From contig OX031069.1 of the NCBI GenBank assembly GCA_943736015.1, positions 39,280,728-39,344,727 on the forward strand: a stretch of 64,000 bases of DNA, read 5' to 3'. The notes under the pieces are model-generated. The model saw only the letters and a list, made by a program, of their open reading frames with translations. It made no database searches and had not been told where the DNA came from. The stretch comes from Tridacna crocea (Eukaryota; Mollusca; Bivalvia; Cardiida; Cardiidae). Of the stretch, positions 1 to 64,000 are shown one piece after another (within the stretch, counting starts at the first letter, position 1; each line of letters starts with the position of its first letter). A program made the translations under genes and the position numbers.

Positions 1-1030
1 AACTTTATTCCATAGACTTAGGTCAAGAGCTCTAGGATTCCGGAAACAGTTTGCAAAGAGGGGAAAGAATGCACAAGCCAATCGACAAAGGTAAATCAAA
101 AGTTAAGGCACAGTTGTAAATAGAGAGGTTACCTCAATAGAACTTACAGATTTTATTATCTTGGATACAGGTACACGGCATAAGGTTGACATTAGGGAAG
201 ACACGTTTTCAGGGTGTGTGCGTAATAGAGGACGCAAAGTCACAGTCTTAGGGTAAGGAGAAGGGAAAATGGGAACATCTCACCGAGTGATGGTAAACGA
301 TGACAGGCTGGAAGTTAACTCACGGTTTTATGGCCTGAGGATACATCTCCATAAGAGAAGGATCCCAAATCCTTAGAATACGTGGCACGTAATTTGGGAA
401 TATCCTATGGACAGAGGACACATCTTAAAAGCCTTGAGGACATCAGACGGGCATTGGTTACTGCCTTACAATACAGTTTTCGGGTCTCAGGGTACAGTTA
501 CTCTCTCACAGGTTCAAAATACGTCTAAAGGACTAAGGATATCGGCAAACAGGGCAAATCAAAGCATTTGAGTGAGGTCAGTGGTTCAGTGCTTGGTACG
601 TGCAACGGACTATAGGCACAAGTTTAAAGTCTAAGAGGAAATGAAAAACACTGAAGGAACATTCCATGAACAGAGGATACAATCTCAAGAACTCGGTGTG
701 ATGTTTTGAGGTTTGTCTTAAAAACTACGGATATGACAGCACAGACTGGGGTACAAGCTCAGGAATCCGGACGATCACATTAATGTAGATATACAGTTTC
801 AGTAACTTCCAACAATCAAGGGTTCCATTTTAAAGACATACATTTATATCTAAAGAAACGAAGAATTCTTTCTCGGATAGGAGGTACATCTCATGGACTA
901 TGCTTAATCTAACAGACTGAGGGTAAGAGCTAACGGCGGTCAGTTAAAATCAAAGTAAATACCAGAATCTGGGCATCCATTTCCATTTAACCAACCAAGG
1001 TAACATCAGATGCAGAAAGCAAAGCATATG
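1..1030 (+). repeat. Decayed minisatellite-like flank, related to the unit's minisatellite block
   Basis: No coding signal. The stretch is built from imperfect recurrences of a short motif close to CTGAGGGTACAATCTCAG, for example near 334, 497, 676 and 748. Three landmarks occur in the same order as in the array units: GGACAGAGGACACATCTT near 409 (also near 59452 in U9), a GAGTGAGGTCAGTGGTTCAG-like stretch near 571 (59755 in U9), and an ACATTCCATGAACAGAGGAT-like stretch near 659 (59838 in U9). Spacing is shorter than in U9, so deletions have occurred. I infer a very old relative of the 1.9 kb minisatellite block. Similarity is clearly lower than between array units. Confidence 0.6.
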
Positions 1031-1600
1031 GTCCTATAACGGTAAATCATACTGGAAAGTTCTTTTAGGGGGAATGGCAGGGGGAATGGCTGGGGGAATG
1101 GTTGAGACATGCGATTCACCTAGTACATTTTGATACAAAATATATATTTTGGGCCTCAAAATACAATAAAATAAATAGTTCGAAATCTGATAGAAGTCAA
1201 ATAGAAAATTATCGGCTAACAAAGGACTAGAACTACTAACATTAAAATATACAATTAACTTGAAACGCAATAGACTAAAAGCAATAAAGCAATTAGAAAT
1301 TTTACCAAAGTCTGGTGAATTTGCCCTGGCCTCCACCTCCCCTTACAGCCAGCCCTTTAAATCACCGTCTCTATTATTACAAGATGGATATCTCATTTAA
1401 ATTTATTTTTTTTTTTAATTCCACTTATTGCTTCATGTCATTTAATATTTCTTTAATACATTTTATTGCTTTATGTCAGCAAATAAGTGTGTTTTACCAG
1501 CACAAGTCATTTAAATTACTGACTAGAATAATATAATAGCAAATATAAGAATGAATAAGAAGCTCAGAAAAAATAAGAAAAAATAGGAAAAATAGGAACA
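1031..1600. other. AT-rich flank with no recognised gene
   Basis: AT-rich sequence with stops in all frames and no family I recognise. It contains the 12-bp triplet repeat at 1067-1102, a T run near 1408-1417 and an A-rich stretch near 1560-1600 that leads into the first SINE. It has no obvious counterpart in the array units. Confidence 0.5.
1067..1102 (+). repeat. 12-bp tandem repeat, three copies
   Basis: Three consecutive copies of AGGGGGAATGGC; the last copy is varied at its first and last base. Each copy has a run of five G. Not seen in the array units. Confidence 0.9.
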
Positions 1601-1880
1601 ATAGGCAGACAGCACATGGGTAAGCTGGTTTGAAACCCCTGCTCGGCCATTTCTTTTCGAGTTTTGATGATACACATTACGACATGATTAATTCTTCTCT
1701 AACCTCTCAAAAGCAATCTTGACAAAAGCTATGTTGAGAAACAGTCAGTAGCCTGGGAGAAAAGATTGTGAAAAAGACTGGTTACTAAATTTCAGAAGGT
1801 ATGGCTTGGTGCACTGGCTGCAGCGATAAAGCTGGAATATTGCTGAAAACGGTGTTAAACGTTTACAATCAATCAATCAA
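1601..1880 (+). mobile_element. tRNA-derived SINE, copy a
   Basis: The head has a B-box-like GGTTTGAAACCCC at 1627-1639 followed by GCTCGGCCATT. The body includes GATTAATTCTTCTCTAACCT, then a CAGTCAGTAGCCTGG-like stretch, and the 3' end has GCTGAAAACGGTGTTAAAC before an (AATC)n tail ending near 1880. This layout (tRNA-like promoter, conserved body, simple tail) is that of a tRNA-derived SINE. The tail resembles molluscan SINEs as I know them; the family name needs a library search. The A-box half is weak, so the exact 5' end is uncertain. It serves as a reading key for the more decayed SINE modules in the array. Confidence 0.75.
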
Positions 1881-1955
1881 ACCAGTCTCCCTTGTTTTAT
1901 TTATCTAAAATATTTCACGGCAATTACAAAGCAACACTTCACATTTTACTTCAAA

Positions 1956-2308
1956 GATGAGCAATTTGGTCCGTATTGCACGCAACTTCAGACAAGGGTT
2001 TGAATCCCTTGCTCGGCCATTCCTTTCCCAGAGTGGATGATATTCATAGCGATAGGATTAATTCTTCTATCACCTCTGAGCAGCAGTTCCCGTGGATGAT
2101 ACTAATTGCGACAGGATTAATTCTTCTCTAACCTCCGAGCAGCAGTTTTGACAATAGTTATGTGGAAAAGCAGTCAGTGGCTTGGAAAGAATATCGTGCG
2201 AAGTGCAGGTTTCTGAAACTCCAGGAAAACATGAATTATATAACAAAAATATCGTTGAAAACGGTGTTAAACACATGCAGTCGACCAATTACACAATCAA
2301 TCAATTGT
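1956..2308 (+). mobile_element. tRNA-derived SINE, copy b, with internal duplication
   Basis: Same family and orientation as the copy at 1601-1880. The B-box-like GGGTTTGAATCCC lies at 1996-2008. The body is followed by CGTTGAAAACGGTGTTAAAC and a short (AATC)n tail. A body segment is present twice in tandem with a 59-bp period (2033-2091 and 2092-2150); each copy begins GTGGATGAT and contains GGATTAATTCTTCT and GAGCAGCAGTT. The reading frame through it is an accident of the SINE body, not a gene. Confidence 0.75.
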
Positions 2309-2641
2309 CAAAGACTAGTTCGTGAGCTAAATCGTTTATCAACAGGTGTAGAAACAAGAGGGTCGCCAATCCCTAGTTCAGAAGATTATTTTCCCATATT
2401 TGATGAAATTAATTACAATTCTTCTGTCTAACTGCTGTTCATTGTTTCAACGAAAAGAGGCCGGTGGCTAAAACTCAAATTTTCTTATTTACCCTCGGAC
2501 CACTTTTTAACGCATGCCTACTAAAATATTTCGCTTTTCCGTCAGTAATCTTCCATATTTAACAATTTCTTCATCCACAATGCAACCCTTCTACTATGAA
2601 GCTTCGAGATCAAAAGCTCTTTCGAGCTCTTTTACAAAGTA
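2309..2641. other. Flank between SINE copy b and the array edge
   Basis: About 330 bases with no recognised gene, RNA or repeat family and no match by eye to the array units. Similarity to the units starts within the pyrimidine tract that follows, so this is the last non-array DNA on the left. Confidence 0.5.
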
Positions 2642-3620
2642 TCTCTTTCTCTGTCTCTCTCCCCCCCCCTCTCTCTCTCTGCCTCCCTCCCTCCCTCCCT
2701 CTCTCTCTCTCTCTCTCTCTCTTTCTTTTTCCTCAATACCACAAGGGGCAGCATCAAGGTTATGCTCCAGTCTATGAACCCAAGGTTCTATGGTTCAATT
2801 GCCCGGCTAATCTAACATCCTTTTTCTAGACTGGTTGCTCAGTTAATGAAGTATGATCCCTAAAACTGCGAGTTTCAGGTTCGATTCCCCAGCTGTAACG
2901 ATTGTTTTCGAGGTTTCCTGACATTCATTGCGACAAATTCATTAATTTCTCTTCGCTCACATTTTTCACGAAACCAGTTATGTAGGGAAGCAACCATATT
3001 AGGTTGGAATTATGTGCAAAGTACTGGTAAATGAAATATCAGCACTGCATGGATAGGTGTACATGACGCCTTGATATAACTGATATGACTGAAATAATAC
3101 TCTTTCAACTCTATGCATCCGCTATAAACTTAAATTTCTTCGAACATCGTCAATCCATTTAAACTAAGGCAAGAGACAACTATATTTTCCTTTGTAATTT
3201 CATTTAGGGCTATAAATTATAGGTGAAAAAATAATCAGATATATGTCTTTTGAAGTAGTGGGGCATACAGGGCATAAAACCAGCATTCTTTCCTGATTAA
3301 AACAACTATTTCAATAGTCTTCATCTCTAAGATCGTTCTGAAATCATCTTTGTTACGTTTATTAAATCTTCAATTGATAAAACAATGCCAAGATCGGTAT
3401 CTCAGCCGGCAATCTATGTGACTTGAGTACAGGTTATTGCTGGTTCCAATTCCCAGTTCGGCAAATTTCTTTCCAAGTATTGATTAGTCATTGCAAGAAG
3501 ATCTGTCTCTCCCTCTCCCCCCTCCTCGCTCTGTCCCTCTCTCCCTCTTTTTCTGCTACTGTTTTAATGTTTATGACGTTGAGTATGTGAGAAAGAAGGT
3601 AAAAGATATAATATTGTGTT

Positions 3621-3916
3621 GAACACTCGATAAAGAAACTATGAAGGACTTGAGAATAGGAGGTCGCTGGTTTGATTCCCGGCTCGCCCAATTTTTTCCA
3701 AGCATTGCTTACAGTCATTGCCATAGGAATCATTCCTCTCTCAACGTTGACCATTGTTTTGACGATAGGTATGTGGGAAAGCAGCCAGTGGCAGCCAGTG
3801 GCTTGGAAAAAATAATGTACGTAATACCAGGAAAAGATATTACAGCAAAGAATAGATATGTGCACTGGCCACCTAAACTGAAATAATGTTTAACAATTCG
3901 ATCAATCAATGAATCA
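3621..3916 (+). mobile_element. Full-length SINE module of U1
   Basis: Head with GGTTTGATTCCCGGCTCGCC near 3668-3687, body with CATTGTTTTGACGATAGGTA, and an (AATC)n-type tail. It is the most complete SINE in each unit and recurs at the same place in all of them. This copy has a private 10-bp tandem duplication (GCAGCCAGTG) near 3781-3800. Confidence 0.8.
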
Positions 3917-4374
3917 AAACTGCACAATTATGATATGTTATGAATTATTTTCAATAAACAATTTCCTGTTGATCATAAAATGGGAACCTTGGCTTTTTGG
4001 CATTCTTAAGGTAAATATGTAAAGTTCATATGTCATTCAAAGTGGTCGTATGTAGAAATGCACAGGGTGATTACATAATTTTGTAAGATCTTGCCAGGAT
4101 GTCTCAATTGTGCCAGTTACAACATTTATATTCCATTTTAAAAAGACATAATGCAGAATTCTACACGGTTCTTCATCTACATTTTTATCAAAACAGATGA
4201 CATTCAAAATTACGTACCAAGGGAGCATCACATCAACTCAGAAAAGATCAAATATATAGCCTGGGGAGGATATGAAAAAAAGAAGCTATACTTATTGTAG
4301 GAAGTACATCTTTTGGAGGAAAAGGGTTTACATCATAGTCCGACCACAGCTGCAATCAAGTCAACAAAAAAATT

Positions 4375-4811
4375 GGACGGATGGATGGATGGACCTGTGG
4401 ATTGATAGAGAAACAGAGAGGAGTTTGCAGGTAGAACAAAGCAATAAAGGGAGACTAGTAGAGAGACAAAAAGTGAGAAAATAATGAAAGACAGACAATG
4501 AGACAGACGATGGTGGAATAGTGAAAGAGACAGAAACAGAGATAGAGAGATTGTGTGAAAGGTGGCAGTAAGATAAAAATTTGAAAGAGAAGATAGATAT
4601 AAGAAGAGGAGGGAAAGCAATTGGAAGGGATAGAGAGAAATAGAGAGCGAGAGAAGGACAAAAAGCGAGAAAGAGAGATAAAGTAGGCGATAACGAGAAT
4701 GACAGACAATGAGAGGGATAGAGCTACAGCGACAGACTGTAAGTGAAAAACAGTAGAGGAAAAGATAAGAAAGTGGAGTGGAGAGTAAGACAAAGAATTT
4801 GGAAATAAATA
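4375..4811 (+). repeat. Purine-rich tract of U1, left half
   Basis: Opens with (GGAT)n, then is dominated by GA-rich words such as GAGAGA, GAAAG and GACAGA. The pyrimidine strand carries long stop-poor frames rich in Ser, Leu and Phe; these are composition artefacts. The tract is interrupted by the element at 4812-6345 and resumes after it. Confidence 0.85.
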
Positions 4812-6345
4812 CTGTGAAACCATTAATATTCGTTGAGTACTAATTTTCGTTGATTTCGTGGGTAGGTAAGTCCACGAATTCAAGTTCCCGACGAAAGATA
4901 GGTCCTTGGCCATCTTCAACTTAGTTTGGTTCGGCTTCATTAATAACGAACATAACGACGCTAACGTTAAAATGTACCCACTCCCTATCGAACAGAAAGT
5001 TATTTACACCTTAGATTATTTGTACCTTTAAAGATTTCGTTAAGACTTAACAATTACCGAGTAAAAATAGTGATTTCTCCATTGCCTTAACTTCATTTCT
5101 TTTTTTGTTGTCCCGGCGACGACGGCATAAACACTGTTGAAAAATTACCTACACGCATGCATCGAGTCAAGTAATCCATGTTTATTTTTTACTGTTGCAT
5201 TTCGGCTGCGAGAATGTTTTTTTGCAAACAGCCAAACAAAATTTCTGCCGACTACACAAAACATGTGTGACACGACTGCCCAGGTGTTTTTGAAACAGCC
5301 ATTTCTAAACGCAATGTGACCATAGATTTCGTGGGGTAAAACAATCGTAAATTAGTACAACAAACGTTTTGTTTTACAACCCTCTTGCTCGAATGACCTA
5401 CACGTTACGTCATAGATCTACCCCAAATCAAAATTTTACTGCAAACGCGTGTGTACCTGCGACAGGCATAAATCATGTTGACGGACGGCTTGTTTTATAT
5501 TTGGGTCGTTCTAATACTGAATTTGGTGATGACAAGATGGCGGATTTCAACGTGTTGTTGGACGGTGTCAGACTAAACGGAACTTGCAGTCTGATCGTCT
5601 ATCTATCCCATATAGTTGAACAAGCTCGTATAAGAAAGCAACTTTAGGAAGTCGCACAAGATTGAATGGAAGCCGAAACTTGGGTCTACTACAATTTTGA
5701 CCCTTCACGCTTGTTCTAAATATAGATCTAGATGCAAATTTATCGGAGTTCACACTTACTATTTCAGACAAACTTTTGGTCAACAAGGTAAAACGTATCA
5801 TTTTAGAAACGACTCGAGCTCTTAACAAAATTTCTCTTTCCATCTGTCACAATATATCGGCGAATATGCGACAAGCAGTCTTGTTTTCCTAAGTGACCCA
5901 GACATGTGGGAAGGGTAGCTTCGGAAGACAGCAGTTTCAAAGCAGACGATTCTGAAAATGTCGTCGTATCTTTTACGGCTTAAAATTTGATTGTAAACTG
6001 TGACTACAGGACTAAATAATAACGGTGTAAATTGTAAATAATTACGCATGTCTTAATTGATAGACTCGAGACCGGCGATTAGATTATCAGATAAGTGTCA
6101 TAAAGTTTACACCCTTTACACTCGATACACTCGATACATGTATACTTGTCATCGATCGAGTCCCGTCTTATGTTATCTTTTTTTTTTTCTTTCACACACT
6201 TCATTAATGGACAGTTAAGAATTTTTTATACAACAAAAAAATTTTGGTTTGGAAATGGAAAATCAACGAATTTACGGTCCAACGAAAATGCCGAAATTGA
6301 AAAATCCACGAAATTTCATACCAACGAAATTATATGAATCCACAG
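4812..6345. mobile_element. Inverted-repeat DNA transposon or long MITE in U1
   Basis: The element is 1534 bp. It starts CTGTGAAACCATTAATATTC and ends with TATATGAATCCACAG, whose reverse complement starts CTGTGGATTCATATA. The termini are therefore imperfect inverted repeats, and both subterminal regions are rich in TTCGTGG/CCACGAA and TTCGTTG/CAACGAA words. TA flanks both ends (4810-4811 and 6346-6347), consistent with a TA target duplication. No other unit has it at this place: the equivalent sites near 12680, 27329, 33487, 39449 and 45837 run straight through. I see no transposase. TA duplication suggests a Tc1/mariner-like or similar mobiliser (inference). Direction is unknown. Confidence 0.8.
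5369..5647 (+). other. Unrecognised 92-codon open frame inside the transposon
   Basis: Runs from an ATG at 5369. A second ATG near 5537 has the context AAGATGGCGG, which resembles a eukaryotic start context. The translation has no motif or family I recognise, is not transposase-like and is present only once. It could be chance or a captured host fragment. I do not call it a gene. Confidence 0.15.
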
Positions 6346-6482
6346 TATATATAGAGAGAGACAGACAGACAAAGATTGAGAGGCAGAGGTGAAAAGAGAG
6401 AAATAGCGAAACAAGAGACAGAGAGGCAGAGAGAGTGAAAGACCGAAGTGAAAGAGAGTGGTAACAGAAAAATGAGGGTGAA
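6346..6482 (+). repeat. Purine-rich tract of U1, right half
   Basis: Continuation of the GA-rich tract after the transposon, with GAGAGACAGACAGACAAAG and repeated GAGAG words up to AAAAATGAGGGTG. It aligns with the 3' part of the purine tract in every other unit. Confidence 0.85.
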
Positions 6483-6490
6483 TACATATT

Positions 6491-8385
6491 TAAGACCCTA
6501 TAGACTAAGGGTTAAACTTATGAAGAAGAAGCATGGGCCAAAGCATTATCAATGAAATCACAATGCAGGCATAGGTTCGTCATCAGGGGGTACATTCAAT
6601 TAAGTTAGTTTGAAATATGAAGGAAGCAGATAGAACAAGTTAATCGACTGGAGCTAAAAAACGAGTGAGGTCATAGGTGTAAATACTAAGGATATATTTG
6701 TCGAACTGAGAGAATATATGATCTACCATAGATACATGCTTACGACAATAGGTTGAAGTAATAGAAGAGACATTCTTTCAAGGTTTTAGGGAACATCGAA
6801 CTGAGAATGTATTTCACCGTCTGAGAGAAAGTAGAAGGAACCAAAAGAACGTCTTGCTGACTGGCGGTGCAGGGTAACGGCTTGGGAGTATAATCTCTGA
6901 AAGGAAACAGGTTTATAGCTTCATGATACATCTCACATCGAATGGCTTCCATTGTTAAAAGGACATAAAACGGGCTCTTGCAGTAATCAATGGACAGAGG
7001 ACACATCTTCGGACTGTGGGTATATCAAGTGAGCAAGGGATACAGTCTAATATAATACGGGTAAATTATCAGTTAGAACACAGCTTTAGGACATTATGGT
7101 GTATCCGTGTGACTCGGGTTTATCTCATAGGCTAGGGTTTCTCAAGGCTAAATTGGGTTCAACGCTCTTACTAATATTAGCAGACTGGAAGAAAAAATAT
7201 TATTCCGATAAACTTACACCTAACAGATTGAGGGTTCATATCAGATTAAGAGAGTATAGGCAAACTGTACAATCGGTAACTTTTCAGCGAGGCCAGTGAT
7301 TCAGGGCCTTGGGGTACATTCAACTGACAGTAGGTACCATTTCAAAGACGTGTAAGAGGACATGTGGAAACATTCCACGAACTAAGGATACAATCTCAGG
7401 GACTCAATATGCTTGTAACTGTCTGATGGTAGGTTTTGGGCGCTGTGGGTATGAAATCGCGAACTGTAGGTACAAGCTTATAGGACATATTGCAGTCACA
7501 GAAAGGTGGAAATACAGTTTCAGGACCTATTTAAAAGAAATATTAAGCGATATAGAGCTCGACGCTGAAGGTGTAAGACTCAATCAAACAAATAGCAGAC
7601 CTATTTTTGGGACTGAAGGAACATCTCTTGAACTGAAGGTAAAAGAAGCAGATTGAAGGGGGCTAAGCTACGACATTTGGTTTATTTCGAAGTAAAAACA
7701 AGTGTCGGGATCTTCAATTACATTTGACAGACCGACGATACATCTTACAGAGAGACACATACAAAGCTCCAAAAAGTGCTTAAGAAAAAGGGTCTGGTTG
7801 ATTTTCAAGCGTTTGTTGACTCCTGTCATGGGCTCATCACACGAATTAGAAGTACATACTCGGATTGGGTAAAATGAGACTAAAGACATGGTAAGGACTA
7901 ATGGGCAAGTATTGCGGACAAAATGTATTTCTCCCGATATGAAAGTACAACCTGTGGATTGAGGATACAATCAAGACTGAGAGGACTATTTTTTACGAAA
8001 ATGACGACAGGGTTTCTTCTTATCTTATTATCCTTCCTACGAAGTCAGAAAAAGAAATCAAGTGCCAATCGGATCAATATTCTGCGAAGTACTTGTAAAA
8101 GAAGGTAAGGATCTCCCTCCAAATAGCTTTCAACATTTTATTGGATCCAAAAATGTAGAGAAAATATCGAGCGCCTCAAAATGAATTTCTGCACATTTCT
8201 AGACAAACGACCACAAAAACCTACAGTGTTCACACATTTTGTTTTTTCCATTATTGTTCTTTATAAAAAGTTACAAGCTCTTCTCGCACATGACAACAGA
8301 TTGAAAATATATCTCCCGATGTGAAAGTAAAGCCAGTGGACTGAGAATACAATATCTTAGACTGAGAATATTGGTATGTTCTATA
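6491..8385 (+). repeat. Decayed minisatellite block of U1
   Basis: About 1.9 kb made of imperfect recurrences of a ~20-21 bp motif near CTGAGGGTACAATCTCAG. It has the full-length form found in U6-U9 and lacks the deletions of U4 and U5. A chance frame of 115 codons at 7309-7656 crosses the motif copies. Confidence 0.75.
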
Positions 8386-8526
8386 GAATTGACAACAGTT
8401 ATTGCGATAGGGTTTATTCATATCTCAGCGCTCAAAATTGTTTCGACAAAGTTATGCGAGGAAAGCAGCCAAGGCCAAAAGAAAACAATAAAGTAAACAT
8501 GTCAAAATCAAATACACTCCTTCTCA

Positions 8527-9010
8527 CTCTCTCTCTATCTCTCTCTCTTTTTCTCTCGCTCTCGCAGGTCGTCTTGCCCAGTTGCTTGATCGGTAAAGTG
8601 CACGGCTTCAAACCCATACAGTCGCAGGTTATGTCCCCAAGCTTCATCAATTTTTATCCAACTTACGATGGTATTCGATGTTGCAAGATTGATTTTTTGC
8701 TTAATGCTGATCATTCTATCAACTAGAGTTCTTTTGAAATGCAGCCAGTGGTTGGAAAGTCTGTTACAAGAGCACTGGCCGTGCCATTTAGAAGACATCA
8801 ATTAAACACAACGCTGAAAGAAAAAACGCTAACAAAAAATTCTGGCTCCGCTACAACATTCAGCACTATAAACGTAATCATAATCAAGAGCATTTACAAG
8901 ACATTAAGTAAACACAGCGCTAAAAGAAAACACGCCACAAAAAATTCTGGCTCTGCTACGACATCGAGCACTATCAACTTAATCATAATCATCATCAAAG
9001 CAATTATTAA
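8527..9010 (+). mobile_element. (TC)n, tRNA-like head and fused SINE bodies of U1
   Basis: A (TC)n run at about 8527-8568 is followed by a tRNA-like head: TTGCCCAGTTGCTTGATC in the A-box position and GGTTATGTCCCCA in the B-box position. SINE body sequence (GCAGCCAGTGGTTGGAAAG) follows. A second body copy begins about 160 bp later, with AACACAGCGCTAAAAGAAAA near 8912, without the ~0.45 kb spacer of other units. The head reads ACAGTCG then a TCCCCAAGCTT ending, variants later seen in the second head of U6-U9. Confidence 0.65.
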
Positions 9011-9600
9011 ACATCTTCACATTTGCTGTAAACAAAAAATGTTTTCCTCACTACTATTTAAGTTCACTTTTCAACATTGTTATAAAATATCAAGAAACCA
9101 TCTTTGTTTTACATTCATATCACTTCCATTTTCTAACTTGAGTTCAAGCTTCTCCACAGTATTTCCAATTCCTAGTCCACAGCTTTTTCAGGTTTATTTT
9201 CTTTTAAATCCTCAAGTTTTAATTCTTTCGCCCCTCCTAAAACATCAGTAAACAACAAGAAACTCTACACTTATCATTTCCACTCCTTCCATAATATGAT
9301 GACAGGCTTGGGGATATGATACCAGTATTTCTACCATTACAGTAAGATCTTCCTATCCAAGCAAACTTGACGCATTAACACATTTTCGTTTACCTTATCA
9401 ATGGCCCCTTTAGGATTCGATCGATTTCACAAGTAGACTTCCGCAACATACTTCTTTCCTTTTGATCACTTCTTTACAAAACCAAATTGTGTCAATGATT
9501 CCTAAACAGGAGATATCCTCGACTCCTTTCAAGTAGGTTTTATTTCCTTCAATTCACTAAACACTTATACATCACTTTTCTTTACAAAAAGTTGTATTTT
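9011..9600. other. AT-rich spacer of U1
   Basis: No gene recognised. It corresponds to the post-SINE spacer of other units, with markers such as TCCACAGTATTTCCAAT and GATGACAGGCTTGGGGATAT. The spacer contains the site where other units carry a C-run followed by an A-run; here that site is short (near 9230-9240). Confidence 0.6.
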
Positions 9601-9744
9601 CTTCTTCCACATAACAACCCTCAAGGAATAAAGTAATCATTTCAAAAACAAATACTCTGTTTCTCTGTCTCTCTCTCTCTGCCAATATCACTAAAAACAA
9701 CGGCAAAGTATCCAAAGGTTCTTTACTTTGATTCCACGGCTAAT
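9601..9744 (+). repeat. Internal subrepeat 1: leader, (TC)n, tRNA-like head
   Basis: Begins CTTCTTCCACATAACAACCC, continues with TTTCAAAAACAAATACTC, a pyrimidine tract, CCAATATCACTAAAAACA and a B-box-like TTTGATTCCACGG. It shares this order with the stretches at 10223-10383 and 10449-10630, so the unit holds at least three homologous subrepeats in one orientation. Confidence 0.7.
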
Positions 9745-10222
9745 CTTATTTTCAGGATTGTATAAGTTCATTGTAACAGGGTCCATTCTTCTTCCACCGT
9801 TGACCTATGTTCAAGAAATCTACGTTTGAAAACAAACAGTGATTTGGGAATGGCTAAAGGCAAATTGCCGGTAAAAGAAATTCCGATATCGCAAATATAG
9901 GTGCGTGCGATTTAATTCGAATTATGTTTCAGTCGTCAGATCGGGCCCATAACTTTCATTTTCGTTTACATGGCTCCCTTTAAGATCTGATCAATTACAA
10001 AAGAAACTTCATCAACATAATTCTCAGCACTGTTGCTCAGTTGATGACGTAAAATGCCTGAAAATTAGGCTTCATAGGTTCGATTCTCCAGCTTTTGGAT
10101 TTTTTATCCGAGGATTAATGAGTTATTGCGACAAAATTCGTGAATTTCTCGTCGCTCACATTTTCTTTCTTTCTGCATTTCACAACACATCTGAACATTA
10201 CTTTTCGTAATAAAACATTATT

Positions 10223-10383
10223 TCTTCTCGCATATAACCCTCTAGAAAAGTAGTACCATTTCAAAATAAGATACTCTCTCTCTCTAGCTCTCTATCTCTC
10301 TCCAATATTACTCCAAAGGTAGTGTCAAAAATGTTTTAAAATTGTAAACGCAGAGTACTATAGTTCGATTATCCGGCTAATTT
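10223..10383 (+). repeat. Internal subrepeat 2: leader, (TC)n, tRNA-like head
   Basis: CTTCTCGCATATAACCCTCT, TTTCAAAATAAGATACTC, (TC)n, CCAATATTACTCCAAAGG, then TAGTTCGATTATCCGGCTAA. Same layout as the other two copies. The part after the (TC)n is lost in U5-U9, where the pyrimidine tract is joined directly to the leader of subrepeat 3. Confidence 0.7.
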
Positions 10384-10448
10384 CTCATCGATCAAGTTTT
10401 TCACCCTCAGATATACAACATAACTGTATATCATTTTCTTTACAAATT

Positions 10449-10514
10449 TCTTCTCCCAAATAACAACCATCCAGAAGTGAAGTATACATTTCAAAATCAA
10501 ATACTCTCTTTCTC

Positions 10515-10548
<34 letters not shown>

Positions 10549-10630
10549 ATTATATCCCTTTTTTCCAATATCAAAGTTATGCTCCAGACTGTAAACCCAA
10601 GGTTCTATGGTTCAATTGCCTTGTTAATTT
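10449..10630 (+). repeat. Internal subrepeat 3: leader, (TC)n, tRNA-like head (crosses the U1/U2 phase point)
   Basis: CTTCTCCCAAATAACAACCA, TTTCAAAATCAAATACTC, a long (TC)n at 10504-10548, CCAATATCAAAGTTATG, then GGTTCTATGGTTCAATTGCC. The start of its (TC)n is my arbitrary unit boundary. Confidence 0.7.
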
Positions 10631-11407
10631 AACATCCTTTTCCTAGACTAGTTGCTCAGTTGATGAAGTATGATGCCTAAAACTGGGAGTTTTCAGGTTC
10701 GATTCCCCAGCTGTAACGATTGTTTTCGAGGTTTCTTGACATTCATTAATTTCTCTTCGCTCACATTTTTCACGAAACCATTTATGAAGGGAAGTAACCA
10801 TATTAGGTTGGAGCTATGTGCAAAGTACTGGTAAATGAAATATTAGCACTGCATGGATAGGTGTACATGACGCCCTGATATAACTGATATGACTGAAATA
10901 ATACACTTTCAACTCTATGTATCCGAACATCGTCAATCCATTTAAACTAAGGCAAGAGACAACTATATTTTCCTTTGTAATTTCATTTAGGGCTATAAAT
11001 TATACGTGGACAAATAATCAGGTATATGTCTTTTGAAGTAGTGGGGCATACACGGCATAAAACCAGCATTCTTTCCTGCTTAAAACAATTATTTCAATAG
11101 TCTTCATCTCTAAGATCGTGCTGAAATCATCTTTGTGACGTTTATTAAATCTTCAATTGATAAAGCAATGCCAAGATCGGTATCTCAGTCGGCAATCTAT
11201 GTGACTTGAGTACAGGTTATTGCTGGTTCCAATTTTTAGTTCGGCAAATTTCTTTCCAAGTATTGATTATAAAGTCATCTTTGTCTCTCTCCCTCTCCCC
11301 CTCCTCGCTCTGTCCCTCTCTCTCTCTCTCTCTCTTTCTCTGCTACTGTTTTAATATTTATGATGTTGAGTATGCGAGAAAGAAGGTAAGTAATATAATA
11401 TTGTGTT

Positions 11408-11698
11408 GAGCAGTCGATAAAGAAACTATAAAGGACTTGAGAATAGGAGGTCGCTGGTTTGATTCCCGACTCGCCCAATTTTTTCCAAGCATTGCTTATA
11501 GTTATTGCCATAGGAATCATTCCTCTCTCAACGTTGACCATTGTTATGACGATAGGTATGTGGGGAAGCAGCCAGTGGCTTGGAAAAAATATTGTACGTA
11601 ATACCAGGATAAGAAATTACAGCAAAGAATAGATAGGTGCAATGCCCACCGAAATATAAACTGAAATAATGTTTAACACTTCATTCAATCAATGAATC
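11408..11698 (+). mobile_element. Full-length SINE module of U2
   Basis: Head with GGTTTGATTCCCGACTCGCC, body, and a tail carrying a TCATTCAATCAATGAATC variant. Same position and orientation as in the other units. Confidence 0.8.
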
Positions 11699-12235
11699 AA
11701 AACTGCACAATTATGATATGGAGAATCTTACGTGAACGTTTATGAATTATTTTCAATAAACAATTTCCTGTTGATCATAAAATGGGAACCTTGGCGTTTT
11801 GGCATTCTTAAGGTAAATATGTAAAGTTCATATGTCATTCAAAGTGTTCGTATGTAGAAATGCACTGGGTGATTACATAATTTTGTAAGATCTTGCCAGG
11901 ATGTCTCAATTGTGCCAGTTACAATATTTATATTCCATTTTAAAAAGGCATAATGCAGATTTCTACATGGTTCTTCATCTACATGTTTATCAAAACAGAT
12001 CACATTCAAAATTACGTACCGAGGGAGTATCATATCAACTGAGAAAAGATCAATTATATAGCCTGGGGAGGATATGAAAAAAGGAAGCTATACTTATTGT
12101 AGAAAGTACATCTTTTCGGGGGAAAGGATTAACATCATAGTCCGACAATAAAGTCCTATAAACGTGAGAAACACAACAAGGAGACCACAGCTGCAATATC
12201 AAGTCAACAAAAAGAGATGGATGAATAGTTCATTG

Positions 12236-12698
12236 GAAGGATGGACGGATGGATGGATGGATGGACCTGTGAGATGATAGAGAAACAGAGAGAAGTTTGC
12301 TGGTAGAACAAAGAAATAAAGGGAGACTAGTAGAGAGATAGAACGTGAGAAAATAATGAAAGATAGAAAGTGAGACAGAAGATGGTGAAATAGTGAAAGA
12401 GATAGAAACAGAGATAGAGAGATTGTGTGAAAGGTGGCAGTAAGATAAAAAATAGAAAGAGAGGAGAGATATAAGAAGAGGAGGGAAAGCAATGGAAAAG
12501 ACGAGAGAGAGATAGAGAGCGAGAAGGACAAAAAAGCGAGAAGTAGAGATAAAGCGGGCGAAAGCGAAAAAACAGAGACAAGGAGAGGAATAGAGAGCTA
12601 CATCGAGAGACTGTAAGTAAAAAACAGTAGAGGAAAAGATAAGAAGGAGGAGTGGAGAATAAGACAAAGAGTTCGGAAATGAAAAGAGACTGAGGCAG

Positions 12699-12729
<31 letters not shown>

Positions 12730-12873
12730 ATGAGAGAGGGAGAAAGAAATAGACAAAGATTGAGAGACAGAGATGAAAAGGGACAGAAATAGCGAAACGA
12801 GAGACAGAGAGAGACAGAGACAGAGAGAGTGAAAGACCGAAGTGAAAGAGAGTGGTTACGGAAAAATGAGGGT
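12236..12873 (+). repeat. Purine-rich tract of U2
   Basis: About 640 bp of GA-rich sequence opening with (GGAT)n interrupted by GGAC. A (GA)n run near 12707-12729 marks the place where U1 has its transposon. Long minus-strand frames here are low-complexity artefacts. Confidence 0.85.
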
Positions 12874-12883
12874 GAATACATAT

Positions 12884-14767
12884 TTAAGACCCTATAGGCT
12901 AAGGGTGAAACTTATGAAGAAGAAGTATGGGCCAAAGCATTATCAATGAAATCACATTGCAGGCATAGGTTCTTCATCGGAGTGTACATTCAATTAAGTT
13001 AGTTTGAAATATGAAGGAAGCAGATAGAAAAAGTTAATCGATTGGAGCTAAAAAACGAGTGAGGTCATAGTTGTAAATATTAAGGATATATTTGTCGAAC
13101 TGAGAGAATATATGATCTACCATAGATACGTGCTTACGACATTAGGTTGACTTAATAGAAGAGACATTTTTTCAAAGTTAGAGGGAACATCGAACTGAGA
13201 ATGTAATTCACCATCTGAGAGAAAGTAGAAGGAACCAAAAGAACGTCTTGCTGACTGGCGGTGCAGGGTAACAGCTTGGGAGTAAAATCTCTGACAGGAA
13301 ACAGCTTTATAGCTTCATGATACATCTCACATCGAATGGCTTCCATTGTTAAAAGGACATAAAACGGGCTCTTGCAGTAATCAATGGACAGAGGACACAT
13401 CTTCGGACTCTATCAAGTGAGCAAGGGATACAGTCTAATTTGAAAACGGGTAAATTTTAAGTTAGAACACAGCTTTAGGACATCATGGTGTATCCGAGTG
13501 ACTCGGTTTTATCTCACAGACTAGGGTTTCTCAAAGCTAAATTAGGTTCAACGCTCTTACTAATATTAGCAGACTGGAAGAAAAAATATTATTCCGATAC
13601 TCTCGAAACTTACACATAACAGATTGAGGGTACATATCAGATTAAGAGTGTATAGGCAAACTGTACAATCGGTAACTTTTCAGCGAGGCCAATGGTTCAG
13701 GGCCTTGGGGTACATTCACCTGACTGTAGGTACCATGTCAAAGACGTATTAGAGGACATGGGGAAACATTCCACAAACTAAGGATACAATCTCAGAGACT
13801 CAATGTGCTTGTAACTGTCTGAGGGTAGGTTTTGGGCGCTGTGGGTATGAAATCGCCAACTACAGGTACAGGCTTAGGAAATACTGCAGTTTCAGGACCT
13901 ATTTAAAAGAAATAATAAGCGATATAGAGCTCGACGCTGAAGGTGTAAGACTCAATCAAACAAATAGCAGAACTATGTTTGGGAGTGAAGGAACATCTCT
14001 TGAACTGAAGGTAAAACAAGCAGATTGAAGGGGGCTAAGCCACGACATTTGGGTTATTTCGAAGTAAAACAAGTGTCGGGATCTTCAATTACATTTGACA
14101 GACCGACGATACATCTTACAGAGAGACACATACAAAGGTCCAAAAGTGCTTAAGAAAAAGGATCTGGTTGACTTTCAAGCGTTTGTTGACTCCTCTCATG
14201 GGCTAACGTTTCATCACACGAATTAGGAGTACATACTCGGATTGGGTAAAATGAGACTAAAGACGATGGTAAGGACTAATGGGCAAGTATTGCGGAAAAA
14301 ATGTACTTCTCCCGATGTGAAAGTCCGATGTGAAAGTACAACATGTGGATTGAAGATACAATTAGGACTGAGAAGACTACAGGGTTTCCTCTTATCTCAG
14401 CGCTTATTATTCTTCCAACGAAGTCAGAAACAGAAACCTAGCGCCACTCAGAACAATATTGTGCGAAGTACTAGTAAAAGAAGGTAAGGATCTCCCTCCA
14501 AATAGCTTTGAACATTTTATTGGATCCAAAAATGTAGAGAAAATATCGAGCGCCTCAAAAAGAATTTCTGCACATTTCTAAACACACGACCACAAAAACC
14601 TACAGTGTTCACACATTTTGTTTTTTCCATCATTGTTCTTTATAAAAAGTTACAAGCTCTTCGCGCACATAACAACAGACTCAAAATATATCTTTAACTG
14701 TGAACGTAAAACCAGTGGACTGAGAATACAACATCTTAGACTGAGAATGTTGGTATGTTCTATAGAA
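12884..14767 (+). repeat. Decayed minisatellite block of U2
   Basis: Full-length form of the block. A 22-bp segment present in other units is missing at about 13886-13891, between CAG repeats. That length shifts any frame through the region and argues against coding. Confidence 0.75.
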
Positions 14768-14905
14768 TTGATAACAGTTATTGCGACAGGGTTTATTCAT
14801 ATGTCAGCGCTCAAAATTGTTTCAACGAAGTTATGCGATGAAAGCAGCCAGTGCCAAAAGAAAACAATGAAGTAAACATGTAAAAATCAAATACTCTCCT
14901 TCTCA

Positions 14906-14942
<37 letters not shown>

Positions 14943-16224
14943 CTTTTCTCTCCCTCTCGCAGGTCGTCTTGCCCAGTTGCTCGATCGGTAAAGTGCACGG
15001 CTTCAAACCCATAAAGACGTAGGTTCGGTCCCCACGCTGCACCAATTTTTATCCGACGTACGATGATATTCGATGTTGCAAGATTGATTTTTTGCTTAAT
15101 GCTGATCATTCTATCGACTAGAGTTCTTTTGAAATGCAGCCAGTGGTTGGAAAGACTTTACAAGAGCACTGGCCGCGCCATTTAGAAGACATCAATTAAA
15201 CACAACGCTGAAAGAAAACACGCTAACAAAAAATTCTGGCTCCGCTACAACATCCAGCACTATCAACGTAATCATAATCATCATCCAAGCAACTATTAAA
15301 TAGCTTTACAACTGCTATAAACAAAAAAGTTTTGCTCACTTCTATTTAATTTCACTTTCCAACATTGTTTTAAAAAAATCAGGAAAACATCTTTGTTCTA
15401 CATTCATATCACTTTCATTTCTTAACTCGATTTCAAGCTTTTCCACATTATTTCCAATACCTAGTCCACATTTTTTTCTCAGTTTTTGTTTTCTTTTTAA
15501 TTATCAAGTTTTAATTCTTTCCAATAAATCAGTGATAAACAATAAACTTTACACTTATGGTTTCCACTTCCATAATATTGGGATATGATACCAGTATTTT
15601 CTACCATTATGGTAAGATCTTTCTCTCCAAGCAAACATGACTTAGAAACATATTTTTTTTTACCTTATCAATGGTCCTTTTAGGATGCGATCGATTTAAC
15701 AAATAGACTTCCCCAACACACTTCTTTCCTTTTGAACACTAAAATGAAACCAATGGTTGGAAAGACTGTTACAAGAGCACTGGTCTTGCCATTTACAAGA
15801 CACCAAGTAAACACAGCGCTAAAGGAAAACAAGCCCACAAAAAATTCTGGCTCTGCTACGACATCGAGCACTATCAACTTAATCTTAATCATCATCAGAG
15901 CAATTATTACATAGCTTCACATCTGCTGTAAACAAAAAAAGTTTTCCTCACTACTATTTAAGTTCACTTTTCAACATTGTTATAAAATATCAAGAAACCA
16001 TCTCTGTTTTACATTCATATCACTTCCATTTTTTAACTCGAGTTCAAGCTTCTCCACAGTATTTCCAATACCTAGTCCACAGCTTTTTCAGGTTAATTTT
16101 CTTTCTAATGCTCAAGTTTTAATTCTTCCCCCAGTCAGAAAAAACAATCAGTAAACAAAAATAAACTCTACACTTATCATTTCCACTCCTTCCATAATAT
16201 GATGACAGGCTTGGGGATATGATG

Positions 16225-16976
16225 CTTTTTTGGCATTCTAAAGGTAACTATGTAAAGTTCATATGTCATTCAAAGTGGTCGTATGTAGATATGCACAGGG
16301 TGATTACAGAATTTTGTAAGATCTTGCCAGGATGTCTCAATTGTGCCAGTTACAACATTTTTATTCCATTTTAAAAAGGCATAATGCAGAATTCTGCACG
16401 GTTCTTAATCTACGTGTTTATCAAAACAGATGTCATTCAAAATTACGTACCGAGGAAGCATCATATCAACTGAGAAAAGGTCAATGAAAAAAGGAAGCTA
16501 TACTTATTGTAGAAAATACATCTTTTGGAGGAAAAAGATTTACATCATAGTCTGACAATAAAGTCCTAAAAACGTGAGAAACACAACAAGGAGACCACAG
16601 CTGCAATATCAAGTAAACAAAAAGAGATGGACAAGTGGTTGATTGATCGGATGGATGGATGGATGGACCTGTGGATTGATAGAGAAATAGAGAGAAGTTT
16701 GCAGGTAGAACAAAGAAATAAAGGGAGACTAGTAGAGAGACAGAACGTGAGAAAATAATGAAAGATAGACAGTGAGACAGAAGATGGTGGAATAGTGAAA
16801 GAAACAGAAACAGAGATAGAGAGATTGTGTGAAAGGCGGCAGTAAGATAAAAAATAAAAGAGAGGAGAGATATAGGAAGAGGAGGGAAAGCAATGGGAGG
16901 GATAGAGAGAAATAGAGAGCAAGAGGACAAAAAGCGAGAAAGAGAGATAAAGCGGGCGACAGCGAGAAAGAGAGAT
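16225..16976 (+). repeat. Ectopic copy of the spacer and purine-tract segment within U2
   Basis: The spacer reading GACAGGCTTGGGGATATGAT breaks off and the sequence switches to CTTTTTTGGCATTCTAAAGG, which belongs about 4.5 kb earlier in the unit. It runs through the spacer and into the purine tract, then returns to spacer sequence (GGGTATTTTCTACCATTATA). Its variants (CTAAAGGTAACTATG, GTAGATATGC, TTACAGAATTTTG, CACGGTTCTTAATCTACG) match U4 at about 26479-27232 and not U2's own copy at about 11790-12500. So U2 holds a second, partial copy derived from a U4-like unit. Confidence 0.85.
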
Positions 16977-17097
16977 GGGTATTTTCTACCATTATAGTAA
17001 GATCTTTCTTTCCAAACAAACATGACGCGACAGCGAGAAAGAGAGATGGGTATTTTCTACCATTATAGTAAGATCTTTCTTTCCAAACAAACATGAC
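16956..17097 (+). repeat. 71-bp tandem duplication at the junction of the ectopic block
   Basis: Two consecutive copies, 16956-17026 and 17027-17097, each containing GCGACAGCGAGAAAGAGAGA followed by GGGTATTTTCTACCATTATA. The duplicated segment spans the right junction of the ectopic block, so the duplication arose with or after the insertion. Confidence 0.9.
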
Positions 17098-19156
17098 GCA
17101 TAAACACATTTTTCGGTTACCTTATCAATGGCCCCTTTATGGTAAGATCTTTCTCTTCAAGCAAATATGACGCATAAACACATTTTTAGTTTACCTTATC
17201 AATCGCTCCTTTAGGATTCGATCGATTTCACAAGTAGACTTCCGCAACATACTTCTTTCCTTTTGATCACTTCTTTACAGAACCAAATTGTGTCAAGTAT
17301 TCCTAAACAAGAGATAACACTTATACATCACTTTTCTTTGCACATCACAACCCTCCAGGAATAAAGTAATCATTTCAAAAACAAATACTCTGTTTCTCTG
17401 TCTCTCTGTCCCTGTCTCTCTCTCTGCCAACATCACTAAAAACAACGGCAAAGTATCCAAAGGTTCTATGGTTTCATTCCACGGCTAATCTAATTTTCAG
17501 GATTGTATAAGTTTATTGTAACGGGGTTTATTCTTCTCCCACCGTTGACCTTTGTTCAAGTAATCTACGTTTGAAAACAGACAATGGCTCTGGAAAGGCT
17601 AAAAGCAAAGTACCGGTAAAAGAAACTCCAATATCGCAAATATAGGTGCGTGCGATTTAATTCGAATTGTTTCAGTCGTCAGATCGGGCCCATAACTTTG
17701 ATTTTCATTTACATGGCTCCCTTTAAGATCTAATCAATTACAAAAGAAAATTCATCAACATAATTCTCAGCACTGTTGCTCAGTTGATGACGTAAAAGGC
17801 CTGAAAATTAGGCTTCATAGGTTCGATTCTCCAGCTTTTGGATTTTTTTTATCCGAGGATTAATGACAGTTAATCCGACGAAATTTGTGAATTTATCGTC
17901 GCTCACATTTTCTTTCTTTCTGCATTTCACAACACATCTGAACATTATTTTTTGTAATAAAATATTATTTCTCCTCGCATATAACCCTCTAGAAAAATAG
18001 TACCATTTCAAAATAAGATACTCTCTCTCTCGCTCTCTCTCTCTCCAACATCACTAAAGGCAGTGTGAAAAAATGTTTTAAAATTGTAAACGCAGAGTAC
18101 TATAGCTCGATTCTCCGGCTAATTTTTCATCGATCAAGTTTTTCACCCTCAGATCCATAACATAACTGTATATCTTTTTCTTTACAAATTTCTTCTCGCA
18201 AATAACAACCATCCAGAAGTGAAGTATACATTTCAAAATCAAATACTCTCTTTCTCCTCTCTCTCTCCCTCTCTCTCTCTCTTTCTCTCTCTCTCCCTTT
18301 TTCCCAATATCAAAGTTATGCTCCAGACTGTAAACCCAAGGTTCTATGGTTCAATTGCCCGGCTAATCTAACATCCTTTTCCTAGACTGATTGCTCAGTT
18401 GATGAAGTATGATGCCTACAACTGGGAGCTTTCAGGTTCGTTTCCCCAGCTGTAACAATTGTTTTCGAGGTTTCCTGACATTCATTGCAACAAATTCATT
18501 AATTTCTCTTCGCTCACATTTTTCACGAAACCAGTTATGTAGGGAAGCAACCATATTAGGTTGGAGTTATGTGCAAAGTACTGGTGAATGAAATATCAGC
18601 ACTGCATGGATAGGTGTACATGATGCCCTGATATAACTGATATGACTGAAATAATACACTTTCAACTGTATGTATCCGAACATCGTCAATCCATTTAAAC
18701 GAAGGCAAGAGACAACTATATTTTCCTTTGTAATTTTATTTAGGGTTATAAATCATACGTGGCCAAATAATCGGATATGTCTCTTGAAGTAGTGGGGCAT
18801 AGACGGCATAAAACCAGCATTCTTTCCTGCTTAAAACAATTATTTCAATAGTCTTCATCTCTAAGATAGTGCTGAAATCATCTTTGTGACGTTTATTAAA
18901 TCTTCAATTGATAAAACAATGCCAAGATCGGTATCTCAGTCGGCAATCTACGTGACTTGAGTACAGGTTATTGCTGGTTCCAATTCCTAGTTTGGCAAAT
19001 TTCTTTCCAAGTATTGATAAGTCATTGCAAGAAGATTTTTCTCTCTCTCCCTCCGGCCCCTCCTCGCCCCGTCCCTCTCTCTCTCTCTCTCTGCTACTGT
19101 TTTAATGTTTATGACGTTGAGTATGTGAGAAAGAAGGTAAACGCTATAATAGTGTT

Positions 19157-19446
19157 GACCACTCGATAAAGAAACTATGAAGGACTTGAGAATAGGAGGT
19201 CGCTGGTTTGATTCCCGGCTCGCTCAATTTTTTCCAAGCATTGCCTATAGTTATTGCCATAGGAATCATTCCTCTCTCAACGTTGACCATTGTTTTGACG
19301 ATAAGTATGTGGGGAAGCAGCCAGTGGCTTGGAAAAGATATTGTACGTAAAACAGGAAAAGAAATTACAGCAAAGAATAAATAGGTGCACTGGCCACCGA
19401 AATATAAACTGAAATAATGTTTAAAACTTTAATCAATCAATGAATC
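19157..19446 (+). mobile_element. Full-length SINE module of U3
   Basis: GGTTTGATTCCCGGCTCGCT head, body, and AATCAATCAATGAATC tail. Conserved position and strand. Confidence 0.8.
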
Positions 19447-19983
19447 AAAACTGCACAATTATTATATGGAGAATCTTACGTGAACGTTTATGAATTATTT
19501 TCAATAAATAATTTCTTGTTGATCATAAAATGGATACCGTGGACTTTTTGGTATTCTTAAGGTAAGTATGTAAAGTTCATATGTCATTCAAAGTGGTCGT
19601 ATGTAGAAATACACAGGGTGATTACATAATTTTGTAAGATCTTGCCAGGATGTCTCAATTGTGCCAGTTACAACATTTATATTCCATTTTGAAAAGGCAT
19701 AATGCAGATTTCTACATGGTTCTTCATCTACATGTTTATCAAAACAGATCACATTCAAAATTACGTACCGAGGGAGCATCACATCAACTGAGAAAAGGTC
19801 AATTATATAGCCTGGGGAGGATATGAAAAAAGGAAGCTATACTTATTGTAAAAAGTACATCTTTTGGAGGAAAAGGATTAAAATCATAGTCCGACAATAA
19901 AGTCCTATAAACCTGAAAAACACAACAAGGAGACCACAACTGCAATATCAAGTCAACAAAAAGAGATGGATAAATGGTTGATT

Positions 19984-20515
19984 GGACGGATGGATGGATG
20001 CATGGATGGATGGACCTGTGGATTGATAGAGAAACAGAGAGAAGTTTGCAGGTTGAACAAAGCAATAAAGGGAGACTAGTACAGAGAAAGAACGAGAGAA
20101 GATAATGAAAGATAGACAGTGAAACAGAAGATAGTGGAATAGTGAAAGAGACAGGAACAGAGATAAAGAGATTGTGTGAAAGGTGGCAGTAAGATGAAAT
20201 ATAGAAAGAGAGGAGAGATATTAGAAGAGGAGGGAAATCAATGGGAGGGATAGAGAGAAATACAGAGCGAGAGAAGGACAAAAAGCGAGAATGAGAGATA
20301 AAGCGGGCGACAGGGAGAAAGACAGACAAGCAGAGGGATAGAGAGCTACAGCAAGACACTGTAAGTGAAAAACAGTAGAGGGAAAGACAAGAAAGAGGAG
20401 TGGAGAGTAAGACAAAGACTTCGGAAATGGATACAGAGTGAGGGAGAGAGAGAGAGAAAGAAATAGACAGACAAAGATTGAGAGACAGAGGTGAAAAGAA
20501 CAGAAATAGCGAAAG

Positions 20516-20559
<44 letters not shown>

Positions 20560-20602
20560 GAGAGTGAAAGACTGAAGTGAAAGAGAGTGGTAAAATGAGG
20601 GT
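19984..20602 (+). repeat. Purine-rich tract of U3
   Basis: GA-rich tract opening with (GGAT)n that has one GCAT interruption. It has a (GA)n expansion near 20523-20571 where other units have shorter runs. Confidence 0.85.
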
Positions 20603-20612
20603 AAATACATAT

Positions 20613-22492
20613 TTAAGACCCTATAGACTGAGGGTTAAACTTATGAAGAAGAATTAGGGGCCAAAGCATTATCAATGAAATCACATTGAAGGCATTGGTT
20701 CGTCATCGGAGGGTACATTCAATTAAGTTAGTTTGAAATATGAAGGAAGCAGACAGAACAAGTTAATCGACTGGAGCTAAAAACGAGTGAGGACATAGTT
20801 GTAAATACTAAGGATATATTTGTCGAACTGGGAGAATATATGATCTACCATAGATACATGCTTACGACATTAAGTTGAAGAGACATTCTTTCAAGGTTTT
20901 AGGGAATATCGAACTGAGAATGTATTTCACCGTGTGAGAGAAAGTAGAAGGAACCAAAGGAACGTCATGCTGACTGGCGGTGCAGGGTAACAGCTTGGGA
21001 GTAAAATCTCTAAAAGGAAACAGGTGTACAAGTTAATGATACATCTAACATCGAATGGCTTCCATCCCTAAAAGAACATAAAACGGACTCTTGCAGTAAT
21101 CAATGGACAGAGGACACATCTTCGGACTGTGGGCACATCAAGTGAGCAAGGGATACAGTCTAATTTGAAAACGGGAAATTTTAAGTTACAACATATCTTT
21201 AGGACATTATGGTGTATCCGAGTGACTCAGGTTTATCTCATAGACTTGGGTTTCTTAACGCTAAATGGGGTTCAACGCTCTTACTAATATTAGCAGACTG
21301 AAAGAAAAGTTATTATTCCGATACTCTCGAAACTTACACCTAACAGATTTAGGGTACATATCAGATTAACAGTGTATAGACAAACTGTAAAATCGGTAAC
21401 TTTTGAGCGAGGCCAGTGATTCAGGGCCTAGGGTACATTCAACTGACTGTAGGTACGATTTCAAAGACGTGTAAGAGGACATGGGGAAACATTCCACGAA
21501 CTAAGGATACAATCTCAGGGACTCAATATGCTTGTAAGTGTCTGGGGGTAGGTTTTGGGCGCTGTGGGTATGAAATCGCCAATTGTAGGTACAGGCTGAG
21601 GAAATACTGCAGTCACAGAAAGGTGGAGATACAGTTTCAGGACCTATTGAAAAGCAATAATAAGCGATAAAGAGCTCAACGCTGAAGGTGTAAGACTCAA
21701 TCAAACAAATAGCAGACCTATTTTTAGGAGTAAAGGAACATCTCTTGAACTGAAGGTAAAACAAGCAGATTGATGGTTTATTTCGAAGTAAAAACAAGTG
21801 TCGGGATCTTCAATTACTTTTTAAAAACCGACGATACATCTTACAGAAAGACACATGTATACAAAGGTCCAAAAAGAAAAAGGATCCGGTTGATTTTCAA
21901 GCATTTGTTGACTCCTCTCATGGGCTAACGGTTCATCACACGAATTAGGAGTACATACTCGGATTGGGTAAAATAAGACTAAAGACGATGGTAAGGACTA
22001 ATGGGCAAGTATTGCGGACAAAATGTATTTCTCCCGATGTGAAAGTACAACCTGTGGATTGAAGATACAATCAAGACTGAGAAGACTATGTTTTACGGAA
22101 ATGACGACAGGGTTTCTTCTTATCTCAGGGCTTATTATCCTTCCTACGAAGTCAGAAAAAGAAAGCAAGTGCCAATCGAAACAATATTGTGCGAAGTACT
22201 GGTAAAAGAAGGTAAGGGAATCCCTCCAAATAGCTTTCAACATTTTATTGGATCCAAAAATGTCCAGATATATCGAGCGCCTCAAAAAGAATTTCTGCAC
22301 ATTTCTAAACACACGACCACTTAAACCTACAGTGTTCACTCATTTTGCTTTTTCCATCATTGTTCTTTACAAAAAGTTACAAGCTCTTCTCGCACCTAAC
22401 AATAGACTTTAAATGTATCCCCCAATGTGAAAGTAAAACCAGTGGAATGAGAATACAATAGCTTAGACTGAGAAAATTGGTATGTTCTATAG
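20613..22492 (+). repeat. Decayed minisatellite block of U3
   Basis: Full-length form with a private ~20-bp deletion near 21772, where GCAGATTGATGGTTTATTTC replaces a longer stretch containing GGGGGCTAAGCCACGACATT. Confidence 0.75.
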
Positions 22493-22841
22493 AATTGATA
22501 ACAGTTATTGCGACAGGGATTATTCATATCTCAGCGTTCACTGTTTCGACGAAGTTATGCGAGGAAAGCAGCCAGTGCCAAAAGAAAACAATGAAGTAAA
22601 CATGTCAAAATCAAATACACGCCTTCTCTCTCTCTCTCTCTCTCTCTCTTTTTCTCTCGCTCTCGCAGGTCGTCTTGCCCAGTTGCTCGATCGGTGAAGT
22701 GCACGGCTTCAAACCCATAAAGACGTAGGTTCGGTCCCCACGCTGCACAAATTTTTATCCGACGTACGATGATATTCGATGTTGCAAGATTGATTTTTTG
22801 CTTAATGCTGATCATTCTATCGACTAGAGTTCTTTTGAAAT

Positions 22842-23453
22842 GCAGCCAGTGGTTGGAAAGTCTTTACAAGAGCACTGGCCGCGCCATTTAGAAGACATCA
22901 ATTAAACACAACGCTGAAAGAAAACACGCTAACAAAAAATTCTGGCTCCGCTACAACATCCAGCACTATCAACGTAATCATAATCATCATCCAAGCAACT
23001 ATTAAATAGCTTTACAACTGCTATAAACAAAAAAGTTTTGCTCACTACAATTCAATTTCACTTTCCAACATTGTTATAAAAAAATCAGGAAAACATCTTT
23101 GTTCTACATTCATATCACTTTCATTTCTTAACTCGATTTCAAGCTTTTCCACATTATTTCCAATACCTAGTCCACATTTTTTTTCTCAGTTTTTGTTTTC
23201 TTTTTAATTATCAAGTTTTAATTCTTTCCAATAAATCAGTGATAAACAATAAACTTTACACTTATGGTTTCCACTTCCATAATATTGGGATATGATACCA
23301 GTATTTTCTACCATTATGGTAAGATCCTTCTCTCCAAGCAAACATGACTTAGAAACATATTTTTTGTTTACCTTATCAATGGCCCCTGTAGGATGCGATC
23401 AATTTAACAAATAGACTTCCGCAGCACACTTCTTTCCTTTTGAACACTAAAAT
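22842..23453 (+). repeat. Internal tandem duplicate in U3, copy 1 (SINE body plus spacer)
   Basis: Begins GCAGCCAGTGGTTGGAAAG and continues through SINE body and AT-rich spacer with CTTTTCCACATTATTTCCAA. The next copy, starting at 23454 with AAACCAATGGTTGGAAAG, repeats the same order with a period of about 610 bp. The same two-copy arrangement is at 15137/15747 in U2, 29038/29648 in U4 and 35416/36031 in U5. Confidence 0.75.
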
Positions 23454-24170
23454 GAAACCAATGGTTGGAAAGACTGTTACAAGAGCACTGGTCTTGCCAT
23501 TTACAAGACACCAAGTAAACACAACGCTAAAGGAAAACAAGCCCACAAAAAATTCTGGCTCTGCTACGACATCGAGCACTATCAACTTAATCTTAATCAT
23601 CATCAGAGCAATTATTACATAGCTTCACATCTGCTGTAAACAAAAAAAGTTTTCCTCACTACTATTTAAGTTCACCTTTCACCATTGTTATAAAATATCA
23701 AGAAACCATCTTTGTTTTACATTCATATCACTTCCATTTTTTAACTCGAGTTCAAGCTTCTCCACAGTATTTCCAATACCTAGTCCACAGCATTTTCAGG
23801 TTAATTTTCTTTCTAATGCTCAAGTTTTAATTCTTCCCCCAGTCAGAAAAAACAATCAGTAAACAAAAATAAACTCTACACTTATCATTTCCACTCCTTC
23901 CATAATATGATGACAGGCTTGGGGATATGATACCAGTATTTTCTACCATTATTGTAAGATCTTTCTTTCCAAGCAAACATGACGCATAAACACATTTTCG
24001 GTTACCTTATCAATGGCCCATTTATGGTAAGATCTTTCTCTTCAAGCAAATATGACGCATAAACACATTTTTCGTTTACCTTATCAATCGCTCCTTTAGG
24101 ATTCGATCGATTTCACAAGTAGACTTCCGCAACATACTTCTTTCCTTTTGATCACTTCTTTACAGAACCA
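23454..24170 (+). repeat. Internal tandem duplicate in U3, copy 2 (SINE body plus spacer)
   Basis: Second SINE body and spacer, with CTTCTCCACAGTATTTCCAA and TCACAAGTAGACTTCCGCAA marking positions homologous to the first copy. In U6-U9 the region between the two bodies is shorter and holds a second tRNA-like head. Confidence 0.75.
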
Positions 24171-25052
24171 AATTGTGTCAAGTATTCCTAAACAAGAGAT
24201 ATCCTCGCCTGCTTCCAAATACGTTTTATTTCCTTCAATTCTCTAAACACTTATACATCACTTTTCTTTGCACATAACAACCCTCCAGGAATAAAGTAAT
24301 CATTTCAAAAACAAATACTCTGTTTCTCTGTGTCTCTCTCTCTGTCTCTCTCTGCCAACATCACTAAAAACAACGACAAAGTATCCAAAGGTTCTATAGT
24401 TTCATTCCACCGCTAATCTAATTTTCAGGATTGTATAAGTTTATTGTAATGGGGTTCATTCTTCTCCCACCGTTGACCTATGTTCAAGTAATCTACGTTT
24501 GAAAACAAACAATGGCTTGGGAAAGGCTAAAAGCAAAGTGCCGGTAAAAGAAACTCCAATATCTCAAATATCGATGCGTCCGATTTAATTCTAATTATGT
24601 TTCAGTCGTCAGATCGTGCCCATAACTTTCATTTTCATTTACATGGCTCCCTTTAAGATCTGATCAATTACAAAAGAAACTTCATCAACATAATTCTCAG
24701 CACTGTTGCTCAGTTGATGACGTAAAAGGCCTGAAAATTAGGCTTCATAGGTTCGATTCTCCAGCTTTTGGATTTTTTTATCCGAGAATTAATGACAGTT
24801 AATGCGACAAAATTTATCGTCGCTCACATTTTCTTTCTTTCTGCATTTCACAACACATCTGAACATTATTTTTTGTAATAAAATATTATTTCTCCTCGCA
24901 TAAACCCTCTAGAAAAATAGTACCATTTCAAAATAAGATACTCTCTCTCTCGCTCCAACATCACTAAAGGCAGTGTGAAAAAAATGTTTTAAAATTGTAA
25001 ACGCAGAGTACTATAGTTCGATTCTCCGGCTAATTTTTCATCGATCAAGATT

Positions 25053-25110
25053 TTCATCCTCAGATCCATAACATAACTGTATTCACCCTCAGATCCATAA
25101 CATAACTGTA
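25053..25110 (+). repeat. 29-bp tandem duplication in U3
   Basis: Two copies of a 29-bp segment containing CCTCAGATCCATAACATAAC, at 25053-25081 and 25082-25110. Other units have one copy. Confidence 0.9.
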
Positions 25111-26094
25111 TATCTTTTTCTTTACAAATTTCTTCTCGCAAAAAAAACCATCCAGAAGTGAAGTACACATTTCAAAATCAAATACTCTCTTTCTCCTCTC
25201 TCTTCCTCTCTCCCTCTCCCTCTCATTATCTCCCTTTTTCCCAATATCAAAGTTCTGCTCCAGACTGTAAACCCAACATTCTATGGTTCAATTGCCCGGC
25301 TAATCTAACATTCTTTTCCTAGACTGATTGCTCAGCTGATGAAGTATGATGCCTAAAGCTGGGAGTTTTCAGGTTCGGTTCCCCAGCTGTAACGATTGTT
25401 TTCGAGGTTTCTTGACATTCATGGCAACAAATTCATTAATTTCTCTTCGCTCACATTTTTCACGAAACCAGTTATGTAGGGAAGCAACCATATTAGGTTG
25501 GAGTTATGTGCAAAGTACTGGTTAATGAAATATCAGCACTGCATGGATAGGTGTACATGATGCCCTGATATAACTGATATGACTGAAATAATACACTTTC
25601 AACTGTATGTATCCGAACATCGTCAATACATTTAAACTAAGGCAAGAGACAACTATATTTTCCTTTGTAATTTTATTTAGGGTTATAAATCATACGTGGA
25701 CAAATAATCATAGATGTCTCTTGAAGTAGCGGGGCATACACGGCATAAAACCAGCATTCTTTCCTGCTTAAAACATTTATTTCAATAGTCTTCATCTCTA
25801 AGATCGTGCTGAAATCATCTTTGTGACGTTTATTAAATCTTCAATTGATAAAACAATGCCAAGATCGGTATCTCAGTCGGCAATCTACGTGACTTGAGTA
25901 CAGGTTATTGCTGGTTCCAATTCTTAGTTCGGCAAATTTCTTTCCACGTATTGATTAGTCATTGCAAGATTTTTCTCTCTCTCCCTCTGCCCTCTCCTCG
26001 CTCCGTCCCTCTCTCTCTCTCTTTCTCTGCTACTGTTTTAATGTTTATGACGTTGAGTATGTGAGAAAGAAGGTAAACGATATAATATTGTATT

Positions 26095-26382
26095 GACCAC
26101 TCGATAAAAAAACTATGAAGGACTTGAGAATAGGTCGCTGGTTTGATTCCTGGCTCGCCCTATTTTTTTCCAAGCATTGCTTATAGTCATTGCCATAGGA
26201 ATCATTCCTCTCTCAACGTTGACCATTGTTTTGACGATAGGTATGTGGGAAAGCAGCCAGTGGCTTAGAAAAATATTGTACGTTGTACCAGGAAAAGAAA
26301 TTACAGCAAATAATAAATAGGTGTTCTGGCCACCGAAATATAAACTGAAATAATGTTAAAAACTTCAATCAATCAATGAATC
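26095..26382 (+). mobile_element. Full-length SINE module of U4
   Basis: Same SINE as in the other units; the head is slightly shortened (GAATAGGTCGCTGGTTTGAT) and reads CCTGGCTCGCCC. The tail ends with (AATC)n. Confidence 0.8.
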
Positions 26383-26901
26383 AAAACTGCACAGTTATAT
26401 TATGGAGAATCTTAATTGAACGTTTCTTAATTATTTTCAATAAACAATTTCCTGTTGATCATAAAATGGGAACCTTGGCTTTTTTGGCATTCTAAAGGTA
26501 ACTATGTAAAGTTCATATGTCATTCAAAGTGGTCGTATGTAGATATGCACAGGGTGATTACAGAATTTTGTAAGATCTTGCCAGGATGTCTCAATTGTGC
26601 CAGTTACAACATTTTTATTCCATTTTAAAAAGGCATAATGCAGAATTCTGCACGGTTCTTAATCTACGTGTTTATCAAAACAGATGTCATTCAAAATTAC
26701 GTACCGAGGAAGCATCATATCAACTGAGAAAAGGTCAATGAAAAAAGGAAGCTATACTTATTGTAGAAAATACATCTTTTGGAGGAAAAGGATTAACAAC
26801 ATAGTCCGACAATAAAGTCCTAAAAACGTGAGAAACACAACAAGGAGACCACAGCTGCAATATCAAGTCAACAAAAAGAGATGGACAAATGGTTGATTGA
26901 T

Positions 26902-27480
26902 CGGATGGATGAATGGATGGACCTGTGGATTGATAGAGAAATAGAGAGAAGTTTGCAGGTAGAACAAAGAAATAAAGGGAGACTAGTAGAGAGACAGAAC
27001 GTGAGAAAATAATGAAAGATAGACAGTGAGACAGAAGATGGTGGAATAGTGAAAGAGACAGAAACAGAGATAGAGAGATTGTGTGCAAGGTGGAAGTAAG
27101 ATAAAAAATAAAAGAGAGGAGAGATATAAGAAGAGGAGGGAAAGCAATGGGAGGGATAGAGAGAAATAGAGAGCAAGAGGACAAAAAGCGAGAAAGAGAG
27201 ATAAAGCGGGCGACAGCGAGAAAGAGAGACAAGGAGAGGGATAGAGAGCTACAGTGAGACACTTTAAGTGAAAAACAGTAGAGGGAAAGATAAGAAGGAG
27301 GAGTGGAGAGTAAGACAAAGAGTTCGGACATGGATAGAGAGTGAGGGAGAGAGAGAGAGAAAGAAATAGACAAAGATTGAGAGACAGAGGTGAAAAGAGA
27401 CAGAAATAGCGAAATGAGAGACAGAGACAGCGAGAGTGAAGGACCGAAGTGAAAGAGAGTGGTTACAGAAAAATGAGGGT
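26902..27480 (+). repeat. Purine-rich tract of U4
   Basis: GA-rich tract opening with GGATGGATGAATGGATGG. Its 5' portion and the preceding spacer are the apparent donor type for the extra block in U2. Confidence 0.85.
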
Positions 27481-27490
27481 GATTACAGAT

Positions 27491-28685
27491 TTAAGACCCT
27501 ATAAACTAAGGGTTAAACATATGAAGAAGAAGTAGGGGCCAAAGCATTATCAATGAAATCACATAGCAGGCATAGGTTCGTCATCGGAGGGTACATTCAA
27601 TTAACTTGGTTTGAAATATAAAGGAAGCAGATAGAACAAGTTACTCAACTGGAGCTAAAAAACTACTGAGGTCATAGTTGTAAATACTAAGGATATATTT
27701 GTCGAACTGGGACAGTATGTGATCTATCATAGATACACTTTTACAACATTATGTTAAAGTAATAGAAGAGACATTCTTTCAAGGTTTGAGGGATTATCGG
27801 ACTGATAATGTATTTCACCGTCTGAGAGAAAGTAGAAGGAACCAAAAGAACGTCTTGCTGACTGGCGGTGCAGGGTAACAGCTTGGGAGTAAAATCTCTG
27901 AAAGGAAACAGGTTTACAGCTTAATGATACATCTCGCATCGAATGGCTTCCATTCCTAAAAGAACATAAAACGGACTCTTACAGTAATCAATGGATAGAG
28001 GACACATCTTTCGACTGTGGGTACATCAGGTGAGCAAGGGTCCATACAGTCTACTTTGAAAACGGGTAAATTTTAAGTGGTTCAGGGCCTAGGGTACATT
28101 CAACTGACTGGAGGTACGATTTCAAAGACGTGTAAGAGGACATGGGGAAACGTTCCACGAACTAAAGATACAATCTCAGGGACTCAATATGCTTGTAACT
28201 ATCGGAGGGTAGGTTTTGGGCGCTGTGGGTATGAAATCGCCAACTGTAGGTACAGGCTTAGGAAATATTGCAGTCACAGAAAGGTGAAAGTACAGTTTCA
28301 GAACCTATTTAAAAGCAACAATAAGCGATATAGAGCTGGACGCTGAAGGTGTAAGACTCAATTAAACAAATAGCAGACCTATTTTTGGGACTGAAGGAAC
28401 ATCTCTTGAACTGAAGGTAAAACAAGCAGATTCAAGGGGGCTAAGCCACGACATTTGGTTTATTTCGAAGTAAAAACAAGTGTCGGAATCTTCAATTACA
28501 TTTGACAGACCGACGATACATCTTACAGAGAGACACATACAAAGGTCGAAAAAGTGCTTAAGAAAAAGTTACAAGCGCTTCTCGCACATAACCACAGACT
28601 GAAAAAATATCTCCCCATGTGAAAGTAAAACAAGTGGACTGAGAATACAATATCTTAGACTGAGAATATTGGTATGTTCTATAGA
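27491..28685 (+). repeat. Shortened minisatellite block of U4
   Basis: Only about 1.2 kb. One deletion of 231 bp relative to U5 lies at 28075-28080, between short AGT repeats. A second of about 490 bp relative to U6 lies at 28563-28568, between AAAAAG-type repeats, and is shared with U5. Confidence 0.75.
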
Positions 28686-30024
28686 ATCTATAACACTTAT
28701 TGCAACAGGGTTTATGCATATCGGCGCTCAAAATCGTTTCGACGAAGTTATGCGACGAAAGCAGCCAGTGCCAAAAGAAAACGATAAAGTAAACATGTGG
28801 AAATCAAATACACGCCTTCTGACTCTCTCTCTATCTCTTTCTCCTTTTCTCTCGTTTTCGCAGGTCGTCTTGCCCAGTTGTTTGATCGGTAAAGTGCACG
28901 GCTTCAAACCCATACAGACGTAGGTTCGGTCCCCACAATTCACCAATTTTTATCCGACTTACAATGGTATTCGATTTTGCAAGATTTATTTTTTGCTTAA
29001 TGCCGATCATTCTATCGACTAAAGTTCTTATTAAATGCAGCCAGTGGTTGGAAAGACTGTTACACAAGCACTAGCCGCGCCATTTAGAAGACATCCATTT
29101 AACACGACGCTGAAAGAACACACGCTAACAAAAAATTCTGGCTCCGCTACAACATCCAGCACTATCAACGTAATCATGATCATCATCCAAGCAACTATTA
29201 AATACCTTTAAAACTGCTGTAAACAAAAAAGTTTTGCTCACTACTATTCATGTTCACTTTCATATATTGTTATAAAAAATCAGGAAAACATCTTTGTTCT
29301 ACATTCATATCACTTTCATTTCTTAACTCGATTTCAAGTTTTTCCACAGTATTTCCAATACCTAGTCGATTTTTCAATTTTTGTTTTCTTTTTAATTATT
29401 ATGTTTTAATTCTTTCCAAATAATCAGTAAAAAACAATAAACTTTACACTTATCGTTTCCACTGCTTCCATAATATGGGGATATGATACTAGAATTGTCT
29501 GCCATTATGGTAAGATCTTTCTCTCCAAGCAAACATGACTCAGAAACATATTTTTTGTTTACCTTATTAATGGCTCCTGGAGGATGCAATCGATTTAACA
29601 AGTAGACTTCCGCAACATACTTCTTTCCTTTTGAACACTAAAATGAAACCAATGGTTGGAAAGACTGTTACAAGAGCACTGGCCGCGCCATTTACAAGAC
29701 ATCAAGTAAACACAGCGCTAAAAGAAAACTCGCCAACAAAAAATTCTGGCTCTGCTACGACATCGAGCACTATCAACTTAATTATAATCATCATCAGAGC
29801 AATTATTAAATAGCTTCACATCTGCTGTAAACAAAAAAAGTTTTCCTCACTACTATTTAAGTTCACTTTTCAACATTATTATAAAATATCAAGAAATCAT
29901 CTTTGTTTTACATTCATATCACTTCCATTTTTTTACCCGAGTTCAAGCTTCTCCACAGTATTTCCAATTCCTAGTCCACAGCTTTTTCAGGTTTATTTTC
30001 TTTTTAATCCTCATGTTTTACTTC

Positions 30025-30066
30025 TCCCCCCCCCCCCACCCCCCCCAAAAAAAAAAAAAAAAAAAA
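30025..30066 (+). repeat. C-run followed by A-run in U4
   Basis: About 20 nearly uninterrupted C bases followed by about 20 A bases. The same site is short in the other units (near 9230 in U1, 16125 in U2, 42546 in U6, 55480 in U8), so this is a local expansion. Run lengths may also be affected by sequencing error. Confidence 0.8.
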
Positions 30067-32225
30067 TCAGTAAACAACAATAAACTCTACACTTATCATT
30101 TCCACTCCTTCCATAATACGATGACAGGCTTTGGGATATGATACCAGTATTTCCTACCATTACAGTAAGGTCTTTCTTTCCAAGCAAACATGACGCATTA
30201 ACACGTTTTTCGTTTACCTTATCAATGGCCCCTTTAGGATTCGATCGATTTCACAAGTAGACTTCAGCAACATACTTCTTTTCTTTTGATCACTTCTTTA
30301 CAAAACCAAATTGTGTCAAGGATTCCTAAACAGGAGATATCCTCGACTCCTTTCAAGTAGGTTTTGTTTCCTTCAATTCACTAAATACTTATACATCACT
30401 TTTCTTTACAAAAAGTTATATTTTCTTCTTGCACATAACAACCCTCCATGAATAAAGTAATCATTTCAAAAACAAACTCTGTTTCTCTGTCTCTCTCTCT
30501 CTGCCAACATGACTAAAAACAACGGCAAAGTATCCAAAGGTTCTATAGTTTGATTCCACTGCTAATCTAATTTTCAGGATTGTATAAGTTCATTGTAATG
30601 GGTTTCATTCTTCTCCCACCGTTGACCTATGTTCCAGCAATCTACGTTTGAAAACAAACAATGGCTTGGGAAAGGCTAAAAGCAAAGTGCCGGTAAAAGA
30701 AATTCCAATATCGCAAATATAGGTGCGTGCTATTTAATTCGAATTATGTTTCAGTCGTCAGATCGGGCCCATAACTTTCATTTTCGTTTACATGGCTCCC
30801 TTTAAGATCTGATCAATTACAAAAGAAACTTCATCAACATAATTCTCAGCACTGTTGCTAATTAATTTTTGATGACGTAAAAGGCCTGAAAATTAGGCTT
30901 CATAGGATCGATTCTCCAGCTTTTGGATTTTTTATCTGAGGATTAATGACAGTTAATGCAACGAAATTCGTGAATTTCTCGTCGCTCACATTTTCTTTCT
31001 TTCTGCATTTCACAACACATCTGAACATTATTTTTCGTAATAAAAGATTATTTCTCCTCGCATACAACCCTCTAGAAAAATAGTACCATTTCAAAATAAG
31101 ATGATGCAGTGTGAAAAAATGTTTTAAAATCGTAAACGCAGAGTACTATAGTTCGATTCTCCGGCTAATTTCTCATCGATCATTTTCTTAACCCTCATAT
31201 CAACAACATAACTAACTGTATATCTTTTTCTTTACAAATTTCTTCTCGCAAATAACAACCATCCAGAAGTGAAGTATAAATTTCAAAATCAAATACTCTC
31301 TCTCCTCTCTCTCTCTCTCATTCTCTCCCTTTTTCCAAACATCAAAGTTATGCTCCTGACTGTAAACCCAAGGTTCTATGGTTCAATTGCCCGGCTAATC
31401 TAACATACTTTTCCTAGACTAATTGCTCAGTTGATGAAGTATGATGCCTAAAACTGGGAGTTTTCAGGTTCGATTCCCCAGCTGTAACGATTGTTTTCGA
31501 GGTTTCTTGACATTCATTGTGACAAATTCATTAGTTTCTCTTCGCTCACATTTTTCACGAAACCAGTTATGTAGGGACGCAACCATATTAGTTTGGAATT
31601 ATGTGCAAAGTACTGGTAAATGAAACATCAGCAGTCCATGGATAGGTGTACATGACGCCCTGATATAACTGATATGACTGAAATAGTACACTTTAAACTC
31701 TATCTATCCGCTATAAACTTAAATTTCTTCGAACATCGTCAATCCATTTAAACCAAGGCAAGAGACAACTATATTTTCCTTTGTAATTTCATTTAGGGCT
31801 ATGAATCATACGTTGACAAATAATCAGGGATGTCTCTTGAAGTAGTGGGGCATACACGACATAAAAGCAGCATACTTTCCTGCTAAAAACAATTATTTCA
31901 ATAGTCTCCATCTCTATCATCGTGCTGAAATCATCTTTGTGACGTTTATTAAATCGTTCAATTGACAAATCTATGCCTAGATCGGTATCTCAGTCGGCAA
32001 ACTATGTGGCTTTGTACAGGTTATTGCTGGTTCCAATTCCTAGTTCGGCAAATTTCTTTCCAAGTATTGATTATAAAGTCATTGCAGAAAGATCTTTCTC
32101 TCTCTCCCTCTCCCCCCTCCTCGCTCTGTCCCTCTCTCTCTCCCTCTCTCGCTTTCTCTGCTACTGTTTTAATGTTTATGACATTGAGTATGTGAGAAAG
32201 AAGGTAAATGATATAATACTGTGTT

Positions 32226-32515
32226 GAGCAGTCGATAAAGAAACTATAAAGGACTTGAGAATAGGAGGTCGCTGGTTTGATTCCCGGCTCGCCCAATTTT
32301 TTCCAAGCATTGCTTATAGTCATGTCTTAGGAATCATTCCCCTCTCAACGTTGACCATTATTTTGACGATAGGTATGTGGGAAAGCAGCCAGTGGCTTGG
32401 AAAAAATATTGTACGTAATACCAGGAAAAGAAATTACAGCAAAGAATAGATAGGTACAATGCCAACCGAAATATAAACTGAAATAATGTTTAACACTTCA
32501 ATCAATCAATGAATC
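32226..32515 (+). mobile_element. Full-length SINE module of U5
   Basis: Intermediate variant: it has GTCATGTCTTAGGAATCATT as in U6-U9 but keeps GTTGACCATT as in U1-U4. Confidence 0.8.
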
Positions 32516-33050
32516 AAAACTGCACAATTATGATATGGAGAATCTTACGTGAACGTTTATGAATTAATTTCAATAAACAATTTCCTGTTGATCAAAAAAT
32601 AGGAACCTTGGCTTTTTGGCATTCTTAAGGTAAATATGTAAAGTTCATATGTCATTCAAAGTGGTCGTATGTAGAAATGCATAGGGTGATTACATAATTT
32701 TGTAAGATCTTGCCAGGATGTCTCAATTGTGCCAGTTCCAATATTTATATTCCATTTGAAAAAAAGCATAATGCAGAATTCTACATGGTTCTTTATCTAC
32801 ATGTTTATCAAAACAGATGACATTCAAAATTACGTACCGAGGGATCATCATATCAACTGTGAAAAGATCAATTATATAGCCTGGGGAGTATATGAAAAAA
32901 GGAAGCTATACTTATTGCTGAAAGTACATCTTTTGGAGGAAAAGGATTAACATCATAGTCCGACAATAAAGTCCTAAAAACGTGAGAAACACAACAAGGA
33001 GACCACAGCTGCAATATCAAGTCAGGAAAAAGAGATGGATGAATGGTTAA

Positions 33051-33645
33051 TTGGATGTATGGATGGATGGACCTGTGGATTGATAGAGAAACAGAGAAAA
33101 GTTTGCAGGTAGAACAAAGAAATAAAGGGAGACTAGTAGAGAGACAGAACGTGAGAAAATAATGAAAGATAGACAGTGAGACAGAAGATGGTGGAATAGT
33201 GAAAGAGACAGAAACAGAGATAGAGAGATTCTGTGAAAGGTGGCAGTAAGATAAAAAAAAATAGAAGGAGAGGAGAGATATAAGAAGAGGAGGAAAAACA
33301 ATGGGAAGGGATAGAGAGAAATACAGAGCGAGAGAAGGACAAAAAGCGAGAAAGAGAGATAAAGCGGGCGACAGGGAGTAAGAGAGACAAGAAGAGGGAT
33401 AGAGAGCTACAGCGAGAGACTGTAAGTGAAAAACAGTAGAGGGAAAGATAAGAAGGAGTGGAGAGTAAGACAAAGAGTTCGGAAATGGATAGAGGGTGAC
33501 GGACAGAGAGAGAGAGAGAGAAAGAAATAGACAGACAAAGATTGAGAGACAGAGGAGAAAAGAGACAGAAATAGCGAAACGAGAGACAGAGACACAGAGA
33601 GTGAAAGACCGGAGTGAAAGAGAGTGGTTACAGAAAAATGAGGGT
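33051..33645 (+). repeat. Purine-rich tract of U5
   Basis: GA-rich tract with a short (GGAT)n start. A 263-codon frame on the opposite strand (32868-33659) reads through it; its product would be almost entirely Ser, Leu, Phe and Pro, which is expected from pyrimidine-only sequence. Confidence 0.85.
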
Positions 33646-33656
33646 GAATACATATT

Positions 33657-35062
33657 CAAGACCCTATAGACTGAGGGGTAAACTTATGAAGAAGAAGTAG
33701 GGGCCAAAGCATTATCAATGAAATCACATTGCATGCATAGGTTCGTCATCGGAGGGTACATTCAATTAAGTTAGTTTGAAATATGAAGGAAGCAGATAGA
33801 ACAAGTTAATCGACTGCAGCTAAAAAACTAGAGAGGTCATAGTTGTAAATACTAAGGAGAGAATATATGATCTACCATAGATACATGCTTACGGCTTTAT
33901 TTTGAAGTTATAGAAGAGACATTCTTTCAAGGTTTGCGGGAACATCGAACTGAGAATTATTTTACCGTCCCAGAGAAAGTAGAAGGAACCAAAAGAACGT
34001 CTTGCTGACTGGCGGTGCAGGGTAACAGCTTGGGAGTAAAATCTCTGAAAGGAAACAGGTTTATAGCTTAATGATACATCTCACATCGAATGGCTTCCAT
34101 TCCTAAAAGAACATAAAACGGGCTCTTGCAGTAATCAATGGACAGAGGACACATCTTCGGACTGTGGGTACATCAAGTGAGCAAGGGATACAGTCTACTT
34201 TGAAAATGGGTAAATTTTAAGTTAGAACACAGCTTTAGGACATTATGGTGTATCCGAGTGACTCAGGTTTATCTTACAGACTAGGGTTTCTGAACGCTAA
34301 ATTCCGTTCAACGCTCTGACTAATATTAGCACACTGGAAGAAAAGTTATTATTCCGACTCTCTGTAAACTTACACCTAACAGATTGAGGGTACATATCAG
34401 ATTAAGAGTGTATAGGCAAACTGTAAAATCGGTAACTTTTGAGCGAGGCCAGTGGTTCAGGGCCTAGGGATACATTCAACTGACTGTAGGTACGATTTCA
34501 AAGACGTGTAAGACGACATGGGGAAACATTCCACGAACTGAGGATACAATCTCAGGGACTCAATATGCTTGTAACTGTCTGATGGTAGGTTTTGGGCGCT
34601 GTGGGTATGAAATCGCCAATTGTAGGTACAGGCTTAGGAAATACTGCAGTCACAGAAAGGTGGAAATACAGTTTCAGGACCTATTTAAAAGCAATAATAA
34701 GCGATATAGAGCTCGATGCTGAAGGTGTAAGACTCAATCAAACAAATAGCAGACCTATTTTTGGGACTGAAGGAACATCTCTTGAACTGAAGGTAAAACA
34801 AGCAGATTCAAGGGGGCTAAGCCACGACATTTGGTTTATTTCGAAGTTAAAACAAGTGTCGGGATCTTCAATTACATTTGACAGACCGACGATACATCTT
34901 ACAGAGAGACACATACAAAGGTCGAAAAAGTGCTTAAGAAAAAGTTACAAGCTCTTCTCGCACATAACAACAGACTGAAAATATGTCTCCCAATGTGATA
35001 GTAAAACAAGTGGACTGAGAATACAATATCTTAGACTGAGAATATTGGTATGTTCTATAGAA
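33657..35062 (+). repeat. Shortened minisatellite block of U5
   Basis: About 1.4 kb. It shares the ~490-bp deletion with U4 (junction near 34939-34943) but keeps the 231 bp that U4 alone has lost. Confidence 0.75.
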
Positions 35063-37537
35063 TTTATAACAGTTATTGCGACAGGGTTTATTCATATCTC
35101 AGCGCTCAAAATTGTTTCGACGAAGTTATGCGAGGAAAGCAGCCAGTGCCAAAAGAAAACGATAAAGTAAACATGTCAAAAACAAATACACGCTTTCTCA
35201 CTCTCTCTCTATCTCTCTCTCCTTTTCTGTTGCTCTCGCAGGTCGTCTTGCCCAGTTGCTTGATCGGTAAAGTGCACGGCTTCAAACCCATACAGACGTA
35301 GGTTCAGTCCCCACAGTTCACCAATTTTTATCCGACTTACAATGGTATTCGATTTTGCAAGATTTATTTTTTGCTTAATGCCGATCATTCTATCGACTAA
35401 AGTTCTTATTAAATGCAGCCAGTGGTTGGAAAAACTGTTACAAGAGCACTGGCCGCGACATTTAGAAGACATCAATTAAACACAACGCTGAAAGAAAACA
35501 CGCTAACAAAAAATTCTGGCTCCGCTACAACATCCAGCACTATCAACGTAATCATGATCATCATCCAAGCAACTATTATATACCTTTACAACTGCTGTAA
35601 ACAAAAAGTTTTGCTCACTACTATTCATGTTCACTTTCATATATTGTTATAAAAAATCAGGAAAACATCTTTGTTCTACATTCATATCACTTTCATTTCT
35701 TAACTCGATTTCAAGCTTTTCCACAGTATTTCCAATACCTAGTCGACAGTTTTTCAATTTTTGTTTTCTTTTTAATTATCTTGTTTTAATTCTTTCCAAT
35801 TAATCAGTAAAAAACAATAAACTTTACACTTATCGTTTCCACTGCTTCCATAATATGGGGATATGATACCAGTATTGTCTACCATTATGGTAAGATCTTT
35901 CTCTCCAAGCAAACATGACTCAGAAACATATTTTTTGTTTACCTTATCAATGACCCCTGGAGGATGCAATGGATTATACAAGTAGACTTCTGCAACATAC
36001 TTTTTTCCTTTTGAACACTAAAATGAAACCAATGCTTGGAAAGACTGTTACAAGAGCACTGGCCGCGCCATTTACAAGACATCAAGTAAACACAGCGCTA
36101 AAAGAAAACACGTCAACAAAATGTTCTGGCTCTGCTACGACATCGAGCATAATCATCATCAGAGCAATTATTAAATAGCTCCACAACTGCTGTAAACAAA
36201 AAATGGTTTCCTCACTACTATTTAAGTTCACTTTTCAAGATTATTATAAAATATCAAGAAATCATCTTTGTTTTACATTCATATTACTTCCATTTTTTTA
36301 CCCGAGTTCAAGCTTCTCCACAGTATTTCCAAATCCTAGTCCACAGCTTTTTGAGGTTTATTTTCTTTTCAATCCTCAAGTTTTACTTCTCCTCCCCACC
36401 CCGCACCCCCCCTCCCCAAAAAAAAGAAAAATCAGTAAACAACAATAAACTCTACACTTATCATTTCCACTCCTTCCATAATATGATGACAGGCTTGGGG
36501 ATATGATACCAGTATTTTCTACCATTATAGTAAGATCTTTCTTTCCAAGCAAACATGACACATAAACACATTTTTCGTTTACCCTATCAATGGCCCCTTT
36601 AGGTTTCGATCGATTTCACAAGTAGACTTCAGCAACATACTTCTTTCCTTTTCATCACTTCTTTACAAAACCAAATTGTGTCAAGGATTCCTAAACAGGA
36701 GATATCCTCGACTCCTTTCAAGTAGGTTTTATTTCCTTCTATTCACTAAACACTTATACATCACTTTTCTTTACAAAAAGTTATATTTTCTTCTTGCACA
36801 TAACAACCCTCCAGGAATTAAGTAATCATTTCAAAAACAAATACTCTGTTTCTCTGTCTCTCTCTATGTCTCTCTGCCAACATCACTAAAAACAATGGCA
36901 AAGTATCCAATGGTTCTATAGTTTGATTCCACGGCTAATCTAATTTTCAGGATTGTATAAGTTCATTGTAACGGGGTTCATTCTTCTTCCACCGTTGACC
37001 TATGTTCAAGTAATCTACGTTTGAAAACAAACAATGGCTTGGGAAAGGTTAAAAGCAAAGTGCAGGTAAAATAAACTCCAATATCGCAAATATAAGTGCG
37101 TGCGACTTAATTCGAATTATGTTTCAGGCGTCAGATCGGGCCAATAACTTTCATTTTTGTTTACATGGCTCCCTTTAAGATCTGATCAATTACAAAAGAA
37201 ACTTCATCAACATAATTCTCAGCACTGTTGCTCAGCTGATGACGTAAAAGGCCTGAAAATTAGGCTTCATAGGTTCGATTCTCCAGCTTTAGGATTTTTT
37301 TATCCAAGGATTAATGACAGATATTGCGACGAAATTCGTGAATTTCTCGTCGCTCACATTTTCTTTCTTTCTGCATTTCACAACACATCTGAACATTATT
37401 TTTCGAAATAAAACATTATTTCTTCTCGCATATGACCCTCTAGAAAAATTGTACCATTTCAAAATAAGATTCTCACTCGCTCTCTCTCGCAAAAAAACAA
37501 CCATTCAGAAGTGAAGTATACATTTCAAAATCAAATG

Positions 37538-37569
<32 letters not shown>

Positions 37570-38192
37570 CTCTGCCTTTTTCCCAATATCAAAGTTATGC
37601 TCCAGACTGTAAACCCAAGGTTCTATGGTTCAATTGCCCGGCTAATCTAACATCCTTTTCCTAGACTGATTGCTCAGTTGATGAAGTATGATGCCTAAAG
37701 CTGGGAGTTTTCAGGTTCGGTTCCCCAGCTGTAACGATTGTTTTCTAGGTTTCTTGACATTCATTGAGACAAATTCATTAATTTCTCTTCGCTCACATTT
37801 TTCACGAAACCAGTTATGTAGGGAAGCAACCATATTAGGTTGGAGTTATGTGCAAAGTACTGGTAAATAAAATATCAGCACTGCATGGATAGGTGTACAT
37901 GACGCCCTGATTTAACTGATATGGCTGAAATAATACAATTTCAACTCTATGTATCCGAACATCGTCAATCCATTTAAACTCAGGCAAGAGACAACTATAT
38001 TTTCCTTTTCCAATTCTTAGTTCGGCAATTTTTTTTCCAAGTATTGATTATAAAGTCATTGCAAGAAGGTTTTACTCTCTCTCCCTCTCACCCCTGCTCG
38101 CCCCATCCCTCTCTCTCTTTTAGCAGACTACTGTTTTAATGTTCATGACGTTGAATATGTGAGAAAGAAGGTAAATGATATAATATTGTGTT

Positions 38193-38482
38193 GAGCACTC
38201 AATAGAGAAACTATAAAGGACTTGAGAATAGGAGGTCGCTGGTTTGATACCCGGCTCGCCCAATTTTTTCCAAGCATTGCTTACAGTCATGTCTTATGAA
38301 TCATTCCCCTCTCAACGTTGAACATTGTTTTGACGATAGGTATGTGGGAAAGCAGCCAGTGGCTTGGAAAAAATATTGTACGTAATACCAGGAAAAGAAA
38401 TTACAGCAAAGAATAGATAGGTGCACTGCCCACCGAAATATAAACTGAAATAATGTTTAACACTTCAATCAATCAATGAATC
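38193..38482 (+). mobile_element. Full-length SINE module of U6
   Basis: Variant shared by U6-U9: GCACTCAATAGAGAAACTAT head start, GATACCCGGCTCGCCC and GTTGAACATTG. Confidence 0.8.
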
Positions 38483-39018
38483 AAAACAACACAATTATGA
38501 TATGGAGAATCTTACGTGAACGTTTATGAATTATTTTCAATAAACAATTTCCTCTTGATCATAAAATGGGAACCTTGGCTTTTTGGCATTCTTAAGGTAA
38601 ATATGTAAAGTTCATATGTCATTCAAAGTGGTCGTATGTAGAAATGCACAGGGTGATTACATAATTTCGTAAGATCTTGCCAAGATGTCTCAATTGTGCC
38701 AATTAAAATATTTATATTCCATTTTAAAAAGGCATGATGAAGAATTCTACATGGTTCTTCATCTACATATTCATCAAAACAGATGACATCCAAAATTACG
38801 TACCGAGGGAGCATCATACCAACTGAGAAAAGGTCAATTATATATCCTGGGGAGGATATGAAAAAAGGAAGCTATACTTACTGTAGAAAGTACATCTTTT
38901 GGAGGAAAAGGATTAACATCATAGTCCGACAATAAAGTCCTATAAACGTGAGAAACACAACAAGGAGACCACAGCTGCAATATCAATAAAACAAAAAGAG
39001 ATGGATGAATGGTTGATT

Positions 39019-39463
39019 GGACGGATGAATAGATGGATGGATGAATGGATGGATGGACCTGTGGATTGATAGAGAAACAGAGAGAAGTTTGCAGGTAGAA
39101 CAAAGAAATAAAGGGAGACTAGTAGGGAGACAGAACGTGAGAAAATGATGAAAGATAGATAGTGAGACAGAAGATGGTGGAAAGAAGTTGGTGGAATAGT
39201 GAGAGACAGAAACAGAGATAGAGAGATTGTGTGAAAGGTGGCAGTAAGATAAAAAATAGAAAGAGAGGAGAGATATACAAAAAAGAGGGAAAGCAATGGG
39301 AAGGGATAGAGAGAAAAGAGATAAAGCGGGCGACAGGGAGAAAGAGAGACAAGAAGAGGGATCGAGAGCTACAGCAAGAGACTGTAAATGAAAAACAGTA
39401 GAGGGAAAGATAAGAAGGAGGAGTGGAGAGTAAGACAAAGAGTTCCGAAATGTATATAGAGTG

Positions 39464-39506
<43 letters not shown>

Positions 39507-39648
39507 GTGAGTGAAAGAAATAGACAGACAAAGATTGAGAGACAGAGGTGAAAAGAGACAAAAATAGCGAAACGAGAGACAGAGAGAGACAGAGACACAG
39601 AGAGTGAAAGACCGAAGTGAAAGAGAGTGGTTACAGAAAAATGAGGGT
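39019..39648 (+). repeat. Purine-rich tract of U6
   Basis: GA-rich tract. (GGAT)n is expanded with AGAT and GAAT interruptions. It contains a long (GA)n run near 39467-39503, the longest pure GA run noticed at this site, followed by GTGAGTGAGTG. It shares GGTGGAAAGAAGTTGGTGG with U7. Confidence 0.85.
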
Positions 39649-39658
39649 GAATACATAT

Positions 39659-41548
39659 TTAAGACCCTATAGACTGAGGGTTAAACTTATGAAGAAGAAG
39701 TAGGGGCCAAAGCATTATCAATGAAATCACATTGCAGGCATTGGTGCGTCATCGGAGGGTACATCCAATTAAATTAGTTTGAAATATGAAGGAAGCAGAT
39801 AGAACAAGTTAATCGACTTGAGCTAAAAAACTAGTGAGGTCATAGTCGTAAATACTAAGGATATATTTCTCGAACTGAGAGAATATATGATCTACCATAG
39901 ATACATGCTTATGACATTATGTTGAAGTAATAGAAGAGACATTCTTTCAAGGTTTGAGGGAACATCGAACTCAGAAGGAACCAAAAGAACGTCTTGCTGA
40001 CTGTCGGTGCAGGGTAACAGCTTGGGAGTAAAATCTCTGAAAGGAAATAGGTTTATAGCTTAATGATGCATCTCACATCGAATGGCTTCTGTTCCTAAAA
40101 GAACATAAAAAAAGCCTCTTGAAGTAAGCAATGGACAGAGAACACATCTTCGGACTGTGGGTACATCAAGTGAGCAAGGGATGCAGTGTAATTTGGAAAC
40201 TAGTAACTTTTAAGTTAGAAAACAACTTTAGGACATTATAATGTATCTGAGTGACTTAGGTTTAGCTCATAGACTAGGGTTTCTCAACGCTAAATGAGGT
40301 TCAACGCTCTGACTAATATTAGCACACTGGAAGAAAAGTTATTATTCCGACTCTCTGTAAACTTACACCTAACAGATTGAGGGTACATATCAGATTAAGA
40401 GTGTATAGGCAAACTGTACAATCGTTAACTTTTGAGCGAGGCCAGTGGTTCAGGGCCTAGGGGTACATTCAAATGACTGTAGGTACGATTTCAAAGATGT
40501 GTAAGACGACATGGGGAAACATTCCACGAACTGAGGATACAATCTCAGGGACTCAATATGCTTGTAACTGTCTGAGGGTAGGTTTTGGGCGCTGTAGGTA
40601 TGAAATCGCCAATTGTAGGTACAGGCTTAGGAAATACTGCAGTCACAGAAAGGTGGAAATACAGTTTCTGGGCCTATTTAAAAGCAATAATAAGCGATAT
40701 AGAGCTCGACGCTGAAGGTGTAAAACTCAATCAAACAAATAGCAGACCTATTTTTGGGACTGAAGGAACATCTCTTGAACTGAAGGTTAAACAAGCAGAT
40801 TCAAGGGGGCTAATCCACGACATTTGGTTTATTTCGAAGTAAAAACAAGTGTCTGAATCTTCAATTACATTTGACAGACCGACGATACATTTTACAGAAA
40901 GACACATACTAAGGTCCAAAAAGTGCTTAAGAAAAAGGATCTGGTTGATTTTCAAGCGTTTGTTGACTCCTCTCATGGGCTAACGGTTCATCACATGAAT
41001 TAGGAGTACATACTCGGATTGGGTAAAATGAGACTAAAGACGATGGTAAGGACTAATGGGCAAGTATTGCGGACAAAATGTATTTCTCCCGATGTGAAAA
41101 TACAACCTGTGGATTGAGGATACAATCAAGACTGAGAAGACTATGTTTTACGGAAATGACGACAGGGTTTCTTCTAATCTCTGCGCTTATTATCCTTCCA
41201 ACGAAGTCAGAAACAGAAAGCAAGTGCCAATCGTAACAATATTGTGCGAAGTACTGGTAAAAGAAGGTAAGGATCTCCCTCCAAATAGCTTTCAACATTT
41301 TATTGGATCCAAAAATGTCCAGAAAATATCGAGCGCCTCAAAATGAATTTCTGCACATTTCTAAACACACGACCACAAAAACTTAGTGTTCACACATTTT
41401 GTTTTTTCCATCATTGTTCTTTACAAACAGTCACAAGCTCTTCTCGCACATAACAACAGACTGTAAATATATCTCCCAATTTGAAAGTAAAACCAGTGGA
41501 CTGAGAATACAATATCTTAGACTGAGAATATTGGTATGTTCTATAGAA
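39659..41548 (+). repeat. Decayed minisatellite block of U6
   Basis: Full-length form. It reads TCTGAATCTTCAATTAC near 40852, as U9 does, and not the shortened form of U7 and U8. Confidence 0.75.
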
Positions 41549-44500
41549 TTGATAACAATTATTGCGACAGGGTTTATTCATATCTCAACGCTCAAAATTG
41601 TTTCGACGAAGTTATGCGAGGAAAGCAGCCAGTGCCAAAAGAAAATCTCTCTCCCCTTTTCTCTCGCTCTCGCAGGTCGTCTTGCCCAGTTGCTTGATCG
41701 GTAAAGTGCACGCCTCAAACCCATACAGACGTAGGTTCGGTCCCCACAGTTCACCAATTTTTATCCGACTAACAATGGTATTCGATGTTGCAGGATTTAT
41801 TTTTTGCTTAATGCCGATCATTCTATCGACTGAAGTTCTTTTGAAATGCAGCCAGTGGTTGGAAAGACTGTTACAAGAGCACTTGCCGCGCCATTTAGAA
41901 GACATCAATTTAACACAACGCTGAAAGAAAACACGCTAACAAAAAATTCTGGCTCCGCTACAACATCCAGCACTATCAACGTAATCATGATCATCATCCA
42001 AGCAACTATTATATAGCTTTACAACTGCTATAAACAAAAAAGTTTTGCTCACTACTATTCATGTTCACTTTCCAACATTGTTAAAAAAAATCAGGAAAAC
42101 ATCTTTGTTCTACATTCTGGGCTTCAAATCTATACAGTCGAAGGATCTGTTCCCAAGCTTTTCTTTTATAATGCAGCCAGTGGTTGGAAAGACTGTTACA
42201 AGAGCACTGGCCGCGCCATTTACAAGACATCAGCGCTAAAAGAAATCACGCCAACAAAAATTCTGACACTGCTACGACATCGAACACTATCAACTTAATC
42301 ATAATCATCATCAGAGCAATTATTAAATAGCTTCACATCTGCTGTAAACAAAAAATGTTTTTCTCACTACTATTTAAGTTCACTTTTCAACATTGTTATA
42401 AAATATCAAGAAACCATCCTTGTTTTACATTCATATCACTTCCATTTTTTATCTCGAGTTCAAGCTTCTCCACAGTATTTCCAATACCTAGTCCACAGCT
42501 TTTTCAGGTTTATTTTCTTTTTAATCCTCAAGTTTTAATTCTTTCGCCCCCCGCCCAAAAAAAAATCAGTAAACAACAATAAACTATAAAATTATCATTT
42601 CCACTCCTTCCATAATACGATGACAGGCTTTGGGATATGATACCAGTATTTCCTACCATTACAGTAAGGTCTTTCTTTCCAAGCAAACATGACGCATTAA
42701 CACGTTTTTCGTTTACCTTATCAATGGCCCCTTTAGGATTCGATCGATTTCACAAGTAGACTTCAGCAACATACTTCTTTTCTTTTGATCACTTCTTTAC
42801 AAAACCAAATTGTGTCAAGGATTCCTAAACAGGAGATATCCTCGACTCCTTTCAAGTAGGTTTTATTTCCTTCTATTCACTAAACACTTATACATCACTT
42901 TTCTTTACAAAAAGTTATATTTTCTTCTTGCACATAACAACCCTCCAGGAATTAAGTAATCATTTCAAAAACAAATACTCTGTTTCTCTGTCTCTCTGTC
43001 TCTCTGCCAACATCACTAAAAACAATGGCAAAGTATCCAATGGTTCTATAGTTTGATTCCACGGCTAATCTAATTCCCAGGATTGTATAAGTTCATTGTA
43101 ACGGGGTTCATTCTTCTTCCACCGTTGACCTATGTTCAAGTAATCTACGTTTGAAAACAAACAATGGCTTGGGAAAGGTTAAAAGCAAAGTGCCGGTAAA
43201 ATAAACTCCAATATCGCAAATATAAGTGCGTGCGACTTAATTCGAATTATGTTTCAGTCGTCAGATCGGGCCCATAACTTTCATTTTTGTTTAAATGGCT
43301 CCCTTTAAGATCTGATCAATTACAAAAGAAACTTCATCAACATAATTCTCAGCACTGTTGCTCAGCTGATGACGTAAAAGGCCTGAAAATTAGGCTTCAT
43401 AGGTTCGATTCTCCAGCTTTTGGATTTTCTATCCGAGGATTAATGACAGATATTGCGACGAAATTCGTGAATTTCTCGTCGCTCACATTTTCTTTCTTTC
43501 TGCATTTCACAACACATCTGAACATTATTTTTCGAAATAAAACATTATTTCTTCTCGCATATGACCCTCTAGAAAAATTGTACCATTTCAAAATAAGATT
43601 CTCTCTCGCTCTCTCTCGCAAAAAACAACCATTCAGAAGTGAAGTATACATTTCAAAATCAAATGCTCTCTCCCTCTCTCTCTCTCTCTCTCATTCTCTG
43701 CCTTTTTCCCAATATCAAAGCTATGCTCCAGACTGTAAACCCAAGGTTCTATGGTTCAATTGCCCGGCTAATCTAACATCCTTTTCCTAGACTGATTGCT
43801 CAGTTGATGAAGTATGATGCCTAAAGCTGGGAGTTTTCAGGTTCGGTTCCCCAGCTGTAACGATTGTTTTCTAGGTTTCTTGACATTCATTGAGACAAAT
43901 TCATTAATTTCTCTTCGTTCACATTTTTCACGAAACCAGTTATGTAGGGAAGCAACCATATCAGGTTGGAGTTATGTGCAAAGTACTGGTAAATAAAATA
44001 TCAGCACTGCATGGATAGGTGTACATGACGCCCTGATATAACTGATATGACTGAAATAATACACTTTCAACTCTATGTATCCGAACATCGTCAATCCATT
44101 TAAACTCAGGCAAGAGACAACTATATTTTCCTTTGTAATTTTATTTAGGGCTATAAATTATACGTGGACAAATAATCAGATATGACTCTTGAAGTAGTGG
44201 CGCATACACGGCATAAAACCAGCATTCTTTCCTGCTTAAAACAATTATTCCAATAGTTTTCATTTCTAAGATCATGCTGAAATCATCTTTGTGACGTTTA
44301 TTAAATCTTCAATTGATAAAACAATGCCAAGATCGGTATCTCAGTCGGCAATCTACGTGACTTGAGTACAGGTTATTGCTGGTTCCAATTCTTAGTTCGG
44401 CAATTTTTTTTCCAAGTATTGATTATAAAGTCATTGCAAGAAGATTTTACTCTCTCTCCCTCTCCTCCCCCCTCCTCGCTCCGTCCCTCTCTCTCTCTCT

Positions 44501-44587
44501 CTCTCCCTCTCTCTCTTTTTCTCTGCTACTGTTTTAATGTTTATGACGTTGAGTATGTGAGAAAGAAGGTAAATGATATATTGTGTT

Positions 44588-44878
44588 GAGCACTCAATAG
44601 AGAAACTATAAAGGACTTGAGAATAGGAGGTCGCTGATTTGATACCCGGCTCGCCCAATTTTTTTTCAAGCATTGCTTACAGTCATGTCTTATGAATCAT
44701 TCCCCTCTCAACGTTGAACATTGTTTTGACGATAGGTATGTGGGAAAGCAGCCAGTGGCTTGGAAAAAATATTGTACGTAATACCAGGAAAAGAAATTAC
44801 AGCAAAGAATAGATAGGTGCACTGCCCACCGAAATATAAACTGAAATAATGTTTAACACTTCAATCAATCAATGAATC
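44588..44878 (+). mobile_element. Full-length SINE module of U7
   Basis: Nearly identical to the U6, U8 and U9 copies. Confidence 0.8.
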
Positions 44879-45414
44879 AAAACAGCACAATTATGATATG
44901 GAGAATCTTACGTGAACGTTTATGAATTATTTTCAATAAACAATTTCCTCTTGATCATAAAATGGGAACCTTGGCTTTTTGGCATTCTTAAGGTAAATAT
45001 GTAAAGTTCATATGTCATTCAAAGTGGTCGTATGTAGAAATGAACAGGGTGATTACATAATTTCGTAAGATCTTGCCAAGATGTCTCAATTGTGCCAATT
45101 AAAATATTTATATTCCATTTTAAAAAGGCATGATGAAGAATTCTACATGGTTCTTCATCTACATATTCATCAAAGCAGATGACATCCAAAATTACGTACC
45201 GGGGGTGCATCATATCAACTGAGAAAAGGTCAATTATATATCCTGGGGAGGATATGAAAAAAGGAAGCTATACTTTTTGTAGAAAATACATCTTTTGGAG
45301 GAAAAGGATTAACATCATAGTCCGACAATAAAGTCCTATAAACGTGAGAAACACAACAAGGAGACCACAGCTGCAATATCAAGTAAACAAAAAGAGATGG
45401 ATGAATGGTTGATT

Positions 45415-45847
45415 GGACGGATGAATGGATGGATGGATGGACCTGTGGATTGATAGAGAAACAGAGAGAAGTTTGCAGGTAGAACAAAGAAATAAAGGGA
45501 GACTAGTAGGGAGACAGAACGTGAGAAAATGATGAAAGATAGATAGTGAGACAGAAGATGGTGGAAAGAAGTTGGTGGAATAGTGAGAGACAGAAACAGA
45601 GATAGAGAGATTGTGTGAAAGGTGGCAGTAAGATAAAAAATAGAAAGAGAGGAGAGATATACAAAAAAGAGGGAAAGCAATGGGAAGGGATAGAGAGAAA
45701 AGAGATAAAGCGGGCGACAGGGAGAAAGAGAGACAAGAAGAGGGATAGAGAGCTACAGCAAGAGACTGTAAGTGAAAAACAGTAGAGGGAAAGATAAGAA
45801 GGAGGAGTGGAGAGTAAGACAAAGAGTTCCGAAATGGATAGAGAGTG

Positions 45848-45884
<37 letters not shown>

Positions 45885-46022
45885 GTGAAAGAAATAGACA
45901 GACAAAGATTGAGAGACAGAGGTGAAAAGAGACAAAAATAGCGAAACGAGAGACAGAGAGAGACAGAGACACAGAGAGTGAAAGACCGAAGTGAAAGAGA
46001 GTGGTTACAGAAAAATGAGGGT
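45415..46022 (+). repeat. Purine-rich tract of U7
   Basis: GA-rich tract with GGTGGAAAGAAGTTGGTGG as in U6. U8 and U9 have GGTAATAAGAAGATGGTGG at the same place. Confidence 0.85.
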
Positions 46023-46031
46023 GAATACATA

Positions 46032-47942
46032 TTTAAGACCCTATACACTGAGGGTTAAACTTATGAAGAAGAAGTAGGGGCCAAAGCATTATCAATGAAA
46101 TCACATTGCAGGCATTGGTGCGTCATCGGAGGGTACATTCAATTAAATTAGTTTGAAATATGAAGGAAGCAGATAGAACAAGTTAATCGACTTGAGCTAA
46201 AAAACTAGTGAGGTCATAGTCGTAAATACTAAGGATATATTTGTCGAACTGAGAGAATATGTGATCTACCATAGATACATGCTTATGACATTATGTTGAA
46301 GTAATAGAAGAGACATTCTTTCAAGGTTTGAGGGAACATCGAACTCAGAATGTATTTCTGCGTCAGAGAAAGTAGAAGGAACCAAAAGAACGTCTTGCTG
46401 ACTGGCGGTGCAGGGTAACAGCTTGGGAGTAAAATCTCTGAAAGGAAACAGGTTTATAGCTTAATGATACATCTCACATCGAATGCCTTCCATTCCTAAA
46501 AGAACATAAAAAAAGCCTCTTGAAGTAAGCAATGGACAGAGGACACATCTTCGGACTGTGGGTACATCAAGTGAGCAAGGGATGCAGTGTAATTTGGAAA
46601 CTGGTAAATTTTAAGTTAGAACACAACTTTAGGACATTATGGTGTATCCGAGTGACTCAGGTTTATCTCATAGACTAGGGTTTCTCAACGCTAAATGAGG
46701 TTCAACGCTCTGACTAATATTCGCACACTGGAAGAAAAGTTATTATTCCGACTCTCTGTAAACTTACACCTAACAGATTGAGGGTACATATCAGATTAAG
46801 AGTGTATAGGCAAACTGTACAATCGTTAACTTTTGAGCGAGGCCAGTGGTTCAGGGCCTAGGGGTACATTCAAATGACTGTAGGTACGATTTCAAAGACG
46901 TGTAAGACGACATGGGGAAACATTCCACGAACTAAGGATACAATCTCAGGGACTCAATATGCTTGTAACTGTCTGAGGGTAGGTTTTGGGCGCTGTGGGT
47001 ATGAAATCGCCAATTGTAGGTACAGGCTTAGGAAATACTGCAGTCACAGAAAGGTGGAAATACAGTTTCAGGGCCTATTTAAAAGCAATAATAAGCGATA
47101 TAGAACTCGACGCTGAAGGTGTAAGACTCAATCAAACAAATAGCAGACCTATTTTTGGGACTGAAGGAACATCTCTTGAACTGAAGGTAAAACAAGCAGA
47201 TTCAAGGGGGCTAATCCACGACATTTGGTTTATTTCGAAGTAAAAACAAGTGTCTGAATAATTACATTTGACAGACCGACGATACATTTTACAGAAAGAC
47301 ACATACTAAGGTCCAAAAAGTGCTTAAGAAAAAGGATCTGGTTGATTTTCAAGCGTTTGTTGACTCCTCTCATGGGCTAACGGTTCATCACATGAATTAG
47401 GAGTACATACTCGGATTGGGTAAAATGAGACTAAAGACGATGGTAAGGACTAATGGGCAAGTATTGCGGACAAAATGTATTTCTCCCGATGTGAAAATAC
47501 CTGTGGATTGAGGATACAATCAAGACTGAGAAGACTATGTTTTACGGAAATGACGACAGGGTTTCTTCTAATCTCTGCGCTTATTATCCTTCCAACGAAG
47601 TCAGAAATAGAAAGCAAGTGCCAATCGTAACAATATTGTGCGAAGTACTGGTAAAAGAAGGTAAGGATCTCCCTCCAAATAGCTTTCAACATTTTATTGG
47701 ATCCAAAAATGTCCAGAAAATATCGAGCGCCTCAAAATGAATTTCTGCACATTTCTAAACACACGACCACAAAAACTTAGTGTTCACACATTTTGTTTTT
47801 TCCATCATTGTTTTTTACAAACAGTCACAAGCTCTTCTCGCACATAACAACAGACTGAAAATATATCTCCCAATTTGAAAGTAAAACCAGTGGACTGAGA
47901 ATACAATATCTTAGACTGAGAATATTGGTATGTTCTATAGAA
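46032..47942 (+). repeat. Decayed minisatellite block of U7
   Basis: Full-length form. It has the short variant TCTGAATAATTACATTTG near 47253, shared only with U8. Confidence 0.75.
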
Positions 47943-48559
47943 TTGATAACAATTATTGCGACAGGGTTTATTCATATCTCAGCGCTCAAAATTGTTTCGA
48001 CGAAGTTATGCGAGGAAAGCAGCCAGTGCCAAAAGAAAACAATAAGTAAACATGTGAAAATCAAATACACTCTTTCTCACTCTCTATCTCTCTCCCCTTT
48101 TCTCTCGCTCTCGCAGGTCGTCTTGCCCAGTTGCTTGATCGGTAAAGTGCACGGCTTCAAACCCATACAGACGTAGGTTCGGTCCCCACAGTTCACCAAT
48201 TTTTATCCGACTAACAATGGTATTCGATGCTGCAGGATTTATTTTTTGCTTAATGCCGATCATTCTATCGACTGAAGTTCTTTTGAAATGCAGCCAGTGG
48301 TTGGAAAGACTGTTACAAGAGCACTGGCCGCGCCATTTAGAAGACATCAATTTAACACAACGCTGAAAGAAAACACGCTAACAAAAAATTCTGGCTCCGC
48401 TACAACATCCAGCACTATCAACGTAATCATGATCATTAAATAGCTTTACAACTGCTATAAACAAAAAAGGTTTTGCTCACTACTATTCATGTTCACTTTC
48501 CAACATTGTTAAAAAAAAATCAGGAAAACATCTTTGTTCTACATTCAGGGCTTCAAATC

Positions 48560-48626
48560 TAACAATGTTATTCGATGTTGCAGGATTAATGCCGATCATT
48601 CTATCGACTGAAGTTCTTTTGAAATG
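48560..48626 (+). repeat. Segment in U7 copied from the upstream SINE module
   Basis: Other late units have a tRNA-like head here, with GGTTCTGTTCCCAAGC (for example 61512 onwards). U7 instead reads CTAACAATGTTATTCGATGT and continues to CTGAAGTTCTTTTGAAATGC. That is the sequence at 48211-48293 of the same unit, less a 12-bp internal loss. The replacement ends where both modules share GCAGCCAGTGGTTGG. Confidence 0.85.
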
Positions 48627-50937
48627 CAGCCAGTGGTTGGAAAGACTGTTACAAGAACACTGGCTGCGCCATTTACAAGACATCAAGTTAACACAGCGCT
48701 ATAAGAAAACACGCCAACAAAAAATTCTGACACTGCTACGACATCGAACACTATCAACTTAATCATAATCATCATCAGAGCAATTATTAAATAGCTTCAC
48801 ATCTGCTGTAAACAAAAAATGTTTTCCTCACTACTATTTAAGTTCACTTTTCAACATTGTTAAAAAATATCAAGAAACCATCTTTGTTTTACATTCATAT
48901 CACTTCCATTTTTTATCTCGAGTTCAAGCTTCTCCACAGTATTTCCAATACCTAGTCCACAGCTTTTTCAGGTTTATTTTCTTTTTAATCCTCAAGTTTT
49001 AATTGTTTCGCCCCCCGCCCAAAAAAAGTCAGTAAACAACAATAAACTATAAAATTATCATTTCCACTCCTTCCATAATACGATGACAGGCTTTGGGATA
49101 TAATACCAGTATTTTCTACCATTACAGTAAGGTCTTTCTTTCCAAGCAAACATGACGCATTAACACGTTTTTCGTTTACCTTATCAATGGCCCCTTTAGG
49201 ATTCGATCGATTTCACAAGTAGACTTCAGCAACATACTTCTTTTCTTTTGATCACTTCTTTACAAAACCAAATTGTGTCAAGGATTCCTAAACAGGAGAT
49301 ATCCTCGACTCCTTTCAAGTAGGTTTTATTTCCTTCTATTCACTAAACACTTATACATCACTTTTCTTTACAAAAAGTTATATTTTCTTCTTGCACATAA
49401 CAACCCTCCAGGAATTAAGTAATCATTTCAAAAACAAATACTCTGTTTCTCTGTCTCTCTGTCTCTCTGCCAACATTACTAAAAACAATGGCAAAGTATC
49501 CAATGGTTCTATAGTTTGATTCCACGGCTAATCTAATTTTCAGGATTGTATAAGTTCATTGTAACGGGGTTCATTCTTCTTTCACCGTTGACCTATGTTC
49601 AAGTAATCTACGTTTGAAAACAAACAATGGCTTGGGAAAGGTTAAAAGCAAAGTGCCGGTAAAATAAACTCCAATATCGCAAATATAAGTGCGTGCGACT
49701 TAATTCGAATTATGTTTCAGTCGTCAGATCGGGCCCATAACTTCCATTTTTGTTTAAATGGCTCCCTTTAAGATCTGATCAATTACAAAAGAAACTTCAT
49801 CAACATAATTCTCAGCACTGTTGCTCAGTTGATGACGTAAAAGGCCTGAAAATTAGGCTTCATAGGTTCGATTCTCCAGCTTTTGGATTTTTTATCCAAG
49901 GATTAATGACAGATATTGCGACGAAATTCGTGAATTTCTCGTCGCTCACATTTTATTTCTTTCTGCATTTCACAACACATCTGAACATTATTTTTCGAAA
50001 TAAAACATTATTTCTTCTCGCATATGACCCTCTAGAAAAATAGTACCATTTCAAAATAAGATTCTCTCTCGCTCTCTCTCGCAAAAAACAACCATTCAGA
50101 AGTGAAGTATACATTTCAAAATCAAATGCTCTCTATCTCTCTCTCTCTCATTCTCTGCCTTTTTCCCAATATCAAAGTTATGCTCCAGACTGTAAACCCA
50201 AGGTTCTATGGTTCAATTGCCCGGCTAATCTAACATCCTTTTCCTAGACTGATTGCTCAGTTGATGAAGTATGATGCCTAAAGCTGGGAGTTTTCAGGTT
50301 CGGTTCCCCAGCTGTAACGATTGTTTTCTAGGTTTCTTGACATTCATTGAGACAAATTCATTAATTTCTCTTCGCTCACATTATTCACGAAACCAGTTAT
50401 GTAGGGAAGCAAACCATATTAGTTTGGAGTTATGTGCAAAGTACTGGTAAATAAAATATCAGCACTGCATGGATAGGTGTACATGACGCCCTGATATAAC
50501 TGATATGACTGAAATAATACACTTTCAACTCTATGTATCCGAACATCGTCAATCCATTTAAACTCAGGCAAGAGACAACTATATTTTCCTTTGTAATTTT
50601 ATTTAGGGCTATAAATTATACGTGGACAAATAATCAGATATGTCTCTTGAAGTAGTGGGGCATACACGGCATAAAACCAGCATTCTTTCCTGCTTAAAAC
50701 AATTATTCCAATAGTTTTCATTTCTAAGATCATGCTGAAATCATCTTTGTGACGTTTATTAAATCTTCAATTGATAAAACAATGCCAAGATCGGTATCTC
50801 AGTCGGCAATCTACGTGACTTGAGTACAGGTTATTGCTGGTTCCAATTCTTAGTTCGGCAATTTTTTTCCAAGTATTGATTATAAAGTCATTGCAAGACG
50901 ATTTTACTCTCTCTCCCTCTCCCCCCTCCTCGCTCCG

Positions 50938-50979
<42 letters not shown>

Positions 50980-51064
50980 CCTCTGTCTCTTTTTCTCTGC
51001 TACTGTTTTAATGTTTATGACGTTGAGTATGTGAGAAAGAAGGTAAATGATATAATACTGTGTT

Positions 51065-51354
51065 GAGCACTCAATAGAGAAACTATAAAGGACTTGAGAA
51101 TAGGAGGTCGCTGATTTGATACCCGGCTCGCCCAATTTTTTCCAAGCATTGCTTACAGTCATGTCTTATGAATCATTCCCCTCTCAACGTTGAACATTGT
51201 TTTGACGATAGGTATGTGGGAAAGCAGCCAGTGGCTTGGAAAAAATATTGTACGTAATACCAGGAAAAGAAATTACAGCAAAGAATAGATAGGTGCACTG
51301 CCCACCGAAATATAAACTGAAATAATGTTTAACACTTCAATCAATCAATGAATC
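51065..51354 (+). mobile_element. Full-length SINE module of U8
   Basis: Nearly identical to the U7 and U9 copies. Confidence 0.8.
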
Positions 51355-51890
51355 AAAACAGCACAATTATGATATGGAGAATCTTACGTGAACGTTTATG
51401 AATTATTTTCAATAAACAATTTCCTCTTGATCATAAAATGGGAACCTTGGCTTTTTGGCATTCTTAAGGTAAATATGTAAAGTTCATATGTCATTCAAAG
51501 TGGTCGTATGTAGAAATGCACAGGGTGATTACATAATTTCGTAAGATCTTGCCAAGATGTCTCAATTGTGCCAATTAAAATATTTATATTCCATTTTAAA
51601 AAGGCATGATGAAGAATTCTACATGGTTCTTCATCTACATATTCATCAAAACAGATGACATCCAAAATTACGTACCGAGGGAGCATCATATCAACTGAGA
51701 AAAGGTCAATTATATATCCTGGGGAGGATATGAAAAAAGGAAGCTATACATATTGTAGAAAATACATCTTTTGGAGGAAAAGGATTAACATCATAGTCCG
51801 ACAATAAAGTCCTATAAACGTGAGAAACACAACAAGGAGACCACAGCTGCAATATCAAGTAAACAAAAAGAGATGGATGAATGGTTGATT

Positions 51891-52500
51891 GGACGGACGA
51901 ATGGATGGATGGATGGATGGACCTGTGGATTGATAGAGAAACAGAGAGAAGTTTGCAGGTAGAACAAAGAAATAAAGGGAGACTAGTAGGGAGACAGAAC
52001 GTGAGAAAATGATGAAAGATAGATAGTGAGACAGAAGATGGTAATAAGAAGATGGTGGAATAGTGAGAGACAGAAACAGAGATAGAGAGATTGTGTGAAA
52101 GGTGGCAGTAAGATAAAAAATAGAAAGAGAGGAGAGCTATACAAAAAAGAGGGAAAGCAATGGGAAGGGATAGAGAGAAAAGAGATAAAGCGGGCGACAG
52201 GGAGAAAGAGAGACAAGAAGAGCGATAGAGAGCTACAGCAAGAGACTGTAAGTGAAAAACAGTAGAGGGAAAGATAAGAAGGAGGAGTGGAGAGTAAGAC
52301 AAAGAGTTCCGAAATGTATATAGAGTGACGGAGAGAGAGAGGGAGAGAGAGAGAGAGAGTGAGTGAAAGAAATAGACAGACAAAGATTGAGAGACAGAGG
52401 TGAAAAGAGACAAAAATAGCGAAACGAGAGACAGAGAGAGACAGAGACACAGAGAGTGAAAGACCGAAGTGAAAGAGAGTGGTTACAGAAAAATGAGGGT
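51891..52500 (+). repeat. Purine-rich tract of U8
   Basis: GA-rich tract with GGTAATAAGAAGATGGTGG, shared with U9. Its start reads GGACGGACGAATGGATGG. Confidence 0.85.
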
Positions 52501-52509
52501 GAATACATA

Positions 52510-54421
52510 TTTAAGACCCTATACACTGAGGGTTAAACTTAAGAAGAAGAAGTAGGGGCCAAAGCATTATCAATGAAATCACATTGCAGGCATTGGTGCG
52601 TCATCGGAGGGTACATTCAATTAAATTAGTTTGAAATATGAAGGAAGCAGATAGAACAAGTTAATCGACTTGAGCTAAAAAACTAATGAGGTCATAGTCG
52701 TAAATACTAAGGATATATTTGTCGAACTGAGAGAATATGTGATCTACCATAGATACATGCTTATGACATTATGTTGAAGTAATAGAAGAGATATTCTTTC
52801 AAGGTTTGAGGGAACATCGAACTCAGAATGTATTTCTGCGTCAGAGAAAGTAGAAGGAACCAAAAGAACGTCTTGCTGACTGGCGGTGCAGGGTAACAGC
52901 TTGGGAGTAAAATCTCTGAAAGGAAACAGGTTTATAGCTTAATGATACATCTCACATCGAATGGCTTCCATTCCTAAAAGAACATAAAAAAGCCTCTTGA
53001 AGTAAGCAATGGACAGAGGACACATCTTCGGACTGTGGGTACATCAAGTGAGCAAGGGATGCAGTGTAATTTGGAAACTGGTAAATTTTAAGTTAGAACA
53101 CAACTTTAGGACATTATGGTGTATCCGAGTGACTCAGGTTTATCTCATAGACTAGGGTTTCTCAACGCTAAATGAGGTTCAACGCTCTGACTAATATTCG
53201 CACACTGGAAGAAAAGTTATTATTCCGACTCTCTGTAAACTTACACCTAACAGATTGAGGGTACATATCAGATTAAGAGTGTATGGGCAAACTGTACAAT
53301 CGTTAACTTTTGAGCGAGGCCAGTGGTTCAGGGCCTAGGGGTACATTCAAATGACTGTAGGTACGATTTCAAAGACGTGTAAGACGACATGGGGAAACAT
53401 TCCACGAACTAAGGATACAATCTCAGGGACTCAATATGCTTGTAACTGTCTGAGGGTAGATTTTGGGCGCTGTGGGTATGAAATCGCCAATTGTAGGTAC
53501 AGGCTTAGGAAATACTGCAGTCACAGAAAGGTGGAAATACAGTTTCAGGGCCTATTTAAAAGCAATAATAAGCGATATAGAACTCGACGCTGAAGGTGTA
53601 AGACTCAATCAAACAAATAGCAGACCTATTTTTGGGACTGAAGGAACATCTCTTGAACTGAAGGTAAAACAAGCAGATTCAAGGGGGCTAATCCACGACA
53701 TTTGGTTTATTTCGAAGTAAAAACAAGTGTCTGAATAATTACATTTGACAGACCGACGATACATTTTACAGAAAGACACATACTAAGGTCCAAAAAGTGC
53801 TTAAGAAAAAGGATCTGGTTGATTTTCAAGCGTTTGTTGACTCCTCTCATGGGCTAACGGTTCATCACATGAATTAGGAGTACATACTCGGATTGGGTAA
53901 AATGAGACTAAAGACGATGGTAAGGACTAATGGGCAAGTATTGCGGACAAAATGTATTTCTCCCGATGTGAAAATACAACCTGTGGATTGAGGATACAAT
54001 CAAGACTGAGAAGACTATGTTTTACGGAAATGACGACAGGGTTTCTTCTAATCTCTGCGCTTATTATCCTTCCAACGAAGTCAGAAACAGAAAGCAAGTG
54101 CCAATCGTAACAATATTGTGCGAAGTACTGGTAAAAGAAGGTAAGGATCTCCCTCCAAATAGCTTTCAACATTTTATTGGATCCAAAAATGTCCAGAAAA
54201 TATCGAGCGCTTCAAAATGAATTTCTGCACATTTCTAAACACACGACCACAAAAACCTAGTGTTCACACATTTTGTTTTTTCCATCATTGTTCTTTACAA
54301 ACAGTCACAAGCTCTTCTCGCACATAACAACAGACTGAAAATATATCTCCCAATTTGAAAGTAAAACCAGTGGACTGAGAATACAATATCTTAGACTGAG
54401 AATATTGGTATGTTCTATAGA
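52510..54421 (+). repeat. Decayed minisatellite block of U8
   Basis: Full-length form with the TCTGAATAATTACATTTG variant near 53730, shared with U7. Confidence 0.75.
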
Positions 54422-56599
54422 ATTGATAACAATTATTGCGACAGGGTTTATTCATATCTCAGCGCTCAAAATTGTTTCGACGAAGTTATGCGAGGAAAGC
54501 AGCCAGTGCCAAAAGAAAACAATTAAGTAAACATGTGAAAATCAAATACACTCTTTCTCATTCTCTATCTCTCTCCCCTTTTCTCTCGCTCTCGCAAGTC
54601 GTCTTCCCCAGTTGCTTGATCGGTAAAGTGCACGGCTTCAAACCCATACAGACGTAGGTTCGGTCCCCACAGTTCACCAATTTTTATCCGACTAACAATG
54701 GTATTCGATGCTGCAGGATTTATTTTTTGCTTAATGCCGATCATTCTATCGACTGAAGTTCTTTTGAAATGCAGCCAGTGGTTGGAAAGACTGTTACAAG
54801 AGCACTGGCCGCGCCATTTAGAAGACATCAATTTAACACAACGCTGAAAGAAAACACGCTAACAAAAAATTCTGGCTCCGCTACAACATCCAGCACTATC
54901 AACGTAATCATGATCATCATCCAAGCAACTATTAAATAGCTTTACAACTGCTATAAACAAAAAAGTTTTGCTCACTACTATTCATGTTCACTTTCCAACA
55001 TTGTTAAAAAAAATCAGGAAAACATCTTTGTTCTACATTCAGGGCTTCAAATCTATACAGTCGAAGGTTCTGTTCCCAAGCTTTTCTTTTATAATGCAGC
55101 CAGTGGTTGGAAAGACTGTTACAAGAGCACTGGCCGCGCCATTTCCAAGACATCAAGTTAACACAGCGCTAAAAGAAAACACGCCAACAAAAAATTCTGA
55201 CACTGCTACGACATCGAACACTATCAACTTAATCATAATCATCATCAGAGCAATTATTAAATAGCTTCACATCTGCTGTAAACAAAAAATGTTTTCCTCA
55301 CTACTATTTAAGTTCACTTTTCAACATTGTTATAAAATATCAAGAAACCATCCTTGTTTTACATTCATATTACTTCCATTTTTTATCTCGAGTTCAAGCT
55401 TCTCCACAGTATTTCCAATACCTAGTCCACAGCTTTTTCAGGTTTATTTTCTTTTTAATCCTCAAGTTTTAATTCTTTCGCCCCCCGCCCAAAAAAAAAT
55501 CAGTAAACAACAATAAACTATGAAATTATCATTTCCACTCCTTCCATAATACGATGACAGGCTTTGGGATATGATACCAGTATTTTCTACCACTACAGTA
55601 AGGTCTTTCTTTCCAAGCAAACATGACGCATTAACACGTTTTTCGTTTACCTTATCAATGGCCCCTTTAGGATTCGATCGATTTCACAAGTAGACTTCAG
55701 CAACATACTTCTTTTCTTTTGATCACTTCTTTACAAAACCAAATTGTGTCAAGGATTCCTAAACAGGAGATATCCTCGACTCCTTTCAAGTAGGTTTTAT
55801 TTCCTTCTATTCACTAAACACTTATACATCACTTTTCTTTACAAAAAGTTATATTTTCTTCTTGCACATAACAACCCTCCAGGAATTAAGTAATCATTTC
55901 AAAAACAAATACTCTGTTTCTCTGTCTCTCTGTCTCTCTGCCAACATCACTAAAAACAATGGCAAAGTATCCAATGGTTCTATAGTTTGATTCCACGGCT
56001 AATCTAATTTTCAGGATTGTATAAGTTCATTGTAACGGGGTTCATTCTTCTTCCACCGTTGACCTATGTTTAAGTAATCTACGTTTGAAAACAAACAATG
56101 GCTTGGGAAAGGTTAAAAGCAAAGTGCCGGTAAAATAAACTCCAATATCGCAAATATAAGTGCGTGCGACTTAATTCGAATTATGTTTCAGTCGTCAGAT
56201 CGGGCCCATAACTTTCATTTTTGTTGACATGGCTCCCTTTAAGATCTGATCAATTACAAAAGAAACTTCATCAACATAATTCTCAGCACTGTTGCTCAGC
56301 TGATGACGTAAAAGGCCTGAAAATTAGGCTTCATAGGTTCGATTCTCCAGCTTTTGGATTTTTTATCCGAGGATTAATGACAGATATTGCGACGAAATTC
56401 GTGAATTTCTCGTCGCTCACATTTTCTTTCTTTCTGCATTTCACAACACATCTGAACATTATTTTTCGAAATAAAACATTATTTCTTCTCGCATATGACC
56501 CTCTAGAAAAATAGTACCATTTCAAAATAAGATTCTCTCTCGCTCTCTCTCGCAAAAAACAACCATTCAGAAGTGAAGTATACATTTCAAAATCAAATG

Positions 56600-56621
56600 C
56601 TCTCTCTCTCTCTCTCTCTCT
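56600..56621 (+). repeat. (TC)n microsatellite opening the reference unit
   Basis: Pure TC run preceded by the leader TTTCAAAATCAAATGC. Its length varies between units: 2642-2731 in U1, 10504-10548 in U2 and 63045-63080 in U10. Confidence 0.9.
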
Positions 56622-56640
56622 GCCTTTTTCCCAATATCAA

Positions 56641-56696
56641 AGTTATGCTCCAGACTGTAAACCCAAGGTTCTATGGTTCAATTGCCCGGCTAATCT
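56641..56696 (+). mobile_element. tRNA-like head, module 1
   Basis: B-box-like GGTTCAATTGCC at 56675-56686, preceded by AAACCCAAGGTTCTATG. No SINE body follows; the next head begins about 25 bp later. It looks like a SINE 5' fragment. Confidence 0.55.
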
Positions 56697-56710
56697 AACA
56701 TCCTTTTCCT

Positions 56711-56943
56711 AGACTGATTGCTCAGTTGATGAAGTATGATGCCTAAAGCTGGGAGTTTTCAGGTTCGGTTCCCCAGCTGTAACGATTGTTTTCTAGGTTT
56801 CTTGACATTCATTGAGACAAATTCATTAATTTCTCTTCGCTAACATTTTTCACGAAACCAGTTATGTAGGGAAGCAAACCATATTAGGTTGGAGTTATGT
56901 GCAAAGTACTGGTAAATGAAATATCAGCACTGCATGGATAGGT
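56711..56943 (+). mobile_element. tRNA-like head and SINE body, module 2
   Basis: A-box-like TTGCTCAGTTGATGAAG near 56718, B-box-like GGTTCGGTTCCCC at 56762-56774. The body has CATTCATTGAGACAAATTCA and GAAACCAGTTATGTAGGGAA, decayed forms of the SINE body at 1601-1880. It ends with CACTGCATGGATAGGTG. The stems of a tRNA cloverleaf cannot be drawn convincingly, so this is not a tRNA gene. Confidence 0.65.
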
Positions 56944-57246
56944 GTACATGACGCCCTGATATAACTGATATGACTGAAATAATACACTTTCAACTCTATG
57001 TATCCGAACATCGTCAATCCATTTAAACTCAGGCAAGAGACAACTATATTTTCCTTTGTAATTTTATTTAGGGCTATAAATTATACGTGGACAAATAATC
57101 AGATATGTCTCTTGAAGTAGTAGGGCATACACGGCATAAAACCAGCATTCTTTCCTGCTTAAAACAATTATTCCAATAGTTTTCATTTCTAAGATCATGC
57201 TGAAATCATCTTTGTGACGTTTATTAAATCTTCAATTGATAAAACA
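56944..57246. other. Spacer between modules 2 and 3
   Basis: About 300 bp without a recognised gene. It begins with a possible SINE 3' relic (GATATGACTGAAATAATAC). Most of this spacer is deleted in U6. Confidence 0.55.
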
Positions 57247-57340
57247 ATGCCAAAATCGGTATCTCAGTCGGCAATCTACGTGACTTGAGTACAGGTTATT
57301 GCTGGTTCCAATTCTTAGTTCGGCAATTTTTTTCCAAGTA
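57247..57340 (+). mobile_element. tRNA-like head, module 3
   Basis: A-box-like ATCTCAGTCGGCAAT near 57261, B-box-like GGTTCCAATTC at 57304-57314 followed by TTAGTTCGGCAA. It is followed by a pyrimidine tract. Confidence 0.6.
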
Positions 57341-57371
57341 TTGATTATAAAGTCATTGCAAGAAGATTTTA

Positions 57372-57439
57372 CTCTCTCTCCCTCTCCCCCCTCCTCGCTC
57401 CGTCCCTCTCTCTCTCTCTCTCTCTCTCTCTTTTTCTCT
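57372..57439 (+). repeat. Pyrimidine tract between modules 3 and 4
   Basis: Mixed (TC)n and C-rich sequence with CCCTCTCCCCCCTCCTCGCT. The length differs in every unit and is longest in U8. Confidence 0.85.
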
Positions 57440-57505
57440 GCTACTGTTTTAATGTTTATGACGTTGAGTATGTGAGAAAGAAGGTAAATGATATAATACT
57501 GTGTT

Positions 57506-57796
57506 GAGCACTCAATAGAGAAACTATAAAGGACTTGAGAATAGGAGGTCGCTGATTTGATACCCGGCTCGCCCAATTTTTTTTCAAGCATTGCTTACAG
57601 TCATGTCTTATGAATCATTCCCCTCTCAACGTTGAACATTGTTTTGACGATAGGTATGTGGGAAAGCAGCCAGTGGCTTAGAAAAAATATTGTACGTAAT
57701 ACCAGGAAAAGAAATTACAGCAAAGAATAGATAGGTGCACTGCCCACCGAAATATAAACTGAAATAATGTTTAACACTTCAATCAATCAATGAATC
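57506..57796 (+). mobile_element. Full-length SINE, module 4
   Basis: The best-preserved SINE of the unit. Head with GATTTGATACCCGGCTCGCC (57554 onward), body with CATTGTTTTGACGATAGGTA, GGAAAGCAGCCAGTGGCTTA and GAAATATAAACTGAAATAAT, and an AATCAATCAATGAATC tail. It matches the free SINE copies at 1601-1880 and 1956-2308 part by part. In late units the B box is degraded (GATTTGATACCC), so promoter activity is doubtful. Confidence 0.8.
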
Positions 57797-58330
57797 AAAA
57801 CAGCACAATTATGATATGGAGAATCTTACGTGAACGTTTATGAATTATTTTCAATAAACAATTTCCTCTTGATCATAAAATGGGAACCTTGGCTTTTTGG
57901 CATTCTTAAGGTAAATATGTAAAGTTCATTTGTCATTCAAAGTGGTCGTATGTAGAAATGCACAGGGTGATTACATAATTTCGTAAGATCTTGCCAAGAT
58001 GTCTCAATTGTGCCAATTAAAATATTTATATTCCATTTTAAAAAGGCATGATGAAGAATTCTACATGGTTCTTCATCTCCATATTCATCAAAACAGATGA
58101 CATCCAAAATTACGTACCGAGGGAGCATCATATCAACTGAGAAAAGGTCAATTATATATCCTAGGGAGGATATGAAAAAAGGAAGCTATACTTATTGTAG
58201 AAAATACATCTTTTGGAGGAAAAGGATTAACATCATAGTCCGACAATAAAGTCCTATAAACGTGAGAAACACAACAAGGAGACCATAGCTGCAATATCAA
58301 GTAAACAAAAAGATATGGATGAATGGTTGA
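57797..58330. other. Spacer between the SINE and the purine tract
   Basis: About 530 bp. It starts with TTTTCAATAAACAATTTCC, which contains an AATAAA-like hexamer. A 64-codon minus-strand open frame lies within it (57937-58131). The end has AACACAACAAGGAGACCATA. No known gene recognised. Confidence 0.6.
57937..58131 (-). pseudogene. Unrecognised 64-codon frame conserved in several units
   Basis: An open frame of exactly 64 codons is found at this place in U1 (4037-4231), U2 (11839-12033), U3 (19588-19782), U6 (38623-38817), U7 (45019-45213), U8 (51495-51689) and here. Composition is protein-like (Cys, Trp and His residues; conserved end SWQDLTKLCNHPVHFYI), unlike the Ser/Leu artefacts nearby. 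U4 and the ectopic copy in U2 have an in-frame stop, and U5 has a frameshift from extra A bases. Differences between U1-U3 and U6-U9 mostly change amino acids. I recognise no family. A relic of a mobile-element protein is possible; chance is also possible. Confidence 0.25.
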
Positions 58331-58940
58331 TTGGACGGACGAATGGATGGATGGATGGATGGACCTGTGGATTGATAGAGAAACAGAGAGAAGTTTGCAG
58401 GTAGAACAAAGAAATAAAGGGAGACTAGTAGGGAGACAGAACGTGAGAAAATGATGAAAGATAGATAGTGAGACAGAAGATGGTAATAAGAAGATGGTGG
58501 AATAGTGAGAGACAGAAACAGAGATAGAGAGATTGTGTGAAAGGTGGCAGTAAGATAAAAAAAATAGAAAGAGAGGAGAGATATACAAGAAAGAGGGAAA
58601 GCAATGGGAAGGGATAGAGAGAAAAGAGATAAATCGGGCGACAGGGAGAAAGAGAGACAAGAAGAGGGATAGAGAGCTACAGCAAGAGACTGTAAGTGAA
58701 AAACAGTACAGGGAAAGATAAGAAGGAGGAGTGGAGAGTAAGACAAAGAGTTCCGAAATGGATAGAGAGTGACGGAGAGAGAGAGAGAGAGAGAGAGAGT
58801 GAGTGAAAGAAATAGACAGACAAAGATTGAGAGACAGAGGTGAAAAGAGACAAAAATAGCGAAACGAGAGACAGAGAGAGACAGAGACACAGAGAGTGAA
58901 AGACCGAAGTGAAAGAGAGTGGTTACAGAAAAATGAGGGT
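58331..58940 (+). repeat. Purine-rich tract of U9
   Basis: About 610 bp, mostly A and G on the + strand, opening with (GGAT)n and containing a (GA)n run near 58774-58799. Such strand asymmetry can favour triplex or other non-B DNA (general knowledge). Overlapping minus-strand frames of 197 and 272 codons are a side effect, because stop codons need A and G and the minus strand is nearly all pyrimidine. Confidence 0.88.
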
Positions 58941-58949
58941 GAATACATA

Positions 58950-60868
58950 TTTAAGACCCTATACACTGAGGGTTAAACTTATGAAGAAGAAGTAGGGGCC
59001 AAAGCATTATCAATGAAATCACATTGCAGGCATTGGTGCGTCATCGGAGGGTACATTCAATTAAATTAGTTTGAAATATGAAGGAAGCAGATAGAACAAG
59101 TTAATCGACTTGAGCTAAAAAACTAGTGAGGTCATAGTCGTAAATACTAAGGATATATTTGTCGAACTGAGAGAATATGTGATCTACCATAGATACATGC
59201 TTATGACATTATGTTGAAGTAATAGAAGAGACATTCTTTCAAGGTTTGAGGGAACATCGAACTCAGAATGTATTTCTGCGTCAGAGAAAGTAGAAGGAAC
59301 CAAAAGAACGTCTTGCTGACTGGCGGTGCAGGGTAACAGCTTGGGAGTAAAATATCTGAAAGGAAACAGGTTTATAGCTTAATGATACATCTCACTTTGA
59401 ATGCCTTCCATTCCTAAAAGAACATAAAAAAAGCCTCTTGAAGTAAGCAATGGACAGAGGACACATCTTCGGACTGTGGGTACATCAAGTGAGCAAGGGA
59501 TGCAGTGTAATTTGGAAACTGGTAAATTTTAAGTTAGAACACAACTTTAGGACATTATGGTGTATCCGAGTGACTCAGGTTTATCTCATAGACTAGGGTT
59601 TCTCAACGCTAAATGAGGTTCAACGCTCTGACTAATATTAGCACACTGGAAGAAAAGTTATTATTCCGACTTTCTGTAAACTTACACCTAACAGATTGAG
59701 GGTACATATCAGATTAAGAGTGTATAGGCAAACTGTACAATCGTTAACTTTTGAGCGAGGCCAGTGGTTCAGGGCCTAGGGGTACATTCAAATGACTGTA
59801 GGTACGATTTCAAAGACGTGTAAGACGACATGGGGAAACATTCCACGAACTAAGGATACAATCTCAGGGACTCAATATGCTTGTAACTGTCTGAGGGTAG
59901 GTTTTGGGCGCTGTGGGTATGAAATCGCCAATTGTAGGTACAGGCTTAGGAAATACTGCAGTCACAGAAAGGTGGAAATACAGTTTCAGGGCCTATTTAA
60001 AAGCAATAATAAGCGATATAGAACTCGACGCTGAAGGTGTAAGACTCAATCAAACAAAAAGCAGACCTATTTTTGGGACTGAAGGAACATCTCTTGAACT
60101 GAAGGTAAAACAAGCAGATTCAAGGGGGCTAATCCACGACATTTGGTTTATTTCGAAGTAAAAACAAGTGTCTGAATCTTCAATTACATTTGACAGACCG
60201 ACGATACATTTTACAGAAAGACACATACTAAGGTCCAAAAAGTGCTTAAGAAAAAGGATCTGGTTGATTTTCAAGCGTTTGTTGACTCCTCTCATGGGCT
60301 AACGGTTCATCACATGAATTAGGAGTACATACTCGGATTGGGTAAAATGAGACTAAAGACGATGGTAAGGACTAATGGGCAAGTATTGCGGACAAAATGT
60401 ATTTCTCCCGATGTGAAAATACAACCTGTGGATTGAGGATACAATCAAGACTGAGAAGACTATGTTTTACGGAAATGACGACAGGGTTTCTTCTAATCTC
60501 TGCGCTTATTATCCTTCCAACGAAGTCAGAAACAGAAAGCAAGTGCCAATCGTAACAATATTGTGCGAAGTACTGGTAAAAGAAGGTAAGGATCTCCCTC
60601 CAAATAGCTTTCAACATTTTATTGGATCCAAAAATGTCCAGAAAATATCGAGCGCCTCAAAATGAATTTCTGCACATTTCTAAACACACGACCACAAAAA
60701 CCTAGTGTTCACACATTTTGTTTTTTCCATCATTGTTCTTTACAAACAGTCACAAGCTCTTCTCGCACATAACAACAGACTGAAAATATATCTCCCAATT
60801 TGAAAGTAAAACCAGTGGACTGAGAATACAATATCTTAGACTGAGAATATTGGTATGTTCTATAGAAT
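58950..60868 (+). repeat. Decayed minisatellite block of U9, ~20-21 bp motif
   Basis: About 1.9 kb of imperfect motif copies near CTGAGGGTACAATCTCAG. Clear copies include CAGATTGAGGGTACATATCA near 59692, GAACTAAGGATACAATCTCA near 59847, CTGTCTGAGGGTAGGTTTTG near 59886, GCGCTGTGGGTATGAAATCG near 59908 and CAATTGTAGGTACAGGCTTA near 59930. The run near 59847-59950 is spaced about 20-21 bp; elsewhere the phase slips. Short frames cross it (59792-60034 and 59904-60161) but indels in U2-U5 break them. Confidence 0.75.
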
Positions 60869-60965
60869 TGATAACAATTATTGCGACAGGGTTTATTCAT
60901 ATCTCAGCGCTCAAAATTGTTTCGACGAAGTTATGCGAGGAAAGCAGCCAGTGCCAAAAGAAAAC
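60869..60965 (+). mobile_element. SINE body fragment at the minisatellite edge
   Basis: ATTGCGACAGGGTTTATTCA, then ATTGTTTCGACGAAGTTATG and GAGGAAAGCAGCCAGTG match SINE body order (compare 2106-2185) without a head of its own. The head, if it existed, has merged with the minisatellite. Confidence 0.6.
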
Positions 60966-60994
60966 AATTAAGTAAACATGTGAAAATCAAATAC

Positions 60995-61039
60995 ACTCTT
61001 TCTCACTCTCTATCTCTCTCCCCTTTTCTCTCGCTCTCG
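60995..61039 (+). repeat. Pyrimidine tract before module 5
   Basis: TC-rich run with a CTCGCTCTCGCAG end, preceded by the leader GAAAATCAAATACACTC. It is partly lost in U6 near 41645. Confidence 0.85.
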
Positions 61040-61385
61040 CAGGTCGTCTTGCCCAGTTGCTTGATCGGTAAAGTGCACGGCTTCAAACCCATACAGACGT
61101 AGGTTCGGTCCCCACAGTTCACCAATTTTTATCCGACTAACAATGGTATTCGATGTTGCAGGATTTATTTTTTGCTTAATGCCGATCATTCTATCGACTG
61201 AAGTTCTTTTGAAATGCAGCCAGTGGTTGGAAAGACTGTTACAAGAGCACTTGCCGCGCCATTAAGAAGACATCAATTTAACACAACGCTGAAAGAAAAC
61301 ACGCTAACAAAAAATTCTGGCTCCGCTACAACATCCAGCACTATCAACGTAATCATGATCATCATCCAAGCAACTATTAAATAGC
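61040..61385 (+). mobile_element. tRNA-like head and SINE body, module 5
   Basis: A-box-like TTGCCCAGTTGCTTGATC near 61049, B-box-like GGTTCGGTCCCCA at 61102-61114, then a body with GCAGCCAGTGGTTGGAAAG. The sequence after this (ACGCTGAAAGAAAACACGCT and AAATTCTGGCTCCGCTACAA) is not in the free SINEs at 1601-2308, so it is another 3' region or a separate element. Confidence 0.65.
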
Positions 61386-61479
61386 TTTACAACTGCTATA
61401 AACAAAAAAGTTTTGCTCACTACTATTCATGTTCACTTTCCAACATTGTTAAAAAAAAATCAGGAAAACATCTTTGTTC

Positions 61480-61710
61480 TACATTCAGGGCTTCAAATCT
61501 ATACAGTCGAAGGTTCTGTTCCCAAGCTTTTCTTTTATAAAGCAGCCAGTGGTTGGAAAGACTGTTACAAGAGCACTGGCCGCGCCATTTACACGACATC
61601 AAGTTAACACAGCGCTAAAAGAAAACACGCCAACAAAAAATTCTGACACTGCTACGACATCGAACACTATCAACTTAATCATAATCATCATCAGAGCAAT
61701 TATTAAATAG
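61480..61710 (+). mobile_element. tRNA-like head and SINE body, module 6
   Basis: B-box-like GGTTCTGTTCCC at 61512-61523 with the preceding CTTCAAATCTATACAGTCG, then a body starting GCAGCCAGTGGTTGGAAAG at about 61542. It is a second copy of module 5 with a shortened head. This head exists in U6, U8 and U9, is overwritten in U7, and is absent from U2-U5, which have AT-rich spacer here. Confidence 0.6.
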
Positions 61711-62356
61711 CTTCACATCTGCTGTAAACAAAAAATGTTTTCCTCACTACTATTTAAGTTCACTTTTCAACATTGTTATAAAATATCAAGAAACCATCCT
61801 TGTTTTACATTCATATCACTTCCATTTTTTATCTCGAGTTCAAGCTTCTCCACAGTATTTCCAATACCTAGTCCACAGCTTTTTCAGGTTTATTTTCTTT
61901 TTAATCCTCAAGTTTTAATTCTTTCGCCCCCCGCCCAAAAAAAATCAGTAAACAACAATAAACTATGAAATTATCATTTCCACTCCTTCCATAATACGAT
62001 GACAGGCTTTGGGATATGATACCAGTATTTTCTACCATTACAGTAAGGTCTTTCTTTCCAAGCAAACATGACGCATTAACACGTTTTTCGTTTACCTTAT
62101 CAATGGCCCCTTTAGGATTCGATCGATTTCACAAGTAGACTTCAGCAACATACTTCTTTTCTTTTGATCACTTCTTTACAAAACCAAATTGTGTCAAGGA
62201 TTCCTAAACAGGAGATATCCTCGACTCCTTTCAAGTAGGTTTTATTTCCTTCTATTCACTAAACACTTATACATCACTTTTCTTTACAAAAAGTTATATT
62301 TTCTTCTTGCACATAACACCCCTCCAGGAATTAAGTAATCATTTCAAAAACAAATA
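61711..62356. other. AT-rich spacer of U9
   Basis: About 650 bp without a gene. It contains a short C-run/A-run near 61927-61944, TTCGATCGATTTCACAAGTA, and at its end the leader CTTCTTGCACATAACACCCC of the next subrepeat. Confidence 0.6.
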
Positions 62357-62384
62357 CTCTGTTTCTCTGTCTCTCTGTCTCTCT
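62357..62384 (+). repeat. Pyrimidine tract before module 7
   Basis: CTCTGTTTCTCTGTCTCTCT-type run, preceded by TTTCAAAAACAAATA. Short and fairly constant in late units. Confidence 0.8.
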
Positions 62385-62620
62385 GCCAACATCACTAAAA
62401 ACAATGGCAAAGTATCCAATGGTTCTATAGTTTGATTCCACGGCTAATCTAATTTTCAGGATTGTATAAGTTCATTGTAACGGGGTTCATTCTTCTTCCA
62501 CCGTTGACCTATGTTTAAGTAATCTACGTTTCAAAACAAACAATGGCTTGGGAAAGGTTAAAAGCAAAGTGCCGGTAAAATAAACTCCAATATCGCAAAT
62601 ATAAGTGCGTGCGACTTAAT
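62385..62620 (+). mobile_element. tRNA-like head and SINE body, module 7
   Basis: B-box-like AGTTTGATTCCACGG near 62429. The body has CATTGTAACGGGGTTCATTC, CCACCGTTGACCTATGTTT and AACAATGGCTTGGGAAAGG, in the same order as the free SINEs but decayed. No clear tail. Confidence 0.6.
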
Positions 62621-62724
62621 TCGAATTATGTTTCAGTCGTCAGATCGGGCCCATAACTTTCATTTTTGTTTAAATGGCTCCCTTTAAGATCTGATCAATT
62701 ACAAAAGAAACTTCATCAACATAA

Positions 62725-62910
62725 TTCTCAGCACTGTTGCTCAGCTGATGACGTAAAAGGCCTGAAAATTAGGCTTCATAGGTTCGATTCTCCAGCTTTT
62801 GGATTTTTTATCCGAGGATTAATGACAGATATTGCGACGAAATTCGTGAATTTCTCGTCGCTCACATTTTCTTTCTTTCTGCATTTCACAACACATCTGA
62901 ACACTATTTT
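62725..62910 (+). mobile_element. tRNA-like head and SINE body, module 8
   Basis: A-box-like TTGCTCAGCTGATGACG near 62737, B-box-like GGTTCGATTCTCC at 62781-62793, which is closest to the canonical B box of all the modules. The body has GATATTGCGACGAAATTCGT and GAATTTCTCGTCGCTCACAT. Confidence 0.65.
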
Positions 62911-62977
62911 TCGAAATAAAACATTATTTCTTCTCGCATATGACCCTCTAGAAAAATAGTACCATTTCAAAATAAGA

Positions 62978-62998
62978 TTCTCTCTCGCTCTCTCTCGC
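62978..62998 (+). repeat. Short pyrimidine tract at a deletion junction
   Basis: TCTCTCTCGCTCTCTCTCGC followed by AAAAAACAACCATTCAGAAG. In U1-U3 about 180-230 bp with a tRNA-like head lies between these two parts; here they are directly joined. The same junction is present in U5-U9. Confidence 0.8.
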
Positions 62999-63044
62999 AA
63001 AAAACAACCATTCAGAAGTGAAGTATACATTTCAAAATCAAATG

Positions 63045-64000
63045 CTCTCTCTCTCTCTCTCTCTCGTTCTCTCTCTCTCTCATTCTCTGCCTTTTTCCCA
63101 ATATCAAAGTTATGCTCCAGACTGTAAACCCAAGGTTCTATGGTTCAATTGCCCGGCTAATCTAACATCCTTTTCCTAGACTGATTGCTCAGTTGATGAA
63201 GTATGATGCCTAAAGCTGGGAGTTTTCAGGTTCGGTTCCCCAGCTGTAACGATTGTTTTCTAGGTTTCTTGACATTCATTGAGACAAATTCATTAATTTC
63301 TCTTCGCTAACATTTTTCACGAAACCAGTTATGTAGGGAAGCAAACCATATTAGGTTGGAGTTATGTGCAAAGTACTGGTAAATGAAATATCAGCACTGC
63401 ATGGATAGGTGTACATGACGCCCTGATATAACTGATATGACTGAAATAATACACTTTCAACTCTATGTATCCGAACATCGTCAATCCATTTAAACTCAGG
63501 CAAGAGACAACTATATTTTCCTTTGTAATTTTATTTAGGGCTATAAATTATACGTGGACAAATAATCAGATATGTCTCTTGAAGTAGTGGGGCATACACG
63601 GCATAAAACCAGCATTCTTTCCTGCTTAAAACAATTATTCCAATAGTTTTCATTTCTAAGATCATGCTGAAATCATCTTTGTGACGTTTATTAAATCTTC
63701 AATTGATAAAACAATGCCAAAATCGGTATCTCAGTCGGCAATCTACGTGACTTGAGTACAGGTTATTGCTGGTTCCAATTCTTAGTCCGGCAATTTTTTT
63801 CCAAGTATTGATTATAAAGTCATTGCAAGAAGATTTTACTCTCTCTCCCTCTCCCCCCTCCGTCCCTCTCTCTCTCTCTCTCCCTCTCTCTCTTTTTCTC
63901 TGCTACTGTTTTAATGTTTATGACGTTGAGTATGTGAGAAAGAAGGTAAATGATATAATACTGTGTTGAGCACTCAATAGAGAAACTATAAAGGACTTGA
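63045..64000 (+). repeat. Macrosatellite unit U10, cut by the window edge
   Basis: Begins with a longer pyrimidine tract that has a CGTT interruption (63045-63080), then modules 1-3, a pyrimidine tract at about 63839-63900, and the first bases of the full SINE from 63968. It is nearly identical to U9 over this length. The array continues beyond the window. Confidence 0.88.

Follow-up and report, generated by a model that had tools for sequence, protein, structure and literature searches.

The window analysed here, a stretch of 64,000 nucleotides from the bivalve Tridacna crocea, very probably contains the left edge of a non-coding macrosatellite whose units are kept alike by gene conversion together with unequal crossing-over and copying during break repair. 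Nine complete units of 6,103–7,833 bp (typically ~6.4 kb), followed by 956 bp of a tenth, are arranged head to tail in one orientation from about position 2,642 to the window end (Table 1). A preliminary description of this DNA had proposed ten macrosatellite units filling nearly the whole window; self-matches of 16-mers and unit alignments confirm the array, with the tenth unit being partial. The regular spacing near 6.1–7.8 kb expected there was seen as peaks in the 16-mer self-match distances at 6.1, 6.35–6.45, 6.9 and 7.7 kb, plus multiples. Repeated 16-mers cover 45,964 window positions, whereas five Markov resamplings of the window gave 0–4. Analysed alone, positions 1–2,670 have 16. The alignments of unit 1 to the other units start at 2671–2701, within the CT microsatellite at the array edge.

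Table 1. Features of the array and its left flank. Positions are those of the window; the units begin at homologous positions.
Feature	Position	Strand	Remarks
Decayed minisatellite block remnant, left flank	48..1039	+	possible very old 'unit 0'
CT microsatellite	2642..2726	+	left edge of high-identity array; TRF
Unit 1	2671..10503	+	7833 bp, 1534-bp insertion included
Insertion, unit 1 only	4812..6345	.	1534 bp; imperfect terminal inverted repeats (CTGTG...CACAG), TA each side
Unit 2	10504..18245	+	7742 bp, 752-bp ectopic copy included
752-bp piece in unit 2	16224..16975	+	matches unit 4 (26478–27229), different within-unit position
Unit 3	18246..25192	+	6947 bp
Unit 4	25193..31295	+	6103 bp
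Unit 5	31296..37537	+	6242 bp
Unit 6	37538..43665	+	6128 bp
Unit 7	43666..50128	+	6463 bp
Unit 8	50129..56599	+	6471 bp
Unit 9	56600..63044	+	6445 bp; reference unit
AG-rich purine tract of unit 9	58360..58900	+	limits set by eye; TRF 58764–58896
Decayed 20-bp minisatellite block of unit 9	58960..60480	+	cyclic profile; limits by eye
Internal tandem duplication of unit 9	61204..61813	+	TRF, self-blast; period 326 bp, 87% matches
Unit 10, first 956 bp	63045..64000	+	array runs off window

Pairwise identity is 98.1–99.1% among units 6–9, as expected for homogenised units inside a macrosatellite, versus 92.3–94.0% among units 1–5, indicating a satellite edge which is decayed outside and homogenised inside. 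Private substitutions from unit 1 to unit 9 number 129, 107, 93, 103, 75, 41, 19, 14 and 16, the low counts in units 6–9 being due in part to changes common to these four close relatives. Apart from its large unit, the array looks like an ordinary satellite in which the outermost copies are old and those farther in are young and nearly identical.

Possible traces of exchange between units were seen at several places. The extra length of unit 2 is due to a 752-bp piece that shares 98.4% identity with a segment of unit 4, compared with 89.6% for the next best unit, and a 71-bp exact tandem duplication spans its right junction (TRF 16956–17099, period 71, 100% matches). When the units are compared in 13 bins, units 2 and 3 are each other's nearest neighbours, at 96–98% identity, throughout the last four (from 61100) but nowhere in the first nine, a pattern which could also reflect shared descent rather than conversion. 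Of 63 indels spanning 15 or more columns, 20 end in a purine/pyrimidine tract versus about 8% expected, an excess to which alignment noise in low-complexity sequence may contribute.

Unit 1 owes its extra length to a 1,534-bp inverted-repeat element without counterpart in units 2–9. Its ends form a 53-column inverted-repeat alignment (obtained without shuffle control) and, with ends and borders determined by eye, are flanked by TA as in TA-target DNA transposons. None of its four scanned open reading frames (ORFs) reached the Pfam cut-off. The element reads as a non-autonomous DNA transposon.

The units apparently consist of simple repeats and the remains of old mobile elements. The purine tract and the decayed minisatellite named in the preliminary description were both recovered in unit 9: the purine fraction is 0.79–0.84 in 150-bp bins from 58400 to 58849, with a TRF call, and a cyclic profile run over unit 9 and the flank fits the minisatellite to a 20-bp unit. 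The seed of this profile was picked by eye from the same window, which makes the two halves of the test partly dependent on each other. GGTACA-like motifs spaced 20 apart point to the same period; plain autocorrelation places lags 54 and 74 ahead of 20 in unit 9, and lags 41 and 8 ahead of 21 in the flank. The proposed SINE content received only moderate support from an excess of A boxes followed by B boxes at tRNA spacing: unit 9 has nine such pairs on the plus strand and four on the minus strand, compared with a mean of 2.06 and a maximum of 6 in 50 one-strand resamplings. Three of the nine plus-strand pairs lie within the minisatellite block, two overlap, and some are probably chance.

The position 2642, proposed as the array start, limits only the high-identity part, because a much older, colinear copy of the minisatellite block lies at 48–1039. 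This block is 60–65% identical to that of the units, in the same order (best blastn E-value 1.45e-34; nhmmer 1.1e-38 and 3.8e-29), while nhmmer found no match in five resampled flanks at E-values up to 10. The local alignment score of the flank is 121, while none of 30 resampled flanks scored above 28, and we rejected the idea that 48–1039 is unrelated to the array. Since the block is colinear, its sequence may represent a far older 'unit 0' outside the called array boundary; it may also be a dispersed copy of the minisatellite block. No match in the unit was found for 1040–1600, the SINE-like matches of 1603–2309 are not specific to a single position, and the match adjoining the array edge (2564–2660) is weak (E-value 0.052). 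The results for these three segments count against the whole flank being one unit.

We propose that the array arose by tandem repetition of a genomic segment in which SINE-like copies and CT microsatellites stood together with a purine tract and a degenerate minisatellite of 20-bp period. Exchange between units would then have homogenised them, with unequal crossing-over, gene conversion and break-repair copying maintaining their similarity. Unit 4 would be the source of the 752-bp piece in unit 2, purine/pyrimidine tracts may promote breaks, and the array probably continues rightward beyond the window.

A tandem gene array existing for dosage, with exons or a gene for a non-coding RNA in every unit, is very unlikely. 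Eleven stretches (seven plus, four minus) lie within an ORF of at least 60 amino acids in at least eight of nine units, regardless of frame agreement. The longest, 58236–58973 on the minus strand, is however the purine tract and is open because of its composition. No tRNA was found, Rfam gave no match when the window was scanned at gathering scores or unit 9 at E-values up to 1, and none of 28 scanned ORFs reached the Pfam cut-off, although such scans could miss genes that are short, intron-split or RNA-only. The scanned set comprised eight ORFs of at least 120 amino acids, 12 from unit 9, four from the flank and four from the unit 1 insertion, the latter 20 being a subset of those listed for these regions. 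The eight were taken from 35 ORFs of that length; judging by inspection, 26 of the other 27 are purine-tract readings and one (57232–57594) corresponds to an ORF already in the scanned set. Sub-cut-off Pfam matches at E-values up to 1 occurred in eight of the 28 ORFs (5/8, 1/10 and 2/10); the best, COQ7 (E-value 0.0051; 16.9 bits versus a cut-off of 23.5), could be quoted for a gene array, and all were set aside as chance. Six representative units are 84–96% identical per 150-bp bin, and no slow-evolving, conserved island was seen among them. These scans bear out the earlier statement that ordinary multi-copy gene arrays do not fit: no rDNA, histone, tRNA or snRNA gene was detected in the units. 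Unit 9 also gave no match to phage records (blastn, distant-match mode), and the 20-bp repeat, searched as an exact 22-base pattern, had no match in viral contigs.

A chromosomal role of the array, as centromeric, subtelomeric or sex-chromosome heterochromatin, would be compatible with a non-coding macrosatellite. Large arrays with decayed edges occur in such places, but no feature of the window is specific to them, and we regard this role as rather unlikely. Also unlikely is a self-renewing macrosatellite that is amplified from a centre lying rightward of the window, possibly functions as a centromere or a different chromosomal domain, and is driven by break-induced copying at the purine and CT tracts, which are present in every unit and would be hotspots of breakage; unit 0 (60–65%), units 1–5 (~93%) and units 6–10 (~97–99%) would then be successive age layers. 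That a single locus was laid down repeatedly in the assembly is scarcely credible. Only the high similarity of units 6–9 favours such an artefact, whereas units 1–5 differ mutually by 6–8% and have substitutions and insertions of their own, and one locus laid repeatedly would not yield these unit-specific differences.

The homogenised non-coding macrosatellite leaves the general picture of satellite evolution unchanged. As an assembled large-unit satellite edge, ranging from a 60–65% relic to 99% copies, it provides a readable record of array growth and decay.

The term 'unusual satellite type', used in the preliminary description, is somewhat strong, as several-kb units with mobile-element remnants are known (PMC3018141). 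The human macrosatellites RS447, D4Z4, DXZ4, TAF11-Like, SST1 and ZAV likewise consist of several-kb head-to-tail units (3–5.3 kb); two human macrosatellites are 28–32% repeat-masked, and TAF11-Like monomers are 99.3–99.7% alike (PMC3018141). However, each unit of RS447, D4Z4 and TAF11-Like contains an ORF, and CpG islands are present in ZAV (PMC3018141), whereas in the T. crocea units no gene was found and the CpG ratio is 0.64–0.79. Among molluscs, PcH-sat of the limpet Patella caerulea also contains SINE-derived sequence, a 118-bp segment like Nin-SINE, but in a monomer of 179 bp (PMC11121367), compared with several decayed SINE-like copies in the ~6.4 kb unit described here. Kilobase-scale tandem units are likewise present in Crassostrea gigas (PMC8268682) and Limnoperna fortunei (PMC12818792). 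The longest monomers of these two satellitomes, 3,287 and 2,891 bp respectively, speak in favour of the term, since the T. crocea unit is about twice as long.

Comparison of the window with itself confirms the array proposed in the preliminary description. Self-matches of 16-mers show the regular spacing, with peaks at 6.1, 6.35–6.45, 6.9 and 7.7 kb and their multiples, and blastn of the window against itself aligns the units with one another on the plus strand over long distances (at least 140 alignments longer than 400 bp). The head-to-tail arrangement thus stands. The proposed number of ten needs qualification: boundaries set by homologous starts delimit nine complete units of 6,103–7,833 bp (U1–U9) and only 956 bp of a tenth (U10). 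Repeated 16-mers cover 45,964 positions of the window, whereas five versions of it resampled with a Markov model have 0–4. The left flank (the first 2,670 bases), taken by itself, has 16 such positions.

Positions of features in unit 9 and of unit-specific rearrangements
Feature	Position	Location	Remarks
Unit 9	56600–63044		Reference for unit anatomy
CT microsatellite		Start of unit 9
SINE-like modules with CT tracts		Unit 9, between opening CT microsatellite and AG-rich tract
AG-rich tract	~58360–58900	Unit 9	Purine fraction 0.79–0.84 in bins from 58400 to 58849
Decayed minisatellite block	~58960–60480	Unit 9
Further SINE-like modules		Unit 9, after minisatellite block	Include 326-bp internal tandem duplication
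Internal tandem duplication, 326 bp	61204–61813	Unit 9, within later SINE-like modules
Deletion junctions	near 28554–28568 and 34930–34944	Units 4 and 5
Inverted-repeat insertion, 1,534 bp	4812–6345	Unit 1 only	Imperfect inverted ends, TA on each side

The purine tract described previously was recovered in unit 9 as an AG-rich stretch. At tRNA spacing, this unit carries nine A-/B-box pairs on the plus strand and four on the minus strand, whereas 50 one-strand resamplings averaged 2.06 pairs and never exceeded 6. Because three of the nine plus-strand pairs lie inside the minisatellite block and two overlap each other, the modules are treated only as candidate SINEs. The SINE tail seems to resemble molluscan SINEs.

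The absence of recognizable genes was borne out: the window yielded no tRNA gene and no Rfam match at gathering scores (none at E up to 1 in unit 9), and none of 28 scanned ORFs matched Pfam at cut-off. Eight of these ORFs gave sub-cut-off matches with E no higher than 1, which were taken for chance; the strongest was to COQ7 (E 0.0051, 16.9 bits versus a cut-off of 23.5). Eleven stretches lie inside ORFs of at least 60 amino acids in at least eight of the nine units, regardless of frame, the longest being the purine tract. Identity per 150-bp bin is 84–96% among six representative units.

The decayed minisatellite is supported by cyclic 20-position profiles, which transfer between unit 9 and the flank in both directions. 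The profile trained on unit 9, ACTGAGGGTACATCTCACGG, scores 0.19 per base on the flank versus 0.01 (sd 0.02) in resampled flanks, and that trained on the flank, ACTGAGGTTACATCTCACGG, scores 0.166 on unit 9 versus −0.010 (sd 0.014). Negative scores were obtained for two other stretches of the unit and for the reverse-complemented flank. A 17-base core occurs 16 times in the window with up to three mismatches (0.15 expected), homologous sites of different units being counted repeatedly. Plain autocorrelation is less clear than the profile: in unit 9 it ranks lag 20 behind 54 and 74, and in the flank lag 21 behind 41 and 8.

Flank positions 48–1039 are colinear with the minisatellite block at 60–65% identity. 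When the flank is cut into 12 overlapping 150-base pieces, all 12 have their best positions in unit 9 in order, their offset drifting from 59020 to 59042, jumping by about 140 bases, and then drifting from 59184 to 59201; individual pieces score 20–49, the low-scoring ones being indistinguishable from noise. The whole match scores 121, compared with at most 28 in 30 resampled flanks, 15 for the reverse complement and 35 when one half of the block is aligned to the other, which shows that common descent, not a shared period alone, underlies it. With a profile of the units, nhmmer found flank matches at 1.1e-38 and 3.8e-29, and none in five resampled flanks. Separately, the flank contains a direct duplication at 2033–2147 (59 bp, 1.9 copies, 87% matches).

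We read the flank block as the possible remnant of a very old unit, 'unit 0'. Against this count the failure to find a counterpart of flank 1040–1600 in the unit and the weakness of the match adjoining the array edge (E 0.052, nhmmer); alternatively, the flank carries a dispersed copy of the minisatellite block. The flank block lies 6.56–6.72 kb from that of unit 1, or about 5.0–5.2 kb after subtraction of an inserted element, the latter falling about 1 kb below one period. This element, a 1,534-bp insertion, accounts for the extra length of unit 1. It has a CpG ratio of 1.39 versus 0.64–0.79 in the units, none of its four scanned ORFs matches Pfam at cut-off, and it is perhaps a recent arrival. 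Its ends seem to resemble elements common in bivalve genomes.

In ungapped columns, mutual identity is 98.1–99.1% among U6–U9 and 92.3–94.0% among U1–U5, with 91.8–94.3% between the two groups; the partial U10 matches U6–U9 at 96.8–99.0%. Private substitutions from U1 to U9 number 129, 107, 93, 103, 75, 41, 19, 14 and 16, the low counts of the last units partly reflecting changes common to close relatives. Such a pattern is well known from the edges of satellites, where units at the rim no longer take part in exchange and so decay.

The nearest neighbour of a unit varies along its length. U2 and U3 are each other's closest unit (96–98%) in the last four of 13 bins (unit 9 61100 onward) and in none of the nine earlier ones. 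A 752-bp piece of unit 2 (16224–16975) is 98.4% identical to 26478–27229 of unit 4, the next best unit reaching 89.6%; it occupies another within-unit position than in unit 4, and unit 3 lacks it at the corresponding site. An exact 71-bp tandem duplication spans its right junction (whole region 16224–17099). The piece looks like a product of template switching during break repair, which would have placed unit 4-like sequence in unit 2. Units 4 and 5 both lack some 490 bp that correspond to 60256–60735 of unit 9, with an identical junction in self-blastn, a sign of common descent. About 15 bases at the junction align to both sides, and the deletion perhaps arose between short direct repeats. 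The alignment contains 63 distinct indels 15 or more columns long. Purine or pyrimidine tracts hold an end of 20 of them (about 8% expected), a proportion that alignment uncertainty may inflate.

No description of this Tridacna crocea array was found in the literature searched, the coverage being partial and judged mostly by listings. The longest satellite monomers measure 3,287 bp in Crassostrea gigas (PMC8268682); in Limnoperna fortunei the maximum is 2,891 bp (PMC12818792). In a crayfish paper, 'macrosatellite' denotes any monomer above 100 bp (PMC13130569). The units of human macrosatellites are also several kb long, and two of these satellites are 28–32% repeat-masked (PMC3018141). One limpet satellite includes a segment derived from a SINE (PMC11121367).
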